This document shows, in pieces, positions 1 through 64,000 of a stretch of 64,000 nt of DNA (position 1 is its first letter; every line of letters starts with the position of its first letter). Below the pieces are notes generated by a model, which saw nothing but the letters and a program-made list of their open reading frames with translations, had not been told where the DNA came from and ran no database searches. This DNA comes from Deroplatys truncata (taxonomy: Eukaryota; Arthropoda; Insecta; Mantodea; Mantidae), in assembly GCA_030765065.1 (NCBI GenBank), contig CM060979.1:21667001-21731000 (forward strand). Reading direction: 5' to 3'. The position numbers were made by a program, and so were the translations under genes.

Positions 1-1139
1 CTGGTTTTGCTGGGTGGACCTCACAGAAAATCCACCTACTCTGGCTGCTGATTGGGTTGTCTGTTTTTGTTTTTTTTTCTGAGCTGGTCAATTTGAATTT
101 TGATGGTCAGCTTCCATGTGGGACGAACTGTAGCCCAGCATCCTGGTCCAGTGTGCCCCTCTTGGAGGAGATGGCCAGCGCCTCCTTGGTAACTGCCACG
201 ATGGTTGTGTCGCAGAAGTTGGCTCTATGGTCCATTTCAAAACAGTGTTCTGCCAGTCCAGATTTTTCAGGTTGCATCAAACGGATGGTCCTGCCACTTT
301 GTCCTATATTCAGGGCCTCGCACTCACAGGGAATGCGGTATACCTCCGGTGCATTGAGATCTAGCTGGTCTTTCACCGTTCTCACTAGGTTCTTTATCTT
401 CAGAGGCTGTTTGTGAATCACCCTGATGTGTTTGGCCAGTATTCTGTTGAATGGGTTGCTGGTATATAGAATGTAGGCTTTTCTGATGTTTGCTGTGTGA
501 GAGGTTCCCTTTTTTGGCTTTACTGAGTGCTGCTGTGACATCATAGAGTAGCTGTTTTGGCAGAAGGTGTATTTCAAGTGTTGCAGTTCTAGTTCAGATG
601 GCTTGGATCAAAGATAGAGACTGCTCTGTGAGCCAAAGTGTTGATTCATTGTGATGGAAGCTGTGCATGTTCAAGCAGAGATCAGTATGTGTTGGTTTCC
701 AGTAGACCACTGCCCGAGTGTACCATTACTGCTTTTGGAAATCAGAATGTCCAGGAACGGCAATACTCCATCCTTCTCCATTTCTATGGTGATGTGGATC
801 TGAGGTCGGAGGCTGTTGAGGTGTGTGAGGAAGCTGGCTGTGTATCTAGTTCCATGTGGCCATATGAAGAATGTGTTGTTCTGTATTTGAAGAAATGAGA
901 CGGCTTGAAAGGAGCAGTGGCAAGGATTTTGTGCTCTAGGTGTTCCATGTGGAAATTTGCTATTGTTGGTGCTATGCTGTCTACTTGTTCATAAAATGTG
1001 CCATTGTGCAAGAAGAAAGTAGAAGACAGCATGCGCCAGAATAGCTCAGTGAGGAGATGAATGGTTTCTTGTAGCTGTACCCTGGTGAAAAGAGAGACTA
1101 CTAAATTTAGAGAGGCAGCAAAATGATATTTTGGGCCCA
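1..1139 (-). mobile_element. Penelope-like element fragment (RT and GIY-YIG parts)
   Basis: On the minus strand the region reads as a Penelope-like retroelement. The 1135-784 stretch carries reverse-transcriptase sequence with FLHNGTFYEQVD and IANFHMEHLEHKIL, which match the PLE pattern FYEQVDG..(S/P)xIANFxMExFE. It is followed by EMEKDGVLPFLDILISK (about 780-720), a usual PLE RT motif. The 577-107 stretch holds a GIY-YIG-type endonuclease core, VYRIPCECEALNIGQSGRTI, and ends HGS. The copy is truncated at its 5' side, where it abuts repeat R1, and its 3' side runs off the window. The frame is interrupted, so it is inactive. It is a different PLE lineage from the hammerhead-bearing ones further along, and no hammerhead core was seen in its visible 3' end. 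Confidence 0.85.
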
Positions 1140-1271
1140 TTTTTACTTTCTCTACTACGTATAGTAAGTAGGGGAAGTATTGTATTCCACCCAAAAATTC
1201 AATACCGAGATTTCACCGGAAATACATGTTTTGAGATCCCTGAATCCAAAAAAAGCATTTTTGGAAACATG

Positions 1272-1302
<31 letters not shown>

Positions 1303-2053
1303 CTGTGTCTGTCTGTGAACAGCATAACTCAGAAATGAACAGTCAGATAAACACCAAACTTGGTATTTAGGTTCAGTATCTTCCAGTGATGCGACACGAA
1401 GCTTTTCAAGAAAATCCCCCCACCCCAGATTACCCTTTACATGGAAGATTTTTTGAAAACTTTAATTTTCTCAAAAATGGCTCTAACAATTTTTATTAAA
1501 ATATCATAGGTTTAAGATATTTTGATGACAAAATGTATATCTTGAATTTTCTGGGAATGTCTCCAAAAGTATTCTTCATTGTGAACAACTTTTACATAAC
1601 TGGTAAACCATAAGAGATAGACAAAGTTTTACTACACAAAAAATGTAGATCGCGTTAAAATACACAATTTATGTCATTTACATTTTTTTGTTTAGTGAAC
1701 CATTTTCGAGATATGGCTTGTTATTCCCTTAAATTTTTCAATACTTATTTTCTCAAATGGGAATTCGTTATTCATTTTTTTGTCTTGGATATGCAAAGAG
1801 TATTAATCTGTGGCAAAGGGAATGGTGCTGCACCTAGCAACCAGCTATTGAGAGATATGTATGTACTTAAAGGCTACTGTATTTCTATATTGCCCTTGCA
1901 AATATGTATTCCCCTTACATCTACAAGAAAATTAGCAATAAGACAGAGTCTGCAAATGTTTATCTCGATTAACATGAAGTAGATGGAGAATAAGCGTTTG
2001 TAAAAATAGTCTGTACAAGAGTGGAGAAAGTCATGTGAGTGTAACACATCAGA
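1140..2053 (+). repeat. Repeat family R1, copy 1
   Basis: This roughly 0.9-kb stretch recurs at 28600-29492 and 37960-39058. All copies begin tttttactttctct and end near gagaaagtcatgtgagtg followed by acacatcaga. The segment actttctctact near the start is the inverse of agtagagaaagt near the end (clearest in copy 2), which suggests a mobile element with subterminal inverted repeats. No transposase or RT is encoded; the small open frames in it are not recognisable. Class unknown: a non-autonomous DNA element or Helitron-like element are possibilities. A GT run at 1275-1302 is internal to this copy. Confidence 0.75.
1275..1302. repeat. (GT)n microsatellite
   Basis: About 14 GT units inside R1 copy 1. 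The same spot in R1 copy 2 (about 28745) has only gtgtgtg, so the array expanded after the copies separated. Confidence 0.95.
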
Positions 2054-2089
2054 TATTTTTTTCAATGCCTGATGGAAGAAGAGAAATCA

Positions 2090-2375
2090 TATGGATGGTT
2101 TCAACAAGATTCATACAGCAGAACGGTATGAATCTTGAATCAACTGCTCATACAACAAGAGATTAGGGAAGTGTTTCAAGGCAAAGTGATTACAGCTGAT
2201 GTATGGCCCTCACACTCATCAATGTTATCTTTATTTATGGGCAGCCTGAAGGACAAAGTGCACAAGACAAATCCTCACATAGTGGAGCAACTAAAGGAGA
2301 GCATAAGGAATGAAATCCGAAACATTACTGTGCCCAAATTTAATCGTTCAACCAGAATGATTTTTCCCATATAAT
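2090..2375 (+). pseudogene. mariner-type transposase C-terminal fragment
   Basis: Translation around 2090-2375 gives WFQQDS..., then WPSHSSMLSLFMGSLKDKVH and TNPHIVEQLKESIRNEIRNI. This follows the mariner pattern (G)WFQQDxAxxHTA...LWPPRSPDLTPxDFxLWGxLKDxVYxTNPHTxxELKxxIRxEI. The proline-aspartate positions that normally carry the third catalytic acid are altered (SMLSLFMG in place of PDLTPCDFFLWG). Only the C-terminal third is present and no flanking inverted repeat was identified. Confidence 0.7.
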
Positions 2376-3481
2376 GCCTGTTTACATGAGGGATGATGAC
2401 ATTTCCAGCATCTTTTGTAAGGTAAGGTTTTATACATGTTCGAAAAAGTGGAGTTTAGGTACAGGCAAATCGAACTCCTGCCTTACCAGCTACCGCCACA
2501 CTGTATCAGGGGCGGCTTCTTAATATGGTAGCACGTTTGAGCTAATGCCAACATTCTGGCTCTCCCTTTAATGTAAATAACGTATACGATTCATACATTT
2601 CGGTTATCATTCTGACATTATCTTGTGGAGTGGGCTTTGGCAAGCATTGTATTGTTTGCAGGTGCCAAGTAGTGCACTCCCGGCTGCAACCCACATTGGT
2701 ATAATGGTGAAGTATAAGGAATGACGAACCAAGGAAGCGCAAAGGTGTGTGTGTGGGGGGGGGGGGAAGTGCGGGCATAAACTGCATGTTGTTGGTTAAC
2801 CTCGTAGTCAGAGAGCATAGAATAGGATAATCAACAGGAACAATACTTTTCATTTCGTCCCATACACAGAGCCATCTATTGAATTCACAGTAAATGTTTA
2901 CCTCACTTCCGGTCTTCTATCTACTGAACAGCATCTCTGATCATCACGTTGCCTGTATGCCATGTGGTTTGTGCCGTGTTGTGTGTACCGGGTTTTAATT
3001 TATGAATCAAAGTGGTTTATTTAGCTAAATACAGGTAAACGCTGTTATAAGGAGAAACAATGAATTCCGTTCAGTCTCTTTTAACATAACCGTTTTCATT
3101 GCTAAACTTGGAGGAAAAGAATGAAATTAAACGCACTGGCAGACCCACACCATACCTAAAAGTCACTCTGGTAGTTCAAACAAAAACAAGAAGTTTTAAC
3201 AGGAATTTTAACAGCGATGTATATGAAAAATATGATTGGATGTGTGGTTGTGATATTAAAAATGCCCTGTTTTGCTTTCCTTGCATTTTGTTTGGTGGTG
3301 AAGATACATGGACAAAGCATGGCGTGAATGATTTGCAGCATCTTCATGACCGCGCCAAAGTTGCACATGAAAAATACTGTCAGTCTTGACTAATTTTGAA
3401 GATTTAGAAGCTAGTAACAGTGATGTGTCATAATTTAAAATAAAGAGAGTTGAGGGTTGTTACACTACATCACACAACAAA

Positions 3482-4297
3482 CTAACGTTCGGCATTTACA
3501 GAAAACCAACGCACACAGAAAATTATATTCAAAACAATAGCTACAATCCTACAAGCCACAAACATGCAATTTTAAATAGTATTACAAACAGGTTAGTACA
3601 TATACCAATGGAGAAAGAGGAATACCAGAAAGAATACCAACACATTATCAACATAGCCACTATGAATGGATACCAGAAAAAAACAATAGATAAGAAGATA
3701 AAAAGGTTTGAAAGACAGAAATACATCCAACAAATGATTACGTTACTCAGACAACAAAACCCACAAGCATATAGAAAATTCACTTATCACCCTTGGACAC
3801 ATCATAAATTTCAAAGGATTTTCAAGAAATACATCACCCTGTCTCCACAGAATAACCACAATATACAGAAACTACTATGCAACAGAACAAAAGATCCTAT
3901 CCCCAACGATAAATCAGCTGGTATATATCAAATTGATTGTAATGAATGTAACCTGGTATACATAGGAAGAACCAAAAGAAATCTTGAAATAAGACTTAAA
4001 GAGCATATGAGATGCATTTACCAAAAGCAGCCAGATAAATCAGCAGTAGCACATCATTTCTGGTCTTCAAACCATGATATCACTCTGAACATAAAACTCT
4101 TAAAACCGATCAACAGCAGCAATGAATTGGCCATCTGGGAAAGAATACACATTGTCAAACACAGGAATCACCTAATGAATTTCGAACTGCCGCCACCCAG
4201 CAGCCTTTGGAGGTTCTTCAGCCCAGCACCAGAGAACACCACTAGCCACACACATCCCCCAGACAATGACCAGAAACATCAGTTGAGAACATGCTGA
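3482..4297 (+). CDS. PLE-A RT C-terminus plus GIY-YIG endonuclease (5' truncated)
   Basis: The frame is open from 3482 (LTFGIYRKPTHTENYI, the conserved end of the PLE reverse transcriptase) through 4297; the first ATG is at 3608, giving 229 aa. From that ATG the endonuclease core starts near residue 103: AGIYQIDCNECNLVYIGRTK, then RNLEIRLKEHMR, and later NELAIWERIHI, which supplies the usual acidic residue. It ends in a proline/serine-rich tail. GIY-YIG endonuclease fused behind the RT is the hallmark of canonical PLEs and cuts the target for reverse transcription. The RT core is missing, so this copy cannot move itself. The long open frame suggests a fairly young insertion, clearly younger than hAT-1. 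Confidence 0.85.
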   Translation, partial: LTFGIYRKPTHTENYIQNNSYNPTSHKHAILNSITNRLVHIPMEKEEYQKEYQHIINIATMNGYQKKTIDKKIKRFERQKYIQQMITLLRQQNPQAYRKFTYHPWTHHKFQRIFKKYITLSPQNNHNIQKLLCNRTKDPIPNDKSAGIYQIDCNECNLVYIGRTKRNLEIRLKEHMRCIYQKQPDKSAVAHHFWSSNHDITLNIKLLKPINSSNELAIWERIHIVKHRNHLMNFELPPPSSLWRFFSPAPENTTSHTHPPDNDQKHQLRTC

Positions 4298-4345
4298 CGA
4301 TGGGAACAAGCCGTCTCCCGAAATGTGTTCAAGTAAGAATATTTT
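4283..4345 (+). ncRNA. Hammerhead-ribozyme motif of PLE-A copy 1
   Basis: CTGACGA (4294-4300) is followed by a stem II hairpin (GGGA ... TCCC, 4302-4319), then GAAA (4320-4323) and a very short stem III ending in GTT, the expected NUH cleavage triplet. Stem I would pair aacatg before the core with caagtaag after it, with one mismatch. Hammerheads with a very short stem III are known in PLE terminal repeats, where they act best as dimers. The motif is seen; activity is inferred. Confidence 0.75.
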
Positions 4346-5875
4346 AGTGATGTAGTGTAACAACCCTCAACTCTCTTTATTTTAAACTGTCAGTCTTGTT
4401 ATGTTTGGCAATGTAAATATAGCAAAACAGATGGACAGTGCATATCGGAGAGCAATCAAAGAACACAACCAGAAAGTGGCTCAAAATAGATATGTTTTAA
4501 ACATTATTATTAACTGCATTAGGTTTTGTGGGGCCTTTGAGTTGGCTCTTCGAGGACATGATGAGTCAGCAACTTCAAGTAACCCTGGTATTTTTCATGG
4601 ACTGATAAATTTCAGTGCAGAGCTAGGCTGTGTTCTGAAAAACCATTTGGAAAATGCAACAGTGTTTAAGGGAATGTCAAAAATGATTTGAAATGAAATT
4701 TTGCAATGCATGCATGAGATATCGAAAGAAATAAAAGACTTGCCATTTTTATCTGTTATAGCAGATGAAACCAGCGACATAGCATCCAAGTATCAAATGG
4801 TAATTGTCTATAGATATCTGGTAAACCATAAGCCAGTGGAAAGGTACTGGGGTTTTGCGAATCCTATAGGACACAAAGCAGATAACTTAGCTGCATGCAT
4901 ATTGCCAGAACTTGATCGACATCTGCTAGGCTGTGAACATAAATTGATTGCTCAAACATACGATGGGGCTAATGTTATGTCTGGGTCGAAAAATGGCATT
5001 CAATCCATTATAAAACAGAAGTACAGGTCTGCAGAATACATTCATTGCCATGTGCATCAGTTAAACTTAATTATGCTAAATGCAGCATCAGCGAATAATA
5101 GTGTACAAATTTTCTTCATAAATCTTCAAGGAATTTGTGGTTTTTTTTCCCTCTAACTCTCCTCAGAGAACATCAGTTTTAGAAGAAGTAGTGCAGAAAC
5201 GGCTGCCAAGATCAGTGCAAACGAGATGTAACTTTCAATCTAGATCTGTCAACACAGTTTTCGAATACAGGGAGGAGTTAATAGAATGTATGAAAATCAT
5301 AAGGAGAGGCGAAAGAATCACCAATTCAAGTTCTGTTCTTCAAGCATCTGGTTTTATTGGAATTTTAAGTGATGCAGATTTCATATTTTGGTTGTCCTTC
5401 TTCCATAAAATCATGCCCCATGTCGATATTTCTACAACCAACTTTAGAGGAGCGACTGTACTCCTGTAATGGTCCAGGATAGACTTAATTATTTTGAGGT
5501 GGAAATTCTCAAAATTAGAAGCACCATAGGTTCCACTGCGGTTGATGAGAATGTAACGAAGAAAAGAAAAATTATGGAACACACTGAAAGAAAATGAGAG
5601 GCCATTGAAGTATGTGATGTAATCATTACTGAAATGAAAGACAGGTTCAGATTTGTTGCTCATATGGGAGCAGTAGTTCTCATTCAGCCTGACAGATTTT
5701 CAGAATATATCACTTCGTTCCCAGAACAACATATTAAAGTTGCCCTTCAGACATATTCTCTTATTGAAGAAAAGAAACTGATTACAGAACTTTCCACAAT
5801 GTATAGTACTGAAGAATTAAAAAACATAACTGGGATTGTTCCACTAATGGAGGTTTTCAGGGACAATAATTTATG

Positions 5876-6002
5876 AGTAATTTTGAAGATTTAGAAGCTA
5901 GTAACAGTAATGTGTCATAATTTAAAATAAAGAGAGTTGAAGGTTGTTACTAAAATGATTTTAGTGATGTAGTGTAACAACCTTCAACTCTCCTTATTTT
6001 AA
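5876..6002 (+). mobile_element. PLE-A mini-element (127-bp hairpin) with 13-bp TSD
   Basis: This second insertion in hAT-1 is flanked by acaataatttatg at 5863-5875 and 6003-6015. It consists of the PLE-A left extension (taattttgaagatttagaag...), the inverted tail and the direct tail, joined around a short loop near 5950. The whole thing can fold as a hairpin (agagttgaaggttgtta against taacaaccttcaactct). There is no coding sequence and no hammerhead core. It looks like an internal-deletion or template-switch derivative moved by a full PLE. Confidence 0.9.
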
Positions 6003-6512
6003 ACAATAATTTATGTTCCACTTTTAGTGAATCTGTTAAACTACTGTCATTCTAACAATCCCCATGGCAACGTGTGAGGCAGAAAGATGCTTCTCTACTC
6101 TGAAAAGGATTAAAACATTTCTGCGTAACACGTCTGAGGAGAGGTTATCTGTGTTGGCCATGCTTTCCATTGAAAGGGATTTCATCATGCAGATCAAGAA
6201 CTTCAATGAGTTGGTCATCGAAGTTTGATGGCAGGAAGGAGAGAAGGGCTGATTTTCTCTATAAATAGGTGAGTGCTATATGCTACACTGTTTATGAAAT
6301 GTTCATGTGTTATATATTGTGAATTCCCATTTCTTGTTTATTTGCGCAAATTAACCAGCCTATAGCGAGAAACTTATTCTGTATTTATTACTTAAAGTAT
6401 TTCAAATTGCAAGGATAATTTTGTGAACCACCAAAGTTCAGAGTCACCAGCCGTCCCTGCACTGTATGAACGGCAAATCAATAGTTCTGAAGCCTTGTAT
6501 ATAAAAATAATG

Positions 6513-6549
6513 ATAGGTAGAGAAAATCATGTAAATGTAACACATCAGA
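6513..6549 (+). repeat. Solo tail of repeat R1
   Basis: The sequence gtagagaaaatcatgtaaat followed by gtaacacatcaga matches the end of the R1 copies. Only the tail is present, just outside hAT-1, so R1 is either 5' truncated here or was cut by later events. Confidence 0.5.
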
Positions 6550-6559
6550 TTGTTTTATG

Positions 6560-7238
6560 AAGTATTCCTCCATACTTGATAAATAAAGCCTTCAGCCGTT
6601 CTTTAAATTAAAAAAATAATAATTTTTCATCACGGATACGTCATTATCAGGGCCTAGATTATGACATGTTATCTTTTAATTGTTGCATCATAAGCAGTGC
6701 TAACCTGTACATAAACCCTTATCATGGGTCCCAAATTATGAAAATGCACATTCATTAGTCATTTATTAAAATATTTTTATATCATTGACATTTTACATAA
6801 AATAAGTTTTCAAACAGAAATTTCACTATTCAACTGAGAAATAAGAGTAACTTTGTACATCCTTTACTCACATTCTTGGAAAAATCTCTTCCTTTTTATG
6901 GTTAGTCTGGAAACGGTTGCTTATGGGTAGCTATTGTCACGGGAGCAGGTATAATTACCATTATGAGTTAATTCCCAAACTAGAGATGAGACAGGTCAGC
7001 TTTCCCTTTTTTTGTGTTGAGTGGATAGTCAGGTTGTTGTCAACCTTGTCGTGTCATAGGCTGTGAAGTCCTCTTTGTTCACAATGAATTTTGTATAATC
7101 TTATAACTCAAAAGAGTTCATGCTATAGTATTGCGAGACCTGCTTCAAAAACAATCCCCCCCCACCCAGATTCTTCAAACAAGAACATAGAGCAAATTTA
7201 TTTTTAAATAATTTTCTAAATTACCTCATCATTATACT
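6560..7238. other. No gene recognised
   Basis: AT-rich sequence between hAT-1 and the pogo copy. I see no coding region or repeat end here. Confidence 0.6.
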
Positions 7239-7242
7239 TATA

Positions 7243-8396
7243 TAGTGGAATCTCATTAGCATGTTCCTCATTAACACGTTTTCCCATGTATTACGTTGAA
7301 TTATAAAAGTCCCGGTACCAAATCACCAAATGTAATAAATAATGTTTGCTTAGTGCATTTTCCCAGTACCGCTTACTACGTTTGAAGTTTGACGACCTCA
7401 TTTGCTGTTTTGGCCAATCCTTGGACGGTCCAGTGGGAGTAGGCGCTTAACACGTTCAAAGTTTGACGTCCTCATTTGCTACTTTGGTCAATCCTTGGTC
7501 ACGGGGTGGATACCAGCAGCCAACACATGCATGTATGTAAATATTATTGTGTGACACGATTTGTGTGGGCGGGATGGAGAATGCTTTACCTTGGCATGGT
7601 AAACGCCAATGATAGTCTCTACTGTTGAGTGTTGACCAAACATACATAGATTGTATTTTAACTTTTCATTTGCAATGAAAAAAAAGTGTAGTAAATAACC
7701 AACAGTGAAAAACTGAAAATCCTTTAAGTAGATCCCAATCCAAATATGAAACATGTGGATATAGTGCAGAAGTTAAACATTCCTCCGTCAACCTTAAACA
7801 CAGTTGTTAGCAAAGCTAAATTGATTGAAAGTGCTTTTAAAGAAGTGAAAAATGCTAATAGAAAACTTTCCTCTAGGAAAATAGGATCAGAACGAAATTT
7901 GTTGCATGGAAACACCTACCGTATTCAAATCGTATTGAATATGCCAACGATACTATCGTCTATTGTACTCGTAACACTATGCACGCTCATAATTTTGTTT
8001 TCTTTTTTAGCGGAAATTGTTATCACATGTGTAATAGAACACAAGCAAAGCCACTATTGTCGCTTCCATAATTTGCAATTTATTTTCTAAAAAACATTCA
8101 TAACCTCAAAAATCCAAGTTGACCAACATAAAAGCTTGAATTATTTATTGTCAGGCTTTGTGTATCCAAATCCATTTGAACACATATTGAATTTAACATG
8201 GAAACATGGATCGTAGTCAGTATGAAATTGTACTCAAAATCAATTTCAATTGCCCATGGACACGTAGTAATTATTAGATTTTATTACATAACTATGTTCT
8301 TAAATGGCAGTTTTTGCATTTTCGTTAACACGTTTTCCTGCCTATGACGTCCAAATCCTTAGGTCCCTGCAAAAACGTACTAACGAGATTCTACTG
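7243..8396 (+). mobile_element. Pogo/Tigger-type element, copy 1 (internally deleted)
   Basis: The left end reads (t)agtggaatctcattagca and the right end is the inverse of cagtagaatctcgttagtac. Both are flanked by TA (7241-7242 and 8397-8398), the pogo target duplication. Near the left third, 7746-7905 encodes DIVQKLNIPPSTLNTVVSKA, the CENP-B/pogo-type helix-turn-helix N-terminus. The DDE domain is missing. A second copy of the same deletion type is at 26864-28042, so the deleted form itself appears to have multiplied as a non-autonomous family. Confidence 0.9.
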
Positions 8397-8398
8397 TA

Positions 8399-9598
8399 CC
8401 TACTCTTATTTGTTATGTCTAAGTATAAATTAGTTTGTAACTTTCTATACACAAATTTAAATAAATTAAATAAACGTCATTTTAGCTAATTTTTTGCAAC
8501 TATGTTTCGTTTGTTTGTTTTAATTTTCTTTTTAGATTGTTTTCCCAACATTTTCAAGTCATCAAAATCGGGGCCCTGGTCATTATCTAAAGCAGATGCA
8601 AAATGCATATATTTCCAACATTTACTGGCCTGTATAGTGTTAATATATGCCAGTAATTGTTCAGAGTAACCATTTTTCCTCTTTGGTAATAACATACACA
8701 CTTAAAAAAAATAAATACCTCAAATCCATTAAAACTTTGAATTTATTTGGATCTTTTTGTCTTAAATATATGGTTAGAGCATAAAACTATTATTTTACCA
8801 TCTTGTGTTAGGAAAATATTTTACTTATTTCCTATTTAAACTCTCTCTGAACTACATTGCACTGTTTCATTGCTATGAACTAGGTAACAAATACTATTTA
8901 TTAATAATTAACTGATAACTGGGAAAAGATACAGGATGTTCCTCTTCAATGTAAATACACACTGATGCTGTGAAACTTTCAGCATGGACAGTTGACTCCT
9001 TTACATTAATAGATACAGAAGTTTAATTTTGTCATGTTTTCCAAAACTATCTATAATCTCTACTGTAAACTCATTAACTAGAATCATTGAAATATAACTT
9101 TTCTACTGCCATCTAAGTTTAAACTCTTACAAAGTCACTAAATAATCAATCCATTAACTATTGCTAGATGCAGTCTCTCCTGCGGAAATTTTAAAGAGTA
9201 ACTGTCGTACATGAAAGTAGACTCCTATAGGGTTTTAATAGAAAGAAGAATGTGTTACATGACATATCTTTATCTACTACGTGTAGCACACACATCTTAT
9301 ATAGTCCAGGAACCTAAACTGCTTCATATTTTCATTTATGTATACTAAAAGAAAAAAAGTTTCTCGTGCATTTATTTTAGAGTCTAAAATTCTCAGTTTT
9401 GTTATGCTTTGCAAAAATGTTCAAATATTTTGAACAGGTGCATGTAGTTTGTATATCTTAAGTTAACATTATTCTTAATTTTGGGCAGCAAAGATATACT
9501 TTTTAATCAGTATTTTTATTAAACTCTTTGCTTATTTATAAATTTCTCAATGAAATGCAAAACTCAGATACATACATAAGGCATGTGTGCATAAATAT
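8399..9598. other. Gene-free AT-rich 3' flank of the ZNFX1-like gene
   Basis: No coding sequence or repeat family was recognised between the pogo copy and the end of the ZNFX1-like gene. The short open frames here have no recognisable motifs. Confidence 0.6.
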
Positions 9599-9599
9599 T

Positions 9600-9605
9600 T
9601 TTATT
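9600..9605 (-). terminator. Candidate polyadenylation signal of the ZNFX1-like gene
   Basis: AATAAA on the minus strand, about 135 nt downstream of the stop codon at 9739-9741, inside an (AAT)n stretch. It is the first canonical hexamer I noticed past the stop. A guess from position only. Confidence 0.45.
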
Positions 9606-9738
9606 ATTATTATTCTCTTCCTGACTTCCTATATTCACCATGTTGATCCCTAACCCTCATTTGATTCTCTAAACAATAAGCTTGAATATGATCAGTTTAA
9701 TTACTTTTAATCCAATGTCCTTATCCTGTGTTATATTG

Positions 9739-10466
9739 TTACTGTGGCCAAGCTGGTCTTGTTGCGCCATCCATCTCAGTGGCAACCTGATTACTAGGAA
9801 GAAGTCGATGGTTGCTTCCTCCAATGGCAGCTCCACATTCTGGACATCTGGACTGTTGCATTGCTCCTCCACAGTCTGTGATACAGTAGATATGACCCTT
9901 TGGGCATTTGTACCATGCACCAGGGCGGACACGACCAGCCATGGCACGTACTATTTCTCTTCTTTCTGCTTCAGTTATAGTAACTGCACTTTTCAAAACT
10001 CTGATTAATCTCTCCAAAGCCGTTTTCATTGCTGAATCTTGAGTTTCAGTGAATCGCTCAATGGAATTTGCAATTTGGCAGGCTCTCTTGTAGCTTTCCT
10101 TGACATCTGGGTTCTCTTTATTCATTTTAAACACTCCTTCGTTCTCAATTATAAGAAGCTTACAAAGACGATGGAAGCGCTGAACCTCCATGTTCAACTC
10201 CTCCACTTCTTCAGCGCTGATCTTGTGTTGTCTTTTCAAAACTGCACCCAGAAGGAAATCCAGCTTGCTTATGAGCTTTTCATTTCCTTCTCCAGATAGC
10301 TTCCTTTGGCATTCGGCACAACATTTTATCAGCTGACTAAATATTTCCAGCTGAATGCTCAGTACGTGAGTTTCAATGATATTAAGCTCTTTTCTTCTGC
10401 GGTCCCATGTTTGAGTACTCAATGCGGAACTGAGATGATCAGAAAGCACCCAATAGAATTTGGAAC
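9739..10466 (-). CDS. ZNFX1: ZNFX1-like protein, terminal exon with RZ-type zinc finger
   Basis: The exon starts after a polypyrimidine-AG acceptor (ttgtattccag, AG at 10468-10467) in phase 1 and ends at a stop at 9739-9741, giving about 241 residues. The first ~170 residues are a helical region (RRRKELNIIETHVLSIQLEI; EELNMEVQRFHRLCKLL). The last ~70 hold the RZ zinc finger found in ZNFX1 and RNF213: PGAWYKCPKGHIYCITDCGG, then CPECGAAIGGSNHRL. Vertebrate and nematode ZNFX1 proteins are SF1 helicases linked to antiviral sensing and small-RNA inheritance; the helicase part of this gene is not in the window. The start was chosen because it fits in phase with the exon at 26376-26659, about 15.9 kb upstream in the transcript. 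The exon is intact, with no stop or frameshift, so the gene is probably functional. Confidence 0.92.
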
Positions 10467-10959
10467 CTGGAATACAAATGGTTATCCAAAACATCATTAG
10501 TTTACCATAGAAGATACACCTTTGAAAAAACTGTTTTGGTTTTCATACATATAATAAAACGATTAATTTCTATTTACAATTCAGGGCTTTTTCAGATTAG
10601 ATAGTACATTAATACTCATACTTGCGGTTTTCTGAAATTAAAATCCATAAAACTGTCCCTCATCCAGCATATTTGAAGGAGCAATTGAACATTCTAATGT
10701 ATTAAGGTTGGTAATATGAACTCAGCATGCTCTTGGCTTCCACCCCCATGGCTGCATGTCCTTCAAAATTGTGTATAACTTTGTATTGTGTATATGTAAT
10801 TAAAAAATTAATACATCCTCATGTTTTGTGATGTTATTAATTAGTCAAACACCAGGTTATGGGCCCAAACAGTGATCAACAATGGGATTCCAAAGGAGGA
10901 GGGAATTTTTGAAAGTGTTGTTAAATTAAAATTCAACACATGAACATTAATCAACAAAA

Positions 10960-12900
10960 ACAGCTTTGGAAGATGAAAAACACTCAAATCCCTTAATTTG
11001 ATGGCTCAAACTATGTAAACTGGAAATTCTACTTGATGAAAAGGATCTTCTGGAATTTGCACAGAAAGAACCACAATTTGTCAAGGCTTAAGGCATTGAA
11101 GAAATACAATGACAATGCATTAGAATGCAGAACTATGCAGGAAGAAAATTGTTGCACTTGGAATATATTCTAGGAAAAGAGACAGCATTTGACACATGGA
11201 AAGCCCTGCAAATAACTTTTGAGGGCAATCTCCAGTCACCCAAAGCTGAATCAAACAAAAGTAAGTTGGGCTAAAGTTTAATTCTAAAGAAGACTTGTTA
11301 GAGAATTACCTCCTCTAATTTGACAAACTTATATGAGAATTCAAAATTGCTGGTGGAAAAGTTAAAGAAAGAGAAGCAGTTCTAAATATTCTCTCTCTCT
11401 GATGAGCACTGTACCATTTGAGGTAACCGCGCCTTCCTGCTACAGCTTCAACATTTCTTTGACTTCTACCCAAGCTACAAGTAATCAAGGATTGGAGAGC
11501 ACTGCAGAAAATGTATCATTAGAAGTGGAATTAGTTTTGGTTACTGCCGCTCCTATACTTGGCACACGGAAGTGAAGCAAGAAGTTCACCACTTCGCTGC
11601 AGCAGGGGAAAGGCAGGATGGTCATAGCAAATACTCTCCCTCCTCTGCCAACCTCCGCTGAAGAGTGTAGCTTGAAGAAAAAATGAGAGAGAGATCTGTT
11701 GGGGTCAAGGCAAGACAGCAAAACACCAATTGGTTTAGGAAACAACAGGACACGATAGTCTCATTTTGGCCTTGTCTAAATTAAGCGAACTGTTTGTAAG
11801 TAGTTTCTTTAAATTAAAACATGTAGACATACAAGTGCATTTTTTCAAGTGCTAGAAAATTTCAGGTTAAAAGGGAAGGCTAAATTTAAAATATTTGTTT
11901 ATTCATGAGAAGCATCTGTAATGAATGACAGGAATTTAAATAATTGGTTTGGGATTATATGGAGTTTCAAAATGTAAAATGCAGACGAGTTTAATTTTCT
12001 GCTGTAACTGCATTACATATTAATTTCTATGTGTTACATTTTAGAATCAAACGTTCTTGTGTTATGGTACGCTTTTTTTTAGGATTCTCCCAATCTGAAC
12101 TCACTCCAAAGTTCATATGAATATGAGAGATAGTTATACTATTAAAATGAAAAGTGAGATAGAAAATAATAAAGCACTTAAAATCAAACTATACTACATT
12201 TGTCGATATAATCCTGTGAAGGATATATTCCATTCCTAGCTACCGTAGACCTTTAAGTTGAGTTGTGAAACATCTGACTTCTGAATGGGCAAAGGTGAAA
12301 GTTTAGATAAAAAAACTCACTGCTATAAACCACCATGTTTCCACTGGATCTACATTCGTAAGGAAGTTGAACTATTTTACATTTCAACAGAATCTTAAAT
12401 TAAAAATTTAGAACATTGCGCATAATACATGACAGTACAAAACAGTGGTCAATGGAAAAGAAACACTTTCCATTGCAGATGAAAAACTAATAACAATGGA
12501 AGCCATTTAAGGACTACAACGAAGAAGCACTTCAAATTCCAAGAGGGTAGCACAACAGAGAAATTCATTCAGCAACACCATTTACCACTAATTGCAGAAA
12601 GGGCAACTGGAATGACAGAAACTACCAGAATAGAGCAAAACGACTGAAACACCAAGACAAGCTTTGATGAACAAAAGTTCAAAGGCAAGAGCAGCAGCAG
12701 GACAGCACAGTTCCTTTGTCATAATAGCTGTGGAAGACCAGCACATAAGTGGGCAGACTGCAGCACAGGACCATGCAGAAGGAATGCGTTCCCCAGAACC
12801 AGCAGTTTCAGCAAGCCAAGATGACAATGAAGCAGAGCACCAACTTCAGGTATTTGGACTCGGGCTCCAGGAACATCTAGTATCCAAGGAAGAGATGTAA
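10960..12900 (+). mobile_element. Fossil copia (Ty1)-type gag remnant
   Basis: Decayed remnant of a copia-type LTR retrotransposon gag in the last ZNFX1 intron. The 10985-11540 part keeps the UBN2/gag pattern (FDGSNYVNWKF, then a KETAFDTWKALQITFEG-like stretch). The 12680-12770 part keeps a CCHC zinc knuckle (CHNCGRPAHKWADC). About 1 kb of unrecognised sequence lies between. No LTRs or pol were found. It is broken in many places and looks old. Confidence 0.7.
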
Positions 12901-12959
12901 CGAATATTAAAACCATTGCTCATACAAGTAGCAAAGTCAGGTCAGTACTAAAAACAGAA

Positions 12960-13790
12960 AAGTAAGGAGGCATTGAGGTAAATTCGCTTGCAGTGATGCA
13001 TTAACTGCGCCTGCAACCCCCACAAATAGGGGGGCCCCAAAAGTTTGAGATACCATACTTTTACATGTTTAAGCCACACATGCAGCACCCTTTTATAAGA
13101 CTGTAAATTCAGGGAAAAATAGTTTTCTTGGAATTTTGGGAGTATTGAGAAATCATTGCGAATTCTCTAATCCTGCATTGGCCAAATTAACAGTACTGCG
13201 CGGGACAATAGCATGGAAGGGGTGCTTAGAATTATTTACTTCATTGTTACTTGAATTTATTGGTCAACAAGCATTGCCAAATTCAAACCACTTTTCTCTG
13301 TTCCTCATGTCATTCTGATCTACTAGGATAGTGAGTATAGGACTGCTACATTAATAATATTGTGAAAAAGGCCTTATTTTGACTGAAAATTAATTATGTG
13401 TACCAGTAGAGGATTTTAATATAGAAGTTGAGTACTTTTTTCCTATTGGTATTATGTCGATTGAGCGTATGTACTAGTCATCCACAATATGAGTGCATGC
13501 AGTGGGAAGAGGAGCTATAGAGTTACAGAACAAGTGGGTAAGGCATCTGAATACAGTTCCAAGTTACGCTTACTAGTGAAGCTGAGGCCTGCAAATGTAG
13601 TACTGCTTTCATTGTGCAACTGTACATTCCTCTATTGCCTTGACCCTCACTCCCCTCTGATCCCTAGCCTTGTTGATGCATTGGCAACAAAAACAGTTTG
13701 CACCCTCCTCCATACACACTCGTATCTGGCCGAGTAGTACCGTAGTGGAGCGACGAAAGAAAGAAGAAGAAAACTAAAGAAAGGGATGCC
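12960..13790. other. No gene recognised
   Basis: Intronic sequence between the copia fossil and hAT-2. The G/C-rich run near 13020-13040 (ggggggccccaaaa) resembles the 5' region of some ZMYM1-type hAT elements, but I could not define a terminus. Confidence 0.4.
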
Positions 13791-14599
13791 TTGGTAACAA
13801 AACTCCAAAACAATTTTCACATTTTTCACTGATAAAAAAGGAGATGGACAAAGTGTTCCAATAGAAACTGCAGAAAATGAAAAATGTGCAAATGATGGCT
13901 TTTATGAAATAGATGATTCTGCTAATTTTGTGGGCAAGTCCATAAAATGTGAACATAGCACTTGCTTTCCCATGGTTCTAATAATAATGAAGATGAGTTA
14001 ATAAATTGTGAAAGTAGCACTAATTTTTCCTTGACTAACATTTCTCAAACAAATGTCAAAACCTATATGCATTTATCTCAAAAGAACCCCACCGATCGAA
14101 GTAATTTTACTAAAAAAATTGCAGATAATTTAAAGAAGTGTATAGTAAGAAATAGTGAAAAGGGTAATTGACGTGTCACTGACCTTAACAATGTGCAATA
14201 CCTATGGTCTTTTGAGGGCATAGAAAAATACTAGGTGAATCACACAGTGGTAATTGTCTTGCTGTTATTGAACTTCTTAATAAATATGATCCCATTTTAT
14301 CTCTGTTAATGAATGAGAAGGCAAAAAGAAAAAACAGCTACTTAAGTCCCCAAATACAAAACAAACTCATTCAGATGCTGTGTTCACAAATAAAAACACA
14401 GGCAGTTGAAGAAAGAAATACATGATGATGGTTCTATTACCTAATATTGGATACTATCCAAGATGCAACTAAGCATGATGAGTTAACTTTAATTTTGCAA
14501 TACATCTTAGTAAAGATAAATAACACACCTATAGAGTTCACAATACAGGAAAGCTTTCTAGAATTTTTTAGAGTTGGGGATGAGAGTGCACATGGATTA

Positions 14600-14774
14600 T
14601 CCCCCAGACGATGACCGGCAAATATCAGTTGAGAGAGAATGCTGACGATGGGGACAAGCCGTCTCCCGAAACGCGTTCAAGTAAGATTATCATAGTGATG
14701 TAGTGTAACAACCCTCAACTCTCTATTTTAAATTATGACACATCACTGTTACAAGCTTCTAAATCTTCAAAAAT
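14600..14774 (+). mobile_element. PLE-A tail fragment, copy 2
   Basis: This matches the last part of PLE-A: cccccagacgatgaccgg..., the hammerhead motif, tgatgtagtgtaacaaccct and the long tail through cttctaaatcttcaaaa. It is 5' truncated and keeps the full 3' extension. It sits between a TA inside hAT-2 (14598-14599) and the truncated interior of an ITm-1 transposon, where that transposon's own end would be expected. Confidence 0.85.
14630..14690 (+). ncRNA. Hammerhead-ribozyme motif of PLE-A copy 2
   Basis: CTGACGA (14642-14648), stem II of GGG...CCC type with an internal irregularity (tggggacaagccgtctccc), GAAA (14668-14671), then CGCGTT with the GTT cleavage triplet. Same arrangement as the motifs at 4283 and 17375. 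Confidence 0.72.
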
Positions 14775-15368
14775 TGAGATGAAGTATTGTTTGTTTTTAG
14801 CGACTTTTTAAATGTTTCCTGCTTCTGTGTTTGAACAGTTTATTCACACTGTGTTCGCACTACACACACCTTCCTCTGCCATGTGAGCTCAAATACCAAC
14901 TGACTAAATCACAAGATTTGACCTGAGCTGAGCATGTGTGTGTTAGTGTATTATGAATGACTGTTCGCTTATCATATATCCTGTGTTACGCAAAGTGTTT
15001 ATTCGGTACTCAGATAGCACCTCTGGGAATTCATTACTGCATTTCTTGTATATGTAAGATAGTGGCATTCGTGCATAGGGTTGGTATTAACAAGCAAGAT
15101 GCTCTCGGCGTTAGCGCAATAGCAGGCGAAAATCATATTTTGTAATCTCTTAACAGCTAGTATATATCCATTACATTTAACGACGAGTTCTTATGATAAC
15201 CGCAATAAAATGTGCAGTTCTATAACTTTCCTGCTCTAATATTTCATAATACAATACATGTATTAAGGAACTATTTACGTTGGCGTAAGAGTATATTCTT
15301 GGGTTCGTGACAAGCCGAAGCACGTGCTTCTGTTTACATCAGAGGGAACTCTGGTTTGGAATGGACAA
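14775..15368 (-). mobile_element. ITm-1 copy 1 (Tc1/mariner superfamily), truncated
   Basis: Reverse-complement homologue of 36110-36850, with the same terminus: it ends ggtttggaatggaca at 15368, followed by TA at 15369-15370. The hAT-2 reading resumes straight after this TA. The target reads catggatTA / TAgttttagaattc across the insertion, so the insertion duplicated TA. The other end of the transposon is missing and replaced by the PLE-A tail. It contains the unoccupied target of the hairpin element at 36343-36468. Confidence 0.85.
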
Positions 15369-16009
15369 TAGTTTTAGAATTCATTGAAAACAATGGAATT
15401 TCCATACAACAATACAGAAATAAAGATTACAATGGAGTGAAAGTGATGAGTGGAGTATAGTCGAGGAGTGCAAGAGCAGATCAAAAGACTGGAGCCGATG
15501 GCCAATTAGATATATTGTGCTGCCCACAATTTGAATTTAGACCTAAGAGATGCAGCTAAGATACCACAGATAACACCTTTTTGCAACTGGCTTGAAAGTA
15601 TATAATTTTTTTTCAGTTCCATTATTGAAACATGACAACTATTAGAAGAAATGCAATTGGAAAGAAAACCCCCAACTCTCAAAAGATTATGTCCAAGAAG
15701 ATGATCTTCAGCTTATGACACTACCCGTTTCCATTATCAAGATGTCATGAGGGCTTTAAGCAATATAATAGTGACCTCTAAAGATTAAAATGAGCATAAC
15801 GAAGTAACTTCCGTAAGAAAACAAATGGAAACTAACGAGTTTATGGTTCAGATGGTAGTACAAAGCAAAGTGTTGCACACTACCAATATCATGTCAAAAT
15901 AAGATCGCCTAATTAACATACACAGTATTAATTTTAAATCGGAAGACACAGTGAAAAGATTAAGTATAATATATAGAAATGGTTGCAAATATACAATTTC
16001 GCTAAAATA

Positions 16010-16070
16010 GGTTCAATACCTCAGAACTAGTTTCGAGGAATCACTTCCTCATCGTCAGCTGATTGCAACT
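16010..16070 (-). ncRNA. Hammerhead-ribozyme motif of PLE-B
   Basis: Reading the minus strand: CAATCAG, then CTGACGA (16058-16052), a perfect 6-bp stem II (GAGGAA gtga TTCCTC), GAAA (16034-16031), C-TA-G short stem III, GTT as the cleavage triplet, then CTGAGGTATTG. Stem I can pair CAG/CTG next to the core and CAAT/ATTG beyond a small bulge. It is the best-formed hammerhead in the window. The motif is seen; cleavage is inferred from the family. Confidence 0.85.
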
Positions 16071-16099
16071 GGTTGGCTTTCCTCTGATGGTTATAGATG

Positions 16100-16737
16100 T
16101 CTCGTCCCTCTAGTGATGGTTCTATAAATTTCGTAATCAAATTTTTGTCTATAGGGATGTCGAAATTCATTAACCTTGGACGAAATTTCCAAAGAAATAT
16201 TTTCTCCCAAATGTTTAATTCCGTAGGTTTTGGTGCCTGCTTGATAAGTGATCTGTGTCCTCAATTTCATGTCCTTGTATCCAAAAATGTGCTGCAACTG
16301 CTGATTTTTCTTCTTCCTTGGATTTGATGTTTCGAAAATGTTCCTTAAGCCTCGTTTCTATGTTATGCTTAGTTTGACCAATATAGATTTGTTCACAATC
16401 CTTGCAATCTATTCTGTAAATCCCGGATTTTTTATGAGCCGGCATGTTTTCTTTTTGGTTTGCATTTATGAGGAATTTTATGCTGAATTTATTTTTGGGG
16501 ATGAGTGCCACATTGATATCATTGAAAATTTTCTTGAATTTGTTATGTGCCCATGGGTGAAATGTGACTTTTTTGTATGTCGGCTTTTGTTTGTGTGGTT
16601 TGAGGGTTGTATTTTCTTTTATCATTTTTTGTTGCCTGAATTTTTTGATTAAACTATCCACCATATCTGTTTTGTAGCCATTTTTTCTAGCTGTTTTTAA
16701 GATTTCTTGGTATTCTAAGTTATATTCCTTTTCATTG
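16100..16737 (-). CDS. PLE-B GIY-YIG endonuclease region (5' truncated)
   Basis: The minus-strand frame begins at the arm junction with NEKEYNLEYQEILKTARKNG, which parallels the start of the PLE-A ORF (EKEEYQKEYQHIINIATMNG). It continues MVDSLIKKFRQQKM..., then the endonuclease core SGIYRIDCKDCEQIYIGQTK, NIETRLKEHFRNI and a C-terminal EISSKVNEFRHPYRQKFDY. One frame change near 16220 separates the last ~45 residues. It is a sister lineage to PLE-A with clearly diverged sequence. The missing RT makes it non-autonomous. Confidence 0.82.
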
Positions 16738-17202
16738 AGGTATTGAACCTATTTTAGTGAAATTGTATATTTGCAACCATTTCTATATATTATATACAGT
16801 ATCACTGGGTGAAGCATTTAGTTCACTTCAACAATTTAGAAATTGCTGTAACAAAGTAACACTGAAGAAATGGCAAATACATGATAATGATGATGATGAT
16901 AAATGTTATTGTCCTTAAGCTTATACAGCAATAGACAAGTCAAAGATATATACAATTGTTTACAAGTAATGCAGGAATGTACAAATTTGATTGCAATATT
17001 ACCCATAGTTGTATGGGTTAAGTATTTCTAGTTTATGCTGTACACATATCACAAGGTCCTACCGTATACTTATTAGTGTTGGTACTATGTACTTTTTAAT
17101 TTACAAAAAATTCTTGTAAAGAGTAAAAAGACGTCACAATGAGCCAGTCAAATAATTTATGCTTAAAAGCTGTTTTAAGTTTGAAATTGTACATTTTGGA
17201 AC

Positions 17203-17480
17203 CGACCACAGCAGCAATGAATTGGACATCTGGGAAAAAATACATATCGTCAAACACAGGAATCACCTAATGAATTTCGAACTGCCACCACCCAGCAGCC
17301 TTTGGAGGTTTATTAGCCCAGCACCAGAGAACACCACTAGCCACACACATTTCCCAGACAATGACTGGCAAAATCAGTTGAAAACATGCTGACGATGGGA
17401 GCAAACCATCTCCCGAAACGCGTTCAAGTAAGAACATTTTAGTGATGTAGTGTAACAACCTTCAACTCTCATTATTTTAA
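17203..17480 (+). mobile_element. PLE-A copy 3, 5' truncated, inside the LINE
   Basis: It keeps the end of the GIY-YIG protein (NELDIWEKIHIVKHRNHLMN), the hammerhead motif and the tail to tattttaa. It is flanked by attttggaacc (17193-17203) and attttggagcc (17481-17491), an 11-bp or longer duplication with one difference. The LINE protein reads on across the site (YLAPKF / PKMYNFKL), confirming a simple insertion. Confidence 0.87.
17375..17435 (+). ncRNA. Hammerhead-ribozyme motif of PLE-A copy 3
   Basis: CTGACGA (17389-17395), 5-bp stem II (GGGAG caaaccat CTCCC), GAAA (17415-17418), CGCGTT with GTT as the cleavage triplet, then caagtaag as the 3' side of stem I. It keeps the core of the other PLE-A copies with a cleaner stem II. 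Confidence 0.77.
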
Positions 17481-18827
17481 ATTTTGGAGCCAAGTATTTC
17501 AAAACTTTTTGAGTTACAGCCAATCTACAATATGGGACATCGATGTGTTGCCATGATCTAGTAATATGTGAATGAACATCTTGTCTGTTTTGTAATTCAG
17601 ATATATGACTTTTGATATACAACAAAACGGTGTAGATATGTAAACTTATTACTGTCAGTATTCTTAGTTTAATAAATAGTGGTTTATAATGAGCTAGTCT
17701 TGGTTCATTCCACATAATGCAAATGACCTTTTTCTGTAGTAGAAAAATTTTGGAAACATGAGAGCTGTTACCCCAAAACAAAATACCATAAACTATAGTG
17801 CTTTGAAAAAATACAAAATATGCTGATCGAATGTAAGCTGTAGGTACATGCAATTTCAAATTTCTAATCAAATGTATAACTCTGGAGAGTTTACACGTAA
17901 TGAGATCTATGTATGGTGCCCAGGATAATTTACTGTCTAATAAAAACACCTAGAAATTTCACATTATCCGAGTTATTAGCAAAAGTATCGCTACAATTAA
18001 AAATCATGTGGTATGTTTTGCTTTAGTTGAGTAGGAACCCATTGGGCCTAAATCATGTATCTGCTTGGGTCAATACATTGTCGATGTTAGTTTTTAGTAA
18101 TCATTACTCATGTAGTGTCATCTGCATACAAAATAGAGTGAGAGGTCACATGAGATGGAAGATTGTTGATGATTACTAAGAATAATAAAGGTCCCAGTAT
18201 TGAGCCTTGAGGTACACCATATTTAATCTCGGCTATTTTAGATCTCTCATTTCCTATGAAAACCATCTGTCTCTGATTTACAAACTGGGAACTGAATGTC
18301 AATTTGCCAGAAAATGCACAATTAAAACAAAGAAAGTTTTTTTGATGAATTGTGTAAGGATAAAAGGCTAAGTGATATGGAACAGTCTTTCAAATTTAAT
18401 GTGTTATATGATTATTTGGATATCGTGTTAGGTCAATTACGCCTCAGATTTAAAAGCATGATGTACATCACTGAAAAGTTCAAGTGCTTTTGACCCAGTA
18501 TACTCATGGATAGTAATAACAGCTGCAGAAAAACTTTAATGAGCTATCTGAATGATATTTCACACAATATTTTCACCAACTACTCATGGTCCGTAATGTA
18601 CTTCAGAGCAATATCAAAGCGTAAGTTAACAGATCTAATCCTCATAAAAAAAATCACAATTATTTCTAGTGTCCCTGATGTCTCAGTGGCATTGAAATTA
18701 TTTGTAACTCTCTTTGTGACAGTGGTTTCAGCAGTAAGAACTTTCTCAAAATTAAAATTAATTAATCACCATGCGCACAGTTCGATGACACAGGAGCATT
18801 TGTTTCCCTTAGTGGAAAGAGCATATA

Positions 18828-19751
18828 CGAGGGCTGATAAATAAAGACTGAGACTGATTTTTTTTTCACAGATATTTATTACTCCATTTCAATGTTGTCA
18901 CGCTATTTTTCAAAGTAGTCGCCTTCTACTTCAGTGCACTTTTTATATCATCTCTGCCAGTCCTCGAACACATGGTGCAGGCCATTCTTTGTCAGGTCTT
19001 TGAGAATTGCCTCACTTTTCTTTAGCACTGCTTCAGTGCTCTCAAATCGAATGCACCGGAGCTTTGCCTTTAGTGATGGGAATAAAAAGAAATCGCAGGT
19101 GGCAAGATCTGGGCTATAAGGCGGATGCGCACACAGGTAATGTTGAATTTAGCCAAAAATGCCTAGACTTGATTGGCGACGTGAGGCCGCGCGTTGTCGT
19201 GATGAAGTTGCCACTCATTCTGATGAGGTTCTGAACGTTTCCTTGCAATGTGCTTCCTCAGTGTAGCCAATACTGACGTGTAGTACGCTGCTGTAACAGT
19301 GGTGTGAGGGGGAACAACAATCTCAGCAGCTGTGTTGATGTTGACTTCAGTCATAGTAGAAGCCGAAACACCAGGCCCACCTTGCTTAGCACAGAGGACT
19401 CGCCCTTCTTTGAAGTCCTTGAACCACCTAAACACTGTTGCACGAGGTAGTGCATCTTCACCGTACGTTTGCTTCAGCTTTTCGAAAGTTTCAAGGCTGT
19501 ATGATTTAAACGAAAATAAAATTTTATTACGCTGTATTACTCCTCTCGTGTCACCTCCATTTTGTGTATGCGAAATTCAAGTAGGGTCAACAATGTACAG
19601 CAATACTACAAACCTACCAATACGAGAGTGCTGCCGCCTATGGAAATTATCCATGAAACCCCGATCTTTTCAACTATTTATAGTAGAGACAGGAAACTAT
19701 CAAGAAAGCTTCAGGAAAAAATCAGTCTCAGTCTTTATTGATCAGCCCTTG
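18828..19751 (-). mobile_element. mariner element with TIRs and TA duplication
   Basis: Terminal inverted repeats of about 35 bp (CGAGGGCTGATAAATAAAGA at the left, CAAGGGCTGATCAATAAAGA read inward from the right) are flanked by TA at 18826-18827 and 19752-19753. The body carries a mariner transposase on the minus strand with an internal deletion. It interrupts the C-terminus of hAT-2 (...LVERAY) and so is among the youngest layers there. Confidence 0.93.
18908..19560 (-). pseudogene. mariner transposase, internally deleted
   Basis: In order on the minus strand: the N-terminal helix-turn-helix (ETFEKLKQTYGEDALPRATV, FRWFKDFKEGR, about 19500-19400); then after a deletion VNINTAAEIVVPPHTTVTAA; the second-aspartate block NEWQLHHDNARPHVANQV (19220-19163); FLAKFNITCVRIR and AQILPPAISF for the usual PPYSPDLAPxDFFLF block; and the C-terminal VFEDWQR...YKKCTEVEGDYFEK ending at 18908. 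Much of the linker and the first catalytic block are missing and the third block is degraded, so it is inactive. Confidence 0.85.
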
Positions 19752-19846
19752 TACATTAAATCTTGATGTGCTAGTGGATGAATTCACTAGGAAGGATACT
19801 GCAAGAAAACGAATAACATTCAAGATTAACTCTGAGATGTGCATGT

Positions 19847-19877
<31 letters not shown>

Positions 19878-21861
19878 AAATCATAAACTTTCAATATTTG
19901 GGTCTCGGCTTCATTCTACCGGGGAGGCACAGAATAGTCTGCTACGCCATGTTCCCTTGTTAACAGATGAAATTTAAGAATCACTAACAAGGATGTTATG
20001 ATTGTACCAGAACTAAAATCTAATCTGTTTGTAAGAAAACTAGATATAGCAGGATTTGACATTTCTTTTAAAAATGATAAAAGCAATAATTGCAGCTCAT
20101 AATGCCAGGGAAATGACCTTCATGTAAAACTAGGTGGTCAGCACATTTACTCTTGCAAGCTTTGTGCTGTTTCGCCCCCTCCCCTTGGTCATGGCTTATG
20201 CAACCAGCTCAGCAACGGCCCAATGCTTCAGAAATATTGATGTGGATCATCGAGAGAAACAGTTAATATCCGAAGCTTCGAGAAAGATGTCGTCATGCAT
20301 GACATAATTCATCATTCCACAACTCAAAGCATCGTACAGAGTTACCATTAGCTGCTTTGCTTCGCGCCACTGATGGCAGCGCCATCACGCTTGTTGTCAA
20401 CTTTAGCAACTCCTGGGCAGCAGCAGAGGCACTCTTCAGCGAGGGACCGAGTGGATAGCACCCAGACTCGTGGTCTGGTTTTGTGTCGGCGAGATTTGGC
20501 GTATACCACCAAAAGTAACCTTTTTGGCTTTTTCTAAATTATTTTCAACTGTTTGGTAAGCTATAAAATTTAACCTTTTTGTTTCTAAATTCACACTTAA
20601 CGGAAAAGCATTTATAATTTTCACTTGTGTAACATTGCAATGTATTAGTCACTGTTTCAGAAATATTCTCGATTTGTAGGGCAACTTAAATTGTAAAAAG
20701 GTGAAAGAGTACATTACATTGTCGTCTCCAAGCATATTCTTTGTAAATCATATAACTTTTAAAATGTTAAAGCAAGCTGATGAAACAATTGTTAAAAAAT
20801 GCAACACTTTATAATAAATTGTTAACATATGTGCCGGTGATTCTTTTCAATTCCTAGCTCTTACACAATATCCTTTCCACAATATTTAACACTTCTGGGT
20901 ATGGGAAAAAACCCAGTAGTGCAGCTTACAGGCAGGAAAAGAAGCTTGCCCACAGAATTGCATCCTTGGCCATGCATTAGTGCTTTAAATGGGAGCAGCA
21001 AAGGTTCAATAGTTACTGCAATTCTCTTAATAATGTCTATGGCAATTTTAAATTGAAGATATGTTTTATAATGGGCACATCCAAAGTTGGAACAGGGATT
21101 CCAATGTTGCAGCTTTAGCACCCTGGTCTATGTACCATGCAGCAAAGATAGTAGGCAGTGGGTAGGATATTGTGTGTTCACGTTCTGATCTGAACATTAT
21201 TATTGTTGGTTTATTTATCGACACTATTCGGTAATGACCAGGATATCTGCACCTTACGCCAGAGAGAGCGAGAATGATACAAAAATGTGGTATTGTAACT
21301 TCAAGGATGCAAGTTCTACTTGGGGATTTCCTATAGTTCCCTTTTGCATTTTTGGAGAAATCCAAGGAGATGTGGTGCTATATGCTGGATGTCTGAACAT
21401 TGTTAAGTGCACAGGGACGTCTGTTTACTGTTGCGAACCACTGGAAGACTCTGCGGCACCTTACTGGGGTTGTCACATTGAAGAAGTTCACATTAATGGA
21501 TACACATTCAGACATTCCTTGGAATTATTTGCATATTGCTGTATAATCAGAAAACTGGCTACATTTCTTTAGTGTGCAATTACATAACAATAACAGATAA
21601 AATCCATGAAGGACCCAAAACAAAAACATAGCTACTTCAAATTTTAAAGTTTAACAAGAGCCATAACGGCACATTTTTTGTGGCCTTCATGGATAGTTTC
21701 TTTTGTCAGCTTCTGTAACATGACTGTTCATTGCAGCCATAAGTGATGAAACAATTACTAAATATAAAAGTTAGGTACACATCACAAATGCACACGCACA
21801 TATGAACACTTTGAAACATACAAATTTTATTGTGAAATGCTATTGTAAATGTTTTTAAGTC

Positions 21862-21863
<2 letters not shown>

Positions 21864-21915
<52 letters not shown>
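21864..21915. repeat. (TA)n microsatellite
   Basis: About 26 uninterrupted TA units in the spacer of the large inverted repeat. Confidence 0.97.
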
Positions 21916-21918
<3 letters not shown>

Positions 21919-22805
21919 TAATGATAAACTGCACAAGCTGTTACACCTGGTCACACATTCCTACTACCTATTACAGAGAGCAAACAACAACTGACATTCT
22001 GCTACCATCGAATCATATGCAAAGCAAGAACAGCAGTATCTGTTTATACCAAACGTCAGCATGCAGCTAGAAAGCTATCAGTTGCTGGCATCATGCACAA
22101 AGCACATGGTATAAGTGATAGAACTGGCAGCCTAGCTATAATGTACCTGGTTACTATGACAACAATTTGCCTTTCATTGGTGGTGATTGCTAGGCAACCA
22201 TAATGACATGTCAGTCACAAGTTTATCCCTTCTCTTGGTTTCCACAGCTCATTACCAATGTGACTGGAAAACGTCAAGTCACCAACTAAGGATATACCCA
22301 CTATAGATTAAGTTTTTATTTATGGATTAAGCTTCATTTACAAAATGGATTAATTAGAATCATGACAAATTGACAAAAAGTAGCTGCAGGAGTATTCAAA
22401 CAGTTAAAAACATTACCTTTACCATCAGAGTACATGTTTTAACTATTGTTATATATGTAACAGAACATCAACACATTTATAGTTAATTCCCAAATACACA
22501 ACCACAATACCCGTAATGAAAGAAAGAATTTCTGTGAACAAGGGGGAGTTACCTACATGGGTATTAAATTATATAACCACCTCCCAATTATGTACAAGAG
22601 TACACAAAGTTACTATAATGCAAATGAGTTTATAGAAACATGTAAGATGATATAATTTGTAAATAATGTATATCGATATCAACTAATTATATTTTGTAAC
22701 TTTTATAATACATAAATTACAAACATTAAACAACATTTCAAAAGACAGCAGAAACTTGAAGAAAATAAATTAAAAGATAAAAGATTATAAGAATATTAAA
22801 GATAG

Positions 22806-22975
22806 AGTTGATATACAAAAAATGCCAAGGAAGACTGCAGTGGCCTTATTTAGGATGGCAACTGGCCACAATTGCCTCGCAGAACACCTCTACAAGACAC
22901 GATGCCTACCTACACCCAAGTGCACTCTCTGTGAAGATGATGTCATCCTGAACAAATAACATCTCGCCAAATGCA
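22806..22975 (+). pseudogene. LINE C-terminal (zinc-knuckle) fragment
   Basis: The translation MPRKTAVALFRMATGHNCLA, EHLYKTRCLPTPKCTLCEDD, then a stop and HLAKC resembles the C-terminal CxxC...HxxxC tail of Jockey/R1-type LINE proteins (LFRLRTGHDxLxxHLxxxG..PSPxCPLC). Only this piece is present and it has an in-frame stop. Confidence 0.65.
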
Positions 22976-25900
22976 AAGGCCTTAAAAGTGATAACTTACA
23001 GACTTTATATTGGGAAGCCAGAGGGAAAATGATGCAGATAAATTAATCCCCAGTGCCATTGGTGAACAACAACTTTTATAATATATGTGATGATTCCAAT
23101 TCATTGTAACGATTAAAATGGATGAATAAATAACTCGGAATAGACATTTTACTTTTGTCACATGCACTTGGTCAATTGAAAATCCATTGGCTGAGGCAAG
23201 TTCATAAACAAAGGCTGTGGTATGTAAATGTGTAGTTTAGGTTTGTGAATGATCAAGTAACTGATTCCATTTTATTGATGAGACATTAAATTATAAAAGT
23301 GCTATTGCAATTATTACAAACCACTCCACTGAAAATGCACACAATCCACGTAGTATTTACAAGGTTGATGTCCAGCCAACTTTGTCATGTATATTGTGAT
23401 GCAGTGGTTATGGCCCAAGGTTATTTGGTAGGTCAGTGCTGGGCGGTCCAACATAATTGCCGATCACCAGTGTAAAACCTGGGCGCACTATTGGGAGATA
23501 ACTACAACCTTCTGGAAGCTATTTCTTCCCCCTGTGTTGAAACAGTTCTAGTCGAGAACCTTGTGGGAAGATTCCACTTACTATACAAGTGAGCGCCCTT
23601 GCAGGAGTCAGTATGTCGACTTATGTTGCGAGTTGAGTGTAAGAGTTGAGTCAGTCAAAAGTGAGCAAGTTAGCAAGTGTATCTCTGGTACAACATCAAG
23701 AGCATTCTCCAAGTGACTGATGACGGCTGTTGTGATGTGCAGTGTGTACTACTGCAGAGCGACGGGTTGTAGACATCTTGTGTTTAACTCTCAAATGAAG
23801 TGAACCATTCGGCATAAAGAGGCTATATGATGAAGGAAGTGAAAGAATGGAGAATTAAACTAGTGCACCTTAGTGAAGTGATGTTGTAAACTTCCAGTGA
23901 AGTTGAACTAGGCAAGAACTTAGAACAGTGACTGTGACATTGAAAAACTGGACAAAGTCACAATATTTACCAACTTCCTGAAAATGAAACACATAAACCC
24001 TTCCCTTGTCTAGCAAAGCTCAATAGTTTTACGATGTCATGAAATTTAGAATATGTAAAAGTGTTCAATGAATAAATGTGCAAAAAATTACATGTACTGC
24101 ACCACTGGCTTTACCCATACCCAGAGGTGTTAAATATTGTGGAAAGGACTATTGCGTAGGAGCTAGGAATTGAAAAGAATCACCGGCACATATGTTAACA
24201 ATTTATTATAAAGTGTTGCATTTGTTAACAATTCCATATCAGCTTGCTTTAACATTTTAAAAGTTATGTAATTTACAAATAATATGCTCGAAGACGAGAA
24301 TGTAATGTACTCTTCTACCTTTTGCAATTTAAGTTGCTGTACAAATTGAGAATATTTCTGAAACAGCGACTAATACAATGCAATGTTACATGAAGTGAAA
24401 AATATAAATGCTTCTCCCGTGAATGTGAATTTAGAAACTCCAAGAATAAAAAGGTTACTCTTGGTGGTTTATGCCAAATCTCGCCATCAGAATCAGAACA
24501 AGTCTGGTTGTTAGCCACTAGGTCCCTGGCTGAAGAGTGCCCCTGCTGCCTGCCCAGGAGTTGTCCACGAGTGTGATGGCGTGAAGCAAACCAGCCAATG
24601 GTAACTCTGCACGATGCTTTAAGTTGATATATTGGAGCAATGATTAATTTAATCAAATATTTGTAGGTATATAAAAGTCATTAAAAAAGTTGGGTGTTCC
24701 AATGTGAGGTTTCCAATTAATTCAGAATTTATTATTTTTTATATCTTTTAAATTTTTTATTGGAGTTGATTTTTAATGATGAAATACGTCATGCATGACG
24801 GCATCTTTCTCGAAGCTTCGGATGTTAACTGTTTCTCTCAATGACCCACGTCATCATTTCCAAAGCATTGTGACATACTTTATGCTGGTTGCATAAGTCA
24901 TGACCAAGGGAGAGGGGAAAATGGCACAGTAGAATAAATAGGTATTCTGTTTTATAAGAATCCTTTATGACCTAGTACTGCTTCTTTCTGTCACATGTGC
25001 TGAAATTCTCTTGGTACCACAATAAACATGTATTAATGAAAAAGCTATCAAATTTCTAGTCCTTTTATGCTTCATAACATGAAGTATAAAAAAAACTGTA
25101 TTAATGAAAAGGCTATCAAATTTCTAGTCATTTTATGCTTCATAACATGAAGTATAAAAAAAAACTGTCACAAAAAATGGTAAACTTAACTTCACAGCAT
25201 ATAGAATGCAATTAAGATAACCGTTTACATGATTGAGTTTACATGGATGTACAATGTAAATGGTTAATAAAGTGTTATATTTGATTATGAATACAAAGGA
25301 TTTCATACTGTTTCTCACTGGCAATTATTGTGGCTGCTATTAATTTTGTTATTGTTAATTGTATGTATTGTGAATTGCTTCTGTGTTGACACCATGTTAG
25401 GAAAGCAACACTGACTTTAAGTATGCTTTATTCCAAATTAAGTTAACATGGCCATCATAATGCACGAACGGCAAGGCTATGGAATGTACGTAAGTTTTGT
25501 CACTACTCATCCATGGAGAATGAACATTTAGCAAAGTCAATAATCTGCACTATGACAATGTAACAACATGTAAATAATTAAAGAAAATTTTCAGGACTTC
25601 AGAAGATTTTATCGAAAGCAGATGTGTTACTGCACTTTGGAAGTAATTGCATTGGAGAGAAAGAGTCAATCACAACATAAAGTATAGCAGTATTGTATGC
25701 TAACACTTTAGTGACCAAATCAATTGTGTAGAACACAAATTGTTAATATGTATTGAATTTATTTATGAAGTTATCAATAAATTAGTTAAACCCATACTTC
25801 TTAAAAGTTATTACAGCTTTCCTGATACCGCACCCTGCAGAACCAACAAGAGATCTCATTGATCACTCAAAACAATAATAATGCGCACACGGTCGAAAGC

Positions 25901-26157
25901 CCAATCCATTAAAAAAAAAACTGCCGCAAACTTTACAATCCCATAATCCATTACTGAATGTTTGCGCCCATTTACTGCTATGCATTTTATTGCAGGGGGA
26001 CCATGATCGTGATGGAGGATAGATGCAAGATAAGCTCTGGCCCTGTTTATCTCTACCAGTTAGTGTGGTAGTCACGTTGTAATCTTAAATTACAATATAA
26101 TTCCATAGAATTTGATGCTTTGCCATGCCAATGATGAAAATCTGTAATATTTTTAAT

Positions 26158-26306
26158 CTACCCACAAAACCATAAAAGTGCCTTCTTTGCCATAAAGCTG
26201 TAAAAACTCCTCCACTCCCATTCATTTTTGGGCAAACCGTTGAAGTTGGCAAGTATGTGAATGAAGATAGTCTCCTTGTCCTTCAGATGGAATATATTGC
26301 TGTTGC
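26158..26306 (-). pseudogene. Candidate extra or alternative exon of the ZNFX1-like gene
   Basis: 69 nt downstream of the donor at 26376, after an AG acceptor (gtacag, AG at 26308-26307), a phase-1 frame reads SNIFHLKDKETIFIHILANF, NGLPKNEWEWRSFYSFMAKK, and meets TAG at 26160-26158. The stretch ILANFxGLP...E..FY also occurs in the candidate exon at 40440-40632, with matching DNA (cttgccaactt, ggtttgccc). It may be an alternative terminal exon, or a decayed exon skipped in favour of the RZ exon, whose phase fits the 26376 donor directly. Confidence 0.45.
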
Positions 26307-26375
26307 CTGTACATGGCAAATTGGAGAAACATAAAGTACCTCCCCAAAAAGGCTACTAAAGCTCTTTTCTCTTAC

Positions 26376-26659
26376 CTGCAAATATATTTAGAGTTTGAGG
26401 GTTTGAGATGTTTCGCAGTTTTTGCCTCAAATTATCTCTGCTTCTTACAATTTCTGCTTGTTTCCCAAATATGCGGCGTTTTATTTCTTGCACATCCTTG
26501 TATGTTTGCTTGACATTGTTTAGGTAACGTTGTGTTTTTGTGACATTAGTGGAGCAGCGAGGACAGACTTTTAACTTAATTGCTCCATCTGACTGCTTCA
26601 TCCACTCCTCCAAACCTTTTGATTCAAATATATGATCACAGTCTTCGAGCATCACAAAC
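26376..26659 (-). CDS. ZNFX1: ZNFX1-like protein, exon with the DARFV-LEDC-HIFE region
   Basis: Acceptor ttttcag (AG at 26661-26660) and donor GCAG|gtaaga (after 26376) bound a 284-bp exon, entering in phase 2 and leaving in phase 1. It completes the conserved ZNFX1 segment begun in the previous exon: ...EDEPDAR / FVMLEDCDHIFESKGLEEWM. It continues IKLKVCPRCSTNVTKTQRYL, a CPxC pair typical of this region of ZNFX1, and a charged helix (VQEIKRRIFGKQAEIVRSRD). No internal stops. The preceding intron is about 14 kb and the following one about 15.9 kb, both packed with transposons. Confidence 0.9.
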
Positions 26660-26863
26660 CTGAAAACATATAGTGTCATTAGTAATATTAGCCTTCTTCA
26701 GTTGTGAAGGGTTAATCTCTCACAGTTATTCACCTACTGCAGAAAGAAAAACAGACATTTTAGGCCTATTTGAGAATATTCTTGATAGAATTTTTAAGAT
26801 CATCAGTACAAAACCTTTATCAGATTGGAAAGAATGTTTTTAAAGAATATATATATATATATA

Positions 26864-28039
26864 CAGTGGAATCTCGTTAGCACGTTCCTCATTAACACGT
26901 TTTCCCGTGTATTACGTTTAATTATAAAAGTCCCGGTACCAAATCACCAAATATAATAAATAATGTTTGCTTAGTGCGTTTTCCCGGTCCCGCTTACTAC
27001 GTTTGAAGTTTGACGTCCTCATTCGCTGTTTTGGCCAATCCTTGATCGGCAATTCGGCACAGTGGGAGTAGGCGTTTAACACGTTCATAGTTTGACGTCC
27101 TCATTTGCTACTTTGGTCAATCCTTGGTCACGGGGTGAAAATCAGCAGCCAATCACATACATGCATTTAAATATTTGTGTGACACGATTTCTGTGGGCGG
27201 GAATGGCGGGTTAGAGAATGCTTTACCTTGGCATGGTAAACGCTAACGATAGTTTCTAATGTTGAGTGATGACCAAACAACCGTAGATTGTATTTTAACT
27301 TTTCATTTACAATGAAAAACAGAAAGTGTAGTAGGTAAATAACCAACAGTGAAAAACTGAAAATCCTCGATGTAATCACAATCCAAATATAAAACATGTC
27401 GATATAGTGCGGAAGTTAAACATTCCTCCGTCAACCTTAAAAACGATTGTTAGCAAACCTAAATTGATTGAAACTGCTTTTAAAGAAGGGAAAAATACTA
27501 AAACAAAACTTTTCTCTTGGAAAATAGGATCAGAAGAGGACCGGAACGAAATTTGTTGCATGGAAACACCTCCGTATTCAAATCGTCTTGTATACACCAA
27601 AGATAATATCGTCTATTGTACTCGTAACACGATGCACGCTCATAATTTTTTCTTTTTTATCAGAAATTGTTATCACGTGTGTAATAAAACACACAGCAAA
27701 ACCACTATTGCCGATTCCACAATTCGCAATTTATTTTCTCAAAAACATTCATAACCTAAAAAATCCAAGTTGACCAAAATAAAAGCTTGAATTATTTATT
27801 CTCAGGCTTTATGTATCCAAATCCATTTAAACATATTGAATTTAACATGGAAACGCGGATCGTATTTAGTATGAAATTGTACTCAAAATCGATTTAAATT
27901 GCCCATGGAGACGTAGTAATTATTACATTTTTATTACCTATGTTCTTAAATTGCAGATTTTGCATTTTCGTTAACACGTTTTCCCGCCTATGACGTCCAA
28001 ATCCTTAGGTCCCTGCAAAAACGTACTAACGAGATTCTA

Positions 28040-28042
<3 letters not shown>
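26864..28042 (+). mobile_element. Pogo/Tigger-type element, copy 2
   Basis: Ends CAGTGGAATCTCGTTAGCAC and its near inverse ctaacgagattctactg are flanked by TA (26862-26863 and 28043-28044). It is homologous along its whole length to copy 1 (7243-8396), with the same helix-turn-helix remnant around 27405-27530 (KLNIPPSTLKTIVSKPKLIE). It was inserted into a TA microsatellite, so short (TA)n runs lie on both sides. Confidence 0.92.

Positions 28043-28089
<47 letters not shown>
28043..28089. repeat. (TA)n microsatellite at the pogo edge
   Basis: A run of about 23 TA units directly adjoining the right end of pogo copy 2; a shorter run is at its left edge. Confidence 0.95.
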
Positions 28090-28092
<3 letters not shown>

Positions 28093-28338
28093 CCTCAAAA
28101 TCTGTATTAACATTATTATTTGTGTTTTATAAATGGTTATCTGAATGTATGACATTTTATTCTCTAAAAGTACATAAACACATCATTTGCAAGTACTTCC
28201 TGAGAAAATCATTAGTTGCATTTGTAATTTTATGGAAAAATATTAAAATAAATTGTTTTGTATTCAAAGTCTAAAAGAAAATACACTATTTATTGTAGTC
28301 ACGTTATGACTTTAATGTTAAAGCGACAATAATAAATT

Positions 28339-28380
28339 AAAAAAAAAAAAAAAAAAAAAAACCACACACACACACACACA
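28339..28380. repeat. (A)n(CA)n simple repeat
   Basis: A run of about 22 A residues followed by CA repeats, possibly the remains of a retroposon tail. Confidence 0.85.
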
Positions 28381-28599
28381 GTAAATAGAAAGGAATGGTA
28401 AAACCCCTGTGAAGCTTTGAATCACACTGAGGTCATGCATATGCTCTAAATTTGTAATACATGGTATGCCCCAGCTGCAATTGGGCACATAATGTAGATA
28501 TAACGTGGCTTGGGCTTCAAAAGTGTTAAGTTAAAGCTTATGTAAAGTGTACCCATTAATTAAAAATGGCATCCAATCACCCTACAAAAAGATTATTTA

Positions 28600-29492
28600 T
28601 TTTTACTTTCTCTACTACGTATAGTAACTAGGGGAAGTATTGTATTCCACCCAAACATTCGATACCGAGATTTCAACGGAAATACATGTTTTGAGACCCC
28701 CTGAATCCAAAAAAAAAAAAAAAGCATTTTTGGAAACATGTCCGTGTGTGAACAGCATAACTCAGAAACGAACAGTTGGATAAACACCAAACTTGGTATT
28801 TAGGTTCAGTATCTTCCAGAGATGCAACACAAAAGTTTTCAAGAAAATCCCCCCACCCCAGATTACCCTTTACATGGAACATTTTTCGAAAATTTTAATT
28901 TTCTCAAAAATGGCTCTAACGATTTTGATTAAAATATCATATGTTTAATATATTTTCATGACAAATAAAATGTGTATCTTGAATTTTCTGGGAATAAGTA
29001 CAAAAGTATTCTTCATTGTGAACGACTTTTGCATAACTGGTATACCATAAGAGATAGACAAAATTTTACTACACAAAAGATGTAGATCACGTTAAAATAC
29101 ACAATTTATGTCATATACATTTTTTGTTGTTGAGTGAACCATTTTCGAGATATTGCTTGTTATTCCCTTAAATTTTTCAATACTTATTTTCTCAAATGGG
29201 AATTCGTTATTCATTTTTTTGTCTTGGATATGCAAAGAGTATTAATCTGTGGCAAAGGGAATGGTGCTGCACCTAGCAACCAGCTATTAAGAGATATGTA
29301 TGTGCTTAAAGGCTACTGTATTTCTATATTGCCCTTGTAAATATATATTCCCCTTACATCTATAAGAAAATTAGCAATAAGATAGAGTCTGCAAATGTTT
29401 ATCTTGATTAACATGAAGTAGATGGAGAATAAGCGTTTGTAAAAATAGTTTGTACAAGAGTAGAGAAAGTCATGTGAGTGTAACACATCAGA
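28600..29492 (+). repeat. Repeat family R1, copy 2
   Basis: Closely similar to copy 1 from tttttactttctctactacg to tgtaacacatcaga. It shows the inverted pair actttctctact (about 28604) and agtagagaaagt (about 29459) most cleanly, and has an A-run at about 28712-28724 absent from copy 1. Confidence 0.8.
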
Positions 29493-29749
29493 ATTTTTTT
29501 TAATGGCTTTAAAAAAATTTTTTTTTTGAATTGGCTGGCATGTTGACAATGCCATTGTTACTGTTAGCTATTTTCAAAAATTTTAACTAATATCTGTGCT
29601 AAACAGTGAAGTTTGCCATCATTTTAAAAATAGATATTATTAGGGCTCAGATTTTTAGGTGCTAAAAGCTTGAGAAATATTTATTTTCAGTATGCTAAAA
29701 GAAAATACACTACCATTTTTTTCACACAAATATGTGCTAAAAGTTAAAA

Positions 29750-32700
29750 TGTTTGATAGCATCTGAAAGCTCAGTTAATGTAAGTGTATACGGTACTAGC
29801 CATCATCAATACAATAGAGGTATTGAGAAGATGGCGGCTAGTGGTATGTTTACTCGTAGTAAAGTGCAGAAAATTAACCCAATAATGGTAAAATCGTGTG
29901 AAAATGGTGAATACTTGCTTAGTAGAAGTTGTGGAAGAAGTGGAAATGAAGGTAGACCAGTTAAAAATATGATCAGATGGCTAATGTAGTTGATCGCCAT
30001 AAAATGCACAGTGATGCTGAAGTGGTGGTATTGTTTCAGCTAGTAATAGATATTTTAAATAAGGACCTTCAAGCAGCAAGACAAGAAGTAAGAGATTTAA
30101 GATTACAGAATGAGAACTTAAATCGCGAAATAGAAGGGTTGGAAAGAGAAAAATGAGCTCAAACTTGGAATACGGCACTGGAGTTTAAGCTCGAAAATAC
30201 TGAAAATGGATACGTAGTACATAAACAAAGGTGGCGATACTCGGAAGCAGTAATTGGAGGTTACAAGAATCAGAGGCAGGAATCATGTGAGAAAAGTGTT
30301 GCCTTACAAATTCTAATAGATTTGAATTGCTGTATGAAGATCAGGAAAATGGTGAAAAATTAAGCCATAGGGAATGTAAATCACAGATAAATAATTCAGT
30401 AAATACAAGTAGGAAAATTGTGGTGCTTGGAGAGTCTTTGCTGAAATTTTCCGGTGAAGTTTGTAGAAAAAAAGGATATAAAGTAAACTGCTTCCCTGGA
30501 ATAAAAACAAATGAGCTGAAGTATAAAGTGGAAGGAAAGGAGCTGGTAAATGAGAATATGGAAGTTGTTTTGTTACATGTTGGGACTAATGATACTAGAA
30601 GATGAGTGTATGCAGAAGAGATTATAGGAAAACCTATGGATGTCATTGCTAGTGTTAGAACGTTGCACCAAGGGCTAAAGTTATTGTGAGTGGTGTGTTG
30701 AGGTGACAGGATATAACTGATAGAAGAATACAGCAGATAAATAGTGAACTCAACTGGTTGTGTGAAAGGAGAAATTGTTCCTTTTTTGATGGAAACTTCT
30801 GGCACCAAAAACAAGATTTGTGTAAGGATGGGGTCCATTTGAATCACAGAGGATCCTAAATTTTTGGTAACCTTTTGTGTGATGCAATAATATCATTAGA
30901 TAAGGGAAACGAGTAATGAAAGAGGTGGTTGTATCTAAATACAAGAAAGAACATGATCTTAGGGTCTTTCATCTTAATATACAGGCTATAAATAGGAAAG
31001 TATTACTTCTTGAACAAATCTCTAGTGAGTTTAACCTAGATATAATCATTTTAAGAGAACATTGGTGTAATAAACATAAAATAGATTTACATAAACCAGA
31101 TAATTGTAACAAAAAATCTGACATTGTAGAGGAAATACTAAGGGCGGGGGTGTTATCTATACCAGAAATAACATCCCTGTACAGTCGATAAATATGACAG
31201 AATATTGTAAGGAAAAACTCTTTGAGGTAACAGGCATAGAATTAAGTGTACAAACTGGTAAATTATTAAATTTGGAATTTATAGATCCCCATCATCTTCA
31301 GTAACAGATTTTTTTGCATGTTTGGATAAAATGCTGAACAAATTTTTTGCACCAAAGGTACATATAGTTTAGCTGGTGACTTTAATGTTGATGCTAATCA
31401 TGAAAATAATGTTTATAAAAAACTGCTGGACATTTATAATAGTAAGGATTTAATACATGAGACTACAAGGGTCACTTCTAATACTGCAACAGTGGTAGAT
31501 CATATAGCATCTAATATGTATGAGAAAGTTTATAATATGGAAGTTATAAATATCCATATCTCAGACCATTATGCTCAGCTTATTGACATCACTGATCAAA
31601 TAGTGGAGGAAAACTGTAACCTCGAGAAAAGATACCAAGTAATTAATGGAAAAAGTTTAAATAATTTACTTTTATTGTTGGCTGAGGAAAATTGGGAAAG
31701 TATCTATAACGTAGAGAATGTGAATGAAAAATGGTACAAATTTTATAGTATATATAGGAAACATTTCAATTCTGCCTGTCCTATGATTAACAAAATGCAT
31801 AAAAGTAAAATCTTATTAAAGATTCACTCCCTACTTATATTCTAAAAACTATGAGGAAAAAATGAAGAATTTCTATGAATTATATAAAAGTTCAGGTTAT
31901 ATGCATTTTAAAACAAAATATAATGAAGCTAAAAAGCAATACTCTAAACAGGTATTTTCTAGGTGTTGCAAAAAAAAAAAACACAAAAAAAAAAAACAAA
32001 CAAACAAACAAACAAACAATGAAGTTTCAGTACCAAGTGGTACTGATAGAAATAGTGTTAGCTCTTCATTATTTATTGCTTCTACAAGTGAGAAAGAAGT
32101 AACTGAATTAATTAATCACTTAACAAAGAAAAACTCATGTGGTTGGGATGAAATAAGCGCAAAGATATTAAATCATTGTAAAGAGCAGTTTGTTAAACCT
32201 CTTGAACACCTTATAAATTTTTCTTTTCAGGCGGAACTTTTCCCGAATTGCTGAAGATAGGGTTAGTTAGATCAGTACATAAACAAGGTGATCAGACAAA
32301 TATAAATAATTATCGTCCTATAACCTTAACATCCGAATTAGCTAAATGGTTTGAAAAAAATTATTTTAAATCGAATGGTACATTTCCTAAATTTAAATAA
32401 TGTATTTGTGATTTTCAATTTGGTTTTAGGAGAGGTCTTTCAGCTATAACATTGATCGCTGACTTCATACATGAAGTTTTTGGTAAACTAGAAAAGGGTG
32501 GGAAAATTGGCACTATCTTTCTTGATTTAACAAAAGTCTTTGTTTCAGTAAAGCATGACTTATTAATAAATAAATTAGAACATTATGGTGTATGGGGAAT
32601 AGCTAAGAAACTAATCACATCATATTTAACAGGAAGGAAACAAGCAGTGCAAATTCCATATAAGACAGAAAAATCAATAAATACAATATAGTCAGATTAT

Positions 32701-33612
32701 CACATAATTGAATATGGAGTCCCTCAAGGTACAGTCCTGGGCCCTCTCTTGTTTATTCTTTATGTAAATGATGTTACCGTGACTAAAAATTCTAGTATTT
32801 TTTCCTTTGCTGATGATACAACTGTAAACTGCTGGGGTGTGGATTATAATTCACTAAAAACAAATATGTTGAATACTTCATAAAATCTATTAAAATATTT
32901 TGAATCAAACAACCTTCCCTGTAACATAAAAACGACAAATTATATGTTATTGGAATTATGTTCTAGAGAAATAGAATCAGAAATTAGTTTAATTGTAAAT
33001 GATGAACAAATAATTAAAGTGAGACAACATAAATTTTTAGGCATAATAGTGGTTGATAAGTTAACCTGGGCAGAACTTATTAATTATGTATGCAATAAAA
33101 TTAGTGAATCAATATATCTCTTAAGGCATTTCAAAGTATTTTCAAATAAGTATATTCTTTGGTTGTTATATTATGGTATAATTTATACAAATTTATTATA
33201 TGGTATAGAGATATGGGGAGTAGCAGTAAAGGTATATATGGATAGATTATTCATTCTTTAAAAGAAGTGTATTAGGATTTAAATAACATGTCACCCACAG
33301 AATCATGTAGAAATACATTTATAAACAATAATGTACTTGACTATAACATTAGAAATTAGGCAGATTATTACAGAACTGATTCAATAAAGTATCTACTGAA
33401 AAAGATGTATACGTTATGGGAACTATTTTTTTTCAACAAATTGCCAACTAATATAAAACTCCAAAATGAATCTAGATTTAAGAAGGAACTTAAAAAATAT
33501 TTAATTAAGAAATGTATGTATTCCATGAATGAATTGTAAAATTGTAATAGAAATGACTATGCTTGATATTTGTATAAAACAAATCTATGGGCAATAAAGA
33601 TTATTATTATTA
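29750..33612 (+). mobile_element. CR1-like LINE, nearly full length, decayed
   Basis: The order is as in CR1-group LINEs. ORF1 at 29830-30860 has a coiled coil (about 30060-30150: NKDLQAARQEVRDLRLQNEN) and an SGNH/GDSL-esterase-like domain (IVVLGESLLKFSGEVC; VLLHVGTNDTRR; CKDGVHLNHRG). ORF2 begins at 30916 with an AP-type endonuclease (LRVFHLNIQAINRKVLLLEQ; VDHIASN...HISDHYAQLIDI). The RT at 32100-32850 has FLDLTKVFVSVKHDLL, YGVPQGTVLGPLLFILYVND and FADDTT, and the thumb runs to 33260. The 3' end is aataaaga followed by an (ATT)n tail at 33600-33616. Several stops and frame shifts make it inactive. Confidence 0.88.
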
Positions 33613-33635
33613 TTATTCTTGAAGGTATCACTAAG

Positions 33636-34585
33636 TACTCTGCATTCACTCTTAGGTTGATCCGCGCCAAAACAAATACACATGACCAGTGCACCGTGGT
33701 ACAACACTGTAGTAATGTGTGCAGGAAAATAGTCCCATGCTAATAATCTAAATTTTAGAATCAATTTATCCTTAAATGGTATAATATTGTATATAAATTC
33801 CTAAAAGTCTAATTAACGCTAATTTGTACCTTTAAACAGAGCTACAAGTCCCAACATGCAATTAATATATGTAGCTGACATCCGGGTATGCTCAGAACAT
33901 TGTTTGTAGCCAGAAACCAGCGGTTTCTGTTTAGTATCATGGCAGACGGTGATTTTCTCTTGCGTTTTCGTCGATTTGCGTAAAGCATAAGCAGGCAAAC
34001 CATTGACTAGTGGTGAAAAAATAATAGAGTTGGAAGTTTATTGTAAGCAATGTGAGAAATATCTAACACTTCCCGTGAAAGAAGTGGTGAAATTCTGAGT
34101 TAACCAGTGTTTCGAGTACAAGTATAAACAGTGCTCATTTAAGAAAAATCTGAAACGGGAAAGTGGTTAAAACCGAAAGCATTAGAAATACGCGATGCAA
34201 GAATGTAATTCACGTAACAATATACAATTTCTTTTTTAAAAATGAGCCGCGAGTTGATAAATGTGCTGCTTCCAGAGAGCGAATAAATGTAAGATATCGC
34301 ATACCTGTTACTTTCTTTTTCGCTCGTTTCTTTTAGAATTAACTATTATTATATGTCCAAACATTTATTTTGTTGCAACTATCAATCTTATCACCTTCAA
34401 CCCTAATAAAGTACGCTAGCCACCGTTTAAGTTGTCGGACCATGTTCTCTTTGCCTGTACTCTGTCACATGGTCGTGAAAATGACAGTATTTCTGCCGCC
34501 AATGGCAGAAGGATACATTACAATGGTGCACTGGTCACCTGGGTTTTGTTTTGGTGCGGATCAACCTAAGAGTGAATACAGAGTA
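33636..34585. mobile_element. ITm-2 copy 1: 0.95-kb TIR element
   Basis: The ends TACTCTGCATTCACTCTTAG and (inverse) TACTCTGTATTCACTCTTAG continue as ggttgatccgcgcc, giving an inverted repeat of roughly 50 bp that also includes accagtgcacc. It is homologous throughout to 42323-43330. TA lies at both outer edges, which fits a Tc1/mariner-type insertion but is ambiguous because the repeat itself is inverted there. Its interior is a degraded form of the helix-turn-helix region seen more clearly in copy 2. Confidence 0.82.
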
Positions 34586-34589
34586 GTAA

Positions 34590-36105
34590 AGTGTTACAGT
34601 ATACACGTGCTTACTCCAATTACAGTACACGGCAATGTGCTTATTTAAACTGTACATTACAAATGATTTATGATTGTCTCAAAGAAGTGACATGAATTTG
34701 GAAAATGACAGTTCCACATTACAAGAAGTAAGTCTGGCATAATTATAGCATGGAATATTACTCTCACTCACATTTTTTTTGTTGCCCATCCAACACATTT
34801 GAAACTTCACATATTATGTTATAACCACTATTAATTTCATAGACTTCCTTGTATTTTCTTTGTACATTTTGTGCTGCAGGACCAGAAAGAATATTTAGAA
34901 GTTATATACTGAGACAGATATTAAGAGGTTGAGATTTTTGGAAAAGAGATTGTTTGTAAATTAAGAAAGGCAATAGAATTCAAGATGGAGACTGTTCAGA
35001 AATATAAAAGATTTTTAAATATTTGTTAATTTATGTTAAATTAATAGCTTATAAAGATTTCTTTATTCATTCAAGGCAATATTTGTACATATTTTGGATA
35101 GTTAAAACATCTGGAACATTAAGAAAAGAGGAAAAAACAATTATTTTAGTACATCTCATAGCCAACCATAAAAAAAACATCATTAAGAAACAATTTGTAA
35201 CTTGAATTGCTATGTAGAGGGGTCAGTCAAGAATGCTTATTGATTTGTAACCATAGCAACATCAAATATTATATAAGGTTTGTCCAGAAAAGAAGAGGAC
35301 AATCATAGTGTGTCTTTGCATCATTATGCATCTTTGCATAATTATCGAATGGGACTGTAGATAGGAAATATTATAATCAATATTCTGGATGTTCATTGGG
35401 AGTTATAATATTTATGAAACAAAGTAATCAAATAAGAAAGTCATTATTAATTGCGAATTAGTTATTATTTGCATAAAATATCAAGTTTTTCAGAATAAAT
35501 TAAAAGTTTCGGAGAATTCATAACTTTACTCATGATACCTTCTCATACCATGGCCCGAGATATTAGTAAAACAGAGTTCTCATAGCTCATAAAAAATAAA
35601 TGACACAGCACAAGAGAAGTGACAGAAAAATAAAACATTAATTCAGTGAGAGAAATACATTACAGAGATAGGTCAGCACATCTAGATCATCAACTTTGGC
35701 GAGTATTGTAGATTAAAAAGATACCACCAGAACAAGCCACTCAGCGCAAAATCATAAATAAAAATCCAGCAACAAATGGAGGCGGAGCTGCAGGACAAAA
35801 CCCAATATAATACTACAGCCGACATATCAATTCTTGCACTTCTTAATAACAAATTGTGACATCTGACTTACATGCTTAATACTCAATAGGCTGGATTGTA
35901 AGTTGTTAAAAGTCGTTCTTAAAAAAGGCTGCTTTTGTGTTTTTTGTGTGACTTATGTGAATAACCAAAAATATTAGAAAATGTGTGTTTTTATGTTAAA
36001 TAAAATCTAAAATATATGTCTGGTATGAATATCCAGAACATTTAACTCAGTTTCAAGTTTATATTGTGATGCAAACAAAATATGTATTCACCCAAGAATT
36101 CAAGC
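34590..36105. other. No gene recognised
   Basis: Very AT-rich intronic sequence between two transposons. The open frames are short and without known motifs. Confidence 0.55.
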
Positions 36106-36342
36106 CCTACTGTCCATTCCAAACCAGAGTTCCCTCTGATGTAAACAGAAGCAAATGCTTCTGCTTATCACGAACCCAAGAACACACTCTTACGCCAAAG
36201 TAAATAGTTCCTTAATACATGTATTGTATCATGAAATATTAAAGCAGGAAAGGTATAGAACTGCACATTTTATTGCGGTTATCATAAGAACTCATTGCTA
36301 AAGGTAATGGATACATACTAACTGTTAAGAGATTACAAAATA

Positions 36343-36468
36343 CGTAAGTATTGTAATGAAAAGAAGCTAGAAACAGTGATGTGTATTGAATCTATTTAAA
36401 GGTGAGTCGAAATTGTTACACTAACACTTAAGTGATGTTAGTGTAACAATTTCGACTCACCTTTAAAT
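36343..36468 (+). mobile_element. PLE-A-type mini-element (126-bp hairpin), 13-bp TSD
   Basis: Flanked by agattacaaaata at 36330-36342 and 36469-36481; ITm-1 copy 1 has this sequence once with no insertion (about 15139-15151). The left part (gaagctagaaacagtgatgt) matches the PLE-A left extension. The rest is an inverted repeat running from 36391 to 36471, with 35-bp arms (left arm tctatttaaaggtgagtcga...) that reaches 3 bp into the right duplication and has an 11-nt loop. Its length is almost the same as the 127-bp element at 5876, but the arm sequence has diverged. Confidence 0.88.
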
Positions 36469-36740
36469 AGATTACAAAATATTATTTTCGTCTGCTGTTG
36501 CGCTAATGCTGAGAGTATCTTGCTTGTTAATACCAACTGTATGCATGACTGCCATTCTCTTGCATATACAAGAAATGCAGCAATGAATTCCCAGAGGTGC
36601 TATCTGAGTACCAAATAAACACTTTGCGTAACACAGGAAATATGATAAGTGAACAATCATTCATAATACACTAGCACATATATGCTCAGCTCAGGTCAAA
36701 TCTTTTTATTGTGATTTAGTCAGTTGGTATTTGAGCTCAC

Positions 36741-36962
36741 ATGGCAGAGGAAGGTGCTTGTAGTGCGAATAAACTGTTCAAACACAAAAGCAGGAAACGG
36801 TTAAAAAGTGGCGAAAAACAAACAAAACTTCATATATTCAACTCACTATTACAAAAATACCCGATACTTGCATTAGTGGATATTACGAAACTAATATCGG
36901 ATTTTACAGGCGTTTCAGTGAGAAGTGTAACCAAAGCGAGCAAAGAATATAAACAGACATAA
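36741..36962 (+). CDS. Transposase N-terminal helix-turn-helix (ITm-1), 73 aa remnant
   Basis: MAEEGACSANKLFKHKSRKR, then SGEKQTKLHIFNSLLQKYPI and LISDFTGVSVRSVTKASKEY. The pattern (S/N)GEKxxxLNxYNxxxxxxPxxxxxxxxxxxTGVSxxSVxRxxxE is typical of the N-terminus of a DDE_3/IS630-type transposase widespread in insects. The frame stops at 36962 and the catalytic part is deleted, so this could at most make a DNA-binding fragment. The same motif is degraded in the ITm-2 elements (SGEKSIVLN...TGVSSTSI in copy 2). Confidence 0.65.
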   Translation: MAEEGACSANKLFKHKSRKRLKSGEKQTKLHIFNSLLQKYPILALVDITKLISDFTGVSVRSVTKASKEYKQT

Positions 36963-37369
36963 CAGAACATAGAAGTAGATAAAATATGGGAACTTGTTTT
37001 AAGTGCGACAGTGCTGTGGAATTTTGGATAAGCTTGTCATTATTTTGGAGAGTAGTTCAGATTCCGATATGGCAGCTGAGTCATCTTCGGAGGATTCAGA
37101 TTTGGGTGTTGCACTTTTGCCCGAGGATTGTGATTAACGTAAGTAAAATGTTCATTTCCGCATGCTTATAAAATCGATTGTTACCTCAGTTGCATTTTGA
37201 ATTATGATTCTCACGCAGGGTGCCTTTTTACAGATTGAAACGATGTTCAACAAGCATGTGAGAAGCGAACAAGCCATTAGAGGTGGGGATTGTGAACTAC
37301 TTTCACGTGGAAAATACAAAGAGCTTGTTTACTGTGAAAGGCTCTCTGGTTTGGAATGGACAGTAGTTA

Positions 37370-37955
37370 TTATTTTGTGTTTCAACAAAATTAAGAATTA
37401 GCTAAGAGATGGTGCACCTTCATTTATGCTGAAACACATGATGGGAGTTATAAAGCACTGCTGTGAATTACACATGCATGCCACATGGTTTGAGGAATGC
37501 TAAGCCATAAGCTAACTTGGATAATTGTTGGCAATAAGAAAACACATTGGAGACTGAATAACAATGATTCATAAGATGACAGTGATCTGTTCGTTAGTGA
37601 TTTAAGTGGTGATGATGAATTGGGTATTGATGTATTGAGAAAGAAAAATGAAAGTTGCTTAGAGAAGTTGAAATAATAATTATAATAACAGCCCTTCTTC
37701 TGGGTTTCTGATTTATTGTACAAATGTGTTTGAATGAATATTTAGTTTACTGGAAGAGATAGCATCTTCATTTCAAGATGAATTTTTATGTAATATGCAC
37801 CACAGCTGATGGTACTGCAAAGCAGTTTGTTCACAGTTAACAATACAAAAGATATTCTAGGCAACATAGAAAAATTGTGGTTCTTAGTGAGGTTTGTCAT
37901 ACTGTATAATTTGTTTCATTTACGTTCCTTTGATTCAAGGATTTCAAAGAAGCTT
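37370..37955. other. No gene recognised
   Basis: Intronic sequence between ITm-1 copy 2 and R1 copy 3; nothing recognisable. Confidence 0.5.
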
Positions 37956-37959
37956 AGCA

Positions 37960-39058
37960 TTTTTACTTTCTCTTAGGTAGAAGAAGTATTGGATTCCACC
38001 CAAAAATGTGATAGCAAGCCTTCTTCAGAAACACATGTTTTGAGACTCCCTGAATCCAAAACAAGCATCTTTAGAAGAGGGAGGGGGAGGGAGGGAGAGA
38101 GATTAAAATTTTCCAAGAATATGACAAACATTTTCAAGAAAATCCCCCGCGCTCCGAACTATCCTTTACTTGAAAAAATGTTTGTTACCTTTTATTTCCT
38201 CAGAGATGTTTCTAAAGATTTTGATTAAAATACCACATGTTTAAGATATGTGCATGAAAAATAAAAATGTATATCTTTTATTTTCTGGGAATGCCTATTA
38301 AGTTCTCTCCATGAATAAATTTGTTTATAACTTCTAAAGCTTATGACTAGACTAGAACTACTAAACAAAAAATGTAGATTTGGAAAATACAGAATTTGTC
38401 ATATACATTTTTTGTGGCATTAGCCATTTCTGAGATATTCTTTATTTTTGGTTTGGATTGTCAAACACTTCCTAATTTTTTGACTGCTAAAGTCACTACT
38501 GTTTTATTCTTGTGGTCAAGCAAAGAGCATGGAATTTGAAAACCATCACACTATATTGACTAACGCTTAAGCCTACTGTATTTCCTTGGACCTGCAACAA
38601 AATGTGGAATAAAACCATTTCTGCAAATGCTGTTTCTAACACTGCCCATAGCCTTTGATCTTTGGGGGATACCTCATTCCACCAAGCAATGACTAGACCC
38701 ATTTGAGGTGGGAGCACACAGCAGGCAGAATACATTGCCTCCGGTTGTAGGGTGGTGATGATGGCAATGGAATGAAAGGACCTACAGCTTTTATCGTACA
38801 CTCCAAACCACATTAAACCAAGGGGATACTTCACATGAGCAAGTTAGAGGTGAAGGTGTAGACAGTGCCAACTTTAATTTACCAACCCGAAGCCAGGAAT
38901 CAAACCCTGGACCATCAGTACAAGCCGGAAAGAAAACCACTGCATTACCCCATACTTCTGCAAATGATTATAACTAGAAACATATAGAAGAATGAGTTTT
39001 GTAAGAAGAGTTTTTAGAGGAGTAGGTAGAGAAAGTCATGTGAATGTAATACATCAGA
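37960..39058 (+). repeat. Repeat family R1, copy 3 (diverged, with a SINE inside)
   Basis: It starts tttttactttctcttaggta and ends gtaggtagagaaagtcatgtgaatg and tacatcaga. It is more diverged than copies 1 and 2, which resemble each other closely. A 326-bp SINE with an 11-bp duplication sits at 38630-38955, accounting for its extra length. Confidence 0.72.
38630..38955 (-). mobile_element. tRNA-derived SINE with 11-bp TSD
   Basis: Flanked by ttctgcaaatg at 38619-38629 and 38956-38966. On the minus strand the head reads ggtaatgcagtggttttctt (A-box-like) and gtccagggtttgattcctgg (B-box-like, compare GGTTCRANNCC), as in pol III-transcribed tRNA-derived SINEs. It is inserted in R1 copy 3. Confidence 0.75.
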
Positions 39059-39205
39059 TTTTTAACCTAATGCAATACTGTCTGCATGTTCTTATCTTCC
39101 TTTGGTTTATCAACTTTAGGGACATAACTGGTAGATTTAATATAATAATTAACTCTTTACGCAGGAATATTCCTGAGTAACTTATTGCCCCACAATCATG
39201 CAGCC

Positions 39206-39208
<3 letters not shown>

Positions 39209-39280
<72 letters not shown>
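39209..39280. repeat. 72-bp A tract
   Basis: An uninterrupted run of 72 A residues followed by tttaataataataat. It could be an expanded retroposon tail, but no body was recognised upstream. Exact length may suffer from sequencing slippage. Confidence 0.9.
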
Positions 39281-39283
<3 letters not shown>

Positions 39284-39368
39284 AATAATAATAATTTGAA
39301 CAATTCTTCTGGGTATATGGGTTTCCATGTAATTGAGATTATTGTATTTATTGTGCTAAGAGTTTTAC

Positions 39369-39579
39369 ATTTTTTAAAATAAAAAGGGTTGAAGGTTGTT
39401 ACACCACATCACTAAAATATTCTTACTGAACGCGTTTCGGGTCACGATGGGAGCAAACCGTCTCCCGAAACGCGTTCAAGTAAGAATATTTTAGTGATGT
39501 AGTGTAACAACCTTCAACTCTCTTTATTTTAAATTATGACACATCACTGTTACTAGCTTCTAAATCTTCAAAATTAGTC
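39369..39579. mobile_element. PLE-A snap-back copy (211 bp) with 11-bp TSD
   Basis: Flanked by aagagttttac (39358-39368 and 39580-39590). The left arm (39380-39440) is the reverse complement of the right arm (39463-39530): ggttgaaggttgttacacca, then cactaaaatattcttact, then gaacgcgtttcggg, against their inverses. The right side continues into the full PLE-A tail (ttatgacacatcactg...aaattagtc). The stem II hairpin of the hammerhead lies at the turning point. The core reads tcacga instead of CTGACGA, so the ribozyme itself is lost. Confidence 0.88.
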
Positions 39580-39819
39580 AAGAGTTTTACGATTTGATTG
39601 TCTACTGCACTTTGACCCTGGCCACTCATTCAGTAGACAATATTTACATTTTACAATTTCCCGTCAACGCATTCTGTAGACAATCACTACAGATTATTTA
39701 CATTTTACAATTTCTCGTCAATAAATTATCTTGTTTTTTCAGTTTTTCATGTCCCATTTCCACTTGTTTTTCACTTATTGATTACTTAACCATCACACAT
39801 TCACTATAGTTTTCTATTC

Positions 39820-40330
39820 AAAGTAAGATACGCTACCTCTTACTTTTCTCTATCCACTGTCCAAAGCCATTTATTTTTTACTTTACACAAAAACTGTCCA
39901 ATGCTTCTAGCAACCTTGCACATCATTTCAATCATAAGTGTATTTCTATCCCCCTTCAACCACTTTAACTAAAAATTCTTTTCTCCAATTTTCTGTTCCT
40001 TGGCACTTAAATACTGTGTTTAATGTCTTCATTACCACCACATATCGAACATTGGTTTTGAGGAATACCCTGTCTTAAGCCTCTTAGCATCCATGCTCCG
40101 GTTCTTACCCATGCAATAGATTCTCTCTCTTCTTTATTTACTATGTCTATATATTTTTCCCTACCCCATGTATTTTTCATTGGCCTATAACAAACAAATA
40201 AGCTCTTTTCGGCAAATTCACTGAACATGATTTGTATTTCTATATCTTCCCATCTTTTCCTCGCCTTTTTCCAAAAAATTTTCACGTTATTTTCTCTCCT
40301 TCTCCACATGTCTCCTAACCCATTTTTCTG
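39820..40330 (-). pseudogene. LINE C-terminal fragment
   Basis: The minus-strand frame 40309-40007 reads GREKYIDIVNKEERESIAWV, RTGAWMLRGLRQGIPQNQCS, ICGGNEDIKH, then in another frame a FKCQGTENWRKEF-like stretch. This resembles the C-terminal CxxC...HxxxxC tail of non-LTR retrotransposon ORF2 proteins. No RT remains. Confidence 0.65.
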
Positions 40331-40439
40331 ATTATTGAGGCAGCCATATTAAAATTGACAGCCCGAAAATGATACAGGTTCTTACATGAATAGGAAAGGA
40401 TTTTATTCTATATGGGCATGGTTAATATTATATACTGCA

Positions 40440-40632
40440 TTAATATGTTTTGGAAAAAATATTTCTTTTTAACATGCCTTTCGGTATAAACTCTTTCAAT
40501 ACACTAAAATGAAACTTAAAATTTCGCAGAGGAATATTGTTATAAAAAGCCTCCACTACTGTAAGTTTTTCGGGCAAACCATAAAAGTTGGCAAGTATGA
40601 GGAAGGTCTGTTCATCATGCACCACAACAAAT
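40440..40632 (-). pseudogene. Candidate extra exon of the ZNFX1-like gene
   Basis: 155 nt downstream of the donor at 40788, after AG at 40634-40633 (aaatcccttag), a frame reads RFVVVHDEQTFLILANFYGL, PEKLTVVEAFYNNIPLRNFK and so on to a stop at 40440. Its entry phase (one base completing Arg, then Phe-Val) is compatible with the upstream exon ending ...DEPDAR. It therefore competes with the FVMLEDC exon at 26659. The ILANFxGLPEKL part resembles 26306-26158. It may be a relic of a second ZNFX1-like copy or a mutually exclusive end. Confidence 0.45.
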
Positions 40633-40787
40633 CTAAGGGATTTGGTAACACTGAGTAATTATCAAAACACACATGACAATCAATGACCAATTCCATATGT
40701 TTTGGTCATACATTTCTTACTCTATATTCCTAAAAATTTGCGTTTTCTGGGTGAGAACAAGTTTTGTGGTACAGTGGAATCACAAAC

Positions 40788-41005
40788 CTGGCATCTGGCT
40801 CATCTTCATTTCCAAAGAAAATTTCAGTAACTTCTTCTTTATTACAAATGCGACATAATGTGGGGCACTTCTCTCCACAAAATCCTATGCAAGGATGACC
40901 ACATTTAAGTCGATTTCTGCAGGGTTCTTCACATGGCCCTCTATTGCATAATTCATAGCATCGCTTGGTGCACCTTAAATGCACACAACGCCAAGAACAG
41001 GGTTC
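40788..41005 (-). CDS. ZNFX1: ZNFX1-like protein, NFX1-type zinc-finger exon
   Basis: Acceptor tttttccag (AG at 41007-41006) and donor GCCAG|gtttgt bound 218 bp, entering in phase 0 and leaving in phase 2. It reads EPCSWRCVHLRCTKRCYELC, NRGPCEEPCRNRLKCGHPCI and GFCGEKCPTLCRICNKEEVT, then EIFFGNEDEPDAR. The Cys/His spacing is that of NFX1-type fingers, and CRICxKEEVTEIFFGxEDEPDARFV is a signature of ZNFX1. The exon is intact. The donor (gtttgt) is a weak match to consensus, but both phase and protein continuity support it. Confidence 0.92.
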
Positions 41006-41009
41006 CTGG

Positions 41010-41700
41010 AAAAATTTAAATAAATAAATTATACAAATTTGCAATATTAAGTAAAAAGATTACAGCCATACAGCAACAACTCAAGGACCTGGTGCTTCCT
41101 TCAGTTTCAACTAATTCTTCAACTGTTGGGCATTTATCAATTTTATTTACTGTGTATCGCATACTTTGTTCTTTTGATATACATTGGAAGCATGTTTTAG
41201 ACCAACAGGCCACATTTTTGTTGTTACTCAGGTAATCAAAAGCAATCAAACTTTCATTGTAAAACTACAGTTAAGTTTTACAGAAATTACTAACCAGAGA
41301 ATACTACACAAACAGCGCTGAAAATACTGAATTATTCTTTAATGTGTTAACAATTTTATTAATTTGCTATGGATGGATAAATCAATAAATTAAACATTTG
41401 GATCATGCAACAAACTTTGGAAAAGTTTAATGTTTGGTGGAGAAGAAGAAGATTAATTTGCTATATACATATATTAGCATGTGAGTTCTGTTCAGCTAAT
41501 TCTGATTTCCAGAATAAATATTTCACATACACAATGGGCAGATTGACCAACCAATGCTGAATTTTAACACAATGTTACAGAGATTTAACATTGAAGTTAA
41601 CGTAAATACTCTTTCATTATAACATTGTGTTAAATTGTTGTAACCCTTGTGTAAAGGATTTAACAAATGTTAGAAATTGGAAAATGTCTGCCAAAAAACA
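41010..41700. other. Intron with a short inverted repeat, no gene
   Basis: The only structure seen is an inverted repeat, ttttaacacaatgtta near 41561-41577 against taacattgtgttaaat near 41619-41635, about 85 bp before the orphan hammerhead motif. It may be part of the same element. Confidence 0.5.
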
Positions 41701-41719
41701 AGCTATTTATGCACTATTT

Positions 41720-41778
41720 GAGTGACTCTTAGCTGATGATGAAGACAAGGTGTCTTCGAAATGCGTTTAAGGTAATTA
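41720..41778 (+). ncRNA. Orphan hammerhead-ribozyme motif
   Basis: CTGATGA (41733-41739), perfect 6-bp stem II (GAAGAC aaggt GTCTTC), GAAA (41758-41761), TGCGTT with GTT cleavage triplet, then taaggtaatt. Stem I can form from ctta before the core and taag after it. No PLE protein or PLE-A/B tail is attached, so it represents a third, diverged hammerhead lineage or a retrozyme-like remnant. Confidence 0.72.
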
Positions 41779-42099
41779 TCTTGAAAGATTGAAGTTAAAG
41801 TGTGTTGCCACTAGAGTTTTATTAATATTGATGCACAGTTTCTGTTTTTGGATTTTTAAAATGCCATTCCTAACCAAGGAAATGCTGCAATTACTAATTT
41901 TGTAAACCTGTAAAAGGAGGAATTTTTAAAGCAATACAGACTATCAAAAACAGCTGTGAGTAGGGTTGTAGAGAAACTAGGAGAGAGGTTAGAATACTAC
42001 CAAACAGAAACATGCCTCTTCTTATGCTACAACTGTTAATTAAATTAAATTGAGTTTTATTTATAGATGCTCTTTAACTACTATGGTTCTTAGCATCTC

Positions 42100-42322
42100 A
42101 TTCAATATTGGGAGTGAAAGAACAGAGATTTTGCTCAGAGGCCTCTTTATCAGGCTTGAGGTTCTTTTACGTGCTGCAAATCTATGACAAGGGACCACTG
42201 GCCTTTACTTCCCTTCTGAAGGAAGTCATGCTAAGGATTTTTACACCCGAAAAAAATGCATCATCCTCTACTGGGTTTGAACCCGTGACCTTGGGAACTA
42301 GAGGCAGCATGGCAACTGCTAA
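42100..42322 (-). mobile_element. Probable tRNA-derived SINE
   Basis: The minus strand begins gtaattagcagttgccatgc and has a B-box-like ggtcacgggttcaaacccag, followed by a body ending near tattgaatgag. The B box and the layout suggest a pol III-type SINE; no target duplication was found. Confidence 0.5.
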
Positions 42323-43330
42323 TTACTCTACTTCGTATTCACTCTTAGGTTGATCCGCGGCAAAACAAACCCATGTGGTCAGTGCACCATGGTGCAACAT
42401 GGTAACAATGCGCCCAGGAAAGTAGTCCCATGCTAATTTCTGAATTTTAGAATGAATTTATCCTTAAATAGTATAATATTCTATACAAATACCTAAGGTT
42501 TAGTTAACGCTGATTTATAACTTAAAACAGAGCTACAAGTCCCATGATGCAATTCGTATGAGTCAGCTGACATCCGGGTAGGAGCAGAATATTGTTTACA
42601 GCCAGAAACCAGCAGTTGTGTTTAGTATCATGGTGGACGGTGAATTGGCTCTTGTGTTTTCGTCAAATTATGTAAAGCATTAGCCGCGCAAACCATTGAC
42701 TAGTGGTGAAAAATCAATAGTGTTGAATCTTTAATATAAGTTATGTGAGAAATATCCAACACTTTCCGTGAAAGAAATGGTGAAATTAACTTCTAAGTTC
42801 ACCGGTGTTTCGAGTACAAGTATAAACAGTGCTTGTGCAGAAAAATCTGAAACGAGAAAAGTGGTTACACCCGGAAAAAAAGAAAGCATATGAAATATAC
42901 GATGCATGAATGTAGTGATTTTAAGAAGAATGCAATTGGCATAACAGTGCACAATTTCTTTTTTAAAATGAGCCGCCAACAGTTAATAAAGTGCTGCTTC
43001 CAGAGAGCGAATAAATCAGGTTATCGCATACCTGTTACTTTATTTTTCGCTCATTTATTTTAGAATTAACTATTATTATATGTGCAAACGTTTATTTTGT
43101 TGCAACTATCAATCTTATCACCTTTAACCCTTAACAGAATATGCTAGTCACCGTTTCAGTTGTCGAAATAAGGACTGTTTCTTTTTGCACTACGTGCCGC
43201 TTGTACTCGCCACATGGTCTGAAAGTGTGACAGTATTTCTAGTGCGAATGGCACAAGGATACATTATAGCGGTGCACTGGTCACCTGGGGTTTGTTTTGA
43301 CGCGGATCAACCTAAGAGTGAATACAGAGT
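42323..43330. mobile_element. ITm-2 copy 2
   Basis: Same element as 33636-34585. Its left end is tactct, then an extra acttc, then gtattcactcttaggttgat; its right end is ggatcaacctaagagtgaat followed by acagagt. The interior (about 42690-42900) reads SGEKSIVLN..., EKYPTLSVKEMVKLTSKFTG, VSSTSINSACAEKSE with one break, the same helix-turn-helix type as ITm-1. The LINE at 43331 was inserted at its right edge. Confidence 0.82.
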
Positions 43331-45309
43331 GGGAGTGCTAAGCAAGCAGTGGAAGAGAGTGGATGTGTGTGGAGGAAGCTCCTGGAATGGAAGAAAGAAG
43401 GGCTTAAGTAACCATGGGAATTGGTATTGAGGTGCACAGAGCAAGAATTGGAGTATTTAATAAATTAAAATGGAAGGATTTCAAAACAAACAAAGGTGTA
43501 GAAGAGATGGTAAACATGTTTCTTCTCACATGTGTAATAGGTATACTATTGGTAATTGGTGGAGTTGAAATTAACCCTGGACCAAATGGGGATCGAAACG
43601 TCATGGAACAAACATTTGCATACATTAAAGATATGGATGAGAGATTAGGAAATAAACTCAATGGAATGGAAAAGGAACTAATAGATATTAAGGGAGAGAT
43701 TATAAATGAAATGCAAGATATACGAAATGAGGTACAGAAAGTTAAAAGAAGAGTTGAGCTGCTGGAAGAGAGACACCGAAGATTTAATTTGGTTATAGCA
43801 GGAGTGAAAGAAAGGAATGGAGTATGGCCTGTAGATGAGGTCAGAGAGATTATAGAAGGAAAGCTTGGTTTGAAGGTACAGGGCTGGGAGATTAGAGAAG
43901 CATTTAGAGTGGGGAGATCAAGAGGAGCCAGAATGATAGTTGCAAGATTTACGTCAGTGCAGTTTGTTTATGAAGTATTGAAGAAATCAAAGCTACTAAA
44001 AGGAACAAATATCTTTATAAATAGAGATTTATCGGTGGAACAACGGGCCTTGAAGAAGGATCTAATACAACAAATGAGGTTGGCAAGAATGGAAGGGAAA
44101 CGGGCCTTCATAAAGAACCTACGATTATGGGTCGATGGGCGTATGGTGATGGGATACGAAAGTGACACAAGGAACAGCAGATCGCAGGGGCAGGATATGA
44201 TTCAGCGATATTCATCGGCGACGAGAGAGAAGGAATGCAGAGGAAGTCCAAAGAGCAATCGGAGACCAGAGGATAAGGTTACGTCACTGGCACGTGTGGC
44301 TGGCGGAAAGAAGATGACAGTGTTAGAGGGTAGGCGTGGCCAAGACGCAGGCAGAACGTCGGATCAGAGTGACGTAAGGGCATCAGCTGGCGAAATAAGG
44401 AAAATGGAAGTTATGTCACTGCTAAGTGGGGCTGGTGGGAAGAAGATAGCTGAGTCAGAGAAGAGATCAGGAGCCGAAGCAGTGACGTCAGATCAGAGTG
44501 ATGTATGGTCAACAGCTGGCAAAGTTTGGAAAGTGGCATCATCGAGGAGGGAGGGAGTTCAATCGTCACGTGATATGATTGCGGGCAGGGCAGAGGCGGG
44601 GTTTCAGAGTGGTGAATTGGTGGAAGAAGAAACTATTGTGTTAACACCCAATGGGAGTCTACGGATTTTGGACAGAAACAATGCGGGACTGTTAAAGGAG
44701 CCACCAGAAATAGATTTATGGAGTAGGAAAGTGTGCCATACATATAGAAATAGTGCAGGTTCTGTGAGAAATATGGGAAAACAGAAGCAGTAATAATGAG
44801 GAAGTATATAGAATAGGCAGGGAGAGTGACTATAGAATGTATAGAAAGCTACAAAGTAGACAAAGTAAAGACAAGGTTTTGATAGGCAAGTGATAGTTTT
44901 TTTATGAAATCGTGAAGTGAATGAGTTAGAGATATAAAGGACGGTAAATACGAGAGGGTTAGGGGGGAGAGGTACATTTCTTAGTATGAACGAGCAAGTG
45001 TTGTTATGGACGATTAGTGCGGGGAACAAGTAAACATTCTTTAAATTGTATCTAATAGTTCCCATTTCCCACTGATAGGGAGTATTTAAGACGGCGGAGG
45101 AAGCAAGGGAAGGAGATGGGAAGGGGACAAGAACAGTAAGCAGTATAGTGAAATTAAATGAGAAACGTTAGCGATATGAAGCTAACTCAACACACATGCC
45201 TTGTAAATGCGGAAGCTTGGGTACGATCGGCAAAAGGAGCTAGGGCTCGACGCTGATCATGCCCAAATGATTGTATTAGCTCAACACTCAATAAAGATAT
45301 CAAGATCAA
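43331..45309 (+). mobile_element. ORF1-only LINE-like element with 11-bp TSD
   Basis: The 1979-bp insertion is bounded by gaatacagagt at 43320-43330 and 45310-45320. It contains a single long open frame (43414-44793), a short leader of about 80 bp, and a 0.5-kb 3' region ending ctcaataaagatatcaagat, that is a polyadenylation hexamer plus a short A/T/C-rich tail, not poly-A. No RT or endonuclease is present. Because the duplication brackets the whole unit and the ORF starts close to the 5' end, the unit appears to have inserted as it is, like the mammalian HAL1 half-LINEs. It needs an RT from elsewhere. Confidence 0.8.
43414..44793 (+). CDS. LINE ORF1 protein with 2A-like motif, 459 aa, intact
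   Basis: Residues ~34-57 are a hydrophobic stretch running into a 2A-like motif (LLTCVIGILLVIGGVEINPG then P). The canonical D(V/I)ExNPGP has Gly in place of Asp here. Residues ~65-120 are a predicted coiled coil (IKGEIINEMQDIRNEVQKVK; RRVELLEERHRRFN). Residues ~120-245 look like the L1-type RRM and C-terminal domain of LINE ORF1 proteins (FNLVIAGVKERN; EIREAFRVGRSRGARMIVAR; IFINRDLSVEQRALKKDLIQ; RAFIKNLRLWVDG). The rest is basic and low in complexity. Such proteins bind element RNA as trimers. The frame is fully open, suggesting recent activity or selection. The first ATG was chosen; a later Met at residue 35 just before the hydrophobic stretch is possible. Confidence 0.82.
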   Translation: MGIGIEVHRARIGVFNKLKWKDFKTNKGVEEMVNMFLLTCVIGILLVIGGVEINPGPNGDRNVMEQTFAYIKDMDERLGNKLNGMEKELIDIKGEIINEMQDIRNEVQKVKRRVELLEERHRRFNLVIAGVKERNGVWPVDEVREIIEGKLGLKVQGWEIREAFRVGRSRGARMIVARFTSVQFVYEVLKKSKLLKGTNIFINRDLSVEQRALKKDLIQQMRLARMEGKRAFIKNLRLWVDGRMVMGYESDTRNSRSQGQDMIQRYSSATREKECRGSPKSNRRPEDKVTSLARVAGGKKMTVLEGRRGQDAGRTSDQSDVRASAGEIRKMEVMSLLSGAGGKKIAESEKRSGAEAVTSDQSDVWSTAGKVWKVASSRREGVQSSRDMIAGRAEAGFQSGELVEEETIVLTPNGSLRILDRNNAGLLKEPPEIDLWSRKVCHTYRNSAGSVRNMGKQKQ

Positions 45310-45843
45310 GAATACAGAGTAAGATTTTATGTTACTGGCACTTTCCATTTAAGGTAAATGACAGTATTGGTATTTTCAAAGCTAGCATTTGGGGGTTTAA
45401 CCGGAGGTTACTGAAGCAATTGCTTCAAGAAGTGAACAATATTTTTGTTGGGGTCTGCTCGATGTTCAAAGATAACACACTTTCACTTTAGTTTCAAGTG
45501 GTGTCCACCAGTTTTAAATTCTTGTAAATCTTCTTTGCATCTGGCATTTTTGGTACTGCATTTTATATTAGCATAAGATTGGTGAGGAGCTTACTGGACC
45601 TGGAGAAAGTGTACATTGTAATTAATTCCTCTTGGGATTTCTTTCAGGCTTCATCCTTCTCTTTTAATTTAAGCCCATTGGAATTTTTCACTTTATAATT
45701 TCTCTATACTTGTTAACCAGTTCACTTACCAAGTTTACAACTTCTTGAATGGTGAAAAATTAAGTTCCTCTGCACCTAGATTTTTCAGCTGATATCATGA
45801 TTCTAACCTCAACAGAGAACGTAGCAATGTGTACACAAAAGTA

Positions 45844-46401
45844 CAGAGAGAGTAAAAAAACTACGAACCGGCTGCGCAGTGTTTTTCCTGTCTATGCCCT
45901 CCGCACTCGTTGCCGTCTGCTGCTATCACAGAAAGGTGTGGATGAAACCATACAACATTCTTAAAACTACTTTTAAAGGCTTTAGTTACCAAATTCATGA
46001 AAAGAGATGCTGAAACTGGCCACCGTCGTCCATGCATTTTTGGCACCTCTTTAGGAAACTATTCATCACTCACCATAGTTCACGTTGCGAAATCGTGGCA
46101 ATTTCCTGGTGGATATTTTGTTTTAATTCTTCCAGGGTGTGTGGGTTTGTCTTGTACACTTTGTTTTAAGTCACTCAGAGATGGAAATTGCAGGGGGTTA
46201 GGTCAGGGGGCCACAAATCTCTACTAATAATTCTGTCCTCAAACATACTTTCATAAAGTTAAGTAAAGCCTTTAAAAGTAGTTTTAAAAATGTTGTATCA
46301 TTTCATTCAAGCCTTTCTATGATAGCAGCAGACTGCAACGAGCGCCGAGGATGACAGGAAATACATCGTGCAGCCAGTTTGTAGTCCTTTGGCTCTCCCT
46401 G
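45844..46401. mobile_element. mariner-like snap-back derivative, copy 1 (558 bp)
   Basis: Flanked by TA at 45842-45843 and 46402-46403. The ends CAGAGAGAG... and (inverse) CAGGGAGAGCC... match the family at 54793-55785. The subterminal cttaaaactacttttaaagg recurs inverted at the other end. The left arm, on the minus strand, encodes a mariner C-terminus (FKSSF.., CQKCMxDxGGQFQHLL-like). Confidence 0.82.
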
Positions 46402-46403
46402 TA

Positions 46404-47452
46404 TATTAGAGCATGTCCAGAAGCTGTATAGTTCGGTCACTGCCTTCTCAAGGCTGTTTTTCACAATTATTGTCACAAGAATGTTAGCTAAATGTTCACG
46501 TAAAAGCTGGATGAAACACAAGAAAAAATAATAGTAATTTTAATTTTCTGGGGCAAAAATTGGCAACTTCATTTGGTTTACCTGGTAGATATTGAATATA
46601 TGTGAACTAGATAGTGTATTTGAAATGCTGAAATTGGTGAGGTGAAGATTTATCTGGATTTTGTTGAAATGCATAGCTGAGTGTAAACATTGTGAAATTT
46701 CGTTCTTCTAAAAATGCTTGCAATGTATGATATACATAGAGAGTGAATGTATCTTTATATCACATGTGCTCTGCCGATTTTAGAAAAGAAACAAACTCCA
46801 GAATATTGTCATGTATTTGATGCAGTACATTTCCAACAGCCGAATCTAAGCATTTATCATTAAGATAATAAGATAATCACTTGAAGGGTCTGAGCTCCAT
46901 TTGCCTAACTTCTCTTCAAGTTTACTGAAAGTTCTGTTACCTCAGAAGTCTTTTGGAGTTCACCTTTCTTAAGTTCCTGCAGAGCTTGGAAAATATATGG
47001 ACAGGTGCAGTGTGTGCCAAAGTTAATATTGTTCCAATTTCGTGGCTGCTTTTTGAAATGCAACATCTGCAATAACCTTGACTTTCTCTGATAATGTAAT
47101 ATTTCTTTAGGTATTGCAAGATAACCTTATTCATGGTACTCCAAAGATACCTTTGAACAGGTTGATATTTATTTTATATTTGCTTAGAGTTCAAATGCCA
47201 TTGTCAAGTATTCTTCTGGAGAAGTAGATGCTACTAATAAGCCATTAGGTATATGTAGGTAACTTTAGGGCACTAAGGACATTTATGCATATACTACTAC
47301 AACGACTGAGCACATGCATAAAGCCAAATGGGAGTGGAAGAAATTACAAAGGGCCAAAAATTGGAATTATTATTGATTTTGTATGGCTTCTGGTCTAAGT
47401 GTATATAATGGAAAAACTCTCAATGAATCTATTGTAGGGAAAATGCATTTGC
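46404..47452. other. No gene recognised
   Basis: Intronic sequence between the mariner derivative and the Harbinger element; nothing identifiable. Confidence 0.5.
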
Positions 47453-47455
47453 TTA

Positions 47456-49010
47456 GGGCAGCGTGCACCATGTTGGAGTAAATTCCTTTGGAAATAACAT
47501 TTACTAAAGACGTATGTACTACGGAAGTAGGCTACTAGGGGAGCAATTTACTCTGAAAGTAACGGAGAGCTCAATTACAATCTACTCTTTTAGTTACAAC
47601 TAAGGAAGTAAGAGCTCATTACTCCCAGAAGAATTGTTTTGCTTGCACGATTTACTTGACACGATCATGGATAAGGTTATGTGCGAAAGGAAAAGGGGGG
47701 AAACATCAGTGAAAGAGATAAATCTTTGTTGGTAGATATAAAGAAAATCCGTTTAAAAAATTTGAGTGTAAAAAAAGTGTTATAAAGATGCTGGAAGAGA
47801 AATGCTGCAAAGTCGTGATGGGCAAACTTAATGGTTCAAGATGGGAAACGTACTAAAGAGCAGCTTAAAATTCTGGAAACAATGTTTCTAATCTTCATTT
47901 TGCATTGCAGATCACTTGCGTGTTGATGCAGAAATACCCTTTCTGATTTTGCAAAAGTTCACCAGATTCATGGATGGGCACAAAATGCATGCAGTCAGTT
48001 CCACTCACAATGTGTGGGAAATCCGCAAAAGTGAAGAAGAATTGCCTTTTATTTTCTAAGCATTCAAATATATTTATATGTGTAGAGACCTTGTTTTTAA
48101 CCTCAAAAGCGGTCTAACAATGTCATGAAATACACGACAACAGATGCATGGTGAACGTTTATTTGAGATCGCCCATAATGCCGGGATTACGATGAACTTT
48201 TCTTAACATGATATGAAGTTAAGAAATGCTGGTAAAATAAAGGTCTAATTGGCATACACTTAGCGTAATGGAAATGATTCTTGATTAATAGTTCTTTTAT
48301 TACTTCAAGCTGATTGTCTAATTACCATGTGACATCAAACTTGACGTAACAGAAAGGAGAAGTTTGACATTGCCAAACTCTTAAGTTACATCGCGTTAAA
48401 TCAATCCTAAATATTATTTAATACAGTGTTAGACTGTCACATTACATTAAATTCATTGTAATGCCGGCTTAAGTATCTGAAGAGCTGAGCTGAATCCCTA
48501 TCTCAGTTTTGTTGTAAATGCTCTACAAGCAGGTTGAAAAGCCATGTAAAAGATTCTTTCCTAATACCGAAACGTTCGTTGAACTCTCTCTCTTTGTATA
48601 AGTATCATATTGTTCTCGTATACCACTATCGCATTCCCATTGTTTTCTTCATTGAGATCACCAACGTAACATAAGTAATCACTGTTTTCTTCACAAAGAT
48701 CATCAATCTAAGTAATCCATCAATACGTCAAAATATCTTCCTCCAGATACGATAAGGTATTCTAATTCAATCGACAGGTTAGTTACTCCAAGTCGTGAGA
48801 GTAAATTCTAGCCTATATTTGTGCTCTATTTAATTCCGTAGTAACGTACTACATGGCAGTGCTCTCCGACATTTACTTCTGCGGTAATTTAATCTGGGAG
48901 TATCTGAAAGGAGTGAAATGCTTCGGAAGTAGTATGGAAGCTACGAGTGATACCTTGATTAGTAGTTTACTACAAAAGTAGAGCTTACTCTAGGTTGGTG
49001 CATGCCACCC
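47456..49010 (-). mobile_element. PIF-Harbinger element, decayed
   Basis: The ends GGGCAGCGTGCACCA and (inverse) GGGTGGCATGCACCA are flanked by TTA at 47453-47455 and 49011-49013, the 3-bp duplication of PIF-Harbinger. Minus strand 48060-47930 reads FADFPHIVSGTDCMHFVPIH and ESGELLQNQKGYF, resembling the HARBI1 transposase block FPxVIGxxDGTHIxI...xxxNRKGYxS. A plus-strand stretch near 47690-47880 (DKSLLVDIKK..) looks like the accompanying Myb/SANT-like protein. Both are fragmentary. Confidence 0.82.
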
Positions 49011-49255
49011 TTAGGTTTTAAAATCTTGCAGATGTGGAATAGGATAGCAGTTAGGTATTGTTCCTGCATTTAAAAGTCTATAGTCTCCACTGTACTTCAG
49101 ATGATGTGTGAAAATACAACTATCACTGATTGATCTAATAGAGGTTAACTATGAAGCCAAAGACTTAAAGCACTTATGAGATTGTAAGTCGTCTTTGGAG
49201 TATGTTATCTCAAAATGATTTATTGAGAAAAAATGTAATTTGGAGAATTTATGTT

Positions 49256-49388
49256 GTGCCGGCAAGCTGGCATGACAGCTCAGATGTTTACAGCAGCGTG
49301 CCGCTGTAGATCTGTGGTTCAAATCCTGACTACAGCATAGAATTTTTCAGTCCGATTCTACCTTTCCTGGCCCATTGTGCATGGCTGA
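49256..49388 (+). mobile_element. tRNA-derived SINE (133 bp) with 10-bp TSD
   Basis: Flanked by aatttatgtt at 49246-49255 and 49389-49398. The head has ggcatgacagctcagatgtt (A-box-like) and ctgtggttcaaatcctgact (B-box). It lies in the intron only about 60 bp past the donor of the ZNFX1-like exon at 49457-49568. Confidence 0.8.
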
Positions 49389-49456
49389 AATTTATGTTAA
49401 CAAAATGAAAGAAATAAAGTAAGAAAGGCAGCATAAAGCATAACTAAAAACATTAC

Positions 49457-49568
49457 CTTACACTGGATGCAGGGTTGTCCACATTTTCTTGGACACTTAG
49501 AGTGAACACATTTATATTTGCATTTTCTGTTGCATGGAGGGCAAACTACTGCACAAGGTATGTTGCAA
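49457..49568 (-). CDS. ZNFX1: ZNFX1-like protein, zinc-finger exon (most 5' in window)
   Basis: Acceptor tttttttttcag (AG at 49570-49569) and a good donor, AAG|gtaatg, bound 112 bp, entering in phase 2 and leaving in phase 0. It reads CNIPCAVVCPPCNRKCKYKC, VHSKCPRKCGQPCIQCK, a Cys-rich NFX1-type array that continues directly into EPCSWRC of the next exon. The helicase and N-terminal exons must lie beyond 64000 or in sequence I could not recognise; no further matching exon was found at 49.6-64 kb. Confidence 0.88.
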
Positions 49569-50489
49569 CTGAAAAAAAAAAGATAAATAAATAAATTCAA
49601 AAGCCTAGAAAAAATGCTTTTCCTTGTATAATAATTATTCATAATAATACAGAAACATCCAACATAGGTTCACCATTTAGAACATTAAAGAATTACAGAT
49701 ACAGAGCATTTACAAACTATTAACTCTGAGTATTACTTGCATATTTGTATGTTTTCTTCTCCAGAAAGTTTAATGTATGCATGGAAAAGATAAATGTGTT
49801 TCATGTTATGAAAAATCAACTAGAAGTTTTAGTGCATATAAATGCATATTCAAGGGATTAGTGCACATTTCACTAATATTTTAATATGTATGCATATATG
49901 ATGCTTTTTCTTTCTATTTGTTATTGAAATATTCACTTTGTTTCCACAGAACAGCAAACTTCTGCTTTATTGCCATATTTTCGCAGAAGAGAGTAATCAT
50001 GTTTTCATATAGCCCAACCAGCATTTCAATTTGTATAAAATATTTTCCTTTTCGCTCCTTCGTGACAATGCTACGCAAATCAGATACTTGAAGTTATACA
50101 TCTTTAAAAGGCACCAATGCAAATCTTAAGCAAAGCTATGCCATCTGGGGGAGCACCAAGAACATGTTTACCAACAAATGAACAATAAGAGAGCATACCT
50201 CAAGATTCGCATTTGTACTTAAACATTGCTCTTCTCTGTTTATAATGTTTAAATACCAACAGCTTCCTGGTCATTGTTGTTATGTAAGAGTCAAGTTTAT
50301 TTCAATGCTGAAGGAGAAATCAAGTAAAGCATCTTTGTTTTATCGGTGGATTAATGAGAATCTTACATTACTTCAGATGGAAGAATTGTCCCCTGCCAAG
50401 TCTGTGGCAAACATGCAAGTTTAATTTGTTTATACACTATTATTTTATTATAGCATGCAGTTAGTTTTTCTATTGTTGAATTTGTAAGG

Positions 50490-50960
50490 TTGGTCTCATT
50501 TCTTTTTATTTTTACTTTTATGGGCCCCTGCAACAAAAAGTTAAAAGGTTCAGGCAACATTACCATCAGCCAACATACTCTAAAGAAATTGAATAGTTTA
50601 AAATTTCAAGGGAACCTGGAAGAAAATGGTGAACGAAAAGTTCCTGACGAATCTGCACTGAGGAAAAATTACATTGGTCTCTTCATCAAGAGCTAGGTTG
50701 CTTTACTTAAAGAAATTAAGCAAATTGCCACAAAAGCAGAAAAAAAAGTTGTAATGCAATGTGATATAATTAAATACTTTACGGCAGTTATAAACATCAT
50801 TATTTAAAATATTTAAATGTATATATTTTTTAAATTCTAGGTCTTCCAAGAAATCAGAGACATTGGTGATTCAAATATTTGGTTATTGGTAGACAAAAAA
50901 GCCGATTCCTGTGGAAAGTTCATTGCCAATCTGAAAAACAGTTTAATTCATATTCTGTAA
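50490..50960 (+). pseudogene. hAT-like (CGGBP1-type) transposase fragment
   Basis: 50515-50700 reads GPCNKKLKGSGNITISQHTL, KKLNSLKFQGNLEENGERKV, PDESALRKNYI, and 50840-50955 reads VFQEIRDIGDSNIWLLVDKK, ADSCGKFIANLKNSL. The second part resembles the IRxxIxxxKIWxSIDETTDxxGRxVANxxxG block of CGGBP1-related hAT transposases. The two parts are separated by AT-rich sequence and the acidic DE pair is altered. Assignment tentative. Confidence 0.45.
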
Positions 50961-51061
50961 ATGGCATAGCCTGTTTGCAGTACTGCCCTGTGACTTTATG
51001 AGAAGTGGAGAGGCTATTTTATTCATGCATGATAATTTTAAGAAATAGAAGGAATAGTTTC

Positions 51062-51062
<1 letters not shown>

Positions 51063-51099
<37 letters not shown>
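51063..51099. repeat. 37-bp A tract
   Basis: Uninterrupted A run with no recognised retroposon body. Confidence 0.92.
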
Positions 51100-51102
<3 letters not shown>

Positions 51103-51124
51103 AGAAAAATATTAATAACCAATG

Positions 51125-51162
51125 AAGTAATACGTGTACAAAAATTAGTACACGTATTACTT
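51125..51162. repeat. Perfect 15-bp inverted repeat (hairpin)
   Basis: aagtaatacgtgtac, 8-nt spacer aaaaatta, gtacacgtattactt. It lies about 25 bp after the A tract; no element could be attached to it. Confidence 0.9.
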
Positions 51163-52339
51163 TATAAAAATCAATTATGTAAGAAACTTGTGCAGTTCAT
51201 TATGCTATTAAAATATTTTTGGTGCATATTTTCAATCATTTTACTGCACGAATGCATGCATATATTCATGATTTTTAGTGCATATACATCTGCTCTGTAA
51301 GTATAAATGGTTCTACAAGTATATTTGATATGTATGTGCCCAAAAGGCAGCTTGCCAAACTTGATTATGCAGCACATATTGCCTTCTTCTTCACCTGTCA
51401 CATAAACAAAAACTGATTCAAAGACATTTCAGAAGAGGCTCAGGAGTGAATGGAGATGCAAGACTAATTGCAGTTTTACGTGAAGGTAGTGGATGAAGAG
51501 TCTGCATTCTGTAGCAAAAATCAAAATGAAGAATTTGACTATTTGAAGGAAAGAATAAAAGAGTCGAAATATTAAAAGCCTTCACTTACATCATGATGGT
51601 AACAAAATTCTGTGGCTGCGTGTATTATCCTTAACTATCTTTCTCACAAAAATGGGCGTTGCATTGTGTTTCAAACATAAATTCAAAAATTGAATGTCAG
51701 CAGCAACATGTCTTTTTTTAAATTTGTAGGTTAAGGAACATTTTTAATTTAATAGTTAAAACGGTGAAGGTTTTCATTAAAATCCATCCAAGAACTAAGT
51801 GTCATTTGCGTCAGCAAAATTGTCACAGGAATAAAATCCATGAATGTCCTAGGGCATTTGGAGGAAGAAATGGAAATTGTTTAAATACAGGAATGCAGTT
51901 GCATTTGTTGAAAGAAACATTGACATCAAAGTGTTAACAGAAAAAGTGGCAAATGAAGACTCACCTTCCTTCCAATAAATGCACGAAACAAAAAATAGAA
52001 CAGCTTTTTTAATGGAACTGAATTTGTGTATTAAAATATCAATAAATATAATTTTTTGCCATTTTTTCTTAATGTCTAAGATAGCATTTTCAATATAATT
52101 GGTTCAAAATGCACTAATGCAAAACATTTTTAATTATAAATGTAGTATTAAACAAAAAATAATTTTGATAACAGTACTTAGGAAAGTGGCATTTTCACTA
52201 CGCAGGTATAAAGCACTTGAAAAAGCGCTGGTAAGTTTTTCCTCTCTCCTGAAAACTTTATTATGCACTTAGTGCTTTTTGATTTGATGTTCTCATATAA
52301 CTGAGGAATCTCCTCCATCTACTCCTCTTCAGGAGTTCA

Positions 52340-55300
52340 GAAATCTTATGTTTTATTGCAGGGAAAACCTCAACCTGTTGATTGACTGTGACTACAATGT
52401 CCATCATAGCATTTGGGGTAGTATGGACATCAACAGGAGGGGGAGATGCTGTTCATATTTGAGCACAACAGATCCTGAACCAATGGGATGTTTGACTTTT
52501 GTGAATTATCAAAAGGAAGGAGATCCTAGACTTGTCATTAGCATCCTTCAGAGTTAGAGGAAGTCAAGGAGTGAAAGGTTTGTTTGGATCTTCCCTGTCT
52601 GACCAACATATTTGCTTTGTCTTGAGGGAAAAGGAAATAACTGGCTGTACAGGAATCCAAGGAGGACCAACTGGGACTCTTTTAGAAGAGACTTGGATGG
52701 CAGACTTAAGAATGGACCCCATATCAGGATAAGAAATGTGGAGGACCTGGAGTGGTATGTGGGGTTTGTCACGAACATCCTGGTTTCTGCTTATGAAAGA
52801 AATTGCCCATTCATACTAGAGGCTGTGCAAAAGATCAACTTAGATGGAATTCTTTTTAAGATCAATCAAGAATGTGTATATGGCTAATAAATAATGTATA
52901 AAAGGGAAATCAAGAAGGCAACTGAGGAATCTTGGAGGCACTTCTATAATATACAGAAACAGTTGAGTGCTGCTCACTTACAGAAATTTCTGGTCTCTGC
53001 ACGTAGGGCCAGGTTGACCTCATTGGAGGACCCCTCTGGTGCTATGATGCAGTCAGAGGGGGAGACCTTGAGGCTGTTGCTTGAGAGCCACTTTCTGGAG
53101 CCCTACATAACAGATCAAGAACCAACCTTGGTTACGGCACACAGGCCTTCGTGAGAAGGCTGACTACTGGCCATCAAGATTGTTACTTTAAAAAAAATTA
53201 AATGGGTCATGTTTTCTTATGAGTGCTATAAAAGCAAGATGAGGATGGGATCTTCCAGGCTCTTCAGGGCCCTCCTGAAGAGACGTTTCTTCCCACCTGG
53301 TGAAGATATTTAGGGCCTGTTTTGCTATGAGGCATGTTTTTCACTTCTGGAGGCAGGCCAGGAGGTAGACAATCCTACTGCAGACCTAGGGAGTTTTGCC
53401 CCATCAGTCTACCATCCTTTTTGCTGAAGGCTCTGGAAAGACTGGTGGATAGATATTTGAGGGATGGGGTAATGTTTGACAGACCCATACATCCTCATCA
53501 TTATGCCTATTGGCCGGGTAAATAGAAACAGTGTTCCATCAGCTTTTGGTGAGACCGGAGAGGGTGCTGGACTATGGAAAACTACCTATAGCAATTTTTC
53601 TGGACACTAAAGGTGCCTTTAATCATATGACTTTAGGCACCATTAAGAAGAATATGGGGAGTGGAGGAGTCTGCCCGGTAGTTATGGACTGGATTATGAC
53701 CTCCTTGGAAGGCTGTCAGGCAGTGGTGATCCTGGGGATTAAGTCCTTGAGGGCAAAAGTGCACTGCCCATAAAGGAGAGTTTTGTCACCCACTCTATGG
53801 TGTCTGGTGGTGGATGATCTGTTGAACAGACTCAAAGGGGAGGGATTCATGCTCAAGGTTATACCGATGACACATTCCTTGCAGAAATTGGAAAATTTCA
53901 GAGTACTATTTTGGAGCTCATACAGGGCTCCCTACATGTCCTAGAGGAATGATGTAAAGAAACAGACTTGTCTGTTAATCCGGATAAGACTGAAATAATG
54001 ATCTTTACAAGGAAGAGGAAGCTGCTAGGTCTGGCACAGCCCCATCTGTTTGGGAAGAAATTGAAGCTTTCTGGAGTGGTTAAGTATCTAAGGATATTCT
54101 GGATGCTGTGTTTAGCTGGAAAAAGCATGTGAATTATAAAGTAAAGAAGGCCTACAATGCTTTGTGGGCCTTTAGAAGATAGGACTGAGGTGGGGTCTGA
54201 GACCTAAGGTAGTCAAATGGCTAAACACCTTGGTTATAAGACAATCGATATCTTATGCAGCACTGGTTTGATGGCCTGCCTCTCTTGTGAAGGCAGTTGT
54301 TGCCAAGCTGGATTTGCTGCAAGGATTGGTATGTTATAACAGGAGCGGTGCGATTACCCTACAGTCAGCCTTCCTCCTGTGCACTTGTTTGTGAAGGAGG
54401 TTGTCAGGGCGAGTGTGCACAGCCTCTGACCTGTAGGGGAGGGGGTGCTTTAAGCTATCCCATAAAGGGCACTTACTGATCCTCTCTGGACTTCAGCAGG
54501 TGTCATATTACCCTGATGATAGGGATTTGATGGGTACTAGATATAACTTAAGACCTATCTTATACAGTGGTAATACCTTCCAAGGAGGAGTCGACCAAGA
54601 CAGTGTCTCTCCCAATGGCATGGGACAGGAGGGACCCTAGAACCAGGTTTGTTGCCATGGTTTTTCAAGCTCAGATATATGTAGTCTTAGTCTGTGCTAT
54701 GCATATTCTTACCATGATACACAGATGAGTGGAGTTGGATATCTACTACAATAGCATGACAGCTTTGAAAGACCTTAGGGTGGTCAAAACTACAGAGTGA
54801 GCCAAAAGACTCCGAACCGGCTGCGTGGTGTTTTTCCTGTCCGTGTCCTCGGTGCTCATTGCCATCTGCCGCTATCATAGAAAGGCATGGATGAAACCAT
54901 ACACATTTTTAAAACTACTTTTAAAGGCTTTACTTACCAAATATATGAAAGGAAATGCTGAAACTGGCCATCTACGTTGTCCAAACATTTTTGGCACCTC
55001 TTTAGGAAACTATCCATCATGGAATTTTACAAACGATGACCGATGTCGTCTAATGTTTCTTCGGTAACAACTGAACACTGTCTTTTAGATTTCTTAGCGG
55101 CCTGGAATTTACTGTAAAGTTCATGGAGTGTTATATGGCCTGGAAATCTTTCTGCAAATCGTACTTTCACTTGGTGTACTGGCCAAGTTAACATATACGA
55201 ATCATAAATATACACGCTGTGCAGTAGAAAACATATATTGAGCCATAATATACTTTCTAAGTACAGGACAAAATAATAAATAACTCATAATAACTGAACT

Positions 55301-56410
55301 ACATCACATCACCATCAACCCAAAACTGACTTCACACTGCAGAGCAAAACCACGTCAACAGCATGATCTTGTTTATAGCAGCAGTGCATTATGTTTTTAT
55401 CATATTTCCACAGGCCCAGTGGATAAACACCGCGCAGCCAGTAATATTGTTCATAGAATACTCCTCTGGGGTAACTTAAAACGAAGTGTACAAGGCAAAC
55501 ACACGGAAGAATTAAAACAAAATATCCACCAGGAAATCTCTCAACATGAACTACGGCGAGTGATGGATAGTTCCCTAAAGAGGTGCCAAAAATGTATGGA
55601 CTACGGCGGTGGCCAGTTTCAGCATCTCCTTTCGTAAAGTTGGTAAGTAAAGCCTTTAAAAGTAGTTTTAAAAATATTGTATGGTTTCATCCGCACCTTT
55701 CTATGATAGCGGCAGATGACGAACGTTGAGGATGCAGACAGGAGAAACATTGCACTGGCGGTTCGGAGTCTTTTGGCTCACTCTGTACATCTAGATTGAT
55801 GTGGCAACGCCAGAGGGTGTTGGATAAACTCTGCGCCAGCTGTCCAGTTACACTTCTTAGGTTCCTGGGCATGATGGTATTAGAGGAAATGAGATGGCAG
55901 ACACTCTTCCAAAGAGGGGATCACGATTTGATTTTATTGGGCCCAAGCCCTTCTGCAGACTGTCATGTAGAGATAAACCAGCTTACAGTAGAGGCTCCTC
56001 TTGAAATCTGAAGCAAACTACAGCCAGGTAAGCCCATGCCTTTATATCAGGCCTGATGGGAAAGTGAACTAGTTCCTCCTGAGTCTGACTAGATCTAAGC
56101 TCAGAGGAGTTATGGGCTATCTTACAGGCCACAACACGTTGCACAAACATTTATATATAATGGGACTTACACAAGACCCTTTTGTCAGAAATGTGCGAGG
56201 GCTTTTGAGACCTCACAGCACACACTATGTGAATACGAAGTTTCATTAAGTGTAGATATGCATCCCAGGGTCCTTCTTTTTGGAACCTGAGGAGATAAAA
56301 AGAGCAATATTAAGGATGTGGTCCATTTCATTCAGACCATTGGACTTGAGTAATGCTCAGGATAAGAGGCACAAAGGGCCCTAAGGGCCTATGTGCAGGC
56401 TTCTTAAACG
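52340..56410 (+). mobile_element. R1-type LINE, decayed, split by a mariner derivative
   Basis: The plus-strand reading is in order. Endonuclease: LLIDCDYNVHHSIWGSMDIN at 52370, and DSFRRDLDGRLKNGPH at 52675. RT: REFCPISLPSFLLKALERLV at 53390, IAIFLDTKGAFNHMTLGTIK at 53590, Y-T-D-D-T near 53866, VNPDKTEIM near 53975. An RNase H-like region near 54680-54780 continues after the insertion (RFLGMMVLEEMRWQTL at 55860). A C-terminal tail follows (KDVVHFIQTIGLE, 56310-56350). Many frame breaks are present. The mariner-like element at 54793-55785 interrupts the RNase H part. Confidence 0.83.
54793..55785. mobile_element. mariner-like snap-back derivative, copy 2 (993 bp)
   Basis: The inverted ends CAGAGTGAGCCAAAAGACTC and their inverse are flanked by TA at 54791-54792 and 55786-55787. 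Both arms encode the same transposase C-terminus: minus strand near 55020-54940 reads DSFLKRCQKCLDNVDGQFQH, and plus strand 55560-55637 reads DSSLKRCQKCMDYGGGQFQH. A minus-strand N-terminal segment at 55215-55027 (VKVRFAERFPGHITLHELYS) lies between. So one terminus of a mariner-like transposon has been copied, inverted, onto the other end. Confidence 0.87.
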
Positions 56411-56414
56411 AACT

Positions 56415-57845
56415 CATTCAGATTTCAGCATCATCTTCCACTCTGTCCAGAGCTTTCGATGGCCGCTGTATAACTTTTTCAGCAGGAGCAGAGGAAGATC
56501 ATACTCATTTTCCTGCTTAGCTATTTAATGGCACACTTCAACACATAGGATTATCCTTTCGCGAATTTACCTCTCTTAGGCAATGCTAATGCTCTTATGA
56601 ATATAAGATGCATTTAATATAAATATTGAAAACAAAGACAACAAATGAGAGAAAAATACGAGAATAACAAATTCGAGCAAACAAAAGTTGCAAACGCACT
56701 GTATGCACATCATAGAACTAAAAAACTATTGTTGTTGTTTAATGCTAGGCATTTGGCACTGTAGCCATTAGTATTAATGCACTTCAGCCATTTCTTCTTC
56801 TAAAAAACTAAAGCATGTGGTTGGAATTAGCTAAAACCGACAACCATGATAGTTATGCTATATGACTGGCTGGCTGCAATGCTGTGTTGCAACTGTTTCA
56901 GTAAGTGTAGCGGATAGAACTTTTCATTTGTTATTTTGTAGGTTCACCAACTTAACTGGTAGCTAGCAAGTGCAAATTTATACAGGTGGGGTTATTTTTC
57001 TCTCAATTCCCCTAAAAAGAAGGGCTACATTTTTAGAGACCTTCAGACATTACTAAAAGCATTGGTAAGTACTCTATTAGAATTTTAGCTCAGTCTTCTT
57101 AAACACATTTAATTCTATGTGGCAGGAATTTAAAAAAAAGCTTAAATACTCTGTCCTCTATGTGATGACATCAGGTTTTACATCCTAAATTTACAATACT
57201 TATGACTGAAGTTTTCTTTTATAATAACCATTAAACCTTTCATTTGATTAATATCTTTAAATAATACTATACTTTATTTAATGTACCTGTAGTTACCATT
57301 TCTTTTATTTAATAATGCAACTTTTTAAGGCAAAACTCTGCCATGAGTCATTCCACATCAAACCAAAAACAGATAAAAAATAACTTTCTCTGTTCCACAC
57401 ATAAAATAAATGGACACTATATTTTGCAAAAAATCGAATTATTTTAGGATTTATAGCATACTTAACATTTTTCTTACACATGCACAATGTTACTGCGAGA
57501 GTACATAATGATTACGTAATATGTTTTTACGTAAGTTATTAAAACTTGAAGATCTTATATTCTGCTGCTTTTGTTTTGTTTGGTTACATAATTTTATCTG
57601 CCCCACGTATGGTAGCCAATTTGTAACGGTATTACTTACAAATGTTTGTTTACATCAGTGTTGAAGCCATCTTGTGACGTGATTCATTTGTTTGGTTTGT
57701 AGCTCCATCTGGCGTTAGCAATTTGCGGTTCCTAGTATCAGTTTTTGAAATAATTCATTTCAAATGTCCTCCGGCTAGCTATTATCTTATCTTGGGTCGA
57801 ACATGTGTCTCTATACAGGTTGTGAAACGGAAAGGAATCTTTTAT
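56415..57845. other. No gene recognised
   Basis: AT-rich sequence between the R1-type LINE and an LTR fossil, without identifiable coding motifs. Confidence 0.55.
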
Positions 57846-57849
57846 CCAA

Positions 57850-58529
57850 AAATTACACTGATGAAGAAAATTTGTTTTATAATTTTTATTGTCGAACACG
57901 TTCACTATCACTTTTACATATTGATCTGGACACTCGCCAAACTGAAACTGTTATAATAACTTCTTACTGATAATTCTTTCAATCCACGTACTTCAACTTT
58001 GTGTATAATTAACTTTACCATATTTTAGATCTTTCATAATTCTGCTGCACGTAACTTGACGAACTGACTGACTGAAGACGACGTGTAGTATATGAATGCT
58101 TTCGGCGAACTGAAGGACTGACTGACTTTACCTCTAACTTGCCCTATTTATACTCCTGCAATCAGATACGCCTAAAGATTATAAATGAATTACTATTGGC
58201 TAATAAAACGCGCCAACATTAGCGTCTATTTTAATATCCAATGAAAACCACGAATACATATTGCTTTTAGGGAAACATTCCAGAAGGTTCTCAACGGAAA
58301 AAATGCGCGAACATTACGTAACTTCCTCGTTCCCAATAATGATAAACAGCTCACCCCCTCGCTGCATTATTGCGCTATTATTGACAGTTTCAGTAAAGCC
58401 TTATAAACTTATTTCCCAATATTAATTACAATTAATAAACATCTGAAATCAATGTCACATTAAAATGCATATTCATATTACAATCATTATTTACATTTAA
58501 GTAATTTGTGATACAAATTACTGCATCAT
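57850..58529 (-). mobile_element. LTR fossil, reverse orientation
   Basis: Related to the LTR at 63292-64000 in opposite orientation. It has LTR features: a TATA-like box (gagtataaat, read on the minus strand) and an AATAAA signal before a conserved end. No internal genes of the element were recognised next to it, so it is probably solo or a remnant. The two copies have clearly diverged, so it is not recent. Gypsy-like by general look only; the family is not certain. Confidence 0.6.
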
Positions 58530-58534
58530 TACAT

Positions 58535-60310
58535 AAAAGCAATTTATTCTCGGAACAGAATGTCAGAGATAACAATATGTCGTTTTGTAGATAAAAACAT
58601 TGTGGTTTTCCTTTTACAAAATACTATTTATTCAGAATAAAAAAAAAAAAAAACTTTTTTAAATATGAATATTTTAAACTGCATCATCACATTTAACCTG
58701 ATAATATTAAAATCTGGGAAAAATACAGAAGAATCTGAGATATATTTTGTTTTAAATCTATTAACATCAGGATGGGATCTTCCTTAGATGTACACTTTTA
58801 AATAGTTGAAGTTAGCGCGTAGGGTATTAGAACATAGACTGCTGACTGAGACCTTTACACTGCAGCAGCACGCTGCACCAGCTGATATGTTACGCAGTAC
58901 AAACATGACAGGCTATCACTTACAGTGCTGGGTGTAACTTTGCAACTGGAATCTGATATTCTATGAAGCCTCTCTCCACTGTTTCCTTTTAAATGTTACT
59001 TTGTGTTCAGCTTTTTGCTTTAGAAGTACATTCTTAGCTCTGTATTTTCAGAAAGTGCACGATGAGTGAACTGAAGAAACAGAACTATGTCTATTGCTTC
59101 AATCCATTTATGTTTCCAAGCATACCACAAGGCAGAAATCATTAAGCTTAGTTACCTGCAATATGTTTACAATATTAAAAATGGAGAAGTTAACTTTGAG
59201 ACCTAAAACTACGTGACGCATACCCAGGGGGGGGGGGACAAGTACCACCCACGTCTAATAGAGATTGTGTGCTACAAAGTGACAATGCCGTGAATAATCC
59301 AGAAGTGGTTTTGAACATAGTGACAATATTAAGACAAGATACAGCAATGTGAAAGGGATCCCTGGTCATTTAGCTCTATGGTACAATAATAACCAGATGG
59401 TATTCACTTGAACCTGAAGGGGAAAAAGTGCACATTTAAATTATAGTTAAGCTGCCTCCCATAGGATAAGGTTGAAAGTTCAAATGTTTCTCAATGTATG
59501 CCAAATTTAAGTTACTTGTGAACAAACTAATCAAGACTGCTGCTGCTCTCCAGCTGTGCTGGAATCCCGCTACACACTGCTTTCTATGTTAATTTATTTA
59601 AAATTAACTATACAGGATCCCATCTTTGTTTTATGCAAACACATGCAAAAGACTGCAAGGAATTTATTTATAATTTTTATAGAAATTTAAGCATACGGGT
59701 TAATAGGGGTATATAGTTTTTAAATGTTTGGATTTTAAAAATTGATGTAAATTATTAATTATAAATATTAAGTAAAAGATTACATATTACGCTTTTCATT
59801 GCACTTTATAACACAATTTTATCACTTATCGCTGTGAGATATTCTAATTTAAAGGTAGAGGTGTGCTGCTTTTCACAAAATGTATTGCACAATATTTTTT
59901 AAAATAATGCAATTTAAAACATAATTCACTTTGTTTTTGTAATCCATAATATATAATTACCTTCTTACACTGAGTAACACTACCTTTTTCCTTGGAGAAA
60001 ATAATAGATTCTCATGCTCTTAAAAAATAGTAATGTCCATTACTTTAAGGTTAAACTTGATAGCTTCCTGCCACAGCATTGTTATTAGTATTACACACAA
60101 GAAGAGTTCATACAAAATGTAATGTGTTGTAATTATTAATCGTATATTTGCTTTGCATTTTCTTTAATGGACTATTAAATGTTTGAGCACAAGTGTGGAT
60201 TATTTAATGTGTAACTGATTATCTGTAAATATTCATGTAAGCAGAGCTGGAGGTGAGGCAGGATGGCATCAATTCTTTTTAAAATGCCTGGAAACCATCC
60301 CACCACATTT
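58535..60310. other. No gene recognised
   Basis: AT-rich, with one short G run (about 59228-59238). No coding or repeat features could be supported. Confidence 0.55.
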
Positions 60311-60880
60311 TGGTTATAGTGGCACCATCCTGAAATGGATTGTTTTGTGGAAAACTACAATTAAAATATTGTATCTCAACTTGCACTGTAATTGATGCAT
60401 ACAAATTGAAAGACATATTTTTGTATTGTAGATGCCAATCCACCCCATGTCCAAGGAAAAGTTGGTTTTAGTATCTGGGGAGGTCAGATGTTTACACCAA
60501 GTAGTTGGAGTGCTTTTCTGTTGTGTGCTCGAAGTGGAGAGCCCAACCAACACATGTGTGTACACAGGTTTTGTTATAACTATGAAGTAGTGTATCACTA
60601 TGGTGCGCATGTGGCAAACATATGGTGTAGGTTGTGCCAAACTTGCATTACAATGGTGAGACGGCAGTCTAACGATGCAATGTCCTACTCTTTCCCCAAA
60701 TAATTCACAAAGTATCTTTCACGTCTTTGTTTTGCAGCCAAGTTATAACTTTTTCTCCACGATTTATTTGGGACACGTTCTGGTTGTATGTTATGTATGG
60801 TGCGGTTAGTCCTAACAAAAATACCTGTCAAATCAAGCTTTTGTGGCTGTATGACATTCATTGGTCCAGGTCTCATCTAA
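60310..60880. other. Unidentified coding-like stretch
   Basis: Open frames overlap on both strands. The minus-strand frame 60876-60685 (VPNKSWRKSYNLAAKQRRER) and the plus-strand frame 60430-60703 (VQGKVGFSIWGGQMFTPSSW) look compositionally protein-like. The plus frame faintly recalls the GKxGxxxWGG block of Tc1-like transposases. No firm assignment; possibly an old DNA transposon. Confidence 0.25.
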
Positions 60881-61789
60881 ATAATATATTTTATTCTCCT
60901 TTTGTCTTTGTTCTTATTTTATGCAAATAATGTCTGCACTGTAGAACAATAACATTGCTATTAACAATAGCATTTTTATGATTTCTGCATAAAAATTCAA
61001 ATCCTATTTATTTTAATAGATTACATGGGGAAGAATGTTTCAAGTTTGGTAAATTAGAATCACTGTTTATACCTCTCAACACCTTTTTAAAAATTGGTAG
61101 TTCATCATTTGCATAAAATGCGTGCACTTTGTGACGCACCTCAGATCTCTCAAATTTATTGCCAAGTCACATCCAGAACCTTCCTTACATGTTTCCTTTT
61201 TTTGCCTGGAGTACAGACAACACCTGTAGCAGTTCATTCTTTCCTTGCACTGTAAATGCTCGTCTTAAGACACATCAGTAAATTCTGAAGTTAATGTCAC
61301 AATATCATTTATGGAAGAGGTTGGATACTCCTCACAAACCTATAAACACATTTTTTCTCACCAATGTTTAAAGGTTTCCCTTTTCTATGTTGGCTACTGT
61401 AGAAGAAGCACCCTGCTTGTTGTCACATATGTTTACACTCACAAGTACTGGATTGATTAGTAACAGTGGCATACTGCAGCAAAATAGATGGATTGTGCAC
61501 AGAATTACTAACCATCATTCTTTTATTGTTAATGTACCTTTTCTTCTATCCTAACTTTTATTCTTTCAATATTGTGTTAATATTTCACTGTATTACCTAA
61601 TTAATTGCTACAAATTGCATATATGTGTGCGATTTATGTGGATGAGTCAATAAAATTTAAAGAAATAGATTGTACCAAATTTCTAGTAGAAATGATATGT
61701 GAACTAGCAGCCATAGAAATATTCTTCAGGTCCCCAGGAACAAACGAAAAAAAAAATTATTAAAAACTTATAAGACTTCCTAATCACAA

Positions 61790-63280
61790 TTCCTGAAAAT
61801 AAAATAAAAATAGTAATGGGGATCTAAATATTGATTTACTAAAAGAAAATTCACTAAAATGTAGATTAACAGAAACTTTAACTAGGCTCTTAAAAATTGG
61901 CATAGATGAACCCACCAGGGTTACAAAACTAACAGAAACCCGTATTGATAATGTTTTTAAAAATCTAATAGAAAATAAATGGGAAACTAAAATAAAAGCA
62001 GGAATAGGTAATCATTTTGGCCAGTTGTTAAAAGTAAACGTATAAAAAGACCTTACAAAACAATTTTGAATATAAAAGACAAATAGATAATGAAAGTTTA
62101 AAGAGACTGAGACAATTTCTTGCACAGGTAAGTTGGAAAGAGATTTATGAAGCAGAAAATATAAATAAAAAGTATGAAACCTTTAGTAATACATTGCAGA
62201 AAGGCTTAAATACCACTGAAAAATGTGAAAATCAAATCAGGTTTAAAGGGAGCCCAGTATGAAAAATGGACAAAAGGGATACAAATTTCATGGGAGAGAG
62301 TGAAATTTCTAAATTCTCTGAAACGTGTAAATATGGACGATAGATCATTAAAATATATTGAAAATTACAATAGAATATTTAGATTAGTGTGTGAGAGTGC
62401 AAAAATGAAGTATAAGCGAGAATTGGTAGTAAACTCGGGAAAATAAAGACAAAAATGACATGGAATATGGTAAATAGGATACACAAGAAGAGAATAAAAA
62501 AAAAGGGGGGAAAATATGACAGTCAAAAGAAAATGATATGAGATAAGCAGCCCAAACAAAATATGTATGAATTTTAATAATTACATATTACAAAACAAAT
62601 GACAAATGGGCAACAAAATAACCAGGCAAAAATAAGTAAAAACCAGTAAAGTCAATGGGAATATTAGAAGTATCAGAGAAAAGTGTATTACAAGAAATTG
62701 ATAAGCTTAAGCCTAACAAATTTGTCAGTTTCGATGAAATGTCAAATAAAATTATAGAAGAGGTTAAAATTGAAATTTAAAGTGCTAATACACGTTATAA
62801 ACACATCATTAATGCAAGGGATGTTTCCAGATACTTTAAAGAAAGTAATTCTAAGACCATTATTTAAACAAAAGGGAAGCAAAATGAATATAGGAAATTA
62901 TAGGACAATTAAATTATGTTCAACTATTTCAAAAATAGTGGAAGGTGTATGTTTAAGTCAATTGCAAAATTAATCTACTAAATTAAACATAATATCAGAA
63001 TGGCAATTTGGGTTTCAAAAGAAGAAATCGACAAACAATACAATCAGTAAGATTAATAATTATATAATTGAAGCATTAAATAAACAGGAGAAAGTATTAG
63101 TTATTTTTTTGGACTTATTGAAGGCATTTGACTGTGTAAATATAGATATAGTTATAAACAAATTAGAAAATTACGGGATTCGTGCATTGGCACAAAAATG
63201 GATTAGTTCATATCTTAAAAACAGAATTGAATGCAGTGCATTGAAATAAACCATATAAATAGTGCTGGTGTAGAAAAAAC
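61790..63280 (+). mobile_element. CR1/Jockey-like LINE fragment
   Basis: 61815-62040 reads as the end of an AP endonuclease (GDLNIDLLKENSLKCRLTET; DEPTRVTKLTETRIDNVFKN). 62225-62450 is the linker. 62700-63240 is the RT fingers and palm (LKKVILRPLFKQKGSKMNIG, NYRTIKLCSTISKIVE, EWQFGFQKKKSTNNTI, VIFLDLLKAFDCVNIDIVIN). It is cut off before the YADD motif, where the LTR fossil begins, and has several stops. Confidence 0.82.
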
Positions 63281-63291
63281 TAAATCAAACT

Positions 63292-64000
63292 TGTGGCAGT
63301 ATTTTATATCACAACACTGAATGCCAGAGTGATTGTAGTGTAAATTAACATTATTGTATGACAATGATTAGATGTTTGTTAGCTATAAGCATTGTTAGGA
63401 AATAAGTTTACACGGCCTCACTGAAACTGACAAGAGGAGTGGGTAACAATGAAGCAAGGGGGTGAGTTGCTTATCACTTAGAAGAGACAAACAAATGACG
63501 TCAGGGTAGCGTGCCTTTAGAAATGGAGGGAATATCTTCCCTAGAGCATATGTTTTAGTAATTATGATTGGCTTATAAAACAGACGCTAATGTTGGCACG
63601 ATTTATTAACCAATAAGCAGCTCTATTATAATGTTTAGGCATATCGGGGTGAGGGAGTATAAATTCTTGAACCAAAGGCAAGTATCGTGCAGTTCTACAG
63701 AATCATTCACGAGGTAAACGTCGCGCAGTTCTAAGAAATCTCTCTTGCGAGTTACACGTCGGGCAGTTCTAAGGAAGCATTCATGAGGTACATATTACGC
63801 AATTCTACAGAATCTCTCGCGTTGTAAAGTTAGTTACAAAATGTGAAATATGCGAATTAATAGTGCGCGGCAAATAATAAGTGATTGTAGTTACATTCGA
63901 AAATATAACAGTTTCAGTCAGGCGTGTATCAAGATTAAATATGTGAAATTAAGTGTGACTGCAATAAAAGTGTAAAAACAAATTCTTTTATCAGTGTTAT
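63292..64000 (+). mobile_element. LTR fossil, forward orientation, running off the window
   Basis: Homologous in reverse to 57850-58529 (shared gaaataagtttacacggcct-type block, gacgctaatgttggc, gagtataaat TATA-like box, aataaaa signal near the end). Between the TATA-like box and the signal it has about four imperfect copies of a ~37-bp unit (63690-63840, unit starting gcgcagttctaagaaat). Whether element genes follow cannot be seen. Confidence 0.6.

What the first reader, a model, noticed from the sequence alone, without database searches (positions are those of the whole stretch)
3389..41778. Penelope-like elements carrying hammerhead-ribozyme motifs, five loci in one 64-kb window
Seen: CUGANGA, stem II hairpin, GAAA and a minimal stem III with a GUU cleavage triplet at 4283-4345, 14630-14690, 17375-17435, 16010-16070 (minus) and 41720-41778. 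Four are attached to PLE tails of two distinct lineages (PLE-A, PLE-B). Known: hammerheads occur in PLE terminal repeats and in retrozymes of several animal phyla. Inferred: the ribozymes process tandem PLE transcripts here. The density, and the link with hairpin derivatives, make this host a good place to study the process.
Basis: partly seen in the sequence, partly recalled or inferred. Interest (0 to 1): 0.8.

Follow-up and report, generated by a model that had tools for sequence, protein, structure and literature searches.

The report
Dimer-type hammerheads in Penelope-like retroelements
Five small self-cleaving-RNA motifs in this window are real and belong to Penelope-like jumping genes, an association already known, but the insertions sampled show no sign that the RNA they were copied from had been cut by the motif.

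Summary
Observation confirmed. All five loci carry a minimal type I hammerhead (CUGANGA-U, stem II, GAAA, tiny stem III, GUU). A covariance model built from three lineages not found in the window ranks these five first (E 2e-7 to 2.5e-3, rough). A structural descriptor finds exactly five; 300 shuffles give none. Rfam gives no hit. Genome-wide, one motif class has 2794 matches against 5 in the reversed control; among the 100 listed, stem III is self-complementary in 86, the mark of the dimer-type Penelope hammerheads already in print. PLE-A and PLE-B are GIY-YIG elements; 41733 is a solo copy of a third lineage. That ribozymes process the copied transcripts is not supported: of 131 PLE-A arms none begins at the predicted cut (1.45 expected by background), 55 run through it, 10 begin at one CAGTT site upstream; in PLE-B 0 of 10 begin there. 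One window arm does start within 2 nt of it. Insertions are mostly head-to-head with one long and one short end (42 LS, 3 LL, 0 SS, 6 unclear). New members of a known kind; the footprint test is the useful part.

The parts
3389..4386 (+). PLE-A insertion: inverted long-tail arm 3389-3473, GIY-YIG ORF part 3434-4294, hammerhead, short end at 4386; 13-bp flanking repeat ACTGTCAGTCTTG
4294..4329 (+). hammerhead core of PLE-A copy 1, stem III AAUGUGUU
   Evidence: E 1.9e-3
5874..6003 (.). PLE-A hairpin derivative, long end left and short end right, without hammerhead core; flanking repeat of 12-13 bp seen by eye (the automatic check with my guessed ends did not return it)
14603..14772 (+). PLE-A solo terminal region with long tail
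14642..14677 (+). hammerhead core of PLE-A copy 2, stem III AACGCGUU
   Evidence: E 2.5e-3
15929..16795 (-). PLE-B insertion: endonuclease ORF, hammerhead, long tail at the left, 59-bp inverted tail arm at 16736-16794; 7-bp flanking repeat ACAGTAT by eye only
16025..16058 (-). hammerhead core of PLE-B, stem III AACUAGUU, stem I UCAG/CUGA
   Evidence: E 3.4e-5
17200..17486 (+). PLE-A 5'-truncated copy with the end of the endonuclease ORF and a short tail
17389..17424 (+). hammerhead core of PLE-A copy 3, stem III AACGCGUU
   Evidence: E 6.8e-4
39371..39582 (.). PLE-A hairpin derivative, short end left and long end right, inner ends meeting inside the hammerhead (partial core at 39441, E 0.17); 11-bp flanking repeat AAGAGTTTTAC
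41733..41767 (+). solo hammerhead core of a third lineage (PLE-C), stem III AAUGCGUU, stem I weak; link to a PLE ORF not shown
   Evidence: (E 2.3e-7)

Best explanation
These are pseudo-LTR hammerheads of Penelope-like elements: minimal type I motifs whose stem III is a self-complementary octamer, so that two copies, in one tandem RNA or in two RNAs, can share an 8-bp stem III and act as a dimer. Shown by sequence: the motif, paired changes in stem II and stem III between lineages, its place between the endonuclease ORF and the tail, and the insertion anatomy (two inverted arms, usually one ending at a short and one at a long tail site, with flanking repeats of 11-13 bp in the best cases). Inferred: the element protein cuts both target strands and starts reverse transcription once on each, at two neighbouring internal sites in the tail; the cDNAs run back through an uncut hammerhead into the ORF or to an RNA 5' end at a CAGTT/CAGTC site just upstream of the core, and are joined head to head. 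Ribozyme cutting, if it occurs, acts on RNA that does not become template, or at another time.
For: Motif. Covariation: 2794 matches against 5 in the control; 86 of 100 listed stem III centres self-complementary, 10 of 12 hairpin groups against 3.9 in shuffles. Elements. Ends: 42 LS, 3 LL, 0 SS, 6 unclear; minus-plus order in 11 of 12 close neighbours. Junctions: 0 of 131 at q80-81, 55 through, 10 at q32; 0 of 10 in PLE-B. A stem II-deleted PLE-B form has 39 matches against 954 intact. The anole element starts reverse transcription at two internal sites, cuts both strands, and its hammerhead mutants insert normally in vitro (PMC11167929).
Against: No RNA data. The window's PLE-B inverted arm starts at the second base after the predicted cut. 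Three LL pairs exist, and two of three samples were chosen by the long tail, so SS pairs could not appear in them. Minimum-energy folds of the single RNAs or dimers do not show the hammerhead cleanly. Stem I is weak in PLE-A and PLE-C. The start site is read from junctions only; the initiator consensus is recalled.
Confidence: 0.65

Rival explanations
1. One reading: the hammerheads cut tandem PLE transcripts into units, and the cut units are the templates for new insertions.
For: The motif is conserved in pairing. One window arm starts at the second base after the predicted cut. Two PLE-A arms of 131 start within q79-82.
Against: 0 of 131 PLE-A arms at q80-81 and 2 at q79-82 against 2.9 expected; 0 of 10 PLE-B arms; 55 of 131 arms run through the motif; a form without the 5' strand of stem II has 39 matches.
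Confidence: 0.12
2. The motif is kept for other reasons (stop and start codons, a splice donor and a promoter lie on the same 50 bases) and ribozyme action is incidental or lost.
For: In PLE-A the ORF stop TGA lies in CUGA, an ATG begins at A9 and CAAGTAAGA follows the cut; a splice donor there is my recall-based reading. Copies with a broken motif were copied further.
Against: PLE-B has a stop three codons after the same ATG, yet keeps motif and palindrome; stem II and stem III change in step between lineages, which codons or a promoter do not ask for.
Confidence: 0.15
3. The loci are retrozymes, small non-autonomous tandem repeats with hammerheads, and not PLE parts.
For: 14642 and 41733 are solo copies without an ORF found beside them; the axolotl hammerhead also has a palindromic stem III loop (PMC7229834, passage). 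In L021, another lineage, two same-strand copies lie 215 bp apart.
Against: No tandem array of such a unit at the window loci; the motif sits directly after GIY-YIG ORFs and the copies end in PLE tails.
Confidence: 0.03

Closest known systems
Minimal type I hammerheads of Penelope-like elements (Cervera and de la Pena 2014; Lunse, Weinberg and Breaker 2017: not held; known here from passages in PMC7761336, PMC6155905 and PMC6466107)
   Same: Type I order, very short stem III, palindromic stem III loop for double hammerheads, place in pseudo-LTRs of PLEs.
   Different: Several lineages counted in one 4.29-Gb genome; insertion junctions compared with the cut. Whether the extra U after A9 is in the published consensus I only recall, not read.
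Penelope elements of the rotifer Adineta vaga (PMC3846280, passages)
   Same: Direct pLTRs, an inverted pLTR at the 5' side, a tail on one of the inverted pLTRs, target duplications of 8-10 bp, head-to-head order.
   Different: Low copy number there; here one family has 8082 long-tail matches. Palindrome joins are read there as self-priming on an antisense template.
Poseidon element of Anolis carolinensis (PMC11167929, parts 1 and 2 of 4 read)
   Same: Hammerhead at the pLTR-ORF junction next to the start codon, two internal RT start sites that equal the tail, cutting of both strands, no RNA-seq ends at the cut.
   Different: No long/short partition between strands was seen in vitro there; here pairs are mostly long with short.

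Membership tests
Penelope-like element | GIY-YIG endonuclease domain | tested here: met
   PF01541 in 3434-4294(+), E 9.7e-6, and 16218-16748(-), E 3.6e-8
Penelope-like element | reverse transcriptase in the same element | tested here: met
   not in the window copies (truncated); RVT_1 E 1.5e-7 in the PLE-A copy L023; not tested for PLE-B or PLE-C
Penelope-like element | inverted pLTR and optional tail | tested here: met
   three PLE-A pairs in the window, 51 in genomic loci; 59-bp inverted arm in PLE-B. PLE-C not tested
Hammerhead ribozyme, minimal type I | core CUGANGA and GAAA with stem II, cleavage triplet GUH | tested here: met
Hammerhead ribozyme, minimal type I | stem I | tested here: inconclusive
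   UCAG/CUGA in PLE-B, CUU/AAG in L021, interrupted in PLE-A, weak in PLE-C; no statistical test made
Hammerhead ribozyme, minimal type I | self-cleavage | not testable with these tools
   needs in vitro transcription
Rfam hammerhead families | score at the gathering threshold | tested here: not met
   0 hits in the window; none to a hammerhead at E up to 10 in 13000-18600
Dimer-type PLE hammerhead | self-complementary stem III | tested here: met
   5 of 5 in the window; 86 of 100 listed genomic copies with G-U pairs
Dimer-type PLE hammerhead | cleavage as dimer | not testable with these tools
   folding alone was not informative
Retrozyme | tandem units of about 150-450 bp each with a hammerhead | tested here: not met
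   no such array in the window

The most novel reading that the evidence does not exclude
The conserved palindrome of the hammerhead serves mainly to pair two element RNAs, or the two ends of one tandem RNA: a dimerisation signal that provides one template per target strand and so yields head-to-head insertions with one long and one short end, with cutting a later or minor use. In 2 of 48 PLE-A pairs (L046, L013) the arms differ at three or more non-CpG sites where both letters are common, so two different RNAs can enter one insertion; most pairs fit one RNA or close sisters, which neither helps nor harms the idea.
Probability: 0.15. Interest if true: 0.75.

Novelty: new member of a known kind. 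Interest (0 to 1): 0.45.

Why it matters
The role of hammerheads in Penelope-like elements is called a mystery in a 2020 review (PMC7761336, passages). A genome with thousands of such insertions lets the question be put to the junctions: which RNA ends became template. The first answer here is that no excess of cut ends is seen, while the palindrome is kept as its letters change, which points to pairing as much as to cutting.

Tried and rejected
Loose pattern as evidence: rejected, near chance. Descriptor without room for the extra U: found one locus. Cleavage-footprint idea: suggested by the window's PLE-B inverted arm, then tested on genomic copies and not borne out. Folding of single RNAs and dimers: minimum-energy folds do not show the hammerhead cleanly; not used. 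CpG decay in stem III of PLE-A: changes that keep pairing outnumber those that break it (21:3 and 11:6), against 4:4 and 11:2 at two other CpGs; one of the two behaves alike and subfamilies confound, so not used. Alignment of seven lineages: misaligned at the 3' side; only F, I and J were used for the model. Rfam on L099 and L101: weak microRNA-precursor matches caused by the palindrome, no hammerhead. Never answered, machine busy: DNA search with the 41733 stretch, a pattern for the CTGANGATGG class, and a pattern without the U as control; so the specificity of the extra U rests on the window scan alone, and PLE-C was seen in the genome only through the listing.

Rows dropped before counts: arms not reaching q120 were not counted (134 kept); three arms of L021, another lineage, were dropped for (131); one L021 pair was dropped between (49 pairs; 48). 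L029 is the window itself and was left out of the genome set.
Full report
What was checked. The bare pattern CUGANGA...GAAA...GUH is close to chance in this window (9 found, 4.0 expected, 4 of 100 shuffles reach 9). I therefore required stem II of at least 4 bp and the U that follows A9 in all five: exactly the five loci are found, and 300 dinucleotide shuffles give none with a palindromic stem III and one without that requirement. A covariance model from three lineages taken from the listing (F, I, J), which are not in the window, puts the five loci first with E 2.3e-7, 3.4e-5, 6.8e-4, 1.9e-3 and 2.5e-3; the next match is at 0.15 (short calibration, so rough). Rfam gives no hammerhead (whole window, 13000-18600).

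What carries it. The ORFs at 3434-4294(+) and 16218-16748(-) have GIY-YIG domains, and a genomic PLE-A copy has RVT_1. The PLE-A and PLE-B endonuclease parts are 44% identical. The window lies in a genome of 4.29 Gb whose name is withheld. A 32-base PLE-A tail pattern at up to 1 mismatch has 8082 matches and none in the reversed control. The PLE-B endonuclease query had 44168 first-look candidates, of which 150 were scored. From 20 of these 150, chosen by me with weight on the less identical ones, the stretch downstream was fetched: the hammerhead region is recognisable by eye in 20 of 20; the core expression matches in 8 of 20, two of these (L093, L097) with a shortened stem II.

Conservation. 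A pattern for hammerheads whose stem II starts G-A and ends U-C has 2794 matches against 5 in the reversed control. Only the first 100, all on contig C1, are listed. In these 100 the four central bases of stem III are self-complementary in 86 with G-U pairs and in 67 by strict pairs; of 59 distinct sequences in 45 and 32. Grouped by hairpin, 10 of 12 majority tetramers are self-complementary; exchanging halves among the groups gives 3.9 on average and reaches 10 in 6 of 20000 trials. The groups are an edit-distance clustering and are not all independent lineages. Stem II changes on both sides between lineages (GGGA/UCCC, GAGGAA/UUCCUC, GAAGAC/GUCUUC, GAAAGC/GCUUUC, GAGAGC/GCUCUC; read). Stem I is clear in PLE-B (UCAG/CUGA) and L021 (CUU/AAG), interrupted in PLE-A and weak in PLE-C. 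A self-complementary stem III loop for double hammerheads of PLEs is in print (PMC6466107, passages).

Insertion anatomy. Insertions are mostly head-to-head: inverted arms with the tails outside and the inner ends meeting. Neighbours less than 3.5 kb apart in the listing are in minus-plus order in 11 of 12 cases. PLE-A arms end at one of two sites. Of 51 head-to-head pairs in the genomic loci, 42 have one long and one short end, 3 two long ends, none two short ends, and 6 an end that could not be classed. Two of the three samples were chosen by the long tail and cannot show short-short pairs; the sample chosen by the hammerhead has 12 LS, 1 LL, 0 SS and 4 unclear. In the window the three PLE-A pairs are long/short and by eye the PLE-B insertion too. 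Flanking repeats: 13 bp at 3389-4386 and 11 bp at 39371-39582; 12-13 bp at 5874-6003, 12 bp in L099 and 7 bp for PLE-B by eye only. A tail on one of the inverted pLTRs is known from rotifers (PMC3846280, passages), two internal RT start sites from the anole element (PMC11167929).

Cleavage footprint. If cut RNA were the template, arms would begin at the base after GUU (q81 in my numbering). Of 131 PLE-A arms none begins at q80-81 (1.45 expected from the arms that begin in q36-108; chance of none 0.23, so this is lack of an excess, not depletion), 2 lie in q79-82 (2.9 expected), 55 run through into upstream element sequence, and 10 begin at q32, the A of TCAGTT 13 nt upstream of CUGA (P 6e-9). 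In the 80 arms from tail-chosen loci: 26 run through, 10 begin at q31-32, 0 at q79-82. At q32 the base before is never the templated C; it is G in 5 and T in 5 of 10, too few to argue for a cap. That CAGT(T/C) resembles an arthropod initiator is recalled, and the host is not known to be an arthropod. In PLE-B, ten arms with a complete post-cut tail, out of the 40 best places (45 listed), all continue into the hammerhead, and the two arms of L099 begin at or next to the same CAGTT site. Against this, the window's PLE-B inverted arm starts at the second base after the predicted cut. Cut RNA is at most a small share of templates in these samples; this says nothing on the cutting of other RNA, and 5' ends of full-length copies were not examined.

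Need for the motif. A PLE-B form lacking the 5' strand of stem II has 39 matches against 954 of the intact form, both at up to 2 mismatches. One head-to-head pair on C8 with this deletion and a changed C3 has open frames of 555 and 537 aa. Some of the 39 may be repeated deletions: in L099 one arm has it and the other does not. So the ribozyme is not strictly needed in the RNA that is copied; help in trans is possible.

Two templates. Arms of one insertion differ by 4.3% on average, arms of different insertions by 7.6% (49 pairs). In 2 of 48 pairs (L046, L013) they differ at three or more non-CpG sites at which both letters are common, which suggests two RNAs; most pairs fit one RNA or close sisters.

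What is in print. Searches of the held papers listed no paper that by title, abstract or the passages I read counts insertion junctions against the hammerhead cut; the two key papers on PLE hammerheads are not held, so this is no claim of priority. [quoted passage not shown]

Verdict. Real and correctly described; a known association in a further genome. The processing inference is not borne out by the insertions sampled.

Noticed in passing
window 209-880, minus strand: Remnant of another PLE-like protein: weak similarity to the PLE-B endonuclease (E 3e-4) and to a PLE-A RT-endonuclease stretch (E 1e-4); no Pfam hit for the ORF 107-607.
   Followed up: partly
window 36362-36450; L021 3913-4349: Divergent PLE terminal region (lineage D). 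In L021 it has stem III AACAUGUU, one minus and two plus copies of the hammerhead, the plus copies 215 bp apart.
   Followed up: partly
window 43408-44793, plus strand: 461-aa open frame with VEINPGP near its start, like a 2A motif (recalled) of some non-LTR retrotransposon ORFs.
   Followed up: no
window 31330-31845, plus strand, and 17374-17949, minus strand: Open frames that look like LINE endonuclease and LINE reverse-transcriptase fragments, by eye only.
   Followed up: no
window 4294-4340: In PLE-A the ORF stop codon lies in CUGA, an ATG begins at A9, and CAA-GTAAGA, like a splice donor (recalled), follows the predicted cut by 3 nt.
   Followed up: no
G000 C8 18259209-18262469 (ends held as L096 and L095): Head-to-head PLE-B pair with open frames of 555 and 537 aa in which both arms carry the same broken hammerhead.
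   Followed up: partly
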